A stretch of DNA of 64,000 nt, from the NCBI RefSeq assembly GCF_052324685.1, contig NW_027506876.1, positions 186,001 to 250,000 of the forward strand, given 5' to 3'. Both the position numbers and the translations under genes were made by a program. The DNA comes from Brachyhypopomus gauderio (taxonomy: Eukaryota > Chordata > Actinopteri > Gymnotiformes > Hypopomidae). Positions 1 through 64,000 of the stretch are shown in pieces. Each line of letters begins with the position of its first letter. Position 1 is the first letter of the stretch. The notes under the pieces were generated by a model. That model had not been told where the DNA came from and made no database searches. It worked only from the letters and a program-made list of their open reading frames with translations.

Positions 1-76
1 TGTTGACATGATGACTTTCATGCTCTGATTGTATGAGGAAACGCCCACGAGAGATGTGCCCATTCAGACAAGCAAG

Positions 77-149
77 GTTTATGTAGTGTAGTGGTCATCA
101 CGTTCGTCTAACACGCGAAAGGTCCCTGGTTCGACACCAGGCAGAAACA
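77..149 (+). tRNA. tRNA-Val(AAC), copy 1, acceptor mismatch
   Basis: Anticodon AAC at 110-112. Base 5 is A instead of C, so the fifth acceptor pair becomes A-G; pair 31-39 is U-G and T-loop base 59 is C. The same haplotype recurs at 1611 and 3657. B box GGTTCGACACC still fits. Function is doubtful but not excluded. Confidence 0.85.
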
Positions 150-588
150 TGCTTCTTGATAGAATTACAAACACACCACTGCTGTTTAGTGGTTTGTTGC
201 CAGTGTAAAGGCTATCGGGGAGCTCTTCCCTTTAGATCCTCAAAGTGAGCTCTCAGTCTCATGTGATCGATACAGGAATGTTCTAAATCGACATGTACCT
301 TGATAGCAGTACTAATGCAATCAGTTCAAACAAAATGAAACTCAGTGGAAACGTACGTAGTGCTTTGTCATGTTGTCTCCCAACGTAGAAAACTCATGCT
401 ACTCGGTTGATTTGTAGACGTTTGTGTTATAAAGGGATCGAATGATATCAACATTTGGTGTTTGGATGTGAATGTTTTGTCTTAAAGCAGAGTAGACCTA
501 CTGCTTAGCCATTGTTGACATGATGACTTTCATGCTCTGATTGTATGAGGAAACGCCCACGAGAGATGTGCCCATTCAGACAAGCAAG

Positions 589-659
589 GTTTATAGTGTA
601 GTGGTCATCACGTTCGTCTAACACGCGAAAGGTCCCTGGTTCGACACCAGGCAGAAACA
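589..659 (+). pseudogene. tRNA-Val(AAC) pseudogene, copy 2, 71 nt
   Basis: Starts GTTTATAGTG: two bases are missing between the acceptor strand and the A box relative to copy 1 (GTTTATGTAGTG). Only about four acceptor pairs (GTTT/AAAC) can form. Anticodon arm, T arm and both promoter boxes are otherwise as in copy 1, so it might be transcribed but should not mature. Confidence 0.85.
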
Positions 660-1098
660 TGCTTCTTGATAGAATTACAAACACACCACTGCTGTTTAGT
701 GGTTTGTTGCCAGTGTAAAGGCTATCGGGGAGCTCTTCCCTTTAGATCCTCAAAGTGAGCTCTCAGTCTCATGTGATCGATACAGGAATGTTCTAAATCG
801 CCATGTACCTTGATAGCAGTACTAATGCAATCAGTTCAAACAAAATGAAACTCAGTGGAAACGTACCTAGTGCTTTGTCATGTTGTCTCCCAACGTAGAA
901 AACTCATGCTCCTCGGTTGATTTGTAGACGTTTGTGTTATAAAGGGATCGAATGATGTCAACATTTGGTGTTTGGATGTGAATGTTTTGTCTTAAAGCAG
1001 AGTAGACCTACTGCTTAGCCATTGTTGACATGATGACTTCCATGCTCTGATTGTATGAGGAAACGCCCACAAGAGATGTGCCCATTCAGACAAGCAAG

Positions 1099-1171
1099 GT
1101 TTCTGTAGTGTAGTGGTCATCACGTTCGCCTTACACGCGAAAGGTCCCTGGTTCGATACCAGGCAGAAACA
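1099..1171 (+). tRNA. tRNA-Val(UAC), copy 3, anticodon-switched
   Basis: Identical in outline to the consensus AAC gene, but the anticodon at 1132-1134 reads TAC (A34 to T). All stems pair: GTTTCTG/CAGAAAC, TTCGC/GCGAA, CCTGG/CCAGG. U33 and the B box GGTTCGATACC are kept. It would read GUA, and GUG by wobble. Ordinary vertebrate tRNA-Val(UAC) genes have a different body, so this is a valine-to-valine anticodon switch arising inside the array. The downstream TTCTT is changed to TTCCT. Confidence 0.92.
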
Positions 1172-1610
1172 TGCTTCCTAATAGAATTACAAACACACCA
1201 CTGCTGTTTAGTGGTTTGTTGCCAGTGTAAAGGCTATCGGGGAGCTCTTCCCTTTAGATCCTCAAAGTGAGCTCTCAGTCTCATGTGATCGATACAGGAA
1301 TGTTCTAAATCGACATGTACCTTGATAGCAGTACTAATGCAATCAGTTCAAACAAAATGAAACTCAGTGGAAACGTACCTAGTGCTTTGTCATGTTGTCT
1401 CCCAACGTAGAAAACTCATGCTACTCGGTTGATTTGTAGACGTTTGTGTTATAAAGGGATCGAATGATATCAACATTTGGTGTTTGGATGTGAATGTTTT
1501 GTCTTAAAGCAGAGTAGACCTACTGCTTAGCCATTGTTGACATGATGACTTTCATGCTCTGATTGTATGAGGAAACGCCCACGAGAGATGTGCCCATTCA
1601 GACAAGCAAG

Positions 1611-1683
1611 GTTTATGTAGTGTAGTGGTCATCACGTTCGTCTAACACGCGAAAGGTCCCTGGTTCGACACCAGGCAGAAACA
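1611..1683 (+). tRNA. tRNA-Val(AAC), copy 4, acceptor mismatch
   Basis: Same haplotype as copy 1 (A5 facing G68, U31-G39, C59). Confidence 0.85.
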
Positions 1684-2122
1684 TGCTTCTTGATAGAATT
1701 ACAAACACACCACTGCTGTTTAGTGGTTTGTTGCCAGTGTAAAGGCTATCGGGGAGCTCTTCCCTTTAGATCCTCAAAGTGAGCTCTCAGTCTCATGTGA
1801 TCGATACAGGAATGTTCTAAATCGACATGTACCTTGATAGCAGTACTAATGCAATCAGTTCAAACAAAATGAAACTCAGTGGAAACGTACGTAGTGCTTT
1901 GTCATGTTGTCTCCCAACGTAGAAAACTCATGCTACTCGGTTGATTTGTAGACGTTTGTGTTATAAAGGGATCGAATGATATCAACATTTGGTGTTTGGA
2001 TGTGAATGTTTTGTCTTAAAGCAGAGTAGACCTACTGCTTAGCCATTGTTGACATGATGACTTTCATGCTCTGATTGTATGAGGAAACGCCCACGAGAGA
2101 TGTGCCCATTCAGACAAGCAAG

Positions 2123-2193
2123 GTTTATAGTGTAGTGGTCATCACGTTCGTCTAACACGCGAAAGGTCCCTGGTTCGACACCAGGCAGAAACA
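2123..2193 (+). pseudogene. tRNA-Val(AAC) pseudogene, copy 5, 71 nt
   Basis: Same two-base deletion as copy 2; acceptor stem cannot form fully. Confidence 0.85.
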
Positions 2194-2632
2194 TGCTTCT
2201 TGATAGAATTACAAACACACCACTGCTGTTTAGTGGTTTGTTGCCAGTGTAAAGGCTATCGGGGAGCTCTTCCCTTTAGATCCTCAAAGTGAGCTCTCAG
2301 TCTCATGTGATCGATACAGGAATGTTCTAAATCGCCATGTACCTTGATAGCAGTACTAATGCAATCAGTTCAAACAAAATGAAACTCAGTGGAAACGTAC
2401 CTAGTGCTTTGTCATGTTGTCTCCCAACGTAGAAAACTCATGCTCCTCGGTTGATTTGTAGACGTTTGTGTTATAAAGGGATCGAATGATGTCAACATTT
2501 GGTGTTTGGATGTGAATGTTTTGTCTTAAAGCAGAGTAGACCTACTGCTTAGCCATTGTTGACATGATGACTTCCATGCTCTGCTTGTATGAGGAAACGC
2601 CCACGAGAGATGTGCCCATTCAGACAGTCAAG

Positions 2633-2705
2633 GTTTCTGTAGTGTAGTGGTCATCACGTTCGCCTAACATGCGAAAGGTCCCTGGTTCGATACCAGGCAG
2701 AAACA
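2633..2705 (+). tRNA. tRNA-Val(AAC), copy 6 (T38 form)
   Basis: Anticodon loop CTAACAT (C38 to T); all stems intact. The leader reads CAGACAGTCAAG instead of CAGACAAGCAAG. A TTTT run lies about 43 bases past the gene end (AGTGTTTTGTTG), which most copies lack. Confidence 0.92.
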
Positions 2706-3144
2706 TGCTTCTTGATAGAATTACAAACGCACCACTGCTGTTTAGTGTTTTGTTGCCAGTGTAAAGGCTATCGGGGAGCTCTTCCCTTTAGATCCTCAAA
2801 GTGAGCTCTCAGTCTCATGTGATCGATACAGGAATGTTCTAAATCGCCATGTACCTTGATAGCAGTACTAATGCAATCGGTTCAATTAAAATGAAACTCA
2901 GTGAAAACGTACCTAGTGCTTTGTCATGTTGTCTCCCAACGTAGAAAACTCATGCTACTTGGTTGATTTGTAGACGTTTGTGTTATAAAGGGATCGAATG
3001 ATGTCAACATTTGGTGTTTGGATGTGAATGTTTTGTCTTAAAGCAGAGTAGACCTACTGCTTAGCCATTGTTGACATGATGACTTCCATGCTCTGATTGT
3101 ATGAGGAAACGCCCACAAGAGATGTGCCCATTCAGACAAGCAAG

Positions 3145-3217
3145 GTTTCTGTAGTGTAGTGGTCATCACGTTCGCCTTACACGCGAAAGGTCCCTGGTTC
3201 GATACCAGGCAGAAACA
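3145..3217 (+). tRNA. tRNA-Val(UAC), copy 7, anticodon-switched
   Basis: Second TAC-anticodon copy (3178-3180), same body as copy 3 and the same CACAAGAGATG leader, so the two derive from one A34-to-T event followed by duplication. Here the downstream TTCTT is kept. Confidence 0.92.
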
Positions 3218-3656
3218 TGCTTCTTAATAGAATTACAAACACACCACTGCTGTTTAGTGGTTTGTTGCCAGTGTAAAGGCTATCGGGGAGCTCTTCCCTT
3301 TAGATCCTCAAAGTGAGCTCTCAGTCTCATGTGATCGATACAGGAATGTTCTAAATCGACATGTACCTTGATAGCAGTACTAATGCAATCAGTTCAAACA
3401 AAATGAAACTCAGTGGAAACGTACCTAGTGCTTTGTCATGTTGTCTCCCAACGTAGAAAACTCATGCTACTCGGTTGATTTGTAGACGTTTGTGTTATAA
3501 AGGGATCGAATGATATCAACATTTGGTGTTTGGATGTGAATGTTTTGTCTTAAAGCAGAGTAGACCTACTGCTTAGCCATTGTTGACATGATGACTTTCA
3601 TGCTCTGATTGTATGAGGAAACGCCCACGAGAGATGTGCCCATTCAGACAAGCAAG

Positions 3657-3729
3657 GTTTATGTAGTGTAGTGGTCATCACGTTCGTCTAACACGCGAAA
3701 GGTCCCTGGTTCGACACCAGGCAGAAACA
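3657..3729 (+). tRNA. tRNA-Val(AAC), copy 8, acceptor mismatch
   Basis: Same haplotype as copies 1 and 4. Confidence 0.85.
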
Positions 3730-4168
3730 TGCTTCTTGATAGAATTACAAACACACCACTGCTGTTTAGTGGTTTGTTGCCAGTGTAAAGGCTATCGGGG
3801 AGCTCTTCCCTTTAGATCCTCAAAGTGAGCTCTCAGTCTCATGTGATCGATACAGGAATGTTCTAAATCGACATGTACCTTGATAGCAGTACTAATGCAA
3901 TCAGTTCAAACAAAATGAAACTCAGTGGAAACGTACGTAGTGCTTTGTCATGTTGTCTCCCAACGTAGAAAACTCATGCTACTCGGTTGATTTGTAGACG
4001 TTTGTGTTATAAAGGGATCGAATGATATCAACATTTGGTGTTTGGATGTGAATGTTTTGTCTTAAAGCAGAGTAGACCTACTGCTTAGCCATTGTTGACA
4101 TGATGACTTTCATGCTCTGATTGTATGAGGAAACGCCCACGAGAGATGTGCCCATTCAGACAAGCAAG

Positions 4169-4239
4169 GTTTATAGTGTAGTGGTCATCACGTTCGTCTA
4201 ACACGCGAAAGGTCCCTGGTTCGACACCAGGCAGAAACA
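4169..4239 (+). pseudogene. tRNA-Val(AAC) pseudogene, copy 9, 71 nt
   Basis: Same two-base deletion as copies 2 and 5. Followed by three S units. Confidence 0.85.
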
Positions 4240-4600
4240 TGCTTCTTGATAGAATTACAAACACACCACTGCTGTTTAGTGGTTTGTTGCCAGTGTAAAG
4301 GCTATCGGGGAGCTCTTCCCTTTAGATCCTCAAAGTGAGCTCTCAGTCTCATGTGATCGATACAGGAATGTTCTAAATCGCCATGTACCTTGATAGCAGT
4401 ACTAATGCAATCAGTTCAAACAAAATGAAACTCAGTGGAAACGTACCTAGTGCTTTGTCATGTTGTCTCCCAACGTAGAAAACTCATGCTCCTCGGTTGA
4501 TTTGTAGACGTTTGTGTTATAAAGGGATCGAATGATGTCAACATTTGGTGTTTGGATGTGAATGTTTTGTCTTAAAGCAGAGTAGACCTACTGCTTAGCC

Positions 4601-5194
4601 AGTGTTGATTGGTTCAATCAAAATGAAACTCAGTGGAAACGTACCTAGTGCTTTGTCATGTTGTCTCCCAACGTAGAAAACTCATGCTACTCGGTTGATT
4701 TGTAGACGTTTGTGTTATAAAGGGATCGAATGATGTCAACAGTTGGTGTTTGGATGTGAATGTTTTGTCTTAAAGCAGAGTAGACCTACTGCTTAGCAAG
4801 TGTTGATCGGTTCAATCCAAATGAAACTCAGTGGAAATGTACCTAGTGCTTTGTCATGTTGTCTCCCAACGTAGAAAACTCATGCTACTCGGTTGATTTG
4901 TAGACGTTTGTGTTATAAAGGGATCGAATGATGTCAACATTTGGTGTTTGGATGTGAATGTTTTGTCTTAAAGCAGAGTAGACCTACTGCTTAGCCAGTG
5001 TTGATCGGTTCAATCAAAATGAAACTCAGTGGAAACGTACCTAGTGCTTTGTCATGTTGTCTCCCAACGTAGAAAACTCATGCTACTCGGTTGATTTGTA
5101 GACGTTTGTGTTATAAAGGTATCGAATGAAGTCAACATTTGGTGTTTGGATGTGAATGTTTTGTCTTAAAGCAGAGTAGACCTACCGCTTAGCC
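4601..5194 (+). repeat. Run of three tRNA-less S units
   Basis: Three 198-bp units starting AGTGTTGAT at 4601, 4799 and 4997. Compared with L, the first eight bases (ATTGTTGA in L, AGTGTTGA here) are joined straight to the L sequence that starts TCGGTTCAATC, so 314 bp containing the leader, the tRNA and about 165 bp of 3' flank are missing. No promoter or gene remains in an S unit. Confidence 0.93.
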
Positions 5195-5272
5195 ATTGTT
5201 CACATGATGACTTCCATGCTCTGATTGTATGAGGAAACGCCCACGAGAGATGTGCCCATTCAGACAAGCAAG

Positions 5273-5345
5273 GTTTCTGTAGTGTAGTGGTCATCACGTT
5301 CGCCTAACATGCGAAAGGTCCCTGGTTCGATACCAGGCAGAAACA
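5273..5345 (+). tRNA. tRNA-Val(AAC), copy 10 (T38 form)
   Basis: Loop CTAACAT, stems intact. Its L unit begins ATTGTTCACATG, a marker shared only with copy 85. Confidence 0.93.
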
Positions 5346-5784
5346 TGCTTCTTGATAGAATTACAAACACACCACTGCTGTTTAGTGGTTTGTTGCCAGT
5401 GTAAAGGCTATCGGGGAGCTCTTCCCTTTAGATCCTCAAAGTGAGCTCTCAGTCTCATGTGATCGATACAAGAATGTTCTAAATCGCCATGTACCTTGAT
5501 AGCAGTACTAATGCAATCGGTTCAATCAAAATGAAACTCAGTGGAAACGTACCTAGTGCTTTGTCATGTTGTCTCCCAACGTAGAAAACTCATGCTACTC
5601 GGTTGATTTGTAGACGTTTGTGTTATAAAGGGATCGAATGATGTCAACATTTGGTGTTTGGATGTGAATGTTTTGTCTTAAAGCAGAGTAGACCTACCGC
5701 TTAGCCATTGTTGACATGATGACTTCCATGCTCTGATTGTATGAGGAAACGCCCACGAGAGATGTACCCATTCAGACAAGCAAG

Positions 5785-5857
5785 GTTTCTGTAGTGTAGT
5801 GGTCATCACGTTCGCCTAACACGCGAAAGGTCCCTGGTTCGATACCAGGCAGAAACA
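5785..5857 (+). tRNA. tRNA-Val(AAC), copy 11, reference for the consensus form
   Basis: A 73-base cytosolic valine tRNA gene (discriminator A, CCA not encoded), recognised by its close match to vertebrate tRNA-Val(AAC). Acceptor GTTTCTG pairs with CAGAAAC (7 bp), D stem G10-T11-G12 with C23-A24-C25, anticodon stem TTCGC with GCGAA around loop CTAACAC, T stem CCTGG with CCAGG around TTCGATA. The anticodon AAC (34-36) would become IAC and read GUU, GUC and GUA. Internal Pol III promoter: A box TAGTGTAGTGG at bases 8-18 and a perfect B box GGTTCGATACC at 52-62. Upstream ACAAGCAAG gives CAA-type initiation sites. Just 3' is TTCTT at 5861-5865, with no TTTT close by. 31 copies match this form. Confidence 0.97.
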
Positions 5858-5860
5858 TGC

Positions 5861-5865
5861 TTCTT
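5861..5865 (+). terminator. Candidate non-canonical Pol III terminator TTCTT (example at copy 11)
   Basis: Nearly every copy is followed by TGC or AGC and then TTCTT, starting four bases past the discriminator. Vertebrate Pol III normally needs TTTT or more, and interrupted runs of the TTCTT type are known weak terminators. The nearest TTTT is about 43 bases away in a few copies, about 130 in others (ATGTTTTAAAT) and about 325 in the rest (AATGTTTTGTC). Inferred, not proven. Confidence 0.45.
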
Positions 5866-5882
5866 GATAGAATTACAAACAC

Positions 5883-5901
5883 ACCACTGCTGTTTAGTGG
5901 T
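5883..5901 (+). other. Conserved small hairpin 3' of each tRNA (example at copy 11)
   Basis: ACCACT and AGTGGT form a 6-bp stem around the 7-base loop GCTGTTT, beginning 26 bases past the tRNA end. It is present in almost all L units and absent from all S units. Copies with AGTGTTTTG or AGTGCTTTG lose a stem pair. It may only be a chance feature carried by the repeat; a role in trailer processing or pausing is speculative. Confidence 0.35.
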
Positions 5902-6218
5902 TTGTTGCCAGTGTAAAGGCTATCAGGGAGCTCTTCCCTTTAGATCCTCAAAGTGAGCTGTCAGTCTCATGTGATCGATACAGGAATGTTTTAAATCGCC
6001 ATGTACCTTGATAGCAGTACTAATGCATCCGGTTCAATCAAAATGAAACTCAGTGGAAACGTACGTAGTGCTTTGTCATGTTGTCTCCCAACGTAGAAAA
6101 CTCATGCTACTTGGTTGATTTGTAGACGTTTGTGTTATAAAGGGATCGAATGATGTCAACATTTGGTGTTTGGATGTGAATGTTTTGTCTTAAAGCAGAG
6201 TAGACCTACTGCTTAGCC

Positions 6219-6416
6219 AGTGTTGATCGGTTAAATCAAAATGAAACTCAGTGGAAACGTACCTAGTGCTTTGTCATGTTGTCTCCCAACGTAGAAAACT
6301 CATGCTACTCGGTTGATTTGTAGACGTTTGTGTTATAAAGGTATCGAATGAAGTCAACATTTGGTGTTTGGATGTGAATGTTTTGTCTTAAAGCAGAGTA
6401 GACCTACCGCTTAGCC
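6219..6416 (+). repeat. Single S unit
   Basis: A 198-bp tRNA-less unit between the tRNA copies at 5785 and 6495. It is marked by GGTTAAATC where other S units read GGTTCAATC. Its presence is what separates this block from its near-identical partner at 62500-63919, where an L unit follows instead. Confidence 0.92.
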
Positions 6417-6494
6417 ATTGTTGACATGATGACTTCCATGCTCTGATTGTATGAGGAAACGCCCACGAGAGATGTGCCCATTCAGACAAGCAAG

Positions 6495-6567
6495 GTTTCT
6501 GTAGTGTAGTGGTCATCACGTTCGCCTAACACGCGAAAGGTCCCTGGTTCGATACCAGGCAGAAACA
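6495..6567 (+). tRNA. tRNA-Val(AAC), copy 12, consensus form
   Basis: No difference seen from copy 11; preceded by the single S unit 6219-6416. Confidence 0.95.
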
Positions 6568-7006
6568 TGCTTCTTGATAGAATTACAAACACACCACTGC
6601 TGTTTAGTGGTTTGTTGCCAGTGTAAAGGCTATTGGGGAGCTCTTCCCTTTAGATCCTCAAAGTGAGCTCTCAGTCTCATGTGATCGATACAAGAATGTT
6701 CTAAATCGCCATGTACCTTGATAGCAGTACTAATGCAATCGGTTCAATCAAAATGAAACTCAGTGGAAACGTACCTAGTGCTTTGTCATGTTGTCTCCCA
6801 ACGTAGAAAACTCATGCTACTCGGTTGATTTGTAGACGTTTGTGTTATAAAGGGATCGAATGATGTCAACATTTGGTGTTTGGATGTGAATGTTTTGTCT
6901 TAAAGCAGAGTAGACCTACCGCTTAGCCATTGTTGACATGATGACTTCCATGCTCTGATTGTATGAGGAAACGCCCACGAGATATGTGCCCATTCAGACA
7001 AGCAAG

Positions 7007-7079
7007 GTTTCTGTAGTGTAGTGGTCATCACGTTCGCCTAACACGCGAAAGGTCCCTGGTTCGATACCAGGCAGAAACA
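7007..7079 (+). tRNA. tRNA-Val(AAC), copy 13, consensus form
   Basis: Gene as copy 11. The leader reads GAGATATGTG, and the 3' flank has ACTGATGTTTAG, which alters the loop of the downstream hairpin. Confidence 0.95.
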
Positions 7080-7518
7080 TGCTTCTTGATAGAATTACAA
7101 ACACACCACTGATGTTTAGTGGTTTGTTGCCAGTGTAAAGGCTATCAGGGAGCTCTTCCCTTTAGATCCTCAAAGTGAGCTGTCAGTCTCATGTGATCGA
7201 TACAGGAATGTTTTAAATCGCCATGTACCTTGATAGCAGTACTAATGCAGCCGGTTCAATCAAAATGAAACTCAGTGGAAACGTACGTAGTGCTTTGTCA
7301 TGTTGTCTCCCAACGTAGAAAACTCATGCTACTTGGTTGATTTGTAGACGTTTGTGTTATAAAGGGATCGAATGATGTCAACATTTGGTGTTTGGATGTG
7401 AATGTTTTGTCTTAAAGCAGAGTAGACCTACTGCTTAGCCATTGTTGACATGATGACTTCCATGCTCTGATTGTATGAGGAAACGCCCACGAGAGATGTG
7501 CCCATTCAGACAAGCAAG

Positions 7519-7591
7519 GTTTCTGTAGTGTAGTGGTCATCACGTTCGCCTAACACGCAAAAGGTCCCTGGTTCGATACCAGGCAGAAACA
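7519..7591 (+). tRNA. tRNA-Val(AAC), copy 14, anticodon-stem mismatch
   Basis: G41 is A, giving a C29-A41 mismatch (TTCGC against GCAAA). Everything else is consensus. Followed by AAGCTTC. Confidence 0.88.
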
Positions 7592-8030
7592 AGCTTCTTG
7601 ATAGAATTACAAACACACCACTGCTGTTTAGTGGTTTGTTGCCAGTGTAAAGGCTATCAGGGAGCTCTTCCCTTTAGATCCTCAAATTGAGCTGTCAGTC
7701 TCATGTGATCGATACAGGAATGTTTTAAATCGCCATGTACCTTGATAGCAGTACTAATGCAGCCGGTTCAATCAAAATGAAACTCAGTGGAAACGTACGT
7801 AGTGCTTTGTCATGTTGTCTCCCAACGTAGAAAACTCATGCTACTCGGTTGATTTGTAGACGTTTGTGTTATAAAGGGATCGAATGATGTCAACATTTGG
7901 TGTTTGGATGTGAATGTTTTGTCTTAAAGCAGAGTAGACCTACTGCTTAGCCATTGTTGACATGATGACTTCCATGCTCTGATTGTATGAGGAAACGCCC
8001 ACGAGAGATGTGCCCATTCAGACAAGCAAG

Positions 8031-8103
8031 GTTTCTGTAGTGTAGTGGTCATCAAGTTCGCCGGACACGCTAAAGGTCCCTGGTTCGATACCAGGCAGAA
8101 ACA
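8031..8103 (+). pseudogene. tRNA-Val-like pseudogene with GAC anticodon, copy 15
   Basis: Anticodon GAC at 8064-8066 (A34 to G), still a valine anticodon but one not normally used in eukaryotic cytosol. Three further faults make it a likely dead gene: U33 is G, C25 is A (breaks D-stem pair 10-25), and G41 is T (C29-T41 mismatch). The LINE at 8455 lies in the same unit. Confidence 0.85.
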
Positions 8104-8449
8104 TGCTTCTTGATAGAATTACAAACACACCACTGCTGTTTAGTGGTTTGTTGCCAGTGTAAAGGCTATCGGGGAGCTCTTCCCTTTAGATCCTCAAAGT
8201 GAGCTCTCAGTCTCATGTGATCGATACAGGAATGTTCTAAATCGCCATGTACCTTGATAGCAGTACTAATGCAATCGGTTCAATCAAAATGAAACTCAGT
8301 GGAAACGTGCCTAGTGCTTTGTCATGTTGTCTCCCAACGTAGAAAACTCATGCTACTTGGTTGATTTGTAGACGTTTGTGTTATAAAGGGATCGAATGAT
8401 GTCAACATTTGGTGTTTGGATGTGAATGTTTTGTCTTAAAGCAGAGTAG

Positions 8450-8454
8450 ACCTA
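8450..8454 (+). repeat. LINE target-site duplication, left copy
   Basis: ACCTA, the last array bases before the TTGA-type tail. Matches 11166-11170; the uninterrupted array reads GTAGACCTACTGC. Confidence 0.85.
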
Positions 8455-9142
8455 TCAATCAATCAATCAAATTTTATTTATATAGCGCTTTTTACAACAG
8501 TTGTTGTCACAAAGCAGCTTTACAAGTGCCGAGTCCAAGCCCCCAGTGAGCAAGCCAAGGGCGACAGTGGCAAGGAAAAACTCCCTAGTTTTTTGCATGA
8601 GGAAGAAACCTTGAGAGGAACCAAGACTCAGGGGGGGAACCCATCCTCCTCTGGCCGACACCGGTCACCATGACAACAACAACAACAATTTAGACAGAAA
8701 GAAGAGAAAGAAAATGAAAAATATGTAATAATGTCCATCATGATGTATGCATCCGGTTAGGCAGGAGGTGGCTGGCTCAGGATGGATCGCTGGTCTCCTC
8801 ATCTCATTATTCCTCAAACAGGCGGGCAGCCATGTGGAGAAATGAAACAGGGAAAATTAGCTCTGTATGAGGACATATACAGGACAGGTAAAATTATAAA
8901 CATTTCCGGAGTGTGGCAGCAACTCCGGCATTTAGTTAAATTATTACAGCCTAGCTAAAAAGGCAGAACCAGAAGGTAACATAGGCTTGGGGGCATTCTG
9001 AGACAATGGCATCCGTCCACTGCACTGTCAACAAACTTGAGTGACCACGAGCAGTGACAGGACGACAGCACCAGCGCCCCAGTCTACCATAAAACCCTTT
9101 GTCTATGAACCCCTGGATCTGTACTTTTATCTAAGGGGGATA
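8455..9142 (-). other. LINE 3' untranslated region and tail
   Basis: 688 bp downstream of the reverse-transcriptase stop, ending in TTGA repeats (8455-8470 on the + strand reads TCAATCAATCAATC). It contains a short CAA-type run near 8671-8688. The last ~100 bases (AGCGCTATATAAATAAAATT on the - strand) are the part likely recognised by the reverse transcriptase. No coding potential beyond a meaningless short frame. Confidence 0.75.
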
Positions 9143-11164
9143 TTAATTATCAAACGCTAAACTAAATAAGTGGGTTTTCAACCTAGACTTAAAGATTGTG
9201 ACTGTGTCGGAGTCCCGGACACATTTAGGAAGATTATTCCAAAGCTGGGGGGCCTTACAAGAAAAGGCTCTTCCCCCTGCTGTTACCTTATTAATTTTTG
9301 GAACTAATAAAAGACCAGCACCCTGTGATCTTAGTGGGCGTGGGGGTTCGTAATAGGAAATAAGTTCCTGAAGGTACTCAGGAGCAAGCCCGTGCAATGC
9401 TTTATAAGTTAATAAAAGAATTTTAAAGTCAATACGGAATTTAACTGGGAGCCAATGCAGGGCTGATAGGACTGGACTGATATGCTGAAATTTTCTAGTT
9501 CTGGTCAGAACCCTGGCTGCGGCATTTTGAACTATTTGAAGTTTATTTAGATTCCTATTTGAACATCCTGACAGTAGTGCATTGCAGTAGTCTAATCTAG
9601 AGCTAACAAAGGCGTGCACCAATTTTTCCGCATCATCCTGTGATAATGCATTTCTTAATTTAGCAATGTTACGGAGATGTAGAAAAGCTATCCTAGTAGT
9701 ATTATCTATGTATTTATCAAATGATAGATCAGAGTCGAGTATGACGCCTAGGTTTTTGGCTACTGTGCCAGGTGTAATGGGGTAGCCTGCGAGATTAAGC
9801 ATTAGATCTGGAATTTTCTGTTTTGAGGCCTTAGGGCCCAGAAGAAGAACTTCTGTTTTGTCCTCATTAAGTTGGAGGAAGTTTAGAGACATCCAGCATT
9901 TAATATCTTTTACACAGGCCTCAATTTTTCTTAAAATGAGTTTGTCATCAGGTTTGGCTGATATGTAAAGTTGAGTGTCATCTGCATAGCAGTGAAAATT
10001 GACACCATGTTTGTTTATAACTGTGCCCAATGGTAGCATATATAGTGTAAATAATAGTGGTCCTAGAATGGAGCCTTGCGGGATCCCATATTTAACTTTT
10101 GTACGTTTGGATGGAATATTATTGAGCTCTACAAACTGATAGCGATTTGTTAAGTAAGAATGAAACCATGAAAGGGCTGTGCCAGAGACTCCAACCCAGC
10201 GTTCTAACCTTTCTAGCAAGATCCTATGATCAATTGTGTCGAAAGCTGCACTAAGATCAAGAAGCACTAACAGCGATACATAACCTTGATCTGAAGCAAG
10301 GAGGAGGTCATTTGTTACTTTAACTAATGCTGTTTCAGTACTGTGATGGGGCCTAAAACCAGATTGGAACTTTTCAAATATGTGATGCCTATGCAGATAT
10401 AGGCATAATTGCTGGGCAACAGCTTTTTCTATGATCTTAGATATAAATGATGTGTTTGAAATGGGTCTATAATTAGATAGTACAGTAGGATCAAGATTTG
10501 GTTTCTTAATCAGAGGTTTAATAACTGCTAATTTACATGATTTGGGCATGTGACCTATTGTAATGGATGAGTTAACTATAGTTAGAAGAGGTTCAGTTAC
10601 CGCTGGTAATACCTCTTTTAATAACTTTGATGGAACAGAGTCTAGTGTGCAGGTAGCACAATTTAAGGAAGAAATTATTTTCTCTAATTCTGATTGTGGG
10701 AGTGGATGAAAAGCATCAAGTTTTTCTCCCAGTATGCGATTTAAATCGATGTCAACCAAACCAGATGACATACCAGTTGTATTGCTAATAAAAGGTTTTA
10801 TATTTTGTCTAATATTCTCTATTTTATTATCAAAAAAATCTATAAATACATTACTAGTGAGGTTTACTGGAATCTGAGGTTCTGCGCCTGCTTGATTTTT
10901 TGTAAGTTTGGAAATAGTATTAAAAAGAAATCTAGGATTGTTTTTATTTTTCTCTATCAGTGAGGCTAGGTATGCTGAGCGTGCTTTAGCGAGTGCCCGT
11001 TTGTAGTCAATGATGCTATCCTTCCAGGCACAGTAGAATACTTCCAACTTAGTAGATCGCCATTTACGCTCTAATTTACGTGCTATTTGTTTTAAGTTTC
11101 TAGTTTGGTCAGTGTACCACGGAGCGAGTTTTTTAGATCTAGTCTTTTTATATTTGAGTGGAGC
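9143..11164 (-). CDS. LINE ORF2 fragment: reverse transcriptase (5' partial)
   Basis: A 673-codon open frame with no start of its own: it is open right up to the truncation point, and the nearby TTG at 11047 is not a credible start. The N-terminal part ([20 protein letters not shown]) is the linker that follows the endonuclease in L2-type ORF2. The reverse-transcriptase domain follows: [39 protein letters not shown] (first catalytic Asp), [13 protein letters not shown], and [12 protein letters not shown] with the catalytic YADD at 9977-9988. Beyond this come thumb and C-terminal motifs including [22 protein letters not shown] and [24 protein letters not shown], ending AFDN. In an intact element it would copy its own RNA at a nicked target; here, without endonuclease or promoter, it cannot move itself. 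No internal break was seen. Confidence 0.92.
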
Positions 11165-11165
11165 T

Positions 11166-11170
11166 ACCTA
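11166..11170 (+). repeat. LINE target-site duplication, right copy
   Basis: ACCTA resuming the array tail motif (CTACTGCTTAGCC) after the truncated 5' end of the LINE. Confidence 0.85.
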
Positions 11171-11258
11171 CTGCTTAGCCATTGTTGACATGATGACTTC
11201 CATGCTCTGATTGTATGAGGAAACGCCCACGAGAGATGTGCCCATTCAGACAAGCAAG

Positions 11259-11331
11259 GTTTCTGTAGTGTAGTGGTCATCACGTTTGCCTAACATGCGA
11301 AAGGTCCCTGGTTCGGTACCAGGCAGAAACA
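11259..11331 (+). tRNA. tRNA-Val(AAC), copy 16, T-loop A58 lost
   Basis: T loop TTCGGTA: the near-universal A58 is G, which changes the B box to GGTTCGGTACC and removes the m1A58 site. C29 is T (wobble with G41) and C38 is T. First tRNA after the LINE. Confidence 0.88.
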
Positions 11332-11770
11332 TGCTTCTTGATAGAATTACAAACACACCACTGCTGTTTAGTGGTTTGTTGCCAGTGTAAAGGCTATCGG
11401 GGAGCTCTTCCCTTTAGATCCTCAAAGTGAGCTCTCAGTCTCATGTGATCGATACAGGAATGTTCTAAATCGCCATGTACCTTCATAGCAGTACTAATGC
11501 AATCAGTTCAAACTAAATGAAACTCAGTGGAAACGTACGTAGTGCTTTGTCATGTTGTCTCCCAACGTAGAAAACTCATGCTACTCGGTTGATTTGTAGA
11601 CGTTTGTGTTATAAAGGGATCGAATGATGTCAACATTTGGTGTTTGGATGTGAATGTTTTGTCTTAAAGCAGAGTAGACCTACTGCTTAGCCATTGTTGA
11701 CATGATGACTTCCATGCTCTGATTGTATGAGGAAACGCCCACGAGAGATGTGCCCATTCAGACAAGCAAG

Positions 11771-11843
11771 GTTTCTGTAGTGTAGTGGTCATCAAGTTCG
11801 CCTAACACGCGAAAGGTCCCTGGTTCGATACCAGGCAGAAACA
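11771..11843 (+). tRNA. tRNA-Val(AAC), copy 17, D-stem mismatch
   Basis: C25 is A (ATCAAGTTCG), losing the G10-C25 pair as in copy 15; otherwise consensus. Its 3' flank has AAGCTTC and AGAAGTAC. Confidence 0.88.
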
Positions 11844-12678
11844 AGCTTCTTGATAGAAGTACAAACACACCACTGCTGTTTAGTGGTTTGTTGCCAGTGT
11901 AAAGGCTATCGGGGAGCTCTTCCCTTTAGATCCTCAAAGTGAGCTCTCAGTCTCATGTGATCGATACAGGAATGTTCTAAATCGCCATGTACCTTGATAG
12001 CAGTACTAATGCAATCAGTTCAAACAAAATGAAACTCAGTGGAAACGTACCTAGTGCTTTGTCATGTTGTCTCCCAACGTAGAAAACTCATGCTACTCGG
12101 TTGATTTGTAGACGTTTGTGTTATAAAGGGATCGAATGATGTCAACATTTGGTGTTTGGATGTGAATGTTTTGTCTTAAAGCAGAGTAGACCTACTGCTT
12201 AGCCAGTGTTGATCGGTTCAATCAAAATGAAACTCAGTGGAAACGTACCTAGTGCTTTGTCATGTTGTCGCCCAACGTAGAAAACTCATGCTACTTGGTT
12301 GATTTGTAGACGTTTGTGTTATAAAGGTATCGAATGAAGTCAACATTTGGTGTTTGGATGTGAATGTTTTGTCTTAAAGCAGAGTAGACCTACTGCTTAG
12401 CAAGTGTTGATCGGTTCAATCAAAATGAAACTCAGTGGAAATGTACCTAGTGCTTTGTCATGTTGTCTCCAAACGTAGAAAACTCATGCTACTCGGTTGA
12501 TTTGTAGACGTTTGTGTTATAAAGGTATCGAATGAAGTCAACATTTGGTGTTTGGATGTGAATGTTTTGTCTTAAAGCAGAGTAGACCTACCGCTTAGCC
12601 ATTGTTGACATGATGACTTCCATGCTCTGATTGTATGAGGAAACGCCAACGAGAGATGTGCCCATTCAGACAAGCAAG

Positions 12679-12751
12679 GTTTCTGTAGTGTAGTGGTCAT
12701 CACGTTTGCCTAACATGCGAAAGGTCCCTGGTTCAATACCAGGCAGAAACA
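12679..12751 (+). tRNA. tRNA-Val(AAC), copy 18, altered B box
   Basis: T loop TTCAATA (G57 to A, B box GGTTCAATACC), C29 to T wobble, C38 to T. Ancestor-like member of the damaged series at 14099, 15519, 16939 and 21284, because its T stem is still paired. Confidence 0.88.
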
Positions 12752-13190
12752 TGCTTCTTGATAGAATTACAAACACACCACTGCTGTTTAGTGGTTTGTT
12801 GCCAGTGTAAAGGCTATCAGGGAGCTCTTCCCTTTAGATCCTCAAAGTGAGCTGTCAGTCTCATGTGATCGATACAGGAATGTTTTAAATCGCCATGTAC
12901 CTTGATAGCAGTACTAATGCAGCCGGTTCAATCAAAATGAAACTCAGTGGAAACGTACGTAGTGCTTTGTCATGTTGTCTCCCAACGTAGAAAACTCATG
13001 CTACTCGGTTGATTTGTAGACGTTTGTGTTATAAAGGGATCGAATGATGTCAACATTTGGTGTTTGGATGTGAATGTTTTGTCTTAAAGCAGAGTAGACC
13101 TACTGCTTAGCCATTGTTGACATGATGACTTCCATGCTCTGATTGTATGAGGAAACGCCCACGAGAGATGTGCCCATTCAGACAAGCAAG

Positions 13191-13263
13191 GTTTCTGTAG
13201 TGTAGTGGTCATCACGTTCGCCTAACACGCGAAAGGTCCCTGGTTCGATACCAGGCAGAAACA
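13191..13263 (+). tRNA. tRNA-Val(AAC), copy 19, consensus form
   Basis: Gene as copy 11. The 3' flank has AAGCTTC, AGAAGTAC and a TTTT about 43 bases past the gene (AGTGTTTTGTTG). Confidence 0.95.
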
Positions 13264-14098
13264 AGCTTCTTGATAGAAGTACAAACACACCACTGCTGTT
13301 TAGTGTTTTGTTGCCAGTGTAAAGGCTATCGGGGAGCTCTTCCCTTTAGATCCTCAAAGTGAGCTCTCAGTCTCATGTGATCGATACAGGAATGTTCTAA
13401 ATCGCCATGTACCTTGATAGCAGTACTAATGCAATCAGTTCAAACAAAATGAAACTCAGTGGAAACGTACCTAGTGCTTTGTCATGTTGTCTCCCAACGT
13501 AGAAAACTCATGCTACTCGGTTGATTTGTAGACGTTTGTGTTATAAAGGGATCGAATGATGTCAACATTTGGTGTTTGGATGTGAATGTTTTGTCTTAAA
13601 GCAGAGTAGACCTACTGCTTAGCCAGTGTTGATCGGTTCAATCAAAATGAAACTCAGTGGAAACGTACCTAGTGCTTTGTCATGTTGTCTCCCAACGTAG
13701 AAAACTCATGCTACTTGGTTGATTTGTAGACGTTTGTGTTATAAAGGTATCGAATGAAGTCAACATTTGGTGTTTGGATGTGAATGTTTTGTCTTAAAGC
13801 AGAGTAGACCTACTGCTTAGCAAGTGTTGATCGGTTCAATCAAAATGAAACTCAGTGGAAATGTACCTAGTGCTTTGTCATGTTGTCTCCAAACGTAGAA
13901 AACTCATGCTACTCGGTTGATTTGTAGACGTTTGTGTTATAAAGGTATCGAATGAAGTCAACATTTGGTGTTTGGATGTGAATGTTTTGTCTTAAAGCAG
14001 AGTAGACCTACCGCTTAGCCATTGTTGACATGATGACTTCCATGCTCTGATTGTATGAGGAAACGCCCACGAGAGATGTGCCCATTCAGACAAGCAAG

Positions 14099-14171
14099 GT
14101 TTCTGTAGTGTAGTGGTCATCACGTTTGCCTAACATGCGAAAGGTCACTGGTTCAATACCAGGCAGAAACA
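14099..14171 (+). tRNA. tRNA-Val(AAC), copy 20, T-arm damaged
   Basis: As copy 18 plus C49 to A (GGTCACTGG), so the first T-stem pair with G65 is lost. Combined with G57A, U29 and U38 this copy is a probable pseudogene, yet the form has been amplified four times. Confidence 0.85.
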
Positions 14172-14610
14172 TGCTTCTTGATAGAATTACAAACACACCA
14201 CTGCTGTTTAGTGGTTTGTTGCCAGTGTAAAGGCTATCAGGGAGCTCTTCCCTTTAGATCCTCAAAGTGAGCTGTCAGTCTCATGTGATCGATACAGTTA
14301 TGTTTTAAATCGCCATGTACCTTGATAGCAGTACTAATGCAGCCGGTTCAATCAAAATGAAACTCAGTGGAAACGTACGTAGTGCTTTGTCATGTTGTCT
14401 CCCAACGTAGAAAACTCATGCTACTCGGTTGATTTGTAGACGTTTGTGTTATAAAGGGATCGAATGATGTCAACATTTGGTGTTTGGATGTGAATGTTTT
14501 GTCTTAAAGCAGAGTAGACCTACTGCTTAGCCATTGTTGACATGATGACTTCCATGCTCTGATTGTATGAGGAAACGCCCACGAGAGATGTGCCCATTCA
14601 GACAAGCAAG

Positions 14611-14683
14611 GTTTCTGTAGTGTAGTGGTCATCACGTTCGCCTAACACGCGAAAGGTCCCTGGTTCGATACCAGGCAGAAACA
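14611..14683 (+). tRNA. tRNA-Val(AAC), copy 21, consensus form
   Basis: Gene as copy 11; flank as copy 19 with the TTTT run. Confidence 0.95.
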
Positions 14684-15518
14684 AGCTTCTTGATAGAAGT
14701 ACAAACACACCACTGCTGTTTAGTGTTTTGTTGCCAGTGTAAAGGCTATCGGGGAGCTCTTCCCTTTAGATCCTCAAAGTGAGCTCTCAGTCTCATGTGA
14801 TCGATACAGGAATGTTCTAAATCGCCATGTACCTTGATAGCAGTACTAATGCAATCAGTTCAAACAAAATGAAACTCAGTGGAAACGTACCTAGTGCTTT
14901 GTCATGTTGTCTCCCAACGTAGAAAACTCATGCCACTTGGTTGATTTGTAGACGTTTGTGTTATAAAGGGATCGAATGATGTCAACATTTGGTGTTTGGA
15001 TGTGAATGTTTTGTCTTAAAGCAGAGTAGACCTACTGCTTAGCCAGTGTTGATCGGTTCAATCAAAATGAAACTCAGTGGAAACGTACCTAGTGCTTTGT
15101 CATGTTGTCTCCCAACGTAGAAAACTCATGCTACTTGGTTGATTTGTAGACGTTTGTGTTATAAAGGTATCGAATGAAGTCAACATTTGGTGTTTGGATG
15201 TGAATGTTTTGTCTTAAAGCAGAGTAGACCTACTGCTTAGCAAGTGTTGATCGGTTCAATCAAAATGAAACTCAGTGGAAATGTACCTAGTGCTTTGTCA
15301 TGTTGTCTCCAAACGTAGAAAACTCATGCTACTCGGTTGATTTGTAGACGTTTGTGTTATAAAGGTATCGAATGAAGTCAACATTTGGTGTTTGGATGTG
15401 AATGTTTTGTCTTAAAGCAGAGTAGACCTACCGCTTAGCCATTGTTGACATGATGACTTCCATGCTCTGATTGTATGAGGAAACGCCCACGAGAGATGTG
15501 CCCATTCAGACAAGCAAG

Positions 15519-15591
15519 GTTTCTGTAGTGTAGTGGTCATCACGTTTGCCTAACATGCGAAAGGTCACTGGTTCAATACCAGGCAGAAACA
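15519..15591 (+). tRNA. tRNA-Val(AAC), copy 22, T-arm damaged
   Basis: Same changes as copy 20. Confidence 0.85.
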
Positions 15592-16030
15592 TGCTTCTTG
15601 ATAGAATTACAAACACACCACTGCTGTTTAGTGGTTTGTTGCCAGTGTAAAGGCTATCAGGGAGCTCTTCCCTTTAGATCCTCAAAGTGAGCTGTCAGTC
15701 TCATGTGATCGATACAGTTATGTTTTAAATCGCCATGTACCTTGATAGCAGTACTAATGCAGCCGGTTCAATCAAAATGAAACTCAGTGGAAACGTACGT
15801 AGTGCTTTGTCATGTTGTCTCCCAACGTAGAAAACTCATGCTACTCGGTTGATTTGTAGACGTTTGTGTTATAAAGGGATCGAATGATGTCAACATTTGG
15901 TGTTTGGATGTGAATGTTTTGTCTTAAAGCAGAGTAGACCTACTGCTTAGCCATTGTTGACATGATGACTTCCATGCTCTGATTGTATGAGGAAACGCCC
16001 ACGAGAGATGTGCCCATTCAGACAAGCAAG

Positions 16031-16103
16031 GTTTCTGTAGTGTAGTGGTCATCACGTTCGCCTAACACGCGAAAGGTCCCTGGTTCGATACCAGGCAGAA
16101 ACA
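16031..16103 (+). tRNA. tRNA-Val(AAC), copy 23, consensus form
   Basis: Gene as copy 11; flank as copy 19. Confidence 0.95.
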
Positions 16104-16938
16104 AGCTTCTTGATAGAAGTACAAACACACCACTGCTGTTTAGTGTTTTGTTGCCAGTGTAAAGGCTATCGGGGAGCTCTTCCCTTTAGATCCTCAAAGT
16201 GAGCTCTCAGTCTCATGTGATCGATACAGGAATGTTCTAAATCGCCATGTACCTTGATAGCAGTACTAATGCAATCAGTTCAAACAAAATGAAACTCAGT
16301 GGAAACGTACCTAGTGCTTTGTCATGTTGTCTCCCAACGTAGAAAACTCATGCTACTCGGTTGATTTGTAGACGTTTGTGTTATAAAGGGATCGAATGAT
16401 GTCAACATTTGGTGTTTGGATGTGAATGTTTTGTCTTAAAGCAGAGTAGACCTACTGCTTAGCCAGTGTTGATCGGTTCAATCAAAATGAAACTCAGTGG
16501 AAACGTACCTAGTGCTTTGTCATGTTGTCTCCCAACGTAGAAAACTCATGCTACTTGGTTGATTTGTAGACGTTTGTGTTATAAAGGTATCGAATGAAGT
16601 CAACATTTGGTGTTTGGATGTGAATGTTTTGTCTTAAAGCAGAGTAGACCTACTGCTTAGCAAGTGTTGATCGGTTCAATCAAAATGAAACTCAGTGGAA
16701 ATGTACCTAGTGCTTTGTCATGTTGTCTCCAAACGTAGAAAACTCATGCTACTCGGTTGATTTGTAGACGTTTGTGTTATAAAGGTATCGAATGAAGTCA
16801 ACATTTGGTGTTTGGATGTGAATGTTTTGTCTTAAAGCAGAGTAGACCTACCGCTTAGCCATTGTTGACATGATGACTTCCATGCTCTGATTGTATGAGG
16901 AAACGCCCACGAGAGATGTGCCCATTCAGACAAGCAAG

Positions 16939-17011
16939 GTTTCTGTAGTGTAGTGGTCATCACGTTTGCCTAACATGCGAAAGGTCACTGGTTCAATACC
17001 AGGCAGAAACA
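16939..17011 (+). tRNA. tRNA-Val(AAC), copy 24, T-arm damaged
   Basis: Same changes as copy 20. Confidence 0.85.
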
Positions 17012-17450
17012 TGCTTCTTGATAGAATTACAAACACACCACTGCTGTTTAGTGGTTTGTTGCCAGTGTAAAGGCTATCAGGGAGCTCTTCCCTTTAGATC
17101 CTCAAAGTGAGCTGTCAGTCTCATGTGATCGATACAGTTATGTTTTAAATCGCCATGTACCTTGATAGCAGTACTAATGCAGCCGGTTCAATCAAAATGA
17201 AACTCAGTGGAAACGTACGTAGTGCTTTGTCATGTTGTCTCCCAACGTAGAAAACTCATGCTACTCGGTTGATTTGTAGACGTTTGTGTTATAAAGGGAT
17301 CGAATGATGTCAACATTTGGTGTTTGGATGTGAATGTTTTGTCTTAAAGCAGAGTAGACCTACTGCTTAGCCATTGTTGACATGATGACTTCCATGCTCT
17401 GATTGTATGAGGAAACGCCCACGAGAGATGTGCCCATTCAGACAAGCAAG

Positions 17451-17523
17451 GTTTCTGTAGTGTAGTGGTCATCACGTTCGCCTAACACGCGAAAGGTCCC
17501 TGGTTCGATACCAGGCAGAAACA
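17451..17523 (+). tRNA. tRNA-Val(AAC), copy 25, consensus form
   Basis: Gene as copy 11; flank as copy 19. The piggyBac-type element lies 336 bases downstream in the same L unit. Confidence 0.95.
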
Positions 17524-17855
17524 AGCTTCTTGATAGAAGTACAAACACACCACTGCTGTTTAGTGTTTTGTTGCCAGTGTAAAGGCTATCGGGGAGCTCT
17601 TCCCTTTAGATCCTCAAAGTGAGCTCTCAGTCTCATGTGATCGATACAGGAATGTTCTAAATCGCCATGTACCTTGATAGCAGTACTAATGCAATCAGTT
17701 CAAACAAAATGAAACTCAGTGGCAACGTACCTAGTGCTTTGTCATGTTGTCTCCCAACGTAGAAAACTCATGCTACTCGGTTGATTTGTAGACGTTTGTG
17801 TTATAAAGGGATCGAATGATGTCAACATTTGGTGTTTGGATGTGAATGTTTTGTC

Positions 17856-17859
17856 TTAA
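17856..17859 (+). repeat. TTAA target-site duplication, left copy
   Basis: TTAA directly before CACTAGAAG; the uninterrupted array has one TTAA in GTCTTAAAGC. Confidence 0.9.
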
Positions 17860-17872
17860 CACTAGAAGTCCC
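17860..17872 (+). repeat. Left terminal inverted repeat of the piggyBac-type element
   Basis: CACTAGAAGTCCC. Just inside, CCCAGAGAAGGGTC occurs twice (about 17870 and 17908), as a possible subterminal repeat for transposase binding. Confidence 0.88.
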
Positions 17873-18420
17873 AGAGAAGGGTCTTTCAACACTTCTACTA
17901 TCGGAACCCAGAGAAGGGTCGAGAGAACTGAAGGATTTTAGCTAACACCCTATTATCAGCTGTAAGCAGGCACTTTTGTCCTGTAAATAAGGCCATTACT
18001 GGCGCACCACAGGAGGGGGCATGCTTCAGCTCACAACTAATTGTTGTTTTTCATTGAGTTTGGCCATTTAGTTTCTAGTTAGTTCTATTCAGTATATTGT
18101 ATTTTATAATATAAAGGTTATATATATTGTATTTAGTTTAGTTTTATCTGAGCAACAAAGCACAAACAATAAATTATTTTTTTATATTTTAAATAGAAAA
18201 TTAGAAATTTTATAGCCAGGTACATGTGAGTAATGACCAGAAGCATTTGTGTCTAAGTCAGGAGGACTGAAATTTCAGCATGAGAAACATACAAAAGAAC
18301 AACTGTTATGTTTCCATGCTTTTTTATGTTCCATGCTTTTTATTATTGCCATAAAATTATACAAAAAATACAAGGAATAAAACAATTCCACACATATTTA
18401 CAATAGGCTGCAGTGCAGGG

Positions 18421-18421
<1 letters not shown>
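17873..18421. other. Left interior of the piggyBac-type element, nothing recognised
   Basis: About 550 bp, AT-rich, beginning with the duplicated CCAGAGAAGGGTC subterminal motif and including a TTTTTTATATTTT stretch near 18178. No coding sequence seen. Confidence 0.5.

Positions 18422-18473
<52 letters not shown>
18422..18473 (+). repeat. TG dinucleotide microsatellite
   Basis: 26 uninterrupted TG repeats (52 bp) inside the piggyBac-type element. Confidence 0.97.
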
Positions 18474-18475
<2 letters not shown>

Positions 18476-18504
18476 TGGCATGTCCTTCTTGTGTGACTAG
18501 CACT

Positions 18505-18654
18505 TTAGCAGTCACTCAGCAGTCTGTCAGAACATGCCTGGCACTGCCAGGGTATCTCCCTGGTACATTTGCCACACGTGTATCTGTAGCAGTCGACACA
18601 TCTCACATTTGCACAATTGTTCATGAGTGTTCTCATCAGAGCATTCACATACAA
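18505..18654 (-). pseudogene. Possible piggyBac transposase C-terminal cysteine-rich remnant
   Basis: A 49-codon open stretch on the - strand ends with spaced cysteines: CVDC, CGKC, CQAC (C-x2-C, x4, C-x2-C, x7, C-x2-C) followed by a stop at 18505. Many piggyBac transposases end in a cysteine-rich zinc-binding domain of this general shape. Its position inside a piggyBac-type element fits. Upstream, the frame runs into the long inverted repeat and is lost, and I could not find the catalytic domain. It could also be chance; a profile search would decide. Confidence 0.4.
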
Positions 18655-18934
18655 CTATCTACCCAGTCTGCCAGTCCCTCATTTGGGGAGAAAGCTACAG
18701 TATTGTGGCTATTCCCACTTTAGTGACCCCATTTTGTTTCTCTTTCACTCAGACAATAAAATATTCCAATACAGTGAGGACATGCACCTAAGACGAAAAT
18801 TTCAGACCCCTCCATGATTAAAAATGGTCTAAATTGTCTAAAGTTGGGAATAGCCACAATAGTGTAGGTTTCTCCCCAAATGAGGGAGTGGCAGACTGAG
18901 TGGATAATTGTATGTGAGTGCTCTGTTGAGAACA
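18628..18934. repeat. Long inverted repeat (hairpin) nested in the piggyBac-type element
   Basis: Arms at about 18628-18724 and 18836-18934 (roughly 97-99 bp each, about 85-90% complementary by eye) with a loop of about 111 bp. Shared stretches include CCCTCATTTGGGGAGAAA and ATTGTGGCTATTCCCA in the left arm and their complements in the right. It may be a palindromic MITE nested in the element, or a local inverted duplication. I saw no clear target duplication at its edges. Confidence 0.85.
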
Positions 18935-20767
18935 TTTCAACTTTATTGTATATATTTCTAAACTTACATCATGTCCTCTGTAGCTTCTGCTCTCAGCCAG
19001 GCCCTCTGACTGCCTCTCTCACCTTATGCATGTCCCCTGCACAACAATGCAGCTGGGGGATGGGCAGACACACTCAGGACCAGCTTACAGACTTTTGCAT
19101 GACCTTTTTTGAGGTGGATCAACACAATTAATTTGGTAATTTTTTTCAAAATTGTTATTTTGAACCCACTTATCTTTTTTAGAAGAAAAACATTACTAAC
19201 ATTACTACATTTCTACCTGAGCCTGCCAAAAGCCAGTGCTGAGGTATTTTGGATCATGAGGCCATGAGGCCATCCTTTGTCATGCAGCCACTTCTAGGTA
19301 GACGGGGGGATGGGTGATAGTGTGAGCTATGTTGATCCATTGACTCAGACGGAGAAGAAAAGACCCTTTCAGAGAAATCTGAACTTTAGCTATTTTGACC
19401 AATAATCATGTCACCTTTTGCAGTGAGAAAAAAATCCAAAATTAGTACAAAGGAGGCAGACTTGAGATGTTTTGGAATTATAGTTCAAACAATGTCTGTC
19501 AGTTTTATAATAAAGAGAAAGATGACTGTAGCCACCTACATGTGGATGAAAATTCATGTCACCACACATTTCACTTACTCTGTTGACTGAGAAGCAAGGA
19601 TAGCAAAGGTTTCCAGTACACAGCAGGCTTTGGACATGATCCTGGAGGGGCCGTGGGCGGGTGGGGTTCCCTGGTCTTTCTCTGCCTGCCTCTGGCCTCT
19701 GGGGCCTTGCTAATAAGTACATTCTGTACATTTATCCTATGTTGCACTTACATAAACACACACACTCATACACACATACATCAGTCATTTGTGCTGTATG
19801 TCTTACTTTCTGCTCTTCATTTAGTAACAGCAGTTGGTGAATCATTTGAGCTGTTTTTTCTGCTTTTCTGTCTTTTCCCTTTTTAGTTTCTCTCCCACTC
19901 TTTTCTCTCCTGTCCTGTATGGTTCACCTAACCCCAATTGTTTTTATCACTATTGTACTGTATTATACATAATTGTTTTCTTTTGAGCCTTACATGAAAA
20001 CAAAGTTGTCCTCCAAAGGTGAAAGGTTGGAGGTGGGCCAAAAAAAAAGTTTGAAAAGCCCATATGAAGCAATTTTCAAGCCTAGGGTCACAAACGTCAC
20101 ACACAACACATTGTTAGTTTTCAGAGAGTAGTGAAAATCTGTAGTAGTGATATCTCTTTTGGTAAGATTTCCTAAATTTCCTATTTTTGTTTGCTGGTTA
20201 TGGCTGTATTTGGAAGAGACACACATGCGAAATCTTGATCTTGAAGTTAAAATTGCTCAATAATATTATTCTATTTCAAGTAGCTGAGGGTTTTTTGTAT
20301 ACATTTATGTAAAAACATTTTTACCTATTAGCAGTTTTTCAAAAGACAAAACTACTTAAAATAAGGTTAAAAATATCAGAGCCATTTTGACTAATCAATA
20401 TGCCACTTATATGCCATTATAATTCAAATATTATGTTTGTGTCAATTTCACATTATTTCAACCTTTCACAAATCAAATCTCAAACATATGGTTCTGTAGA
20501 TGAGGAGACTTCTTGCAAGAGATCTTGCACAGTCTCATATGGCAGCCAAGGAGGTGCAAGCTTTCAGCAGCAACCACCCATACCTGACACACGCCTCATT
20601 TACATAACACTGGAGGCAAGTTCAGCTCTTCTCCCCCCTGCTGATTCCTCAGGCAATGGGCACTTTTGCAAATGAATGGATGTTAATTGGAGCCACCAGA
20701 GGTGTCAGTTTGGACTAAGGTTCTTTGGACCCTCTTTTGGGACTTCAGGGGGGTGGTTGAAATTTCA
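18935..20767. other. Right interior of the piggyBac-type element, nothing recognised
   Basis: About 1.8 kb of AT-rich sequence with scattered short frames on both strands, none with recognisable motifs, plus a CACACA-type run near 19757-19780. No host gene, tRNA or second transposon could be identified. It may contain decayed transposase coding sequence on the - strand, but I could not align any part by eye. Confidence 0.5.
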
Positions 20768-20780
20768 GGGACTTCTAGTG
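20768..20780 (-). repeat. Right terminal inverted repeat of the piggyBac-type element
   Basis: GGGACTTCTAGTG, the exact complement of the left end. A second GGGACTTCA lies about 30 bases further in, again suggesting subterminal repetition. Confidence 0.88.
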
Positions 20781-20784
20781 TTAA
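20781..20784 (+). repeat. TTAA target-site duplication, right copy
   Basis: TTAA directly after CTTCTAGTG, followed by AGCAGAGTAGACC of the array. Confidence 0.9.
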
Positions 20785-21283
20785 AGCAGAGTAGACCTAC
20801 TGCTTAGCCAGTGTTGATCGGTTCAATCAAAATGAAACTCAGTGGAAACGTACCTAGTGCTTTGTCATGTTGTCTCCCAACGTAGAAAACTCATGCTACT
20901 TGGTTGATTTGTAGACGTTTGTGTTATAAAGGTATCGAATGAAGTCAACATTTGGTGTTTGGATGTGAATGTTTTGTCTTAAAGCAGAGTAGACCTACTG
21001 CTTAGCAAGTGTTGATCGGTTCAATCAAAATGAAACTCAGTGGAAATGTACCTAGTGCTTTGTCATGTTGTCTCCAAACGTAGAAAACTCATGCTACTCG
21101 GTTGATTTGTAGACGTTTGTGTTATAAAGGTATCGAATGAAGTCAACATTTGGTGTTTGGATGTGAATGTTTTGTCTTAAAGCAGAGTAGACCTACCGCT
21201 TAGCCATTGTTGACATGATGACTTCCATGCTCTGATTGTATGAGGAAACGCCCACGAGAGATGTGCCCATTCAGACAAGCAAG

Positions 21284-21356
21284 GTTTCTGTAGTGTAGTG
21301 GTCATCACGTTTGCCTAACATGCGAAAGGTCACTGGTTCAATACCAGGCAGAAACA
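21284..21356 (+). tRNA. tRNA-Val(AAC), copy 26, T-arm damaged
   Basis: Same changes as copy 20; the last of that series. Confidence 0.85.
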
Positions 21357-21795
21357 TGCTTCTTGATAGAATTACAAACACACCACTGCTGTTTAGTGGT
21401 TTGTTGCCAGTGTAAAGGCTATCAGGGAGCTCTTCCCTTTAGATCCTCAAAGTGAGCTGTCAGTCTCATGTGATCGATACAGTTATGTTTTAAATCGCCA
21501 TGTACCTTGATAGCAGTACTAATGCAGCCGGTTCAATCAAAATGAAACTCAGTGGAAACGTACGTAGTGCTTTGTCATGTTGTCTCCCAACGTAGAAAAC
21601 TCATGCTACTCGGTTGATTTGTAGACGTTTGTGTTATAAAGGGATCGAATGATGTCAACATTTGGTGTTTGGATGTGAATGTTTTGTCTTAAAGCAGAGT
21701 AGACCTACTGCTTAGCCATTGTTGACATGATGACTTCCATGCTCTGATTGTATGAGGAAACGCCCACGAGAGATGTGCCCATTCAGACAAGCAAG

Positions 21796-21868
21796 GTTTC
21801 TGTAGTGTAGTGGTCATCACGTTCGCCTAACACGCGAAAGGTCCCTGGTTCGATACCAGGCAGAAACA
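21796..21868 (+). tRNA. tRNA-Val(AAC), copy 27, consensus form
   Basis: Gene as copy 11; AAGCTTC flank but with AGTGGTTTGTTG, so without the nearby TTTT. Confidence 0.95.
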
Positions 21869-22703
21869 AGCTTCTTGATAGAAGTACAAACACACCACTG
21901 CTGTTTAGTGGTTTGTTGCCAGTGTAAAGGCTATCGGGGAGCTCTTCCCTTTAGATCCTCAAAGTGAGCTCTCAGTCTCATGTGATCGATACAGGAATGT
22001 TCTAAATCGCCATGTACCTTGATAGCAGTACTAATGCAATCAGTTCAAACAAAATGAAACTCAGTGGAAACGTACCTAGTGCTTTGTCATGTTGTCTCCC
22101 AACGTAGAAAACTCATGCTACTCAGTTGATTTGTAGACGTTTGTGTTATAAAGGGATCGAATGATGTCAACATTTGGTGTTTGGATGTGAATGTTTTGTC
22201 TTAAAGCAGAGTAGACCTACTGCTTAGCCAGTGTTGATCGGTTCAATCAAAATGAAACTCAGTGGAAACGTACCTAGTGCTTTGTCATGTTGTCTCCCAA
22301 CGTAGAAAACTCATGCTACTTGGTTGATTTGTAGACGTTTGTGTTATAAAGGTATCGAATGAAGTCAACATTTGGTGTTTGGATGTGAATGTTTTGTCTT
22401 AAAGCAGAGTAGACCTACTGCTTAGCAAGTGTTGATCGGTTCAATCAAAATGAAACTCAGTGGAAATGTACCTAGTGCTTTGTCATGTTGTCTCCAAACG
22501 TAGAAAACTCATGCTACTCGGTTGATTTGTAGACGTTTGTGTTATAAAGGTATCGAATGAAGTCAACATTTGGTGTTTGGATGTGAATGTTTTGTCTTAA
22601 AGCAGAGTAGACCTACCGCTTAGCCATTGTTGACATGATGACTTCCATGCTCTGATTGTATGAGGAAACGCCCACGAGAGATGTGCCCATTCAGACAAGC
22701 AAG

Positions 22704-22776
22704 GTTTCTGTAGTGTAGTGGTCATCACATTCGCCTAACACGCGAAAGGTCCCTGGTTCGATACCAGGCAGAAACA
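22704..22776 (+). tRNA. tRNA-Val(AAC), copy 28 (A26 form)
   Basis: G26 is A (ATCACATTCG); position 26 is an unpaired purine, so no harm is expected. First copy of the A26 series that opens each 2,130-bp block. The 3' flank reads AGTGGTTGGTTG. Confidence 0.95.
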
Positions 22777-23215
22777 TGCTTCTTGATAGAATTACAAACA
22801 CACCACTGCTGTTTAGTGGTTGGTTGCCAGTGTAAAGGCTATCGGGGAGCTCTTCCCTTTAGATCCTCAAAGTGAGCTCTCAGTCTCATGTGATCGATAC
22901 AAGAATGTTCTAAATCGCCATGTACCTTGATAGCAGTACTAATGCAATCGGTTCAATCAAAATGAAACTCAGTGGAAACGTACCTAGTGCTTTGTCATGT
23001 TGTCTCCCAACGTAGAAAACTCATGCTACTCGGTTGATTTGTAGACGTTTGTGTTATAAAGGTATCGAATGAAGTCAACATTTGGTGTTTGGATGTGAAT
23101 GTTTTGTCTTAAAGCAGAGTAGACCTACCGCTTAGCCATTGTTGACATGATGACTTCCATGCTCTGATTGTATGAGGAAACGCCCACGAGAGATGTGCCC
23201 ATTCAGACCAGCAAG

Positions 23216-23288
23216 GTTTCTGTAGTGTAGTGGTCATCACGTTCGCCTAACACGCGAAAGGTCCCTGGTTCGATACCAGGCAGAAACA
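23216..23288 (+). tRNA. tRNA-Val(AAC), copy 29, consensus form
   Basis: Gene as copy 11; leader CAGACCAGC, the second-position marker of the 2,130-bp block. Confidence 0.95.
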
Positions 23289-23925
23289 TGCTTCTTGATA
23301 GAATTACAAACACACCACTGCTGTTTAGTGGTTTGTTGCCAGTGTAAAGGCTATCGGGGAGCTCTTCCCTTTAGATCCTCAAAGTGAGCTCTCAGTCTCA
23401 TGTGATCGATACAGGAATGTTCTAAATCGCCATGTACCTTGATAGCAGTACTAATGCAATCAGTTCAAACAAAATGAAACTCAGTGGAAACGTACCTAGT
23501 GCTTTGTCATGTTGTCTCCCAACGTATAAAACTCATGCTACTCGGTTGATTTGTAGACGTTTGTGTTATAAAGGGATCGAATGATGTCAACATTTGGTGT
23601 TTGGATGTGAATGTTTTGTCTTAAAGCAGAGTAGACCTACTGCTTAGCCAGTGTTGATCGGTTCAATCAAAATGAAACTCAGTGGAAACATACCTAGTGC
23701 TTTGTCATGTTGTCTCCCAACGTAGAAAACTCATGCTACTTGGTTGATTTGTAGACGTTTGTGTTATAAAGGTATCGAATGAAGTCAACATTTGGTGTTT
23801 GGATGTGAATGTTTTGTCTTAAAGCAGAGTAGACCTACCGCTTAGCCATTGTTGACATGATGACTTCCATGCTCTGATTGTATGACGAAACGCCCATGAG
23901 AGATGTGCCCATTCAGACAAGCAAG

Positions 23926-23998
23926 GTTTCTGTAGTGTAGTGGTCATCACGTTCGCCTAACACGCGAAAGGTCCCTGGTTCGATACCAGGCAGAAACA
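23926..23998 (+). tRNA. tRNA-Val(AAC), copy 30, consensus form
   Basis: Gene as copy 11; leader TATGACGAAACGCCCATGAG, the third-position marker of the block. Confidence 0.95.
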
Positions 23999-24833
23999 TG
24001 CTTCTTGATAGAATTACAAACACACCACTGCTGTTTAGTGGTTTGTTGCCAGTGTAAAGGCTATCAGGGAGCTCTTCCCTTTAGATCCTCAAAGTGAGCT
24101 GTCAGTCTCATGTGATCGATACAGGAATGTTTTAAATTGCCATGTACCTTGATAGCAGTACTAATGCAGCCGGTTCAATCAAAATGAAACTCAGTGGAAA
24201 CGTACCTAGTGCTTTGTCATGTTGTCTCCCAACGTAGAAAATTCATGCCACTTGGTTGATTTGTAGACGTTTGTGTTATAAAGGGATCGAATGATGTCAA
24301 CATTTGGTGTTTGGATGTGAATGTTTTGTCTTAAAGCAGAGTAGACCTACTGCTTAGCCAGTGTTGATCGGTTCAATCAAAATGAAACTCAGTGGAAACG
24401 TACCTAGTGCTTTGTCATGTTGTCTCCCAACGTAGAAAACTCATGCTACTTGGTTGATTTGTAGACGTTTGTGTTATAAAGGTATCGAATGAAGTCAACA
24501 TTTGGTGTTTGGATGTGAATGTTTTGTCTTAAAGCAGAGTAGACCTACTGCTTAGCAAGTGTTGATCGGTTCAATCAAAATGAAACTCAGTGGAAATGTA
24601 CCTAGTGCTTTGTCATGTTGTCTCCAAACGTAGAAAACTCATGCTACTCGGTTGATTTGTAGACGTTTGTGTTATAAAGGTATCGAATGAAGTCAACATT
24701 TGGTGTTTGGATGTGAATGTTTTGTCTTAAAGCAGAGTAGACCTACCGCTTAGCCATTGTTGACATGATGACTTCCATGCTCTGATTGTATGAGGAAACG
24801 CCCACGAGAGATGTGCCCATTCAGACAAGCAAG

Positions 24834-24906
24834 GTTTCTGTAGTGTAGTGGTCATCACATTCGCCTAACACGCGAAAGGTCCCTGGTTCGATACCAGGCA
24901 GAAACA
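24834..24906 (+). tRNA. tRNA-Val(AAC), copy 31 (A26 form)
   Basis: As copy 28 within the gene; opens the second 2,130-bp block. Confidence 0.95.
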
Positions 24907-25345
24907 TGCTTCTTGATAGAATTACAAACACACCACTGCTGTTTAGTGGTTTGTTGCCAGTGTAAAGGCTATCGGGGAGCTCTTCCCTTTAGATCCTCAA
25001 AGTGAGCTCTCAGTCTCATGTGATCGATACAAGAATGTTCTAAATCGCCATGTACCTTGATAGCAGTACTAATGCAATCGGTTCAATCAAAATGAAACTC
25101 AGTGGAAACGTACCTAGTGCTTTGTCATGTTGTCTCCCAACGTAGAAAACTCATGCTACTCGGTTGATTTGTAGACGTTTGTGTTATAAAGGTATCGAAT
25201 GAAGTCAACATTTGGTGTTTGGATGTGAATGTTTTGTCTTAAAGCAGAGTAGACCTACCGCTTAGCCATTGTTGACATGATGACTTCCATGCTCTGATTG
25301 TATGAGGAAACGCCCACGAGAGATGTGCCCATTCAGACCAGCAAG

Positions 25346-25418
25346 GTTTCTGTAGTGTAGTGGTCATCACGTTCGCCTAACACGCGAAAGGTCCCTGGTT
25401 CGATACCAGGCAGAAACA
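25346..25418 (+). tRNA. tRNA-Val(AAC), copy 32, consensus form
   Basis: Gene as copy 11; CAGACCAGC leader. Confidence 0.95.
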
Positions 25419-26055
25419 TGCTTCTTGATAGAATTACAAACACACCACTGCTGTTTAGTGGTTTGTTGCCAGTGTAAAGGCTATCGGGGAGCTCTTCCCT
25501 TTAGATCCTCAAAGTGAGCTCTCAGTCTCATGTGATCGATACAGGAATGTTCTAAATCGCCATGTACCTTGATAGCAGTACTAATGCAATCAGTTCAAAC
25601 AAAATGAAACTCAGTGGAAACGTACCTAGTGCTTTGTCATGTTGTCTCCCAACGTATAAAACTCATGCTACTCGGTTGATTTGTAGACGTTTGTGTTATA
25701 AAGGGATCGAATGATGTCAACATTTGGTGTTTGGATGTGAATGTTTTGTCTTAAAGCAGAGTAGACCTACTGCTTAGCCAGTGTTGATCGGTTCAATCAA
25801 AATGAAACTCAGTGGAAACGTACCTAGTGCTTTGTCATGTTGTCTCCCAACGTAGAAAACTCATGCTACTTGGTTGATTTGTAGACGTTTGTGTTATAAA
25901 GGTATCGAATGAAGTCAACATTTGGTGTTTGGATGTGAATGTTTTGTCTTAAAGCAGAGTAGACCTACCGCTTAGCCATTGTTGACATGATGACTTCCAT
26001 GCTCTGATTGTATGACGAAACGCCCATGAGAGATGTGCCCATTCAGACAAGCAAG

Positions 26056-26128
26056 GTTTCTGTAGTGTAGTGGTCATCACGTTCGCCTAACATGCGAAAG
26101 GTCCCTGGTTCGATACCAGGCAGAAACA
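26056..26128 (+). tRNA. tRNA-Val(AAC), copy 33 (T38 form)
   Basis: Loop CTAACAT; TATGACG leader; stems intact. Confidence 0.94.
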
Positions 26129-26963
26129 TGCTTCTTGATAGAATTACAAACACACCACTGCTGTTTAGTGGTTTGTTGCCAGTGTAAAGGCTATCAGGGA
26201 GCTCTTCCCTTTAGATCCTCAAAGTGAGCTGTCAGTCTCATGTGATCGATACAGGAATGTTTTAAATTGCCATGTACCTTGATAGCAGTACTAATGCAGC
26301 CGGTTCAATCAAAATGAAACTCAGTGGAAACGTACCTAGTGCTTTGTCATGTTGTCTCCCAACGTAGAAAATTCATGCCACTTGGTTGATTTGTAGACGT
26401 TTGTGTTATAAAGGGATCGAATGATGTCAACATTTGGTGTTTGGATGTGAATGTTTTGTCTTAAAGCAGAGTAGACCTACTGCTTAGCCAGTGTTGATCG
26501 GTTCAATCAAAATGAAACTCAGTGGAAACGTACCTAGTGCTTTGTCATGTTGTCTCCCAACGTAGAAAACTCATGCTACTTGGTTGATTTGTAGACGTTT
26601 GTGTTATAAAGGTATCGAATGAAGTCAACATTTGGTGTTTGGATGTGAATGTTTTGTCTTAAAGCAGAGTAGACCTACTGCTTAGCAAGTGTTGATCGGT
26701 TCAATCAAAATGAAACTCAGTGGAAATGTACCTAGTGCTTTGTCATGTTGTCTCCAAACGTAGAAAACTCATGCTACTCGGTTGATTTGTAGACGTTTGT
26801 GTTATAAAGGTATCGAATGAAGTCAACATTTGGTGTTTGGATGTGAATGTTTTGTCTTAAAGCAGAGTAGACCTACCGCTTAGCCATTGTTGACATGATG
26901 ACTTCCATGCTCTGATTGTATGAGGAAACGCCCACGAGAGATGTGCCCATTCAGACAAGCAAG

Positions 26964-27036
26964 GTTTCTGTAGTGTAGTGGTCATCACATTCGCCTAACA
27001 CGCGAAAGGTCCCTGGTTCGATACCAGGCAGAAACA
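26964..27036 (+). tRNA. tRNA-Val(AAC), copy 34 (A26 form)
   Basis: Opens the expanded 3,946-bp block 26886-30831. Confidence 0.95.
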
Positions 27037-27475
27037 TGCTTCTTGATAGAATTACAAACACACCACTGCTGTTTAGTGGTTTGTTGCCAGTGTAAAGGCT
27101 ATCGGGGAGCTCTTCCCTTTAGATCCTCAAAGTGAGCTCTCAGTCTCATGTGATCGATACAAGAATGTTCTAAATCGCCATGTACCTTGATAGCAGTACT
27201 AATGCAATCGGTTCAATCAAAATGAAACTCAGTGGAAACGTACCTAGTGCTTTGTCATGTTGTCTCCCAACGTAGAAAACTCATGCTACTCGGTTGATTT
27301 GTAGACGTTTGTGTTATAAAGGTATCGAATGAAGTCAACATTTGGTGTTTGGATGTGAATGTTTTGTCTTAAAGCAGAGTAGACCTACCGCTTAGCCATT
27401 GTTGACATGATGACTTCCATGCTCTGATTGTATGAGGAAACGCCCACGAGAGATGTGCCCATTCAGACCAGCAAG

Positions 27476-27548
27476 GTTTCTGTAGTGTAGTGGTCATCAC
27501 GTTCGCCTAACACGCGAAAGGTCCCTGGTTCGATACCAGGCAGAAACA
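27476..27548 (+). tRNA. tRNA-Val(AAC), copy 35, consensus form
   Basis: Gene as copy 11; CAGACCAGC leader. Confidence 0.95.
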
Positions 27549-28185
27549 TGCTTCTTGATAGAATTACAAACACACCACTGCTGTTTAGTGGTTTGTTGCC
27601 AGTGTAAAGGCTATCGGGGAGCTCTTCCCTTTAGATCCTCAAAGTGAGCTCTCAGTCTCATGTGATCGATACAGGAATGTTCTAAATCGCCATGTACCTT
27701 GATAGCAGTACTAATGCAATCAGTTCAAACAAAATGAAACTCAGTGGAAACGTACCTAGTGCTTTGTCATGTTGTCTCCCAACGTAGAAAACTCATGCTA
27801 CTCGGTTGATTTGTAGACGTTTGTGTTATAAAGGGATCGAATGATGTCAACATTTGGTGTTTGGATGTGAATGTTTTGTCTTAAAGCAGAGTAGACCTAC
27901 TGCTTAGCCAGTGTTGATCGGTTCAATCAAAATGAAACTCAGTGGAAACGTACCTAGTGCTTTGTCATGTTGTCTCCCAACGTAGAAAACTCATGCTACT
28001 TGGTTGATTTGTAGACGTTTGTGTTATAAAGGTATCGAATGAAGTCAACATTTGGTGTTTGGATGTGAATGTTTTGTCTTAAAGCAGAGTAGACCTACCG
28101 CTTAGCCATTGTTGACATGATGACTTCCATGCTCTGATTGTATGACGAAACGCCCATGAGAGATGTGCCCATTCAGACAAGCAAG

Positions 28186-28258
28186 GTTTCTGTAGTGTAG
28201 TGGTCATCACGTTCGCCTAACATGCGAAAGGTCCCTGGTTCGATACCAGGCAGAAACA
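28186..28258 (+). tRNA. tRNA-Val(AAC), copy 36 (T38 form)
   Basis: TATGACG leader, but the 3' flank is of the CAGACCAGC type (CTATCGGGGAGC), so the L unit itself looks recombinant. Confidence 0.94.
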
Positions 28259-28895
28259 TGCTTCTTGATAGAATTACAAACACACCACTGCTGTTTAGTG
28301 GTTTGTTGCCAGTGTAAAGGCTATCGGGGAGCTCTTCCCTTTAGATCCTCAAAGTGAGCTCTCAGTCTCATGTGATCGATACAGGAATGTTCTAAATCGC
28401 CATGTACCTTGATAGCAGTACTAATGCAATCAGTTCAAACAAAATGAAACTCAGTGGAAACGTACCTAGTGCTTTGTCATGTTGTCTCCCAACGTAGAAA
28501 ACTCATGCTACTCGGTTGATTTGTAGACGTTTGTGTTATAAAGGGATCGAATGATGTCAACATTTGGTGTTTGGATGTGAATGTTTTGTCTTAAAGCAGA
28601 GTAGACCTACTGCTTAGCCAGTGTTGATCGGTTCAATCAAAATGAAACTCAGTGGAAACGTACCTAGTGCTTTGTCATGTTGTCTCCCAACGTAGAAAAC
28701 TCATGCTACTTGGTTGATTTGTAGACGTTTGTGTTATAAAGGTATCGAATGAAGTCAACATTTGGTGTTTGGATGTGAATGTTTTGTCTTAAAGCAGAGT
28801 AGACCTACCGCTTAGCCATTGTTGACATGATGACTTCCATGCTCTGATTGTATGACGAAACGCCCATGAGAGATGTGCCCATTCAGACAAGCAAG

Positions 28896-28968
28896 GTTTC
28901 TGTAGTGTAGTGGTCATCACGTTCGCCTAACATGCGAAAGGTCCCTGGTTCGATACCAGGCAGAAACA
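28896..28968 (+). tRNA. tRNA-Val(AAC), copy 37 (T38 form)
   Basis: TATGACG leader; followed by three S units. Confidence 0.94.
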
Positions 28969-30001
28969 TGCTTCTTGATAGAATTACAAACACACCACTG
29001 CTGTTTAGTGGTTTGTTGCCAGTGTAAAGGCTATCAGGGAGCTCTTCCCTTTAGATCCTCAAAGTGAGCTGTCAGTCTCATGTGATCGATACAGGAATGT
29101 TTTAAATTGCCATGTACCTTGATAGCAGTACTAATGCAGCCGGTTCAATCAAAATGAAACTCAGTGGAAACGTACCTAGTGCTTTGTCATGTTGTCTCCC
29201 AACGTAGAAAATTCATGCCACTTGGTTGATTTGTAGACGTTTGTGTTATAAAGGGATCGAATGATGTCAACATTTGGTGTTTGGATGTGAATGTTTTGTC
29301 TTAAAGCAGAGTAGACCTACTGCTTAGCCAGTGTTGATCGGTTCAATCAAAATGAAACTCAGTGGAAACGTACCTAGTGCTTTGTCATGTTGTCTCCCAA
29401 CGTAGAAAACTCATGCTACTTGGTTGATTTGTAGACGTTTGTGTTATAAAGGTATCGAATGAAGTCAACATTTGGTGTTTGGATGTGAATGTTTTGTCTT
29501 AAAGCAGAGTAGACCTACTGCTTAGCCAGTGTTGATTGGTTCAATCAAAATGAAACTCAGTGGAAACGTACCTAGTGCTTTGTCATGTTGTCTCCCAACG
29601 TAGAAAACTCATGCTACTCGGTTGATTTGTAGACGTTTGTGTTATAAAGGGATCGAATGATGTCAACATTTGGTGTTTGGATGTGAATGTTTTGTCTTAA
29701 AGCAGAGTAGACCTACTGCTTAGCCAGTGTTGATCGGTTCAATCAAAATGAAACTCAGTGGAAACGTACCTAGTGCTTTGTCATGTTGTCTCCCAACGTA
29801 GAAAACTCATGCTTCTTGGTTGATTTGTAGACGTTTGTGTTATAAAGGTATCGAATGAAGTCAACATTTGGTGTTTGGATGTGAATGTTTTGTCTTAAAG
29901 CAGAGTAGACCTACCGCTTAGCCATTGTTGACATGATGACTTCCATGCTCTGATTGTATGACGAAACGCCCATGAGAGATGTGCCCATTCAGACAAGCAA
30001 G

Positions 30002-30074
30002 GTTTCTGTAGTGTAGTGGTCATCACGTTCGCCTAACATGCGAAAGGTCCCTGGTTCGATACCAGGCAGAAACA
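30002..30074 (+). tRNA. tRNA-Val(AAC), copy 38 (T38 form)
   Basis: TATGACG leader; private TTAGATTTTCAAAG in the 3' flank. Confidence 0.94.
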
Positions 30075-30909
30075 TGCTTCTTGATAGAATTACAAACACA
30101 CCACTGCTGTTTAGTGGTTTGTTGCCAGTGTAAAGGCTATCAGGGAGCTCTTCCCTTTAGATTTTCAAAGTGAGCTGTCAGTCTCATGTGATCGATACAG
30201 GAATGTTTTAAATTGCCATGTACCTTGATAGCAGTACTAATGCAGCCGGTTCAATCAAAATGAAACTCAGTGGAAACGTACCTAGTGCTTTGTCATGTTG
30301 TCTCCCAACGTAGAAAATTCATGCCACTTGGTTGATTTGTAGACGTTTGTGTTATAAAGGGATCGAATGATGTCAACATTTGGTGTTTGGATGTGAATGT
30401 TTTGTCTTAAAGCAGAGTAGACCTACTGCTTAGCCAGTGTTGATCGGTTCAATCAAAATGAAACTCAGTGGAAACGTACCTAGTGCTTTGTCATGTTGTC
30501 TCCCAACGTAGAAAACTCATGCTACTTGGTTGATTTGTAGACGTTTGTGTTATAAAGGTATCGAATGAAGTCAACATTTGGTGTTTGGATGTGAATGTTT
30601 TGTCTTAAAGCAGAGTAGACCTACTGCTTAGCAAGTGTTGATCGGTTCAATCAAAATGAAACTCAGTGCAAATGTACCTAGTGCTTTGTCATGTTGTCTC
30701 CAAACGTAGAAAACTCATGCTACTCGGTTGATTTGTAGACGTTTGTGTTATAAAGGTATCGAATGAAGTCAACATTTGGTGTTTGGATGTGAATGTTTTG
30801 TCTTAAAGCAGAGTAGACCTACCGCTTAGCCATTGTTGACATGATGACTTCCATGCTCTGATTGTATGAGGAAACGCCCACGAGAGATGTGCCCATTCAG
30901 ACAAGCAAG

Positions 30910-30982
30910 GTTTCTGTAGTGTAGTGGTCATCACATTCGCCTAACACGCGAAAGGTCCCTGGTTCGATACCAGGCAGAAACA
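30910..30982 (+). tRNA. tRNA-Val(AAC), copy 39 (A26 form)
   Basis: AGTGGTTGGTTG flank, and preceded by an S with CAGTGCAAATG: a marker pair shared with copies 44 and 52. Confidence 0.95.
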
Positions 30983-31421
30983 TGCTTCTTGATAGAATTA
31001 CAAACACACCACTGCTGTTTAGTGGTTGGTTGCCAGTGTAAAGGCTATCGGGGAGCTCTTCCCTTTAGATCCTCAAAGTGAGCTCTCAGTCTCATGTGAT
31101 CGATACAAGAATGTTCTAAATCGCCATGTACCTTGATAGCAGTACTAATGCAATCGGTTCAATCAAAATGAAACTCAGTGGAAACGTACCTAGTGCTTTG
31201 TCATGTTGTCTCCCAACGTAGAAAACTCATGCTACTCGGTTGATTTGTAGACGTTTGTGTTATAAAGGTATCGAATGAAGTCAACATTTGGTGTTTGGAT
31301 GTGAATGTTTTGTCTTAAAGCAGAGTAGACCTACCGCTTAGCCATTGTTGACATGATGACTTCCATGCTCTGATTGTATGAGGAAACGCCCACGAGAGAT
31401 GTGCCCATTCAGACCAGCAAG

Positions 31422-31494
31422 GTTTCTGTAGTGTAGTGGTCATCACGTTCGCCTAACACGCGAAAGGTCCCTGGTTCGATACCAGGCAGAAACA
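31422..31494 (+). tRNA. tRNA-Val(AAC), copy 40, consensus form
   Basis: Gene as copy 11; CAGACCAGC leader. Confidence 0.95.
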
Positions 31495-32131
31495 TGCTTC
31501 TTGATAGAATTACAAACACACCACTGCTGTTTAGTGGTTTGTTGCCAGTGTAAAGGCTATCGGGGAGCTCTTCCCTTTAGATCCTCAAAGTGAGCTCTCA
31601 GTCTCATGTGATCGATACAGGAATGTTCTAAATCGCCATGTACCTTGATAGCAGTACTAATGCAATCAGTTCAAACAAAATGAAACTCAGTGGAAACGTA
31701 CCTAGTGCTTTGTCATGTTGTCTCCCAACGTATAAAACTCATGCTACTCGGTTGATTTGTAGACGTTTGTGTTATAAAGGGATCGAATGATGTCAACATT
31801 TGGTGTTTGGATGTGAATGTTTTGTCTTAAAGCAGAGTAGACCTACTGCTTAGCCAGTGTTGATCGGTTCAATCAAAATGAAACTCAGTGGAAACATACC
31901 TAGTGCTTTGTCATGTTGTCTCCCAACGTAGAAAACTCATGCTACTTGGTTGATTTGTAGACGTTTGTGTTATAAAGGTATCGAATGAAGTCAACATTTG
32001 GTGTTTGGATGTGAATGTTTTGTCTTAAAGCAGAGTAGACCTACCGCTTAGCCATTGTTGACATGATGACTTCCATGCTCTGATTGTATGACGAAACGCC
32101 CATGAGAGATGTGCCCATTCAGACAAGCAAG

Positions 32132-32204
32132 GTTTCTGTAGTGTAGTGGTCATCACGTTCGCCTAACACGCGAAAGGTCCCTGGTTCGATACCAGGCAGA
32201 AACA
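32132..32204 (+). tRNA. tRNA-Val(AAC), copy 41, consensus form
   Basis: Gene as copy 11; TATGACG leader. Confidence 0.95.
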
Positions 32205-33039
32205 TGCTTCTTGATAGAATTACAAACACACCACTGCTGTTTAGTGGTTTGTTGCCAGTGTAAAGGCTATCAGGGAGCTCTTCCCTTTAGATCCTCAAAG
32301 TGAGCTGTCAGTCTCATGTGATCGATACAGGAATGTTTTAAATTGCCATGTACCTTGATAGCAGTACTAATGCAGCCGGTTCAATCAAAATGAAACTCAG
32401 TGGAAACGTACCTAGTGCTTTGTCATGTTGTCTCCCAACGTAGAAAATTCATGCCACTTGGTTGATTTGTAGACGTTTGTGTTATAAAGGGATCGAATGA
32501 TGTCAACATTTGGTGTTTGGATGTGAATGTTTTGTCTTAAAGCAGAGTAGACCTACTGCTTAGCCAGTGTTGATCGGTTCAATCAAAATGAAACTCAGTG
32601 GAAACGTACCTAGTGCTTTGTCATGTTGTCTCCCAACGTAGAAAACTCATGCTACTTGGTTGATTTGTAGACGTTTGTGTTATAAAGGTATCGAATGAAG
32701 TCAACATTTGGTGTTTGGATGTGAATGTTTTGTCTTAAAGCAGAGTAGACCTACTGCTTAGCAAGTGTTGATCGGTTCAATCAAAATGAAACTCAGTGGA
32801 AATGTACCTAGTGCTTTGTCATGTTGTCTCCAAACGTAGAAAACTCATGCTACTCGGTTGATTTGTAGACGTTTGTGTTATAAAGGTATCGAATGAAGTC
32901 AACATTTGGTGTTTGGATGTGAATGTTTTGTCTTAAAGCAGAGTAGACCTACCGCTTAGCCATTGTTGACATGATGACTTCCATGCTCTGATTGTATGAG
33001 GAAACGCCCACGAGAGATGTGCCCATTCAGACAAGCAAG

Positions 33040-33112
33040 GTTTCTGTAGTGTAGTGGTCATCACATTCGCCTAACACGCGAAAGGTCCCTGGTTCGATAC
33101 CAGGCAGAAACA
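33040..33112 (+). tRNA. tRNA-Val(AAC), copy 42 (A26 form)
   Basis: Opens the shortened 1,618-bp block, which lacks the CAGACCAGC L unit. Confidence 0.95.
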
Positions 33113-33749
33113 TGCTTCTTGATAGAATTACAAACACACCACTGCTGTTTAGTGGTTTGTTGCCAGTGTAAAGGCTATCGGGGAGCTCTTCCCTTTAGAT
33201 CCTCAAAGTGAGCTCTCAGTCTCATGTGATCGATACAAGAATGTTCTAAATCGCCATGTACCTTGATAGCAGTACTAATGCAATCGGTTCAATCAAAATG
33301 AAACTCAGTGGAAACGTACCTAGTGCTTTGTCATGTTGTCTCCCAACGTAGAAAACTCATGCTACTCGGTTGATTTGTAGACGTTTGTGTTATAAAGGGA
33401 TCGAATGATGTCAACATTTGGTGTTTGGATGTGAATGTTTTGTCTTAAAGCAGAGTAGACCTACTGCTTAGCCAGTGTTGATCGGTTCAATCAAAATGAA
33501 ACTCAGTGGAAACGTACCTAGTGCTTTGTCATGTTGTCTCCCAACGTAGAAAACTCATGCTTCTTGGTTGATTTGTAGACGTTTGTGTTATAAAGGTATC
33601 GAATGAAGTCAACATTTGGTGTTTGGATGTGAATGTTTTGTCTTAAAGCAGAGTAGACCTACCGCTTAGCCATTGTTGACATGATGACTTCCATGCTCTG
33701 ATTGTATGACGAAACGCCCATGAGAGATGTGCCCATTCAGACAAGCAAG

Positions 33750-33822
33750 GTTTCTGTAGTGTAGTGGTCATCACGTTCGCCTAACATGCGAAAGGTCCCT
33801 GGTTCGATACCAGGCAGAAACA
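33750..33822 (+). tRNA. tRNA-Val(AAC), copy 43 (T38 form)
   Basis: TATGACG leader; stems intact. Confidence 0.94.
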
Positions 33823-34657
33823 TGCTTCTTGATAGAATTACAAACACACCACTGCTGTTTAGTGGTTTGTTGCCAGTGTAAAGGCTATCAGGGAGCTCTT
33901 CCCTTTAGATCCTCAAAGTGAGCTGTCAGTCTCATGTGATCGATACAGGAATGTTTTAAATTGCCATGTACCTTGATAGCAGTACTAATGCAGCCGGTTC
34001 AATCAAAATGAAACTCAGTGGAAACGTACCTAGTGCTTTGTCATGTTGTCTCCCAACGTAGAAAATTCATGCCACTTGGTTGATTTGTAGACGTTTGTGT
34101 TATAAAGGGATCGAATGATGTCAACATTTGGTGTTTGGATGTGAATGTTTTGTCTTAAAGCAGAGTAGACCTACTGCTTAGCCAGTGTTGATCGGTTCAA
34201 TCAAAATGAAACTCAGTGGAAACGTACCTAGTGCTTTGTCATGTTGTCTCCCAACGTAGAAAACTCATGCTACTTGGTTGATTTGTAGACGTTTGTGTTA
34301 TAAAGGTATCGAATGAAGTCAACATTTGGTGTTTGGATGTGAATGTTTTGTCTTAAAGCAGAGTAGACCTACTGCTTAGCAAGTGTTGATCGGTTCAATC
34401 AAAATGAAACTCAGTGCAAATGTACCTAGTGCTTTGTCATGTTGTCTCCAAACGTAGAAAACTCATGCTACTCGGTTGATTTGTAGACGTTTGTGTTATA
34501 AAGGTATCGAATGAAGTCAACATTTGGTGTTTGGATGTGAATGTTTTGTCTTAAAGCAGAGTAGACCTACCGCTTAGCCATTGTTGACATGATGACTTCC
34601 ATGCTCTGATTGTATGAGGAAACGCCCACGAGAGATGTGCCCATTCAGACAAGCAAG

Positions 34658-34730
34658 GTTTCTGTAGTGTAGTGGTCATCACATTCGCCTAACACGCGAA
34701 AGGTCCCTGGTTCGATACCAGGCAGAAACA
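34658..34730 (+). tRNA. tRNA-Val(AAC), copy 44 (A26 form)
   Basis: AGTGGTTGGTTG flank; this unit also has GGTATCAAATGAAG, shared with copy 52. Confidence 0.95.
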
Positions 34731-35169
34731 TGCTTCTTGATAGAATTACAAACACACCACTGCTGTTTAGTGGTTGGTTGCCAGTGTAAAGGCTATCGGG
34801 GAGCTCTTCCCTTTAGATCCTCAAAGTGAGCTCTCAGTCTCATGTGATCGATACAAGAATGTTCTAAATCGCCATGTACCTTGATAGCAGTACTAATGCA
34901 ATCGGTTCAATCAAAATGAAACTCAGTGGAAACGTACCTAGTGCTTTGTCATGTTGTCTCCCAACGTAGAAAACTCATGCTACTCGGTTGATTTGTAGAC
35001 GTTTGTGTTATAAAGGTATCAAATGAAGTCAACATTTGGTGTTTGGATGTGAATGTTTTGTCTTAAAGCAGAGTAGACCTACCGCTTAGCCATTGTTGAC
35101 ATGATGACTTCCATGCTCTGATTGTATGAGGAAACGCCCACGAGAGATGTGCCCATTCAGACCAGCAAG

Positions 35170-35242
35170 GTTTCTGTAGTGTAGTGGTCATCACGTTCGC
35201 CTAACACGCGAAAGGTCCCTGGTTCGATACCAGGCAGAAACA
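35170..35242 (+). tRNA. tRNA-Val(AAC), copy 45, consensus form
   Basis: Gene as copy 11; CAGACCAGC leader. Confidence 0.95.
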
Positions 35243-35879
35243 TGCTTCTTGATAGAATTACAAACACACCACTGCTGTTTAGTGGTTTGTTGCCAGTGTA
35301 AAGGCTATCGGGGAGCTCTTCCCTTTAGATCCTCAAAGTGAGCTCTCAGTCTCATGTGATCGATACAGGAATGTTCTAAATCGCCATGTACCTTGATAGC
35401 AGTACTAATGCAATCAGTTCAAACAAAATGAAACTCAGTGGAAACGTACCTAGTGCTTTGTCATGTTGTCTCCCAACGTATAAAACTCATGCTACTCGGT
35501 TGATTTGTAGACGTTTGTGTTATAAAGGGATCGAATGATGTCAACATTTGGTGTTTGGATGTGAATGTTTTGTCTTAAAGCAGAGTAGACCTACTGCTTA
35601 GCCAGTGTTGATCGGTTCAATCAAAATGAAACTCAGTGGAAACATACCTAGTGCTTTGTCATGTTGTCTCCCAACGTAGAAAACTCATGCTACTTGGTTG
35701 ATTTGTAGACGTTTGTGTTATAAAGGTATCGAATGAAGTCAACATTTGGTGTTTGGATGTGAATGTTTTGTCTTAAAGCAGAGTAGACCTACCGCTTAGC
35801 CATTGTTGACATGATGACTTCCATGCTCTGATTGTATGACGAAACGCCCATGAGAGATGTGCCCATTCAGACAAGCAAG

Positions 35880-35952
35880 GTTTCTGTAGTGTAGTGGTCA
35901 TCACGTTCGCCTAACACGCGAAAGGTCCCTGGTTCGATACCAGGCAGAAACA
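35880..35952 (+). tRNA. tRNA-Val(AAC), copy 46, consensus form
   Basis: Gene as copy 11; TATGACG leader. Confidence 0.95.
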
Positions 35953-36787
35953 TGCTTCTTGATAGAATTACAAACACACCACTGCTGTTTAGTGGTTTGT
36001 TGCCAGTGTAAAGGCTATCAGGGAGCTCTTCCCTTTAGATCCTCAAAGTGAGCTGTCAGTCTCATGTGATCGATACAGGAATGTTTTAAATTGCCATGTA
36101 CCTTGATAGCAGTACTAATGCAGCCGGTTCAATCAAAATGAAACTCAGTGGAAACGTACCTAGTGCTTTGTCATGTTGTCTCCCAACGTAGAAAATTCAT
36201 GCCACTTGGTTGATTTGTAGACGTTTGTGTTATAAAGGGATCGAATGATGTCAACATTTGGTGTTTGGATGTGAATGTTTTGTCTTAAAGCAGAGTAGAC
36301 CTACTGCTTAGCCAGTGTTGATCGGTTCAATCAAAATGAAACTCAGTGGAAACGTACCTAGTGCTTTGTCATGTTGTCTCCCAACGTAGAAAACTCATGC
36401 TACTTGGTTGATTTGTAGACGTTTGTGTTATAAAGGTATCGAATGAAGTCAACATTTGGTGTTTGGATGTGAATGTTTTGTCTTAAAGCAGAGTAGACCT
36501 ACTGCTTAGCAAGTGTTGATCGGTTCAATCAAAATGAAACTCAGTGGAAATGTACCTAGTGCTTTGTCATGTTGTCTCCAAACGTAGAAAACTCATGCTA
36601 CTCGGTTGATTTGTAGACGTTTGTGTTATAAAGGTATCGAATGAAGTCAACATTTGGTGTTTGGATGTGAATGTTTTGTCTTAAAGCAGAGTAGACCTAC
36701 CGCTTAGCCATTGTTGACATGATGACTTCCATGCTCTGATTGTATGAGGAAACGCCCACGAGAGATGTGCCCATTCAGACAAGCAAG

Positions 36788-36860
36788 GTTTCTGTAGTGT
36801 AGTGGTCATCACATTCGCCTAACACGCGAAAGGTCCCTGGTTCGATACCAGGCAGAAACA
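36788..36860 (+). tRNA. tRNA-Val(AAC), copy 47 (A26 form)
   Basis: Opens the 1,420-bp deleted block 36710-38129. Confidence 0.95.
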
Positions 36861-37299
36861 TGCTTCTTGATAGAATTACAAACACACCACTGCTGTTTAG
36901 TGGTTTGTTGCCAGTGTAAAGGCTATCGGGGAGCTCTTCCCTTTAGATCCTCAAAGTGAGCTCTCAGTCTCATGTGATCGATACAAGAATGTTCTAAATC
37001 GCCATGTACCTTGATAGCAGTACTAATGCAATCGGTTCAATCAAAATGAAACTCAGTGGAAACGTACCTAGTGCTTTGTCATGTTGTCTCCCAACGTAGA
37101 AAACTCATGCTACTCGGTTGATTTGTAGACGTTTGTGTTATAAAGGTATCGAATGAAGTCAACATTTGGTGTTTGGATGTGAATGTTTTGTCTTAAAGCA
37201 GAGTAGACCTACCGCTTAGCCATTGTTGACATGATGACTTCCATGCTCTGATTGTATGACGAAACGCCCATGAGAGATGTGCCCATTCAGACAAGCAAG

Positions 37300-37372
37300 G
37301 TTTCTGTAGTGTAGTGGTCATCACGTTCGCCTAACACGCGAAAGGTCCCTGGTTCGATACCAGGCAGAAACA
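37300..37372 (+). tRNA. tRNA-Val(AAC), copy 48, consensus form
   Basis: Gene as copy 11; TATGACG leader directly after an A26 unit, because the intervening L and S are missing. Confidence 0.95.
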
Positions 37373-38207
37373 TGCTTCTTGATAGAATTACAAACACACC
37401 ACTGCTGTTTAGTGGTTTGTTGCCAGTGTAAAGGCTATCAGGGAGCTCTTCCCTTTAGATCCTCAAAGTGAGCTGTCAGTCTCATGTGATCGATACAGGA
37501 ATGTTTTAAATTGCCATGTACCTTGATAGCAGTACTAATGCAGCCGGTTCAATCAAAATGAAACTCAGTGGAAACGTACCTAGTGCTTTGTCATGTTGTC
37601 TCCCAACGTAGAAAATTCATGCCACTTGGTTGATTTGTAGACGTTTGTGTTATAAAGGGATCGAATGATGTCAACATTTGGTGTTTGGATGTGAATGTTT
37701 TGTCTTAAAGCAGAGTAGACCTACTGCTTAGCCAGTGTTGATCGGTTCAATCAAAATGAAACTCAGTGGAAACGTACCTAGTGCTTTGTCATGTTGTCTC
37801 CCAACGTAGAAAACTCATGCTACTTGGTTGATTTGTAGACGTTTGTGTTATAAAGGTATCGAATGAAGTCAACATTTGGTGTTTGGATGTGAATGTTTTG
37901 TCTTAAAGCAGAGTAGACCTACTGCTTAGCAAGTGTTGATCGGTTCAATCAAAATGAAACTCAGTGGAAATGTACCTAGTGCTTTGTCATGTTGTCTCCA
38001 AACGTAGAAAACTCATGCTACTCGGTTGATTTGTAGACGTTTGTGTTATAAAGGTATCGAATGAAGTCAACATTTGGTGTTTGGATGTGAATGTTTTGTC
38101 TTAAAGCAGAGTAGACCTACCGCTTAGCCATTGTTGACATGATGACTTCCATGCTCTGATTGTATGAGGAAACGCCCACGAGAGATGTGCCCATTCAGAC
38201 AAGCAAG

Positions 38208-38280
38208 GTTTCTGTAGTGTAGTGGTCATCACATTCGCCTAACACGCGAAAGGTCCCTGGTTCGATACCAGGCAGAAACA
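38208..38280 (+). tRNA. tRNA-Val(AAC), copy 49 (A26 form)
   Basis: Opens a complete 2,130-bp block. Confidence 0.95.
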
Positions 38281-38719
38281 TGCTTCTTGATAGAATTACA
38301 AACACACCACTGCTGTTTAGTGGTTTGTTGCCAGTGTAAAGGCTATCGGGGAGCTCTTCCCTTTAGATCCTCAAAGTGAGCTCTCAGTCTCATGTGATCG
38401 ATACAAGAATGTTCTAAATCGCCATGTACCTTGATAGCAGTACTAATGCAATCGGTTCAATCAAAATGAAACTCAGTGGAAACGTACCTAGTGCTTTGTC
38501 ATGTTGTCTCCCAACGTAGAAAACTCATGCTACTCGGTTGATTTGTAGACGTTTGTGTTATAAAGGTATCGAATGAAGTCAACATTTGGTGTTTGGATGT
38601 GAATGTTTTGTCTTAAAGCAGAGTAGACCTACCGCTTAGCCATTGTTGACATGATGACTTCCATGCTCTGATTGTATGAGGAAACGCCCACGAGAGATGT
38701 GCCCATTCAGACCAGCAAG

Positions 38720-38792
38720 GTTTCTGTAGTGTAGTGGTCATCACGTTCGCCTAACACGCGAAAGGTCCCTGGTTCGATACCAGGCAGAAACA
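38720..38792 (+). tRNA. tRNA-Val(AAC), copy 50, consensus form
   Basis: Gene as copy 11; CAGACCAGC leader. Confidence 0.95.
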
Positions 38793-39429
38793 TGCTTCTT
38801 GATAGAATTACAAACACACCACTGCTGTTTAGTGGTTTGTTGCCAGTGTAAAGGCTATCGGGGAGCTCTTCCCTTTAGATCCTCAAAGTGAGCTCTCAGT
38901 CTCATGTGATCGATACAGGAATGTTCTAAATCGCCATGTACCTTGATAGCAGTACTAATGCAATCAGTTCAAACAAAATGAAACTCAGTGGAAACGTACC
39001 TAGTGCTTTGTCATGTTGTCTCCCAACGTAGAAAACTCATGCTACTCGGTTGATTTGTAGACGTTTGTGTTATAAAGGGATCGAATGATGTCAACATTTG
39101 GTGTTTGGATGTGAATGTTTTGTCTTAAAGCAGAGTAGACCTACTGCTTAGCCAGTGTTGATCGGTTCAATCAAAATGAAACTCAGTGGAAACGTACCTA
39201 GTGCTTTGTCATGTTGTCTCCCAACGTAGAAAACTCATGCTACTTGGTTGATTTGTAGACGTTTGTGTTATAAAGGTATCGAATGAAGTCAACATTTGGT
39301 GTTTGGATGTGAATGTTTTGTCTTAAAGCAGAGTAGACCTACCGCTTAGCCATTGTTGACATGATGACTTCCATGCTCTGATTGTATGACGAAACGCCCA
39401 TGAGAGATGTGCCCATTCAGACAAGCAAG

Positions 39430-39502
39430 GTTTCTGTAGTGTAGTGGTCATCACGTTCGCCTAACATGCGAAAGGTCCCTGGTTCGATACCAGGCAGAAA
39501 CA
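39430..39502 (+). tRNA. tRNA-Val(AAC), copy 51 (T38 form)
   Basis: TATGACG leader; stems intact. Confidence 0.94.
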
Positions 39503-40337
39503 TGCTTCTTGATAGAATTACAAACACACCACTGCTGTTTAGTGGTTTGTTGCCAGTGTAAAGGCTATCAGGGAGCTCTTCCCTTTAGATCCTCAAAGTG
39601 AGCTGTCAGTCTCATGTGATCGATACAGGAATGTTTTAAATTGCCATGTACCTTGATAGCAGTACTAATGCAGCCGGTTCAATCAAAATGAAACTCAGTG
39701 GAAACGTACCTAGTGCTTTGTCATGTTGTCTCCCAACGTAGAAAATTCATGCCACTTGGTTGATTTGTAGACGTTTGTGTTATAAAGGGATCGAATGATG
39801 TCAACATTTGGTGTTTGGATGTGAATGTTTTGTCTTAAAGCAGAGTAGACCTACTGCTTAGCCAGTGTTGATCGGTTCAATCAAAATGAAACTCAGTGGA
39901 AACGTACCTAGTGCTTTGTCATGTTGTCTCCCAACGTAGAAAACTCATGCTACTTGGTTGATTTGTAGACGTTTGTGTTATAAAGGTATCGAATGAAGTC
40001 AACATTTGGTGTTTGGATGTGAATGTTTTGTCTTAAAGCAGAGTAGACCTACTGCTTAGCAAGTGTTGATCGGTTCAATCAAAATGAAACTCAGTGCAAA
40101 TGTACCTAGTGCTTTGTCATGTTGTCTCCAAACGTAGAAAACTCATGCTACTCGGTTGATTTGTAGACGTTTGTGTTATAAAGGTATCGAATGAAGTCAA
40201 CATTTGGTGTTTGGATGTGAATGTTTTGTCTTAAAGCAGAGTAGACCTACCGCTTAGCCATTGTTGACATGATGACTTCCATGCTCTGATTGTATGAGGA
40301 AACGCCCACGAGAGATGTGCCCATTCAGACAAGCAAG

Positions 40338-40410
40338 GTTTCTGTAGTGTAGTGGTCATCACATTCGCCTAACACGCGAAAGGTCCCTGGTTCGATACCA
40401 GGCAGAAACA
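40338..40410 (+). tRNA. tRNA-Val(AAC), copy 52 (A26 form)
   Basis: Carries the AGTGGTTGGTTG and GGTATCAAATG markers of copy 44, 5,680 bases away. Confidence 0.95.
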
Positions 40411-40849
40411 TGCTTCTTGATAGAATTACAAACACACCACTGCTGTTTAGTGGTTGGTTGCCAGTGTAAAGGCTATCGGGGAGCTCTTCCCTTTAGATCC
40501 TCAAAGTGAGCTCTCAGTCTCATGTGATCGATACAAGAATGTTCTAAATCGCCATGTACCTTGATAGCAGTACTAATGCAATCGGTTCAATCAAAATGAA
40601 ACTCAGTGGAAACGTACCTAGTGCTTTGTCATGTTGTCTCCCAACGTAGAAAACTCATGCTACTCGGTTGATTTGTAGACGTTTGTGTTATAAAGGTATC
40701 AAATGAAGTCAACATTTGGTGTTTGGATGTGAATGTTTTGTCTTAAAGCAGAGTAGACCTACCGCTTAGCCATTGTTGACATGATGACTTCCATGCTCTG
40801 ATTGTATGAGGAAACGCCCACGAGAGATGTGCCCATTCAGACCAGCAAG

Positions 40850-40922
40850 GTTTCTGTAGTGTAGTGGTCATCACGTTCGCCTAACACGCGAAAGGTCCCT
40901 GGTTCGATACCAGGCAGAAACA
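40850..40922 (+). tRNA. tRNA-Val(AAC), copy 53, consensus form
   Basis: Gene as copy 11; CAGACCAGC leader. The tail of this L unit is replaced by the tail of an S unit (exchange near 41098). Confidence 0.95.
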
Positions 40923-41361
40923 TGCTTCTTGATAGAATTACAAACACACCACTGCTGTTTAGTGGTTTGTTGCCAGTGTAAAGGCTATCGGGGAGCTCTT
41001 CCCTTTAGATCCTCAAAGTGAGCTCTCAGTCTCATGTGATCGATACAGGAATGTTCTAAATCGCCATGTACCTTGATAGCAGTACTAATGCAATCAGTTC
41101 AATCAAAATGAAACTCAGTGGAAACATACCTAGTGCTTTGTCATGTTGTCTCCCAACGTAGAAAACTCATGCTACTTGGTTGATTTGTAGACGTTTGTGT
41201 TATAAAGGTATCGAATGAAGTCAACATTTGGTGTTTGGATGTGAATGTTTTGTCTTAAAGCAGAGTAGACCTACCGCTTAGCCATTGTTGACATGATGAC
41301 TTCCATGCTCTGATTGTATGACGAAACGCCCATGAGAGATGTGCCCATTCAGACAAGCAAG

Positions 41362-41434
41362 GTTTCTGTAGTGTAGTGGTCATCACGTTCGCCTAACACG
41401 CGAAAGGTCCCTGGTTCGATACCAGGCAGAAACA
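41362..41434 (+). tRNA. tRNA-Val(AAC), copy 54, consensus form
   Basis: Gene as copy 11; TATGACG leader. Confidence 0.95.
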
Positions 41435-42269
41435 TGCTTCTTGATAGAATTACAAACACACCACTGCTGTTTAGTGGTTTGTTGCCAGTGTAAAGGCTAT
41501 CAGGGAGCTCTTCCCTTTAGATCCTCAAAGTGAGCTGTCAGTCTCATGTGATCGATACAGGAATGTTTTAAATTGCCATGTACCTTGATAGCAGTACTAA
41601 TGCAGCCGGTTCAATCAAAATGAAACTCAGTGGAAACGTACCTAGTGCTTTGTCATGTTGTCTCCCAACGTAGAAAATTCATGCCACTTGGTTGATTTGT
41701 AGACGTTTGTGTTATAAAGGGATCGAATGATGTCAACATTTGGTGTTTGGATGTGAATGTTTTGTCTTAAAGCAGAGTAGACCTACTGCTTAGCCAGTGT
41801 TGATCGGTTCAATCAAAATGAAACTCAGTGGAAACGTACCTAGTGCTTTGTCATGTTGTCTCCCAACGTAGAAAACTCATGCTACTTGGTTGATTTGTAG
41901 ACGTTTGTGTTATAAAGGTATCGAATGAAGTCAACATTTGGTGTTTGGATGTGAATGTTTTGTCTTAAAGCAGAGTAGACCTACTGCTTAGCAAGTGTTG
42001 ATCGGTTCAATCAAAATGAAACTCAGTGGAAATGTACCTAGTGCTTTGTCATGTTGTCTCCAAACGTAGAAAACTCATGCTACTCGGTTGATTTGTAGAC
42101 GTTTGTGTTATAAAGGTATCGAATGAAGTCAACATTTGGTGTTTGGATGTGAATGTTTTGTCTTAAAGCAGAGTAGACCTACCGCTTAGCCATTGTTGAC
42201 ATGATGACTTCCATGCTCTGATTGTATGAGGAAACGCCCACGAGAGATGTGCCCATTCAGACAAGCAAG

Positions 42270-42342
42270 GTTTCTGTAGTGTAGTGGTCATCACATTCGC
42301 CTAACACGCGAAAGGTCCCTGGTTCGATACCAGGCAGAAACA
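42270..42342 (+). tRNA. tRNA-Val(AAC), copy 55 (A26 form)
   Basis: Opens a complete 2,130-bp block. Confidence 0.95.
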
Positions 42343-42781
42343 TGCTTCTTGATAGAATTACAAACACACCACTGCTGTTTAGTGGTTTGTTGCCAGTGTA
42401 AAGGCTATCGGGGAGCTCTTCCCTTTAGATCCTCAAAGTGAGCTCTCAGTCTCATGTGATCGATACAAGAATGTTCTAAATCGCCATGTACCTTGATAGC
42501 AGTACTAATGCAATCGGTTCAATCAAAATGAAACTCAGTGGAAACGTACCTAGTGCTTTGTCATGTTGTCTCCCAACGTAGAAAACTCATGCTACTCGGT
42601 TGATTTGTAGACGTTTGTGTTATAAAGGTATCGAATGAAGTCAACATTTGGTGTTTGGATGTGAATGTTTTGTCTTAAAGCAGAGTAGACCTACCGCTTA
42701 GCCATTGTTGACATGATGACTTCCATGCTCTGATTGTATGAGGAAACGCCCACGAGAGATGTGCCCATTCAGACCAGCAAG

Positions 42782-42854
42782 GTTTCTGTAGTGTAGTGGT
42801 CATCACGTTCGCCTAACACGCGAAAGGTCCCTGGTTCGATACCAGGCAGAAACA
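42782..42854 (+). tRNA. tRNA-Val(AAC), copy 56, consensus form
   Basis: Gene as copy 11; CAGACCAGC leader. Confidence 0.95.
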
Positions 42855-43491
42855 TGCTTCTTGATAGAATTACAAACACACCACTGCTGTTTAGTGGTTT
42901 GTTGCCAGTGTAAAGGCTATCGGGGAGCTCTTCCCTTTAGATCCTCAAAGTGAGCTCTCAGTCTCATGTGATCGATACAGGAATGTTCTAAATCGCCATG
43001 TACCTTGATAGCAGTACTAATGCAATCAGTTCAAACAAAATGAAACTCAGTGGAAACGTACCTAGTGCTTTGTCATGTTGTCTCCCAACGTAGAAAACTC
43101 ATGCTACTCGGTTGATTTGTAGACGTTTGTGTTATAAAGGGATCGAATGATGTCAACATTTGGTGTTTGGATGTGAATGTTTTGTCTTAAAGCAGAGTAG
43201 ACCTACTGCTTAGCCAGTGTTGATCGGTTCAATCAAAATGAAACTCAGTGGAAACGTACCTAGTGCTTTGTCATGTTGTCTCCCAACGTAGAAAACTCAT
43301 GCTACTTGGTTGATTTGTAGACGTTTGTGTTATAAAGGTATCGAATGAAGTCAACATTTGGTGTTTGGATGTGAATGTTTTGTCTTAAAGCAGAGTAGAC
43401 CTACCGCTTAGCCATTGTTGACATGATGACTTCCATGCTCTGATTGTATGACGAAACGCCCATGAGAGATGTGCCCATTCAGACAAGCAAG

Positions 43492-43564
43492 GTTTCTGTA
43501 GTGTAGTGGTCATCACGTTCGCCTAACATGCGAAAGGTCCCTGGTTCGATACCAGGCAGAAACA
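43492..43564 (+). tRNA. tRNA-Val(AAC), copy 57 (T38 form)
   Basis: TATGACG leader; stems intact. Confidence 0.94.
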
Positions 43565-44399
43565 TGCTTCTTGATAGAATTACAAACACACCACTGCTGT
43601 TTAGTGGTTTGTTGCCAGTGTAAAGGCTATCAGGGAGCTCTTCCCTTTAGATCCTCAAAGTGAGCTGTCAGTCTCATGTGATCGATACAGGAATGTTTTA
43701 AATTGCCATGTACCTTGATAGCAGTACTAATGCAGCCGGTTCAATCAAAATGAAACTCAGTGGAAACGTACCTAGTGCTTTGTCATGTTGTCTCCCAACG
43801 TAGAAAATTCATGCCACTTGGTTGATTTGTAGACGTTTGTGTTATAAAGGGATCGAATGATGTCAACATTTGGTGTTTGGATGTGAATGTTTTGTCTTAA
43901 AGCAGAGTAGACCTACTGCTTAGCCAGTGTTGATCGGTTCAATCAAAATGAAACTCAGTGGAAACGTACCTAGTGCTTTGTCATGTTGTCTCCCAACGTA
44001 GAAAACTCATGCTACTTGGTTGATTTGTAGACGTTTGTGTTATAAAGGTATCGAATGAAGTCAACATTTGGTGTTTGGATGTGAATGTTTTGTCTTAAAG
44101 CAGAGTAGACCTACTGCTTAGCAAGTGTTGATCGGTTCAATCAAAATGAAACTCAGTGGAAATGTACCTAGTGCTTTGTCATGTTGTCTCCAAACGTAGA
44201 AAACTCATGCTACTCGGTTGATTTGTAGACGTTTGTGTTATAAAGGTATCGAATGAAGTCAACATTTGGTGTTTGGATGTGAATGTTTTGTCTTAAAGCA
44301 GAGTAGACCTACCGCTTAGCCATTGTTGACATGATGACTTCCATGCTCTGATTGTATGAGGAAACGCCCACGAGAGATGTGCCCATTCAGACAAGCAAG

Positions 44400-44472
44400 G
44401 TTTCTGTAGTGTAGTGGTCATCACATTCGCCTAACACGCGAAAGGTCCCTGGTTCGATACCAGGCAGAAACA
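44400..44472 (+). tRNA. tRNA-Val(AAC), copy 58 (A26 form)
   Basis: Opens the expanded 3,236-bp block. Confidence 0.95.
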
Positions 44473-44911
44473 TGCTTCTTGATAGAATTACAAACACACC
44501 ACTGCTGTTTAGTGGTTTGTTGCCAGTGTAAAGGCTATCGGGGAGCTCTTCCCTTTAGATCCTCAAAGTGAGCTCTCAGTCTCATGTGATCGATACAAGA
44601 ATGTTCTAAATCGCCATGTACCTTGATAGCAGTACTAATGCAATCGGTTCAATCAAAATGAAACTCAGTGGAAACGTACCTAGTGCTTTGTCATGTTGTC
44701 TCCCAACGTAGAAAACTCATGCTACTCGGTTGATTTGTAGACGTTTGTGTTATAAAGGTATCGAATGAAGTCAACATTTGGTGTTTGGATGTGAATGTTT
44801 TGTCTTAAAGCAGAGTAGACCTACCGCTTAGCCATTGTTGACATGATGACTTCCATGCTCTGATTGTATGAGGAAACGCCCACGAGAGATGTGCCCATTC
44901 AGACCAGCAAG

Positions 44912-44984
44912 GTTTCTGTAGTGTAGTGGTCATCACGTTCGCCTAACACGCGAAAGGTCCCTGGTTCGATACCAGGCAGAAACA
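44912..44984 (+). tRNA. tRNA-Val(AAC), copy 59, consensus form
   Basis: Gene as copy 11; CAGACCAGC leader. Confidence 0.95.
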
Positions 44985-45621
44985 TGCTTCTTGATAGAAT
45001 TACAAACACACCACTGCTGTTTAGTGGTTTGTTGCCAGTGTAAAGGCTATCGGGGAGCTCTTCCCTTTAGATCCTCAAAGTGAGCTCTCAGTCTCATGTG
45101 ATCGATACAGGAATGTTCTAAATCGCCATGTACCTTGATAGCAGTACTAATGCAATCAGTTCAAACAAAATGAAACTCAGTGGAAACGTACCTAGTGCTT
45201 TGTCATGTTGTCTCCCAACGTAGAAAACTCATGCTACTCGGTTGATTTGTAGACGTTTGTGTTATAAAGGGATCGAATGATGTCAACATTTGGTGTTTGG
45301 ATGTGAATGTTTTGTCTTAAAGCAGAGTAGACCTACTGCTTAGCCAGTGTTGATCGGTTCAATCAAAATGAAACTCAGTGGAAACGTACCTAGTGCTTTG
45401 TCATGTTGTCTCCCAACGTAGAAAACTCATGCTACTTGGTTGATTTGTAGACGTTTGTGTTATAAAGGTATCGAATGAAGTCAACATTTGGTGTTTGGAT
45501 GTGAATGTTTTGTCTTAAAGCAGAGTAGACCTACCGCTTAGCCATTGTTGACATGATGACTTCCATGCTCTGATTGTATGACGAAACGCCCATGAGAGAT
45601 GTGCCCATTCAGACAAGCAAG

Positions 45622-45694
45622 GTTTCTGTAGTGTAGTGGTCATCACGTTCGCCTAACATGCGAAAGGTCCCTGGTTCGATACCAGGCAGAAACA
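45622..45694 (+). tRNA. tRNA-Val(AAC), copy 60 (T38 form)
   Basis: TATGACG leader; followed by three S units. Confidence 0.94.
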
Positions 45695-46727
45695 TGCTTC
45701 TTGATAGAATTACAAACACACCACTGCTGTTTAGTGGTTTGTTGCCAGTGTAAAGGCTATCAGGGAGCTCTTCCCTTTAGATCCTCAAAGTGAGCTGTCA
45801 GTCTCATGTGATCGATACAGGAATGTTTTAAATTGCCATGTACCTTGATAGCAGTACTAATGCAGCCGGTTCAATCAAAATGAAACTCAGTGGAAACGTA
45901 CCTAGTGCTTTGTCATGTTGTCTCCCAACGTAGAAAATTCATGCCACTTGGTTGATTTGTAGACGTTTGTGTTATAAAGGGATCGAATGATGTCAACATT
46001 TGGTGTTTGGATGTGAATGTTTTGTCTTAAAGCAGAGTAGACCTACTGCTTAGCCAGTGTTGATCGGTTCAATCAAAATGAAACTCAGTGGAAACGTACC
46101 TAGTGCTTTGTCATGTTGTCTCCCAACGTAGAAAACTCATGCTACTTGGTTGATTTGTAGACGTTTGTGTTATAAAGGTATCGAATGAAGTCAACATTTG
46201 GTGTTTGGATGTGAATGTTTTGTCTTAAAGCAGAGTAGACCTACTGCTTAGCCAGTGTTGATTGGTTCAATCAAAATGAAACTCAGTGGAAACGTACCTA
46301 GTGCTTTGTCATGTTGTCTCCCAACGTAGAAAACTCATGCTACTCGGTTGATTTGTAGACGTTTGTGTTATAAAGGGATCGAATGATGTCAACATTTGGT
46401 GTTTGGATGTGAATGTTTTGTCTTAAAGCAGAGTAGACCTACTGCTTAGCCAGTGTTGATCGGTTCAATCAAAATGAAACTCAGTGGAAACGTACCTAGT
46501 GCTTTGTCATGTTGTCTCCCAACGTAGAAAACTCATGCTTCTTGGTTGATTTGTAGACGTTTGTGTTATAAAGGTATCGAATGAAGTCAACATTTGGTGT
46601 TTGGATGTGAATGTTTTGTCTTAAAGCAGAGTAGACCTACCGCTTAGCCATTGTTGACATGATGACTTCCATGCTCTGATTGTATGACGAAACGCCCATG
46701 AGAGATGTGCCCATTCAGACAAGCAAG

Positions 46728-46800
46728 GTTTCTGTAGTGTAGTGGTCATCACGTTCGCCTAACATGCGAAAGGTCCCTGGTTCGATACCAGGCAGAAACA
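46728..46800 (+). tRNA. tRNA-Val(AAC), copy 61 (T38 form)
   Basis: TATGACG leader; stems intact. Confidence 0.94.
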
Positions 46801-47635
46801 TGCTTCTTGATAGAATTACAAACACACCACTGCTGTTTAGTGGTTTGTTGCCAGTGTAAAGGCTATCAGGGAGCTCTTCCCTTTAGATCCTCAAAGTGAG
46901 CTGTCAGTCTCATGTGATCGATACAGGAATGTTTTAAATTGCCATGTACCTTGATAGCAGTACTAATGCAGCCGGTTCAATCAAAATGAAACTCAGTGGA
47001 AACGTACCTAGTGCTTTGTCATGTTGTCTCCCAACGTAGAAAATTCATGCCACTTGGTTGATTTGTAGACGTTTGTGTTATAAAGGGATCGAATGATGTC
47101 AACATTTGGTGTTTGGATGTGAATGTTTTGTCTTAAAGCAGAGTAGACCTACTGCTTAGCCAGTGTTGATCGGTTCAATCAAAATGAAACTCAGTGGAAA
47201 CGTACCTAGTGCTTTGTCATGTTGTCTCCCAACGTAGAAAACTCATGCTACTTGGTTGATTTGTAGACGTTTGTGTTATAAAGGTATCGAATGAAGTCAA
47301 CATTTGGTGTTTGGATGTGAATGTTTTGTCTTAAAGCAGAGTAGACCTACTGCTTAGCAAGTGTTGATCGGTTCAATCAAAATGAAACTCAGTGCAAATG
47401 TACCTAGTGCTTTGTCATGTTGTCTCCAAACGTAGAAAACTCATGCTACTCGGTTGATTTGTAGACGTTTGTGTTATAAAGGTATCGAATGAAGTCAACA
47501 TTTGGTGTTTGGATGTGAATGTTTTGTCTTAAAGCAGAGTAGACCTACCGCTTAGCCATTGTTGACATGATGACTTCCATGCTCTGATTGTATGAGGAAA
47601 CGCCCACGAGAGATGTGCCCATTCAGACAAGCAAG

Positions 47636-47708
47636 GTTTCTGTAGTGTAGTGGTCATCACATTCGCCTAACACGCGAAAGGTCCCTGGTTCGATACCAGG
47701 CAGAAACA
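47636..47708 (+). tRNA. tRNA-Val(AAC), copy 62 (A26 form)
   Basis: Last A26 copy; preceded by the CAGTGCAAATG S unit but with the ordinary AGTGGTTTGTTG flank, so the markers of copies 39, 44 and 52 are split here. Confidence 0.95.
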
Positions 47709-48147
47709 TGCTTCTTGATAGAATTACAAACACACCACTGCTGTTTAGTGGTTTGTTGCCAGTGTAAAGGCTATCGGGGAGCTCTTCCCTTTAGATCCTC
47801 AAAGTGAGCTCTCAGTCTCATGTGATCGATACAAGAATGTTCTAAATCGCCATGTACCTTGATAGCAGTACTAATGCAATCGGTTCAATCAAAATGAAAC
47901 TCAGTGGAAACGTACCTAGTGCTTTGTCATGTTGTCTCCCAACGTAGAAAACTCATGCTACTCGGTTGATTTGTAGACGTTTGTGTTATAAAGGTATCGA
48001 ATGAAGTCAACATTTGGTGTTTGGATGTGAATGTTTTGTCTTAAAGCAGAGTAGACCTACCGCTTAGCCATTGTTGACATGATGACTTCCATGCTCTGAT
48101 TGTATGAGGAAACGCCCACGAGAGATGTGCCCATTCAGACCAGCAAG

Positions 48148-48220
48148 GTTTCTGTAGTGTAGTGGTCATCACGTTCGCCTAACACGCGAAAGGTCCCTGG
48201 TTCGATACCAGGCAGAAACA
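48148..48220 (+). tRNA. tRNA-Val(AAC), copy 63, consensus form
   Basis: Gene as copy 11; CAGACCAGC leader; followed by five S units. Confidence 0.95.
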
Positions 48221-48581
48221 TGCTTCTTGATAGAATTACAAACACACCACTGCTGTTTAGTGGTTTGTTGCCAGTGTAAAGGCTATCGGGGAGCTCTTCC
48301 CTTTAGATCCTCAAAGTGAGCTCTCAGTCTCATGTGATCGATACAGGAATGTTCTAAATCGCCATGTACCTTGATAGCAGTACTAATGCAATCAGTTCAA
48401 ACAAAATGAAACTCAGTGGAAACGTACCTAGTGCTTTGTCATGTTGTCTCCCAACGTAGAAAACTCATGCTACTCGGTTGATTTGTAGACGTTTGTGTTA
48501 TAAAGGGATCGAATGATGTCAACATTTGGTGTTTGGATGTGAATGTTTTGTCTTAAAGCAGAGTAGACCTACTGCTTAGCC

Positions 48582-49571
48582 AGTGTTGATCGGTTCAATC
48601 AAAATGAAACTCAGTGGAAACGTACCTAGTGCTTTGTCATGTTGTCTCCCAACGTAGAAAACTCATGCTACTTGGTTGATTTGTAGACGTTTGTGTTATA
48701 AAGGTATCGAATGAAGTCAACATTTGGTGTTTGGATGTGAATGTTTTGTCTTAAAGCAGAGTAGACCTACTGCTTAGCCAGTGTTGATCGGTTCAATCAA
48801 AATGAAACTCAGTGGAAACGTACCTAGTGCTTTGTCATGTTGTCTCCCAACGTAGAAAACTCATGCTACTTGGTTGATTTGTAGACGTTTGTGTTATAAA
48901 GGTATCGAATGAAGTCAACATTTGGTGTTTGGATGTGAATGTTTTGTCTTAAAGCAGAGTAGACCTACTGCTTAGCCAGTGTTGATTGGTTCAATCAAAA
49001 TGAAACTCAGTGGAAACGTACCTAGTGCTTTGTCATGTTGTCTCCCAACGTAGAAAACTCATGCTACTCGGTTGATTTGTAGACGTTTGTGTTATAAAGG
49101 GATCGAATGATGTCAACATTTGGTGTTTGGATGTGAATGTTTTGTCTTAAAGCAGAGTAGACCTACTGCTTAGCAAGTGTTGATCGGTTCAATCAAAATG
49201 AAACTCAGTGGAAATGTACCTAGTGCTTTGTCATGTTGTCTCCCAACGTAGAAAACTCATGCTACTCGGTTGATTTGTAGACGTTTGTGTTATAAAGGGA
49301 TCGAATGATGTCAACATTTGGTGTTTGGATGTGAATGTTTTGTCTTAAAGCAGAGTAGACCTACTGCTTAGCCAGTGTTGATCGGTTCAATCAAAATGAA
49401 ACTCAGTGGAAACGTACCTAGTGCTTTGTCATGTTGTCTCCCAACATAGAAAACTCATGCTACTCGGTTGATTTGTAGACGTTTGTGTTATAAAGGTATC
49501 GAATGATGTCAACATTTGGTGTTTGGATGTGAATGTTTTGTCTTAAAGCAGAGTAGACCTACTGCTTAGCC
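48582..49571 (+). repeat. Run of five S units
   Basis: Five consecutive 198-bp tRNA-less units (starts 48582, 48780, 48978, 49176, 49374), the longest S run in the window, making a 1.4-kb gap between tRNA copies 63 and 64. The fourth starts with TTAGCAAGTG before GTTGATCGG; the fifth carries CAACATAGAA in place of CAACGTAGAA. Confidence 0.93.
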
Positions 49572-50081
49572 ATTGTTGACATGATGACTTTCATGCTCTG
49601 ATTGTATGAGGAAACGCCCACGAGAGATGTGCCCATTCAGACAAGCAAGGTTTATAGTGTAGTGGTCATCACGTTCGTCTAACACGCGAAAGGTCCCTGG
49701 TTCGACACCAGGCAGAAACATGCTTCTTGATAGAATTACAAACACACCACTGCTGTTTAGTGGTTTGTTGCCAGTGTAAAGGCTATCGGTGAGCTCTTCC
49801 CTTTAGATCCTCAAAGTGAGCTCTCAGTCTCATGTGATCGATACAGGAATGTTCTAAATCGCCATGTACCTTGATAGCAGTACTAATGCAATCAGTTCAA
49901 ACAAAATGAAACTCAGTGGAAACGTACCTAGTGCTTTGTCATGTTGTCTCCCAACGTAGAAAACTCATGCTCCTCGGTTGATTTGTAGACGTTTGTGTTA
50001 TAAAGGGATCGAATGATGTCAACATTTGGTGTTTGGATGTGAATGTTTTGTCTTAAAGCAGAGTAGACCTACTGCTTAGCC
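49572..50081 (+). repeat. L unit duplicated from the left-end type (as 4091-4600)
   Basis: A 510-bp L unit carrying the same two-base tRNA deletion, GACTTTCATG leader and CTCATGCTCCTCGG marker as the units at 511, 2045 and 4091. It sits about 45 kb away from them, isolated among other types, so it was moved by a long-range exchange or conversion. It has a private CTATCGGTGAGC. Confidence 0.87.
49650..49720 (+). pseudogene. tRNA-Val(AAC) pseudogene, copy 64, 71 nt
   Basis: Carries the two-base deletion of copies 2, 5 and 9, about 45 kb from the nearest of them. Confidence 0.85.
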
Positions 50082-50159
50082 ATTGTTGACATGTTGACTT
50101 TCATGCTCTGATTGTATGAGGAAACGCCCACGAGAGATGTGCCCATTCAGACAAGCAAG

Positions 50160-50232
50160 GTTTCTGTAGTGTAGTGGTCATCACGTTCGCCTAACACGCG
50201 AAAGGTCCATGGTTCGATACCAGGCAGAAACA
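50160..50232 (+). tRNA. tRNA-Val(AAC), copy 65, T-stem mismatch
   Basis: C50 is A (GGTCCATGG), losing the pair with G64. Leader reads GACATGTTGACTTTC; a TTTT run lies about 43 bases downstream. Confidence 0.88.
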
Positions 50233-51067
50233 TGCTTCTTGATAGAATTACAAACACACCACTGCTGTTTAGTGTTTTGTTGCCAGTGTAAAGGCTATCG
50301 GGGAGCTCTTCCCTTTAGATCCTCAAAGTGAGCTCTCAGTCTCATGTGATCGATACAGGAATGTTCTAAATCGCCATGTACCTTGAAAGCAGTACTAATG
50401 CAATCGGTTCAATCAAAATGAAACTCAGTGGAAACGTACCTAGTGCTTTGTCATGTTGTCTCCCAACGTAGAAAACTCATGCTACTCGGTTGATTTGTAG
50501 ACGTTTGTGTTATAAAGGGATCGAATGATGTCAACATTTGGTGTTTGGATGTGAATGTTTTGTCTTAAAGCAGAGTAGACCTACTGCTTAGCCAGTGTTG
50601 ATTGGTTCAATCAAAATGAAACTCAGTGGAAACGTACCTAGTGCTTTGTCATGTTGTCTCCCAACGTAGAAAACTCATGCTACTCAGTTGATTTGTAGAC
50701 GTTTGTGTTATAAAGGGATCGAATGATGTCAACATTTGGTGTTTGGATGTGAATGTTTTGTCTTAAAGCAGAGTAGACCTACTGCTTAGCCAGTGTTGAT
50801 CGGTTCAATCAAAATGAAACTCAGTGGAAACGTACCTAGTGCTTTGTCATGTTGTCTCCCAACGTAGAAAACTCATGCTACTCGGTTGATTTGTAGACGT
50901 TTGTGTTATAAAGGTATCGAATGAAGTCAACATTTGGTGTTTGGATGTGAATGTTTTGTCTTAAAGCAGAGTAGACCTACCGCTTAGCCATTGTTGACAT
51001 GATGACTTCCATGCTCTGATTGTATGAGGAAACGCCCACAAGAGATGTGCCCATTCAGACAAGCAAG

Positions 51068-51140
51068 GTTTCTGTAGTGTAGTGGTCATCACGTTCGCCT
51101 AACATGCGAAAGGTCCCTGGTTCGATACCAGGCAGAAACA
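51068..51140 (+). tRNA. tRNA-Val(AAC), copy 66 (T38 form)
   Basis: Stems intact; CACAAGAGATG leader as in the UAC copies. Confidence 0.94.
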
Positions 51141-51579
51141 TGCTTCTTGATAGAATTACAAACACACCACTGCTGTTTAGTGGTTTGTTGCCAGTGTAAA
51201 GGCTATCGGGGAGCTCTTCCCTTTAGATCCTCAAAGTGAGCTCTCAGTCTCATGTGATCGATACAAGAATGTTCTAAATCGCCATGTACCTTGATAGCAG
51301 TACTAATGCAATCGGTTCAATCAAAATGAAACTCAGTGGAAACGTACCTAGTGCTTTGTCATGTTGTCTCCCAACGTAGAAAACTCATGCTACTCGGTTG
51401 ATTTGTAGACGTTTGTGTTATAAAGGGATCGAATGATGTCAACATTTTGTGTTTGGATGTGAATGTTTTGTCTTAAAGCAGAGTAGACCTACTGCTTAGC
51501 CATTGTTGACATGATGACTTCCATGCTCTGATTGTATGAGGAAACGCCCACGAGAGATGTGCCCATTCAGACAAGCAAG

Positions 51580-51652
51580 GTTTCTGTAGTGTAGTGGTCA
51601 TCACGTTCGCCGAACACGCGAAAGGTCCCTGGTTCGATACCAGGCAGAAACA
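51580..51652 (+). tRNA. tRNA-Val(AAC), copy 67, U33 replaced by G
   Basis: Loop CGAACAC: the base before the anticodon, almost always U, is G. Stems intact. Decoding is probably impaired because U33 makes the U-turn. Confidence 0.88.
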
Positions 51653-52091
51653 TGCTTCTTGATAGAATTACAAACACACCACTGATGTTTAGTGGTTTGT
51701 TGCCAGTGTAAAGGCTATCAGGGAGCTCTTCTCTTTAGATCCTCAAAGTGAGCTCTCAGTCTCATGTGATCGATACAGGAATGTTCTAAATCGCCATGTA
51801 CCTTGATAGCAGTACTAATGCAATCGGTTCAATCAAAATGAAACTCAGTGGAAACGTACCTAGTGCTTTGTCATGTTGTCTCCCAACGTAGAAAACTCAT
51901 GCTACTCGGTTGATTTGTAGACGTTTGTGTTATAAAGGTATCGAATGAAGTCAACATTTGGTGTTTGGATGTGAATGTTTTGTCTTAAAGCAGAGTAGAC
52001 CTACCGCTTAGCCATTGTTGACATGATGACTTCCATGCTCTGATTGTATGAGGAAACGCCCACAAGAGATGTGCCCATTCAGACAAGCAAG

Positions 52092-52164
52092 GTTTCTGTA
52101 GTGTAGTGGTCATCACGTTCGCCGAACACGCGAAAGGTCCCTGGTTCGATACCAGGCAGAAACA
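52092..52164 (+). tRNA. tRNA-Val(AAC), copy 68, U33 replaced by G
   Basis: Same gene as copy 67, with the shared TCTTCTCTTTAG flank; a direct duplicate. Confidence 0.88.
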
Positions 52165-52801
52165 TGCTTCTTGATAGAATTACAAACACACCACTGATGT
52201 TTAGTGGTTTGTTGCCAGTGTAAAGGCTATCAGGGAGCTCTTCTCTTTAGATCCTCAAAGTGAGCTCTCAGTCTCATGTGATCGATACAGGAATGTTCTA
52301 AATCGCCATGTACCTTGATAGCAGTACTAATGCAATCGGTTCAATCAAAATGAAACTCAGTGGAAACGTACCTAGTGCTTTGTCATGTTGTCTCCCAACG
52401 TAGAAAACTCATGCTACTTGGTTGATTTGTAGACGTTTGTGTTATAAAGGGATCGAATGATGTCAACATTTGGTGTTTGGATGTGAATGTTTTGTCTTAA
52501 AGCAGAGTAGACCTACTGCTTAGCAAGTGTTGATTGGTTCAATCAAAATGAAACTCAGTGGAAATGTACCTAGTGCTTTGTCATGTTGTCTCCCAACGTA
52601 GAAAACTCATGCTACTCGGTTGATTTGTAGAGGTTTGTGTTATAAAGGTATCGAATGAAGTCAACATTTGGTGTTTGGATGTGAATGTTTTGTCTTAAAG
52701 CAGAGTAGACCTACCGCTTAGCCATTGTTGACATGATGACTTCCATGCTCTGATTGTATGAGGAAACGCCCACGAGAGATGTGCCCGTTCAGACAAGCAA
52801 G

Positions 52802-52874
52802 GTTTCTGTAGTGTAGTGGTCATCACGTTCGCCTAACACGCGAAAGGTCCCTGGTTCGATACCAGGCAGAAACA
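52802..52874 (+). tRNA. tRNA-Val(AAC), copy 69, consensus form
   Basis: Gene as copy 11; leader TGCCCGTTCAG. Confidence 0.95.
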
Positions 52875-53313
52875 TGCTTCTTGATAGAATTACAAACACA
52901 CCACTGCTGTTTAGTGGTTTGTTGCCAGTGTAAAGGCTATCGGGGAGCTCTTCCCTTTAGATCCTCAAAGTGAGCTCTCAGTCTCATGTGATCGATACAA
53001 GAATGTTCTAAATTGCCATGTACCTTGATAGCAGTACTAATGCAATCGGTTCAATCAAAATGAAACTCAGTGGAAACGTGCCTAGTGCTTTGTCATGTTG
53101 TCTCCCAACGTAGAAAACTCATGCTACTTGGTTGATTTGTAGACGTTTGTGTTATAAAGGGATCGAATGATGTCAACATTTGGTGTTTGGATGTGAATGT
53201 TTTGTCTTAAAGCAGAGTAGACCTACTGCTTAGCCATTGTTGACATGATGACTTCCATGCTCTGATTGTATGAGGAAACGCCCACGAGAGATGTGCCCAT
53301 TAAGACAAGCAAG

Positions 53314-53386
53314 GTTTCTGTAGTGTAGTGGTCATCACGTTCGCCGAACACGCTAAAGGTCCCTGGTTCGATACCAGGCAGAAACA
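53314..53386 (+). tRNA. tRNA-Val(AAC), copy 70, U33G and stem mismatch
   Basis: Loop CGAACAC plus G41 to T (C29-T41 mismatch). Probable pseudogene. Confidence 0.85.
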
Positions 53387-54023
53387 TGCTTCTTGATAGA
53401 ATTACAAACACACCACTGCTGTTTAGTGGTTTGTTGCCAGTGTAAAGGCTATCAGGGAGCTCTTCCCTTTAGATCCTCAAAGTGAGCTGTCAGTCTCATG
53501 TGATCGATACAGGAATGTTTTAAATCGCCATGTACCTTGATAGCAGTACTAATGCAGCCGGTTCAATCAAAATGAAACTCAGTGGAAACGTACCTAGTGC
53601 TTTGTCATGTTGTCTCCCAACGTAGAAAACTCATGCCACTTGGTTGATTTGTAGACGTTTGTGTTATAAAGGGATCGAATGATGTCAACATTTGGTGTTT
53701 GGATGTGAATGTTTTGTCTTAAAGCAGAGTAGACCTACTGCTTAGCCAGTGTTGATCGGTTCAATCAAAATGAAACTCAGTGGAAACGTACCTAGTGCTT
53801 TGTCATGTTGTCTCCCAACGTAGAAAACTCATGCTACTCGGTTGATTTGTAGACGTTTGTGTTATAAATGTATCGAATGAAGTCAACATTTGGTGTTTGG
53901 ATGTGAATGTTTTGTCTTAAAGCAGAGTAGACCTACCGCTTAGCCATTGTTGACATGATGACTTCCATGCTCTGATTGTATGAGGAAACGCCCACGAGAG
54001 ATTTGCCCATTCAGACAAGCAAG

Positions 54024-54096
54024 GTTTCTGTAGTGTAGTGGTCATCACGTTCGCCTAACATGCGAAAGGTCCCTGGTTCGATACCAGGCAGAAACA
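54024..54096 (+). tRNA. tRNA-Val(AAC), copy 71 (T38 form)
   Basis: First member of the 710-bp repeat; leader GATTTGCCC. Confidence 0.94.
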
Positions 54097-54733
54097 TGCT
54101 TCTTGATAGAATTACAAACACACCACTGCTGTTTAGTGCTTTGTTGCCAGTGTAAAGGCTATCAGGGAGCTCTTCCCTTTAGATCCTCAAAGTGAGCTGT
54201 CAGTCTCATGTGATCGATACAGGAATGTTTTAAATCGCCATGTACCTTGATAGCAGTACTAATGCAGCCGGTTCAATCAAAATGAAACTCAGTGGAAATG
54301 TACCTAGTGCTTTGTCATGTTGTCTCCCAACGTAGAAAACTCATGCCACTTGGTTGATTTGTAGACGTTTGTGTTATAAAGGGATCGAATGATGTCAACA
54401 TTTGGTGTTTGGATGTGAATGTTTTGTCTTAAAGCAGAGTAGACCTACTGCTTAGCCAGTGTTGATCGGTTCAATCAAAATGAAACTCAGTGGAAACGTA
54501 CCTAGTGCTTTGTCATGTTGTCTCCCAACGTAGAAAACTCATGCTACTCGGTTGATTTGTAGACGTTTGTGTTATAAAGGTATCGAATGAAGTCAACATT
54601 TGGTGTTTGGATGTGAATGTTTTGTCTTAAAGCAGAGTAGACCTACCGCTTAGCCATTGTTGACATGATGACTTCCATGCTCTGATTGTATGAGGAAACG
54701 CCCACGAGAGATGTGCCCATTCAGACAAGCAAG

Positions 54734-54806
54734 GTTTCTGTAGTGTAGTGGTCATCACGTTCGCCTAACATGCGAAAGGTCCCTGGTTCGATACCAGGCA
54801 GAAACA
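54734..54806 (+). tRNA. tRNA-Val(AAC), copy 72 (T38 form)
   Basis: Second member of the 710-bp repeat. Confidence 0.94.
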
Positions 54807-55443
54807 TGCTTCTTGATAGAATTACAAACACACCACTGCTGTTTAGTGCTTTGTTGCCAGTGTAAAGGCTATCAGGGAGCTCTTCCCTTTAGATCCTCAA
54901 AGTGAGCTGTCAGTCTCATGTGATCGATACAGGAATGTTTTAAATCGCCATGTACCTTGATAGCAGTACTAATGCAGCCGGTTCAATCAAAATGAAACTC
55001 AGTGGAAATGTACCTAGTGCTTTGTCATGTTGTCTCCCAACGTAGAAAACTCATGCCACTTGGTTGATTTGTAGACGTTTGTGTTATAAAGGGATCGAAT
55101 GATGTCAACATTTGGTGTTTGGATGTGAATGTTTTGTCTTAAAGCAGAGTAGACCTACTGCTTAGCCAGTGTTGATCGGTTCAATCAAAATGAAACTCAG
55201 TGGAAACGTACCTAGTGCTTTGTCATGTTGTCTCCCAACGTAGAAAACTCATGCTACTCGGTTGATTTGTAGACGTTTGTGTTATAAAGGTATCGAATGA
55301 AGTCAACATTTGGTGTTTGGATGTGAATGTTTTGTCTTAAAGCAGAGTAGACCTACCGCTTAGCCATTGTTGACATGATGACTTCCATGCTCTGATTGTA
55401 TGAGGAAACGCCCACGAGAGATGTGCCCATTCAGACAAGCAAG

Positions 55444-55516
55444 GTTTCTGTAGTGTAGTGGTCATCACGTTCGCCTAACACGCGAAAGGTCCCTGGTTCG
55501 ATACCAGGCAGAAACA
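55444..55516 (+). tRNA. tRNA-Val(AAC), copy 73, consensus form
   Basis: Gene as copy 11. Confidence 0.95.
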
Positions 55517-55955
55517 TGCTTCTTGATAGAATTACAAACACACCACTGCTGTTTAGTGGTTTGTTGCCAGTGTAAAGGCTATCGGGGAGCTCTTCCCTTT
55601 AGATCCTCAAAGTGAGCTCTCAGTCTCATGTGATCGATACAAGAATGTTCTAAATCGCCATGTACCTTGATAGCAGTACTAATGCAATCGGTTCAATCAA
55701 AATGAAACTCAGTGGAAACGTACCTAGTGCTTTGTCATGTTGTCTCCCAACGTAGAAAACTCATGCTACTCGGTTGATTTGTAGACGTTTGTGTTATAAA
55801 GGTATCGAATGAAGTCAACATTTGGTGTTTGGATGTGAATGTTTTGTCTTAAAGCAGAGTAGACCTACCGCTTAGCCATTGTTGACATGATGACTTCCAT
55901 GCTCTGATTGTATGAGGAAACGCCCACGAGAGATGTGCCCATTCAGACAAGCAAG

Positions 55956-56028
55956 GTTTCTGTAGTGTAGTGGTCATCACGTTCGCCTAACACGCGAAAG
56001 GTCCCTGGTTCGATACCAGGCAGAAACA
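55956..56028 (+). tRNA. tRNA-Val(AAC), copy 74, consensus form
   Basis: Gene as copy 11; flank CAGTCCCATG, shared with copies 76, 80 and 83. Confidence 0.95.
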
Positions 56029-56467
56029 TGCTTCTTGATAGAATTACAAACACACCACTGCTGTTTAGTGGTTTGTTGCCAGTGTAAAGGCTATCGGGGA
56101 GCTCTTCCCTTTAGATCCTCAAAGTGAGCTCTCAGTCCCATGTGATCGATACAAGAATGTTCTAAATCGCCATGTACCTTGATAGCAGTACTAATGCAAT
56201 CGGTTCAATCAAAATGAAACTCAGTGGAAACGTACCTAGTGCTTTGTCATGTTGTCTCCCAACGTAGAAAACTCATGCTACTCGGTTGATTTGTAGACGT
56301 TTGTGTTATAAAGGGATCGAATGATGTCAACATTTGGTGTTTGGATGTGAATGTTTTGTCTTAAAGCAGAGTAGACCTACTGCTTAGCCATTGTTGACAT
56401 GATGACTTCCATGCTCTGATTGTATGAGGAAACGCCCACGAGAGATGTGCCCATTCAGACAAGCAAG

Positions 56468-56540
56468 GTTTCTGTAGTGTAGTGGTCATTACGTTCGCCG
56501 AACACGCGAAAGTTCCCTGGTTCGATACCAGGCAGAAACA
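56468..56540 (+). tRNA. tRNA-Val(AAC), copy 75, U33G with C23T and G46T
   Basis: Loop CGAACAC; D-stem pair 12-23 becomes G-U; variable-loop G46 is T (AAAGTTCCC). Likely poor decoder. Recurs as copies 81 and 84. Confidence 0.86.
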
Positions 56541-57375
56541 TGCTTCTTGATAGAATTACAAACACACCACTGATGTTTAGTGGTTTGTTGCCAGTGTAAA
56601 GGCTATCAGGGAGCTCTTCCCTTTAGATCCTCAAAGTGAGCTCTCAGTCTCATGTGATCGATACAGGAATGTTCTAAATCGCCATGTACCTTGATAGCAG
56701 TACTAATGCAATCGGTTCAATCAAAATGAAACTCAGTGGAAACGTACCTAGTGCTTTGTCATGTTGTCTCCCAACGTAGAAAACTCATGCTACTCGGTTG
56801 ATTTGTAGACGTTTGTGTTATAAAGGGATCGAATGATGTCAACATTTGGTGTTTGGATGTGAATGTTTTGTCTTAAAGCAGAGTAGACCTACTGCTTAGC
56901 AAGTGTTGATCGGTTCAATCCAAATGAAACTCAGTGGAAATGTACCTAGTGCTTTGTCATGTTGTCTCCCAACGTAGAAAACTCATGCTACTCGGTTGAT
57001 TTGTAGACGTTTGTGTTATAAAGGGATCGAATAATGTCAACATTTGGTGTTTGGATGTGAATGTTTTGTCTTAAAGCAGAGTAGACCTACTGCTTAGCCA
57101 GTGTTGATCGGTTCAATCAAAATGAAACTCAGTGGAAACGTACCTAGTGCTTTGTCATGTTGTCTCCCAACGTAGAAAACTCATGCTACTCGGTTGATTT
57201 GTAGACGTTTGTGTTATAAAGATATCGAATGAAGTCAACATTTGGTGTTTGGATGTGAATGTTTTGTCTTAAAGCAGAGTAGACCTACCGCTTAGCCATT
57301 GTTGACATGATGACTTCCATGCTCTGATTGTATGAGGAAACGCCCACGAGAGATGTGCCCATTCAGACAAGCAAG

Positions 57376-57448
57376 GTTTCTGTAGTGTAGTGGTCATCAC
57401 GTTCGCCTAACACGCGAAAGGTCCCTGGTTCGATACCAGGCAGAAACA
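57376..57448 (+). tRNA. tRNA-Val(AAC), copy 76, consensus form
   Basis: Gene as copy 11; CAGTCCCATG flank. Confidence 0.95.
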
Positions 57449-57887
57449 TGCTTCTTGATAGAATTACAAACACACCACTGCTGTTTAGTGGTTTGTTGCC
57501 AGTGTAAAGGCTATCGGGGAGCTCTTCCCTTTAGATCCTCAAAGTGAGCTCTCAGTCCCATGTGATCGATACAAGAATGTTCTAAATCGCCATGTACCTT
57601 GATAGCAGTACTAATGCAATCGGTTCAATCAAAATGAAACTCAGTGGAAACGTACCTAGTGCTTTGTCATGTTGTCTCCCAACGTAGAAAACTCATGCTA
57701 CTCGGTTGATTTGTAGACGTTTGTATTATAAAGGGATCGAATGATGTCAACATTTGGTGTTTGGATGTGAATGTTTTGTCTTAAAGCAGAGTAGACCTAC
57801 CGCTTAGCCATTGTTGACATGATGACTTCCATGCTCTGATTGTATGAGGAAACGCCCACGAGAGATGTGCCCATTCAGACAAGCAAG

Positions 57888-57960
57888 GTTTCTGTAGTGT
57901 AGTGGTCATCACGTTCGCCGAACACGCTAAAGGTCCCTGGTTCGATACCAGGCAGAAACA
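57888..57960 (+). tRNA. tRNA-Val(AAC), copy 77, U33G and stem mismatch
   Basis: Same changes as copy 70 (U33G, C29-T41). Confidence 0.85.
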
Positions 57961-58597
57961 TGCTTCTTGATAGAATTACAAACACACCACTGCTGTTTAG
58001 TGGTTTGTTGCCAGTGTAAAGGCTATCAGGGAGCTCTTCCCTTTAGATCCTCAAAGTGAGCTGTCAGTCTCATGTGATCGATACAGGAATGTTTTAAATC
58101 GCCATGTACCTTGATAGCAGTACTAATGCAGCCGGTTCAATCAAAATGAAACTCAGTGGAAACGTACCTAGTGCTTTGTCATGTTGTCTCCCAACGTAGA
58201 AAACTCATGCCACTTGGTTGATTTGTAGACGTTTGTGTTATAAAGGGATCGAATGATGTCAACATTTGGTGTTTGGATGTGAATGTTTTGTCTTAAAGCA
58301 GAGTAGACCTACTGCTTAGCCAGTGTTGATCGGTTCAATCAAAATGAAACTCAGTGGAAACGTACCTAGTGCTTTGTCATGTTGTCTCCCAACGTAGAAA
58401 ACTCATGCTACTCGGTTGATTTGTAGACGTTTGTGTTATAAAGGTATCGAATGAAGTCAACATTTGGTGTTTGGATGTGAATGTTTTGTCTTAAAGCAGA
58501 GTAGACCTACCGCTTAGCCATTGTTGACATGATGACTTCCATGCTCTGATTGTATGAGGAAACGCCCACGAGAGATGTGCCCATTCAGACAAGCAAG

Positions 58598-58670
58598 GTT
58601 TCTGTAGTGTAGTGGTCATCACGTTCGCCTAACACGCGAAAGGTCCCTGGTTCGATACCAGGCAGAAACA
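58598..58670 (+). tRNA. tRNA-Val(AAC), copy 78, consensus form
   Basis: Gene as copy 11. Confidence 0.95.
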
Positions 58671-59307
58671 TGCTTCTTGATAGAATTACAAACACACCAC
58701 TGCTGTTTAGTGGTTTGTTGCCAGTGTAAAGGCTATCAGGGAGCTCTTCCCTTTAGATCCTCAAAGTGAGCTGTCAGTCTCATGTGATCGATACAGGAAT
58801 GTTTTAAATCGCCATGTACCTTGATAGCAGTACTAATGCAGCCGGTTCAATCAAAATGAAACTCAGTGGAAATGTACCTAGTGCTTTGTCATGTTGTCTC
58901 CCAACGTAGAAAACTCATGCCACTTGGTTGATTTGTAGACGTTTGTGTTATAAAGGGATCGAATGATGTCAACATTTGGTGTTTGGATGTGAATGTTTTG
59001 TCTTAAAGCAGAGTAGACCTACTGCTTAGCCAGTGTTGATCGGTTCAATCAAAATGAAACTCAGTGGAAACGTACCTAGTGCTTTGTCATGTTGTCTCCC
59101 AACGTAGAAAACTCATGCTACTCGGTTGATTTGTAGACGTTTGTGTTATAAAGGTATCGAATGAAGTCAACATTTGGTGTTTGGATGTGAATGTTTTGTC
59201 TTAAAGCAGAGTAGACCTACCGCTTAGCCATTGTTGACATGATGACTTCCATGCTCTGATTGTATGAGGAAACGCCCACGAGAGATGTGCCCATTCAGAC
59301 AAGCAAG

Positions 59308-59380
59308 GTTTCTGTAGTGTAGTGGTCATCACGTTCGGCTAACACGCGAAAGGTCCCTGGTTCGATACCAGGCAGAAACA
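59308..59380 (+). tRNA. tRNA-Val(AAC), copy 79, anticodon-stem mismatch
   Basis: C31 is G (TTCGG against GCGAA), so the pair closing the anticodon loop becomes G-G. Recurs as copy 82. Confidence 0.88.
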
Positions 59381-59819
59381 TGCTTCTTGATAGAATTACA
59401 AACACACCACTGCTGTTTAGTGGTTTGTTGCCAGTGTAAAGGCTATCGGGGAGCTCTTCCCTTTAGATCCTCAAAGTGAGCTCTCAGTCTCATGTGATCG
59501 ATACAAGAATGTTCTAAATCGCCATGTACCTTGATAGCAGTACTAATGCAATCGGTTCAATCAAAATGAAACTCAGTGGAAACGTACCTAGTGCTTTGTC
59601 ATGTTGTCTCCCAACGTAGAAAACTCATGCTACTCGGTTGATTTGTAGACGTTTGTGTTATAAAGGTATCGAATGAAGTCAACATTTGGTGTTTGGATGT
59701 GAATGTTTTGTCTTAAAGCAGAGTAGACCTACCGCTTAGCCATTGTTGACATGATGACTTCCATGCTCTGATTGTATGAGGAAACGCCCACGAGAGATGT
59801 GCCCATTCAGACAAGCAAG

Positions 59820-59892
59820 GTTTCTGTAGTGTAGTGGTCATCACGTTCGCCTAACACGCGAAAGGTCCCTGGTTCGATACCAGGCAGAAACA
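59820..59892 (+). tRNA. tRNA-Val(AAC), copy 80, consensus form
   Basis: Gene as copy 11; CAGTCCCATG flank. Confidence 0.95.
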
Positions 59893-60331
59893 TGCTTCTT
59901 GATAGAATTACAAACACACCACTGCTGTTTAGTGGTTTGTTGCCAGTGTAAAGGCTATCGGGGAGCTCTTCCCTTTAGATCCTCAAAGTGAGCTCTCAGT
60001 CCCATGTGATCGATACAAGAATGTTCTAAATCGCCATGTACCTTGATAGCAGTACTAATGCAATCGGTTCAATCAAAATGAAACTCAGTGGAAACGTACC
60101 TAGTGCTTTGTCATGTTGTCTCCCAACGTAGAAAACTCATGCTACTCGGTTGATTTGTAGACGTTTGTGTTATAAAGGTATCGAATGATGTCAACATTTG
60201 GTGTTTGGATGTGAATGTTTTGTCTTAAAGCAGAGTAGACCTACTGCTTAGCCATTGTTGACATGATGACTTCCATGCTCTGATTGTATGAGGAAACGCC
60301 CACGAGAGATGTGCCCATTCAGACAAGCAAG

Positions 60332-60404
60332 GTTTCTGTAGTGTAGTGGTCATTACGTTCGCCGAACACGCGAAAGTTCCCTGGTTCGATACCAGGCAGA
60401 AACA
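60332..60404 (+). tRNA. tRNA-Val(AAC), copy 81, U33G with C23T and G46T
   Basis: Same gene as copy 75. Confidence 0.86.
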
Positions 60405-61041
60405 TGCTTCTTGATAGAATTACAAACACACCACTGATGTTTAGTGGTTTGTTGCCAGTGTAAAGGCTATCAGGGAGCTCTTCCCTTTAGATCCTCAAAG
60501 TGAGCTCTCAGTCTCATGTGATCGATACAGGAATGTTCTAAATCGCCATGTACCTTGATAGCAGTACTAATGCAATCGGTTCAATCAAAATGAAACTCAG
60601 TGGAAACGTACCTAGTGCTTTGTCATGTTGTCTCCCAACGTAGAAAACTCATGCTACTCAGTTGATTTGTAGACGTTTGTGTTATAAAGGGATCGAATGA
60701 TGTCAACATTTGGTGTTTGGATGTGAATGTTTTGTCTTAAAGCAGAGTAGACCTACTGCTTAGCCAGTGTTGATCGGTTCAATCAAAATGAAACTCAGTG
60801 GAAACGTACCTAGTGCTTTGTCATGTTGTCTCCCAACGTAGAAAACTCATGCTACTCGGTTGATTTGTAGACGTTTGTGTTATAAAGGTATCGAATGAAG
60901 TCAACATTTGGTGTTTGGATGTGAATGTTTTGTCTTAAAGCAGAGTAGACCTACCGCTTAGCCATTGTTGACATGATGACTTCCATGCTCTGATTGTATG
61001 AGGAAACGCCCACGAGAGATGTGCCCATTCAGACAAGCAAG

Positions 61042-61114
61042 GTTTCTGTAGTGTAGTGGTCATCACGTTCGGCTAACACGCGAAAGGTCCCTGGTTCGAT
61101 ACCAGGCAGAAACA
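61042..61114 (+). tRNA. tRNA-Val(AAC), copy 82, anticodon-stem mismatch
   Basis: Same gene as copy 79 (G31-G39). Confidence 0.88.
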
Positions 61115-61553
61115 TGCTTCTTGATAGAATTACAAACACACCACTGCTGTTTAGTGGTTTGTTGCCAGTGTAAAGGCTATCGGGGAGCTCTTCCCTTTAG
61201 ATCCTCAAAGTGAGCTCTCAGTCTCATGTGATCGATACAAGAATGTTCTAAATCGCCATGTACCTTGATAGCAGTACTAATGCAATCGGTTCAATCAAAA
61301 TGAAACTCAGTGGAAACGTACCTAGTGCTTTGTCATGTTGTCTCCCAACGTAGAAAACTCATGCTACTCGGTTGATTTGTAGACGTTTGTGTTATAAAGG
61401 TATCGAATGAAGTCAACATTTGGTGTTTGGATGTGAATGTTTTGTCTTAAAGCAGAGTAGACCTACCGCTTAGCCATTGTTGACATGATGACTTCCATGC
61501 TCTGATTGTATGAGGAAACGCCCACGAGAGATGTGCCCATTCAGACAAGCAAG

Positions 61554-61626
61554 GTTTCTGTAGTGTAGTGGTCATCACGTTCGCCTAACACGCGAAAGGT
61601 CCCTGGTTCGATACCAGGCAGAAACA
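61554..61626 (+). tRNA. tRNA-Val(AAC), copy 83, consensus form
   Basis: Gene as copy 11; CAGTCCCATG flank. Confidence 0.95.
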
Positions 61627-62065
61627 TGCTTCTTGATAGAATTACAAACACACCACTGCTGTTTAGTGGTTTGTTGCCAGTGTAAAGGCTATCGGGGAGC
61701 TCTTCCCTTTAGATCCTCAAAGTGAGCTCTCAGTCCCATGTGATCGATACAAGAATGTTCTAAATCGCCATGTACCTTGATAGCAGTACTAATGCAATCG
61801 GTTCAATCAAAATGAAACTCAGTGGAAACGTACCTAGTGCTTTGTCATGTTGTCTCCCAACGTAGAAAACTCATGCTACTCGGTTGATTTGTAGACGTTT
61901 GTGTTATAAAGGGATCGAATGATGTCAACATTTGGTGTTTGGATGTGAATGTTTTGTCTTAAAGCAGAGTAGACCTACTGCTTAGCCATTGTTGACATGA
62001 TGACTTCCATGCTCTGATTGTATGAGGAAACGCCCACGAGAGATGTGCCCATTCAGACAAGCAAG

Positions 62066-62138
62066 GTTTCTGTAGTGTAGTGGTCATTACGTTCGCCGAA
62101 CACGCGAAAGTTCCCTGGTTCGATACCAGGCAGAAACA
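62066..62138 (+). tRNA. tRNA-Val(AAC), copy 84, U33G with C23T and G46T
   Basis: Same gene as copy 75. Confidence 0.86.
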
Positions 62139-62973
62139 TGCTTCTTGATAGAATTACAAACACACCACTGATGTTTAGTGGTTTGTTGCCAGTGTAAAGG
62201 CTATCAGGGAGCTCTTCCCTTTAGATCCTCAAAGTGAGCTCTCAGTCTCATGTGATCGATACAGGAATGTTCTAAATCGCCATGTACCTTGATAGCAGTA
62301 CTAATGCAATCGGTTCAATCAAAATGAAACTCAGTGGAAACGTACCTAGTGCTTTGTCATGTTGTCTCCCAACGTAGAAAACTCATGCTACTCAGTTGAT
62401 TTGTAGACGTTTGTGTTATAAAGGGATCGAATGATGTCAACATTTGGTGTTTGGATGTGAATGTTTTGTCTTAAAGCAGAGTAGACCTACTGCTTAGCAA
62501 GTGTTGATCGGTTCAATCCAAATGAAACTCAGTGGAAATGTACCTAGTGCTTTGTCATGTTGTCTCCCAACGTAGAAAACTCATGCTACTCGGTTGATTT
62601 GTAGACGTTTGTGTTATAAAGGGATCGAATGATGTCAACATTTGGTGTTTGGATGTGAATGTTTTGTCTTAAAGCAGAGTAGACCTACTGCTTAGCCAGT
62701 GTTGATCGGTTCAATCAAAATGAAACTCAGTGGAAACGTACCTAGTGCTTTGTCATGTTGTCTCCCAACGTAGAAAACTCATGCTACTCGGTTGATTTGT
62801 AGACGTTTGTGTTATAAAGGTATCGAATGAAGTCAACATTTGGTGTTTGGATGTGAATGTTTTGTCTTAAAGCAGAGTAGACCTACCGCTTAGCCATTGT
62901 TCACATGATGACTTCCATGCTCTGATTGTATGAGGAAACGCCCACGAGAGATGTGCCCATTCAGACAAGCAAG

Positions 62974-63046
62974 GTTTCTGTAGTGTAGTGGTCATCACGT
63001 TCGCCTAACATGCGAAAGGTCCCTGGTTCGATACCAGGCAGAAACA
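62974..63046 (+). tRNA. tRNA-Val(AAC), copy 85 (T38 form)
   Basis: Partner of copy 10 in the distant duplicate block (TTGTTCACATG leader). Confidence 0.94.
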
Positions 63047-63485
63047 TGCTTCTTGATAGAATTACAAACACACCACTGCTGTTTAGTGGTTTGTTGCCAG
63101 TGTAAAGGCTATCGGGGAGCTCTTCCCTTTAGATCCTCAAAGTGAGCTCTCAGTCTCATGTGATCGATACAAGAATGTTCTAAATCGCCATGTACCTTGA
63201 TAGCAGTACTAATGCAATCGGTTCAATCAAAATGAAACTCAGTGGAAACGTACCTAGTGCTTTGTCATGTTGTCTCCCAACGTAGAAAACTCATGCTACT
63301 CGGTTGATTTGTAGACGTTTGTGTTATAAAGGGATCGAATGATGTCAACATTTGGTGTTTGGATGTGAATGTTTTGTCTTAAAGCAGAGTAGACCTACCG
63401 CTTAGCCATTGTTGACATGATGACTTCCATGCTCTGATTGTATGAGGAAACGCCCACGAGAGATGTACCCATTCAGACAAGCAAG

Positions 63486-63558
63486 GTTTCTGTAGTGTAG
63501 TGGTCATCACGTTCGCCTAACACGCGAAAGGTCCCTGGTTCGATACCAGGCAGAAACA
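63486..63558 (+). tRNA. tRNA-Val(AAC), copy 86, consensus form
   Basis: Partner of copy 11 in the distant duplicate block (GATGTACCC leader). Confidence 0.95.
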
Positions 63559-63997
63559 TGCTTCTTGATAGAATTACAAACACACCACTGCTGTTTAGTG
63601 GTTTGTTGCCAGTGTAAAGGCTATCAGGGAGCTCTTCCCTTTAGATCCTCAAAGTGAGCTGTCAGTCTCATGTGATCGATACAGGAATGTTTTAAATCGC
63701 CATGTACCTTGATAGCAGTACTAATGCATCCGGTTCAATCAAAATGAAACTCAGTGGAAACGTACGTAGTGCTTTGTCATGTTGTCTCCCAACGTAGAAA
63801 ACTCATGCTACTTGGTTGATTTGTAGACGTTTGTGTTATAAAGGGATCGAATGATGTCAACATTTGGTGTTTGGATGTGAATGTTTTGTCTTAAAGCAGA
63901 GTAGACCTACTGCTTAGCCATTGTTGACATGATGACTTCCATGCTCTGATTGTATGAGGAAACGCCCACGAGAGATGTGCCCATTCAGACAAGCAAG

Positions 63998-64000
63998 GTT
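63998..64000 (+). tRNA. First three bases of the next tRNA-Val copy (cut by window edge)
   Basis: The usual leader CAGACAAGCAAG is followed by GTT at the edge, exactly 512 bases after copy 86. The array therefore continues to the right. Confidence 0.8.

Follow-up and report, generated by a model that had tools for sequence, protein, structure and literature searches.

Whether the giant tRNA arrays of fish supply the egg or are silent repeats has been left open by the zebrafish papers, and the same question is raised by a long run of tRNA-Val genes on contig C32, of which we analysed a 64,000-bp stretch (the window). A preliminary description of this run presented it as a satellite of exact unit lengths, kept alike by very active homogenisation. 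At issue are therefore both the way in which the copies come to resemble one another and the likelihood that the genes in them work.

Composition and extent of the array

ARAGORN predicts 86 tRNA-Val genes in the window, all on the forward strand, in agreement with the number and orientation first reported. The anticodon is AAC in 83 of them, TAC in two and GAC in one, and 80 of the 86 exceed the Rfam tRNA gathering score. The summed distance of 63,921 bp from the first to the 87th tRNA is likewise correct, the 87th contributing its first three bases at 63998, at the window end. Where it was read or sampled (264 kb read plus 14 more samples from C32:1 to 526.5 kb, all array-positive), the satellite runs from the start of the contig, which already lies inside the array, to a sharp right edge at about 526.8 kb. 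There is a second array on contig C96. A tRNA-derived SINE would be expected as dispersed single copies with a tail and target duplications, and the copies that were read are in tandem on both contigs. The genome contains 891 occurrences of a signature 35-mer, 494 of these being reverse matches, and this count suggests roughly 1,300-2,200 copies genome-wide.

Within the window the claim of exact unit lengths holds: 158 spacer anchors delimit 157 intervals, all of which are accounted for by 512 bp (n = 79), 198 bp (n = 72), 510 bp (n = 4) and two insert-bearing intervals. It does not carry over to the wider region C32:106001-370000, where the tRNA-to-tRNA intervals include 58 of 510 bp and add lengths of 511 bp (8) and 509 bp (6). 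The four 2-bp deletions first counted are present; they lie in the tRNA acceptor stem and not in the spacer; the four tRNAs that bear them are identical, and so look like a single event by descent.

Small indels are still rare in the wider region, as had been stated for the window, even though exact lengths are not kept array-wide. Four distinct deletions were found in the tRNA module, compared with 201 + 112 distinct substitution alleles, and none was seen in the spacer module among the 523 of 525 modules used, which are fixed 198-bp pieces cut around a core. Substitution alleles outnumber small deletions by 101 to one in the window and by 313 to 4 in the 264 kb. Many indels fall in simple repeats, and the array unit has none, so we build nothing on the scarcity as a possible anomaly. 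For comparison, a report on the human germline gives 17,812 SNVs and 1,282 indels, about 14 to 1 (PMC5147774). Nor do few indels in the array point to homogenisation, since homogenisation would reduce substitutions and indels alike.

The array can be described by two modules, a 314-bp tRNA block (T) and a 198-bp spacer (X), with one to six X after each T; the runs of X in the window have lengths of 1 (44), 2 (18), 3 (20), 4 (3) and 6 (1). Spacers differ by their place in the run. Column 192 of X is T in all 86 X that precede a tRNA module and G in all 72 that precede another X, and the X type is 'TAC' in 41 of 42 last positions and 'GTT' in 42 of 42 first positions. A genome-wide search for the X-X junction gave 137 exact matches, every one of them forward and none reverse, and among the matches listed all are on C32; the X-X repeat has a single shared junction and probably arose once, in this array. 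The 198-bp unit (S) was considered as a deletion derivative of the 512-bp unit (L) and this was not retained, the same junction being expected from tandem duplication of the 198-bp spacer. Because the two origins are indistinguishable, we describe the array by T and X.

Table 1. Features of the window, with positions counted from its first base.
Feature	Position	Strand	Basis or remark
tRNA-Val satellite slice	1..64000 (C32:186001-250000)	+	86 tRNAs, unit decomposition; array overruns both window ends
Higher-order repeat of about 1,534 bp (l L L), single spacer modules	1..4239	+	unit string, offset scan
tRNA copy with 2-bp acceptor-stem deletion	589..659	+	one of four (589, 2123, 4169, 49650), the 510-bp units
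Example run of four 198-bp X between two tRNA modules	4410..5200	+	tandem repeat rows
Consensus tRNA-Val(AAC), example	5785..5857	+	identical in 31/86 copies; Rfam 64.9 bits
LINE-type retrotransposon, apparently 5' truncated, 2,716 bp	8455..11170	-	PF00078, E 3e-35
Higher-order repeat L L s s, 1,420 bp	11700..22633	+	
DNA transposon-like insert, 2,925 bp	17860..20784	.	TTAA flanks, terminal inverted repeat CACTAGAAGTCCC
Domain with higher-order repeat near 2,130 bp (L L s L s s and variants)	22237..48400 (approximate limits)	+	

Higher-order repeats and block duplication

Units are arranged in local higher-order repeats (Table 1). In the 1,420-bp repeat, a 6,588-bp block matches itself at a shift of 1,420 bp with 0.23% divergence (second insert excluded), and the domain with the repeat near 2,130 bp contains long block duplications, for example one of 4,772 bp at an offset of 17,436 bp with 0.13% divergence, although matches were picked at four or fewer mismatches per module, which biases divergence downward. 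The best lag was below 0.8 of lag 1 in 28 of the 32 local windows, which overlap (median ratio 0.59; 31.7% of copy pairs were excluded for frame shift), meaning that adjacent units there are less similar than copies several units apart. In simulations with two replicates for each model and arbitrarily chosen parameters, the best-lag ratio was 0.72 and 0.69 under block duplication, against 1.0 under unit conversion and 0.94 under global conversion, with 0 of 31 windows. Interior copies differ on average by 1.6-3.6%, both within and between domains, and the difference rises with distance.

The array in the window also carries the two inserts of Table 1. The LINE has an open reverse transcriptase frame (9146-11167, 674 aa), and the same insertion is found again, split, at C32:278248-304265, with 1 mismatch in 2,719 aligned bases; the two copies are about 84 kb apart and share the target and the truncation. 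The right flank shows 8 mismatches in 4,000 at the second copy, against 24 at the next best place. The 1-kb left flank is matched equally well by a LINE-free place (C32:274268), and being unspecific it leaves the second copy to be singled out by the right flank only. In six reading frames tested, the other insert showed no transposase domain, and no Pfam match reached an E value below 0.05; by its ends alone it appears piggyBac-like, and at best it would be a copy that is non-autonomous or decayed.

Judged from the order and divergence of the units, duplication and deletion of multi-unit blocks appears to fit the pattern better than unit-by-unit levelling. The array probably grows and shrinks through blocks of several units that are exchanged homologously and in register or are duplicated; the blocks involved may be of the size of the matches, which reach 6.6 kb in the window, with one displaced by about 84 kb. 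Such exchange, presumably unequal between sister chromatids or replication-based, would generate local higher-order repeats and spread variants, the LINE insert included. The very active homogenisation originally proposed is accordingly not the best description of an array in which nearest neighbours are less alike and spacers retain positional identities. Its unit-wise form, in which gene conversion or exchange of single units maintains homogeneity, could explain the contrast between an interior with only about 2-4% difference among copies and an edge unit that has diverged by about 18-36% outside its tRNA, but we find it very doubtful: in those 28 windows the units most alike are not adjacent ones, positional alleles persist in the spacer modules, and neither unit-wise nor global conversion reproduced the pattern in simulation.

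It is also fairly unlikely that unequal exchange should be replaced by rolling-circle copying of extrachromosomal circles that reinsert into the array. Reinsertion of a concatemer is expected to leave runs such as the near-identical consecutive 1,420-bp L L s s blocks, yet the LINE, together with about 5 kb of its right flank, was copied over a distance of about 84 kb, which in-place exchange fits equally, and divergence that increases with distance is equally compatible with in-place exchange. Least probable of all is that the order and number of units are artefacts of assembly. Tandem arrays are difficult to assemble, and C32 starts within one; however, the longest exact repeat in the window is below 3 kb, the 79 L units comprise 44 distinct sequences that can act as anchors, and the transposon inserts, the sharp right edge and the domain-specific anticodons are consistently placed.

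Variation among the tRNA copies

In the consensus tRNA none of the 20 stem pairs is lost, and motifs that we take to be the A and B boxes are present. Across 398 copies, however, 46 of 73 tRNA columns are variable versus 109 of 231 in the flanks, which makes the tRNA no less variable than the sequence around it, and purifying selection at the level of the copy was not detected. Of 34 positions that vary in at least two copies, 21 lie within stems, where 18.6 are expected. U33 is missing from 53 copies and a stem pair is broken in 140, and broken types have themselves been amplified, to 19, 16 and 14 copies, so that the tRNA seems unprotected copy by copy. Our intactness tests were passed by 218 copies and failed by the other 180. 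Intact copies are the majority among those that start in the window (61 of 87), at 304-370 kb (87 of 117) and at 165-186 kb (24 of 37), and the minority at 106-165 kb (32 of 110) and at 250-278 kb (14 of 47). Both of the most frequent tRNA types, with 104 and 33 copies, are intact. Variation is somewhat depleted in the A box (2 of 12 positions, 5.6 expected, p 0.02, post hoc; in the window 0 of 11, p 0.05).

Canonical Pol III terminators (T4 or longer) are not characteristic of the array: TTTT lies within 60 nt downstream of 13 of the 398 copies, whereas in the dispersed tRNA-Val genes, five of five, it follows within 19 nt. The TTTT that transcription of an array unit would reach lies at 132 or 326 nt. 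The diverged terminal unit of the array retains without change the 11 nt directly 3' of the tRNA, including CTTCTT, so a non-canonical terminator is possible. Columns that are CpG by consensus are variable in 18 of 34 cases, compared with 58 of 478 others (p 6e-8); the wider count, 40 of 43 versus 115 of 261 (p 3e-10), is inflated, since three copies suffice there to make a CpG column. This hypervariability suggests, indirectly, germline methylation. Among non-CpG changes, G>T and C>A are in excess (20 of 73).

Some leads were dropped. A 44-bp stretch of X is invariant in the window, where its max-run P is 0.014 for the unit ring (CpG stratified) and 0.002 for X alone, but it was rejected as a protected element when 14 of its 44 columns proved variable in the wider region, versus 64 of 146 elsewhere (523 of 525 spacer modules, p 0.17); its variants there are all rare. 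The motif TATAAAG is present in 156 of 157 units, and an RNA family search gave no support for the unit that bears it. An exact scan of viral contigs with a piece of the tRNA returned no match.

Origin of the tRNA lineage

Standard tRNA-Val genes are dispersed elsewhere in the genome, and the array consensus differs from a dispersed AAC gene by three compensatory stem pairs (P 0.002). At the right edge, the single terminal unit (C32:526827) has tRNA-module flanks that are 27-36% diverged, yet its tRNA is changed at 4 of 73 positions, versus 70 of 236 in the module flanks (p 7e-6) and 34 of 185 in X (p 0.01). The founder was thus a genuine tRNA gene under selection, and its lineage was once constrained.

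Discussion

The view that the array behaves as a satellite is borne out by its higher-order repeats, its block duplications, its decayed terminal unit and the lack of visible selection on the tRNA copy by copy. We consider it likely that this is a mostly silent satellite, with a once-functional tRNA-Val in its monomer and higher-order repeats formed by block exchange. Expression of most copies is probably absent or poor, in view of the CpG hypervariability and the near-total lack of a canonical terminator.

A tRNA-bearing satellite with higher-order repeats is a kind already known, and a search of open-licence papers found none on this particular array. The maize tRNASAT_ZM is likewise reported as a tandem satellite named after a tRNA, with a 91.95-kb array on chr4L (PMC10335936); it belongs to a plant and is likened to our array by description, not by sequence. 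The human tRNA VNTR at 1q23.3 is described as a tRNA-bearing macrosatellite of unstable copy number with units 98% alike, but with a GC-rich, CTCF-binding unit of 7.3 kb, five tRNA genes on both strands and 9-43 copies (PMC4041453). Entamoeba also has tandem tRNA gene arrays, which differ in being reported to have 25 unit types, up to five tRNA genes in each and short tandem repeats between them (PMC2652664). Among teleosts, clusters of fifty or more tRNA genes are on record (PMC2888827), arrays of tRNAs in tandem are reported close to the end of catfish chromosome 14, in a genome of about 0.8 Gb (PMC10071708), and the clusters of zebrafish chromosome 4 are described as very large parallel arrays (PMC11574265, PMC11417395, PMC11075544). 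Zebrafish neighbours are mostly of different isotypes according to one account (PMC2888827), whereas 396 of 397 isotype predictions in the array studied here are Val.

Could the array instead be a working, developmentally restricted supply of tRNA-Val for the oocyte or the mother's contribution to the egg? Copy number would then provide egg dosage, and with many copies broken ones would be tolerated; a maternal-supply hypothesis has been proposed for zebrafish chromosome 4 (PMC11075544), and zebrafish egg tRNAs are reported as encoded in repetitive regions (PMC11417395). The intact stem pairs and A and B boxes of the consensus, the long structural selection on the lineage, the 218 intact copies with both commonest types among them, and the CTTCTT kept in the edge unit would all agree with such a role. 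Against it stand a tRNA as variable as its flanks or more, amplified types with U33 loss and stem breaks, the absence of a nearby TTTT from 385 of 398 copies, and the CpG hypervariability. The zebrafish clusters, moreover, are reported to be heavily CpG-methylated, near-fully so in embryos, with most predicted tRNA genes seemingly inactive there (PMC11574265). We regard a maternal supply as rather unlikely, and give slightly less credence still to a germline tRNA-Val source that does without canonical terminators, yielding a distinct maternal isodecoder under selection at the level of the array rather than the copy. Such a source would require Pol III to read through each gene or to stop at the weak CTTCTT run, and its dosage would be set through satellite-style block copying.

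With one isotype extending over about half a megabase, the forces acting on a satellite-borne tRNA gene can be read directly: constraint is seen before amplification, in the edge unit and in the compensatory pairs relative to dispersed genes, and none is visible afterwards. Counts of predicted tRNA genes are misleading in such genomes. The array's markers, C20, U51-A63, U59 and the absent TTTT, are ones by which RNA sequencing could separate an egg supply from silent repeats.

Extent and composition of the tRNA-Val array

The preliminary description had reported 86 tRNA copies on a single strand of the window, with spacings made up of exact unit lengths, and both points are borne out. ARAGORN predicts 86 tRNA-Val genes, all on the plus strand, of which 80 reach the Rfam tRNA cut-off. 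A spacer anchor occurs 158 times, and the resulting 157 intervals comprise 79 of 512 bp, 72 of 198 bp, 4 of 510 bp and 2 longer ones with inserts; the earlier sum of unit lengths is correct. No exact repeat of 3 kb or more was found in the window.

The window is a slice, C32:186001-250000, of a larger array on contig C32. From a genome of 796.5 Mb in 840 contigs, probably that of a teleost to judge by its size, its tRNA and its kinds of repeat, we read C32:106001-370000 (264 kb) and shorter stretches elsewhere. The 264 kb yielded 397 tRNA predictions, 396 of them Val (anticodons AAC 300, CAC 81, TAC 10 and GAC 5), and a scan with the consensus tRNA recovered 398 copies with a single 26.5-kb interruption. 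Two further odd tRNA-to-tRNA intervals, of 2,639 and 1,525 bp, lie within C32:106-165 kb and 304-370 kb. All 14 samples taken from C32 outside the 264 kb, between position 1 and 526.5 kb, carry the array; it is missing from those at 538.0-539.5 and 550-553 kb, and it ends at about 526,827. A second array, on contig C96, runs on the opposite strand. A 35-mer from the array tRNA has 397 + 494 exact matches genome-wide. Exact matches to it make up 158 of the 398 copies within the 264 kb and apparently a larger share, about two thirds, over the opening 50 kb of C32 (at least 65 matches), so by extrapolation the genome may hold some 1,300-2,200 copies.

Anticodons fall into domains, with C32:1-165000 mostly CAC/TAC and the window and the region to its right AAC. 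Among the 398 copies, position 34 varies in 96, position 36 in one and position 35 in none. The minus-strand array on C96 has TAC and CAC copies, one of which carries T20, the canonical D-loop base.

Organization of the modules

Removal of the 314-bp tRNA-holding block (module T) from the 512-bp unit leaves the 198-bp unit (module X). With inserts excluded, the X modules between successive T modules of the window occur singly in 44 cases, in twos in 18, in threes in 20, in fours in 3 and as six in 1. These X modules can be told apart by position: at column 192 the base is T in each of the 86 that precede a T module and G in each of the 72 that precede another X. The first X of a run is of the 'GTT' type in 42 of 42 cases and the last of the 'TAC' type in 41 of 42. 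The exact X-X junction has 137 matches genome-wide, forward every time; among the matches listed, all lie on C32, starting at 142.4 kb. Since no exact junction accompanies the 494 matches of the tRNA 35-mer on the reverse strand, the junction probably had a single origin and remained local. Separately, 156 of 157 window units carry TTATAAAG within the spacer module, about 29 bp upstream of a 44-bp stretch; the part of this region that was tested has no RNA family match.

Matching blocks and a LINE insertion present twice

A 6,588-bp block of the window differs from itself at a 1,420-bp shift by 0.23%, and blocks of 3-5 kb lying 13-20 kb apart differ by 0.1-0.4% (more than 4 mismatches in a module marking a block end). 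Over the 398 copies, with 31.7% of pairs excluded for frame shifts, mean divergence increases with distance, from about 2.1% for copies two apart to 4.0% for those separated by 301-397; adjacent copies are 2.5% divergent, versus 2.1-2.3% at two to twelve copies apart. Of 32 overlapping local windows, 28 had a best lag below 0.8 of lag 1, and the median ratio was 0.59. A simple simulation with arbitrary parameters and two replicates per model gave medians of 0.72 and 0.69 for block duplication plus deletion (21 of 35 and 25 of 31 windows), 1.0 for unit-wise conversion (0 of 31) and 0.94 for global conversion (0 of 31).

The LINE insert of the window occurs a second time on C32, with identical target and truncation and 1 mismatch in 2,719 aligned bases, and the two copies have about 1.6 kb of left and 5.4 kb of right flank in common. 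The right flank picks out this second place (8 mismatches in 4,000, versus 24 at the next best); for the 1-kb left flank, a site without the LINE at C32:274268 is an equally good match. The common target, truncation and flanks indicate a single insertion event, duplicated along with its surroundings at a distance of about 84 kb.

Inserts in the tRNA-Val array
Feature	Position	Context	Features noted
Second LINE copy	C32:278248-304265		interrupted by a 23.3-kb nested insert
Nested insert	C32:279087-302385	inside second LINE copy	~1.9-kb internal repeats, TTA both sides
TTAA-flanked insert	window 17860-20784		90-nt internal inverted repeat 18628-18717/18845-18934; no recognisable transposase

Tests for constraint on the tRNA, past and present

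The last array unit differs strongly from the consensus (27-36% in the flanks within the tRNA module, 18% in X), as would be expected at an array end, out of reach of exchange. Its tRNA has changed at 4 of 73 positions (G7C, C25T, C36A and C56T) versus 70 of 236 in the module flanks (p 7e-6). Relative to the dispersed tRNA-Val(AAC) gene, the array consensus carries 7 stem changes, including 3 that are fully compensated, at 4-69, 6-67 and 51-63 (P 0.002). Judged from these sequences, conservation in the terminal unit and the compensated stem changes argue that the lineage captured by the array is a real tRNA. Also at the array edge, at C32:526171-526329, a tRNA module is broken within the tRNA and fused directly to a spacer-module end.

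We see no sign that a working tRNA is maintained copy by copy. Among the 79 full-length 512-bp units of the window, 15 of 73 tRNA columns are variable versus 61 of 439 others (p 0.15). Across the window, variants within the tRNA are no less frequent than those of the flanks by minor counts (p 0.38); singletons are fewer in the tRNA than in the flanks (p 0.03). Over the 398 copies, with 10 edge columns omitted from the flanks, the tRNA is the more variable (46 of 73 versus 109 of 231, p 0.02; non-CpG columns 33 of 59 versus 82 of 202, p 0.05), and 21 of the 34 tRNA positions variable in at least two copies lie in stems, with 18.6 expected. There are 79 distinct tRNA sequences. Tests of stem pairs, U33 and invariant tRNA bases are passed by 218 of 398 copies; U33 is absent in 53 and a pair is broken in 140. 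Broken types reach 19, 16 and 14 copies, and the two commonest types (104 and 33) are intact. No compensatory change was found among the 17 tRNA haplotypes of the window. Against an absence of copy-level constraint counts the A box, where 2 of 12 positions are variable and 5.6 expected (398 copies; p 0.02, post hoc).

Terminators, methylation and possible expression

A 35-mer that we take to be canonical for tRNA-Val has 6 exact genome matches, one of which is an array copy on C96. The other five are dispersed standard tRNA-Val genes, a count that covers exact matches, so genes differing from the 35-mer escape it. TTTT follows the tRNA by 1-19 nt in all five, and lies within 60 nt downstream in 13 of 398 array copies, the others having it mostly at 132 or 323-326 nt; T runs are described in excerpts of PMC8531034 as needed for Pol III termination.

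In the window, consensus CpG columns are variable in 18 of 34 cases versus 58 of 478 other columns (p 6e-8), and this hypervariability suggests germline methylation of the array. Among non-CpG changes in window units, G>T or C>A make up 20 of 73, a share that seems large for mutations in the germline. In early zebrafish embryos, large tRNA clusters are near-fully methylated and most predicted genes inactive, according to excerpts of PMC11574265. The array may nevertheless supply tRNA to the egg: excerpts of PMC11417395 report that egg tRNAs are encoded in repetitive regions, and a CTTCTT 3' of the tRNA is unchanged in the diverged edge unit.

In the literature searched, we found no earlier description of this Val-only array, its higher-order repeats or its absent terminators. 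As far as excerpts show, tRNA satellites are already known from maize (PMC10335936) and large tRNA clusters from teleosts (PMC2888827), and the present array is a large, clean new example among them.
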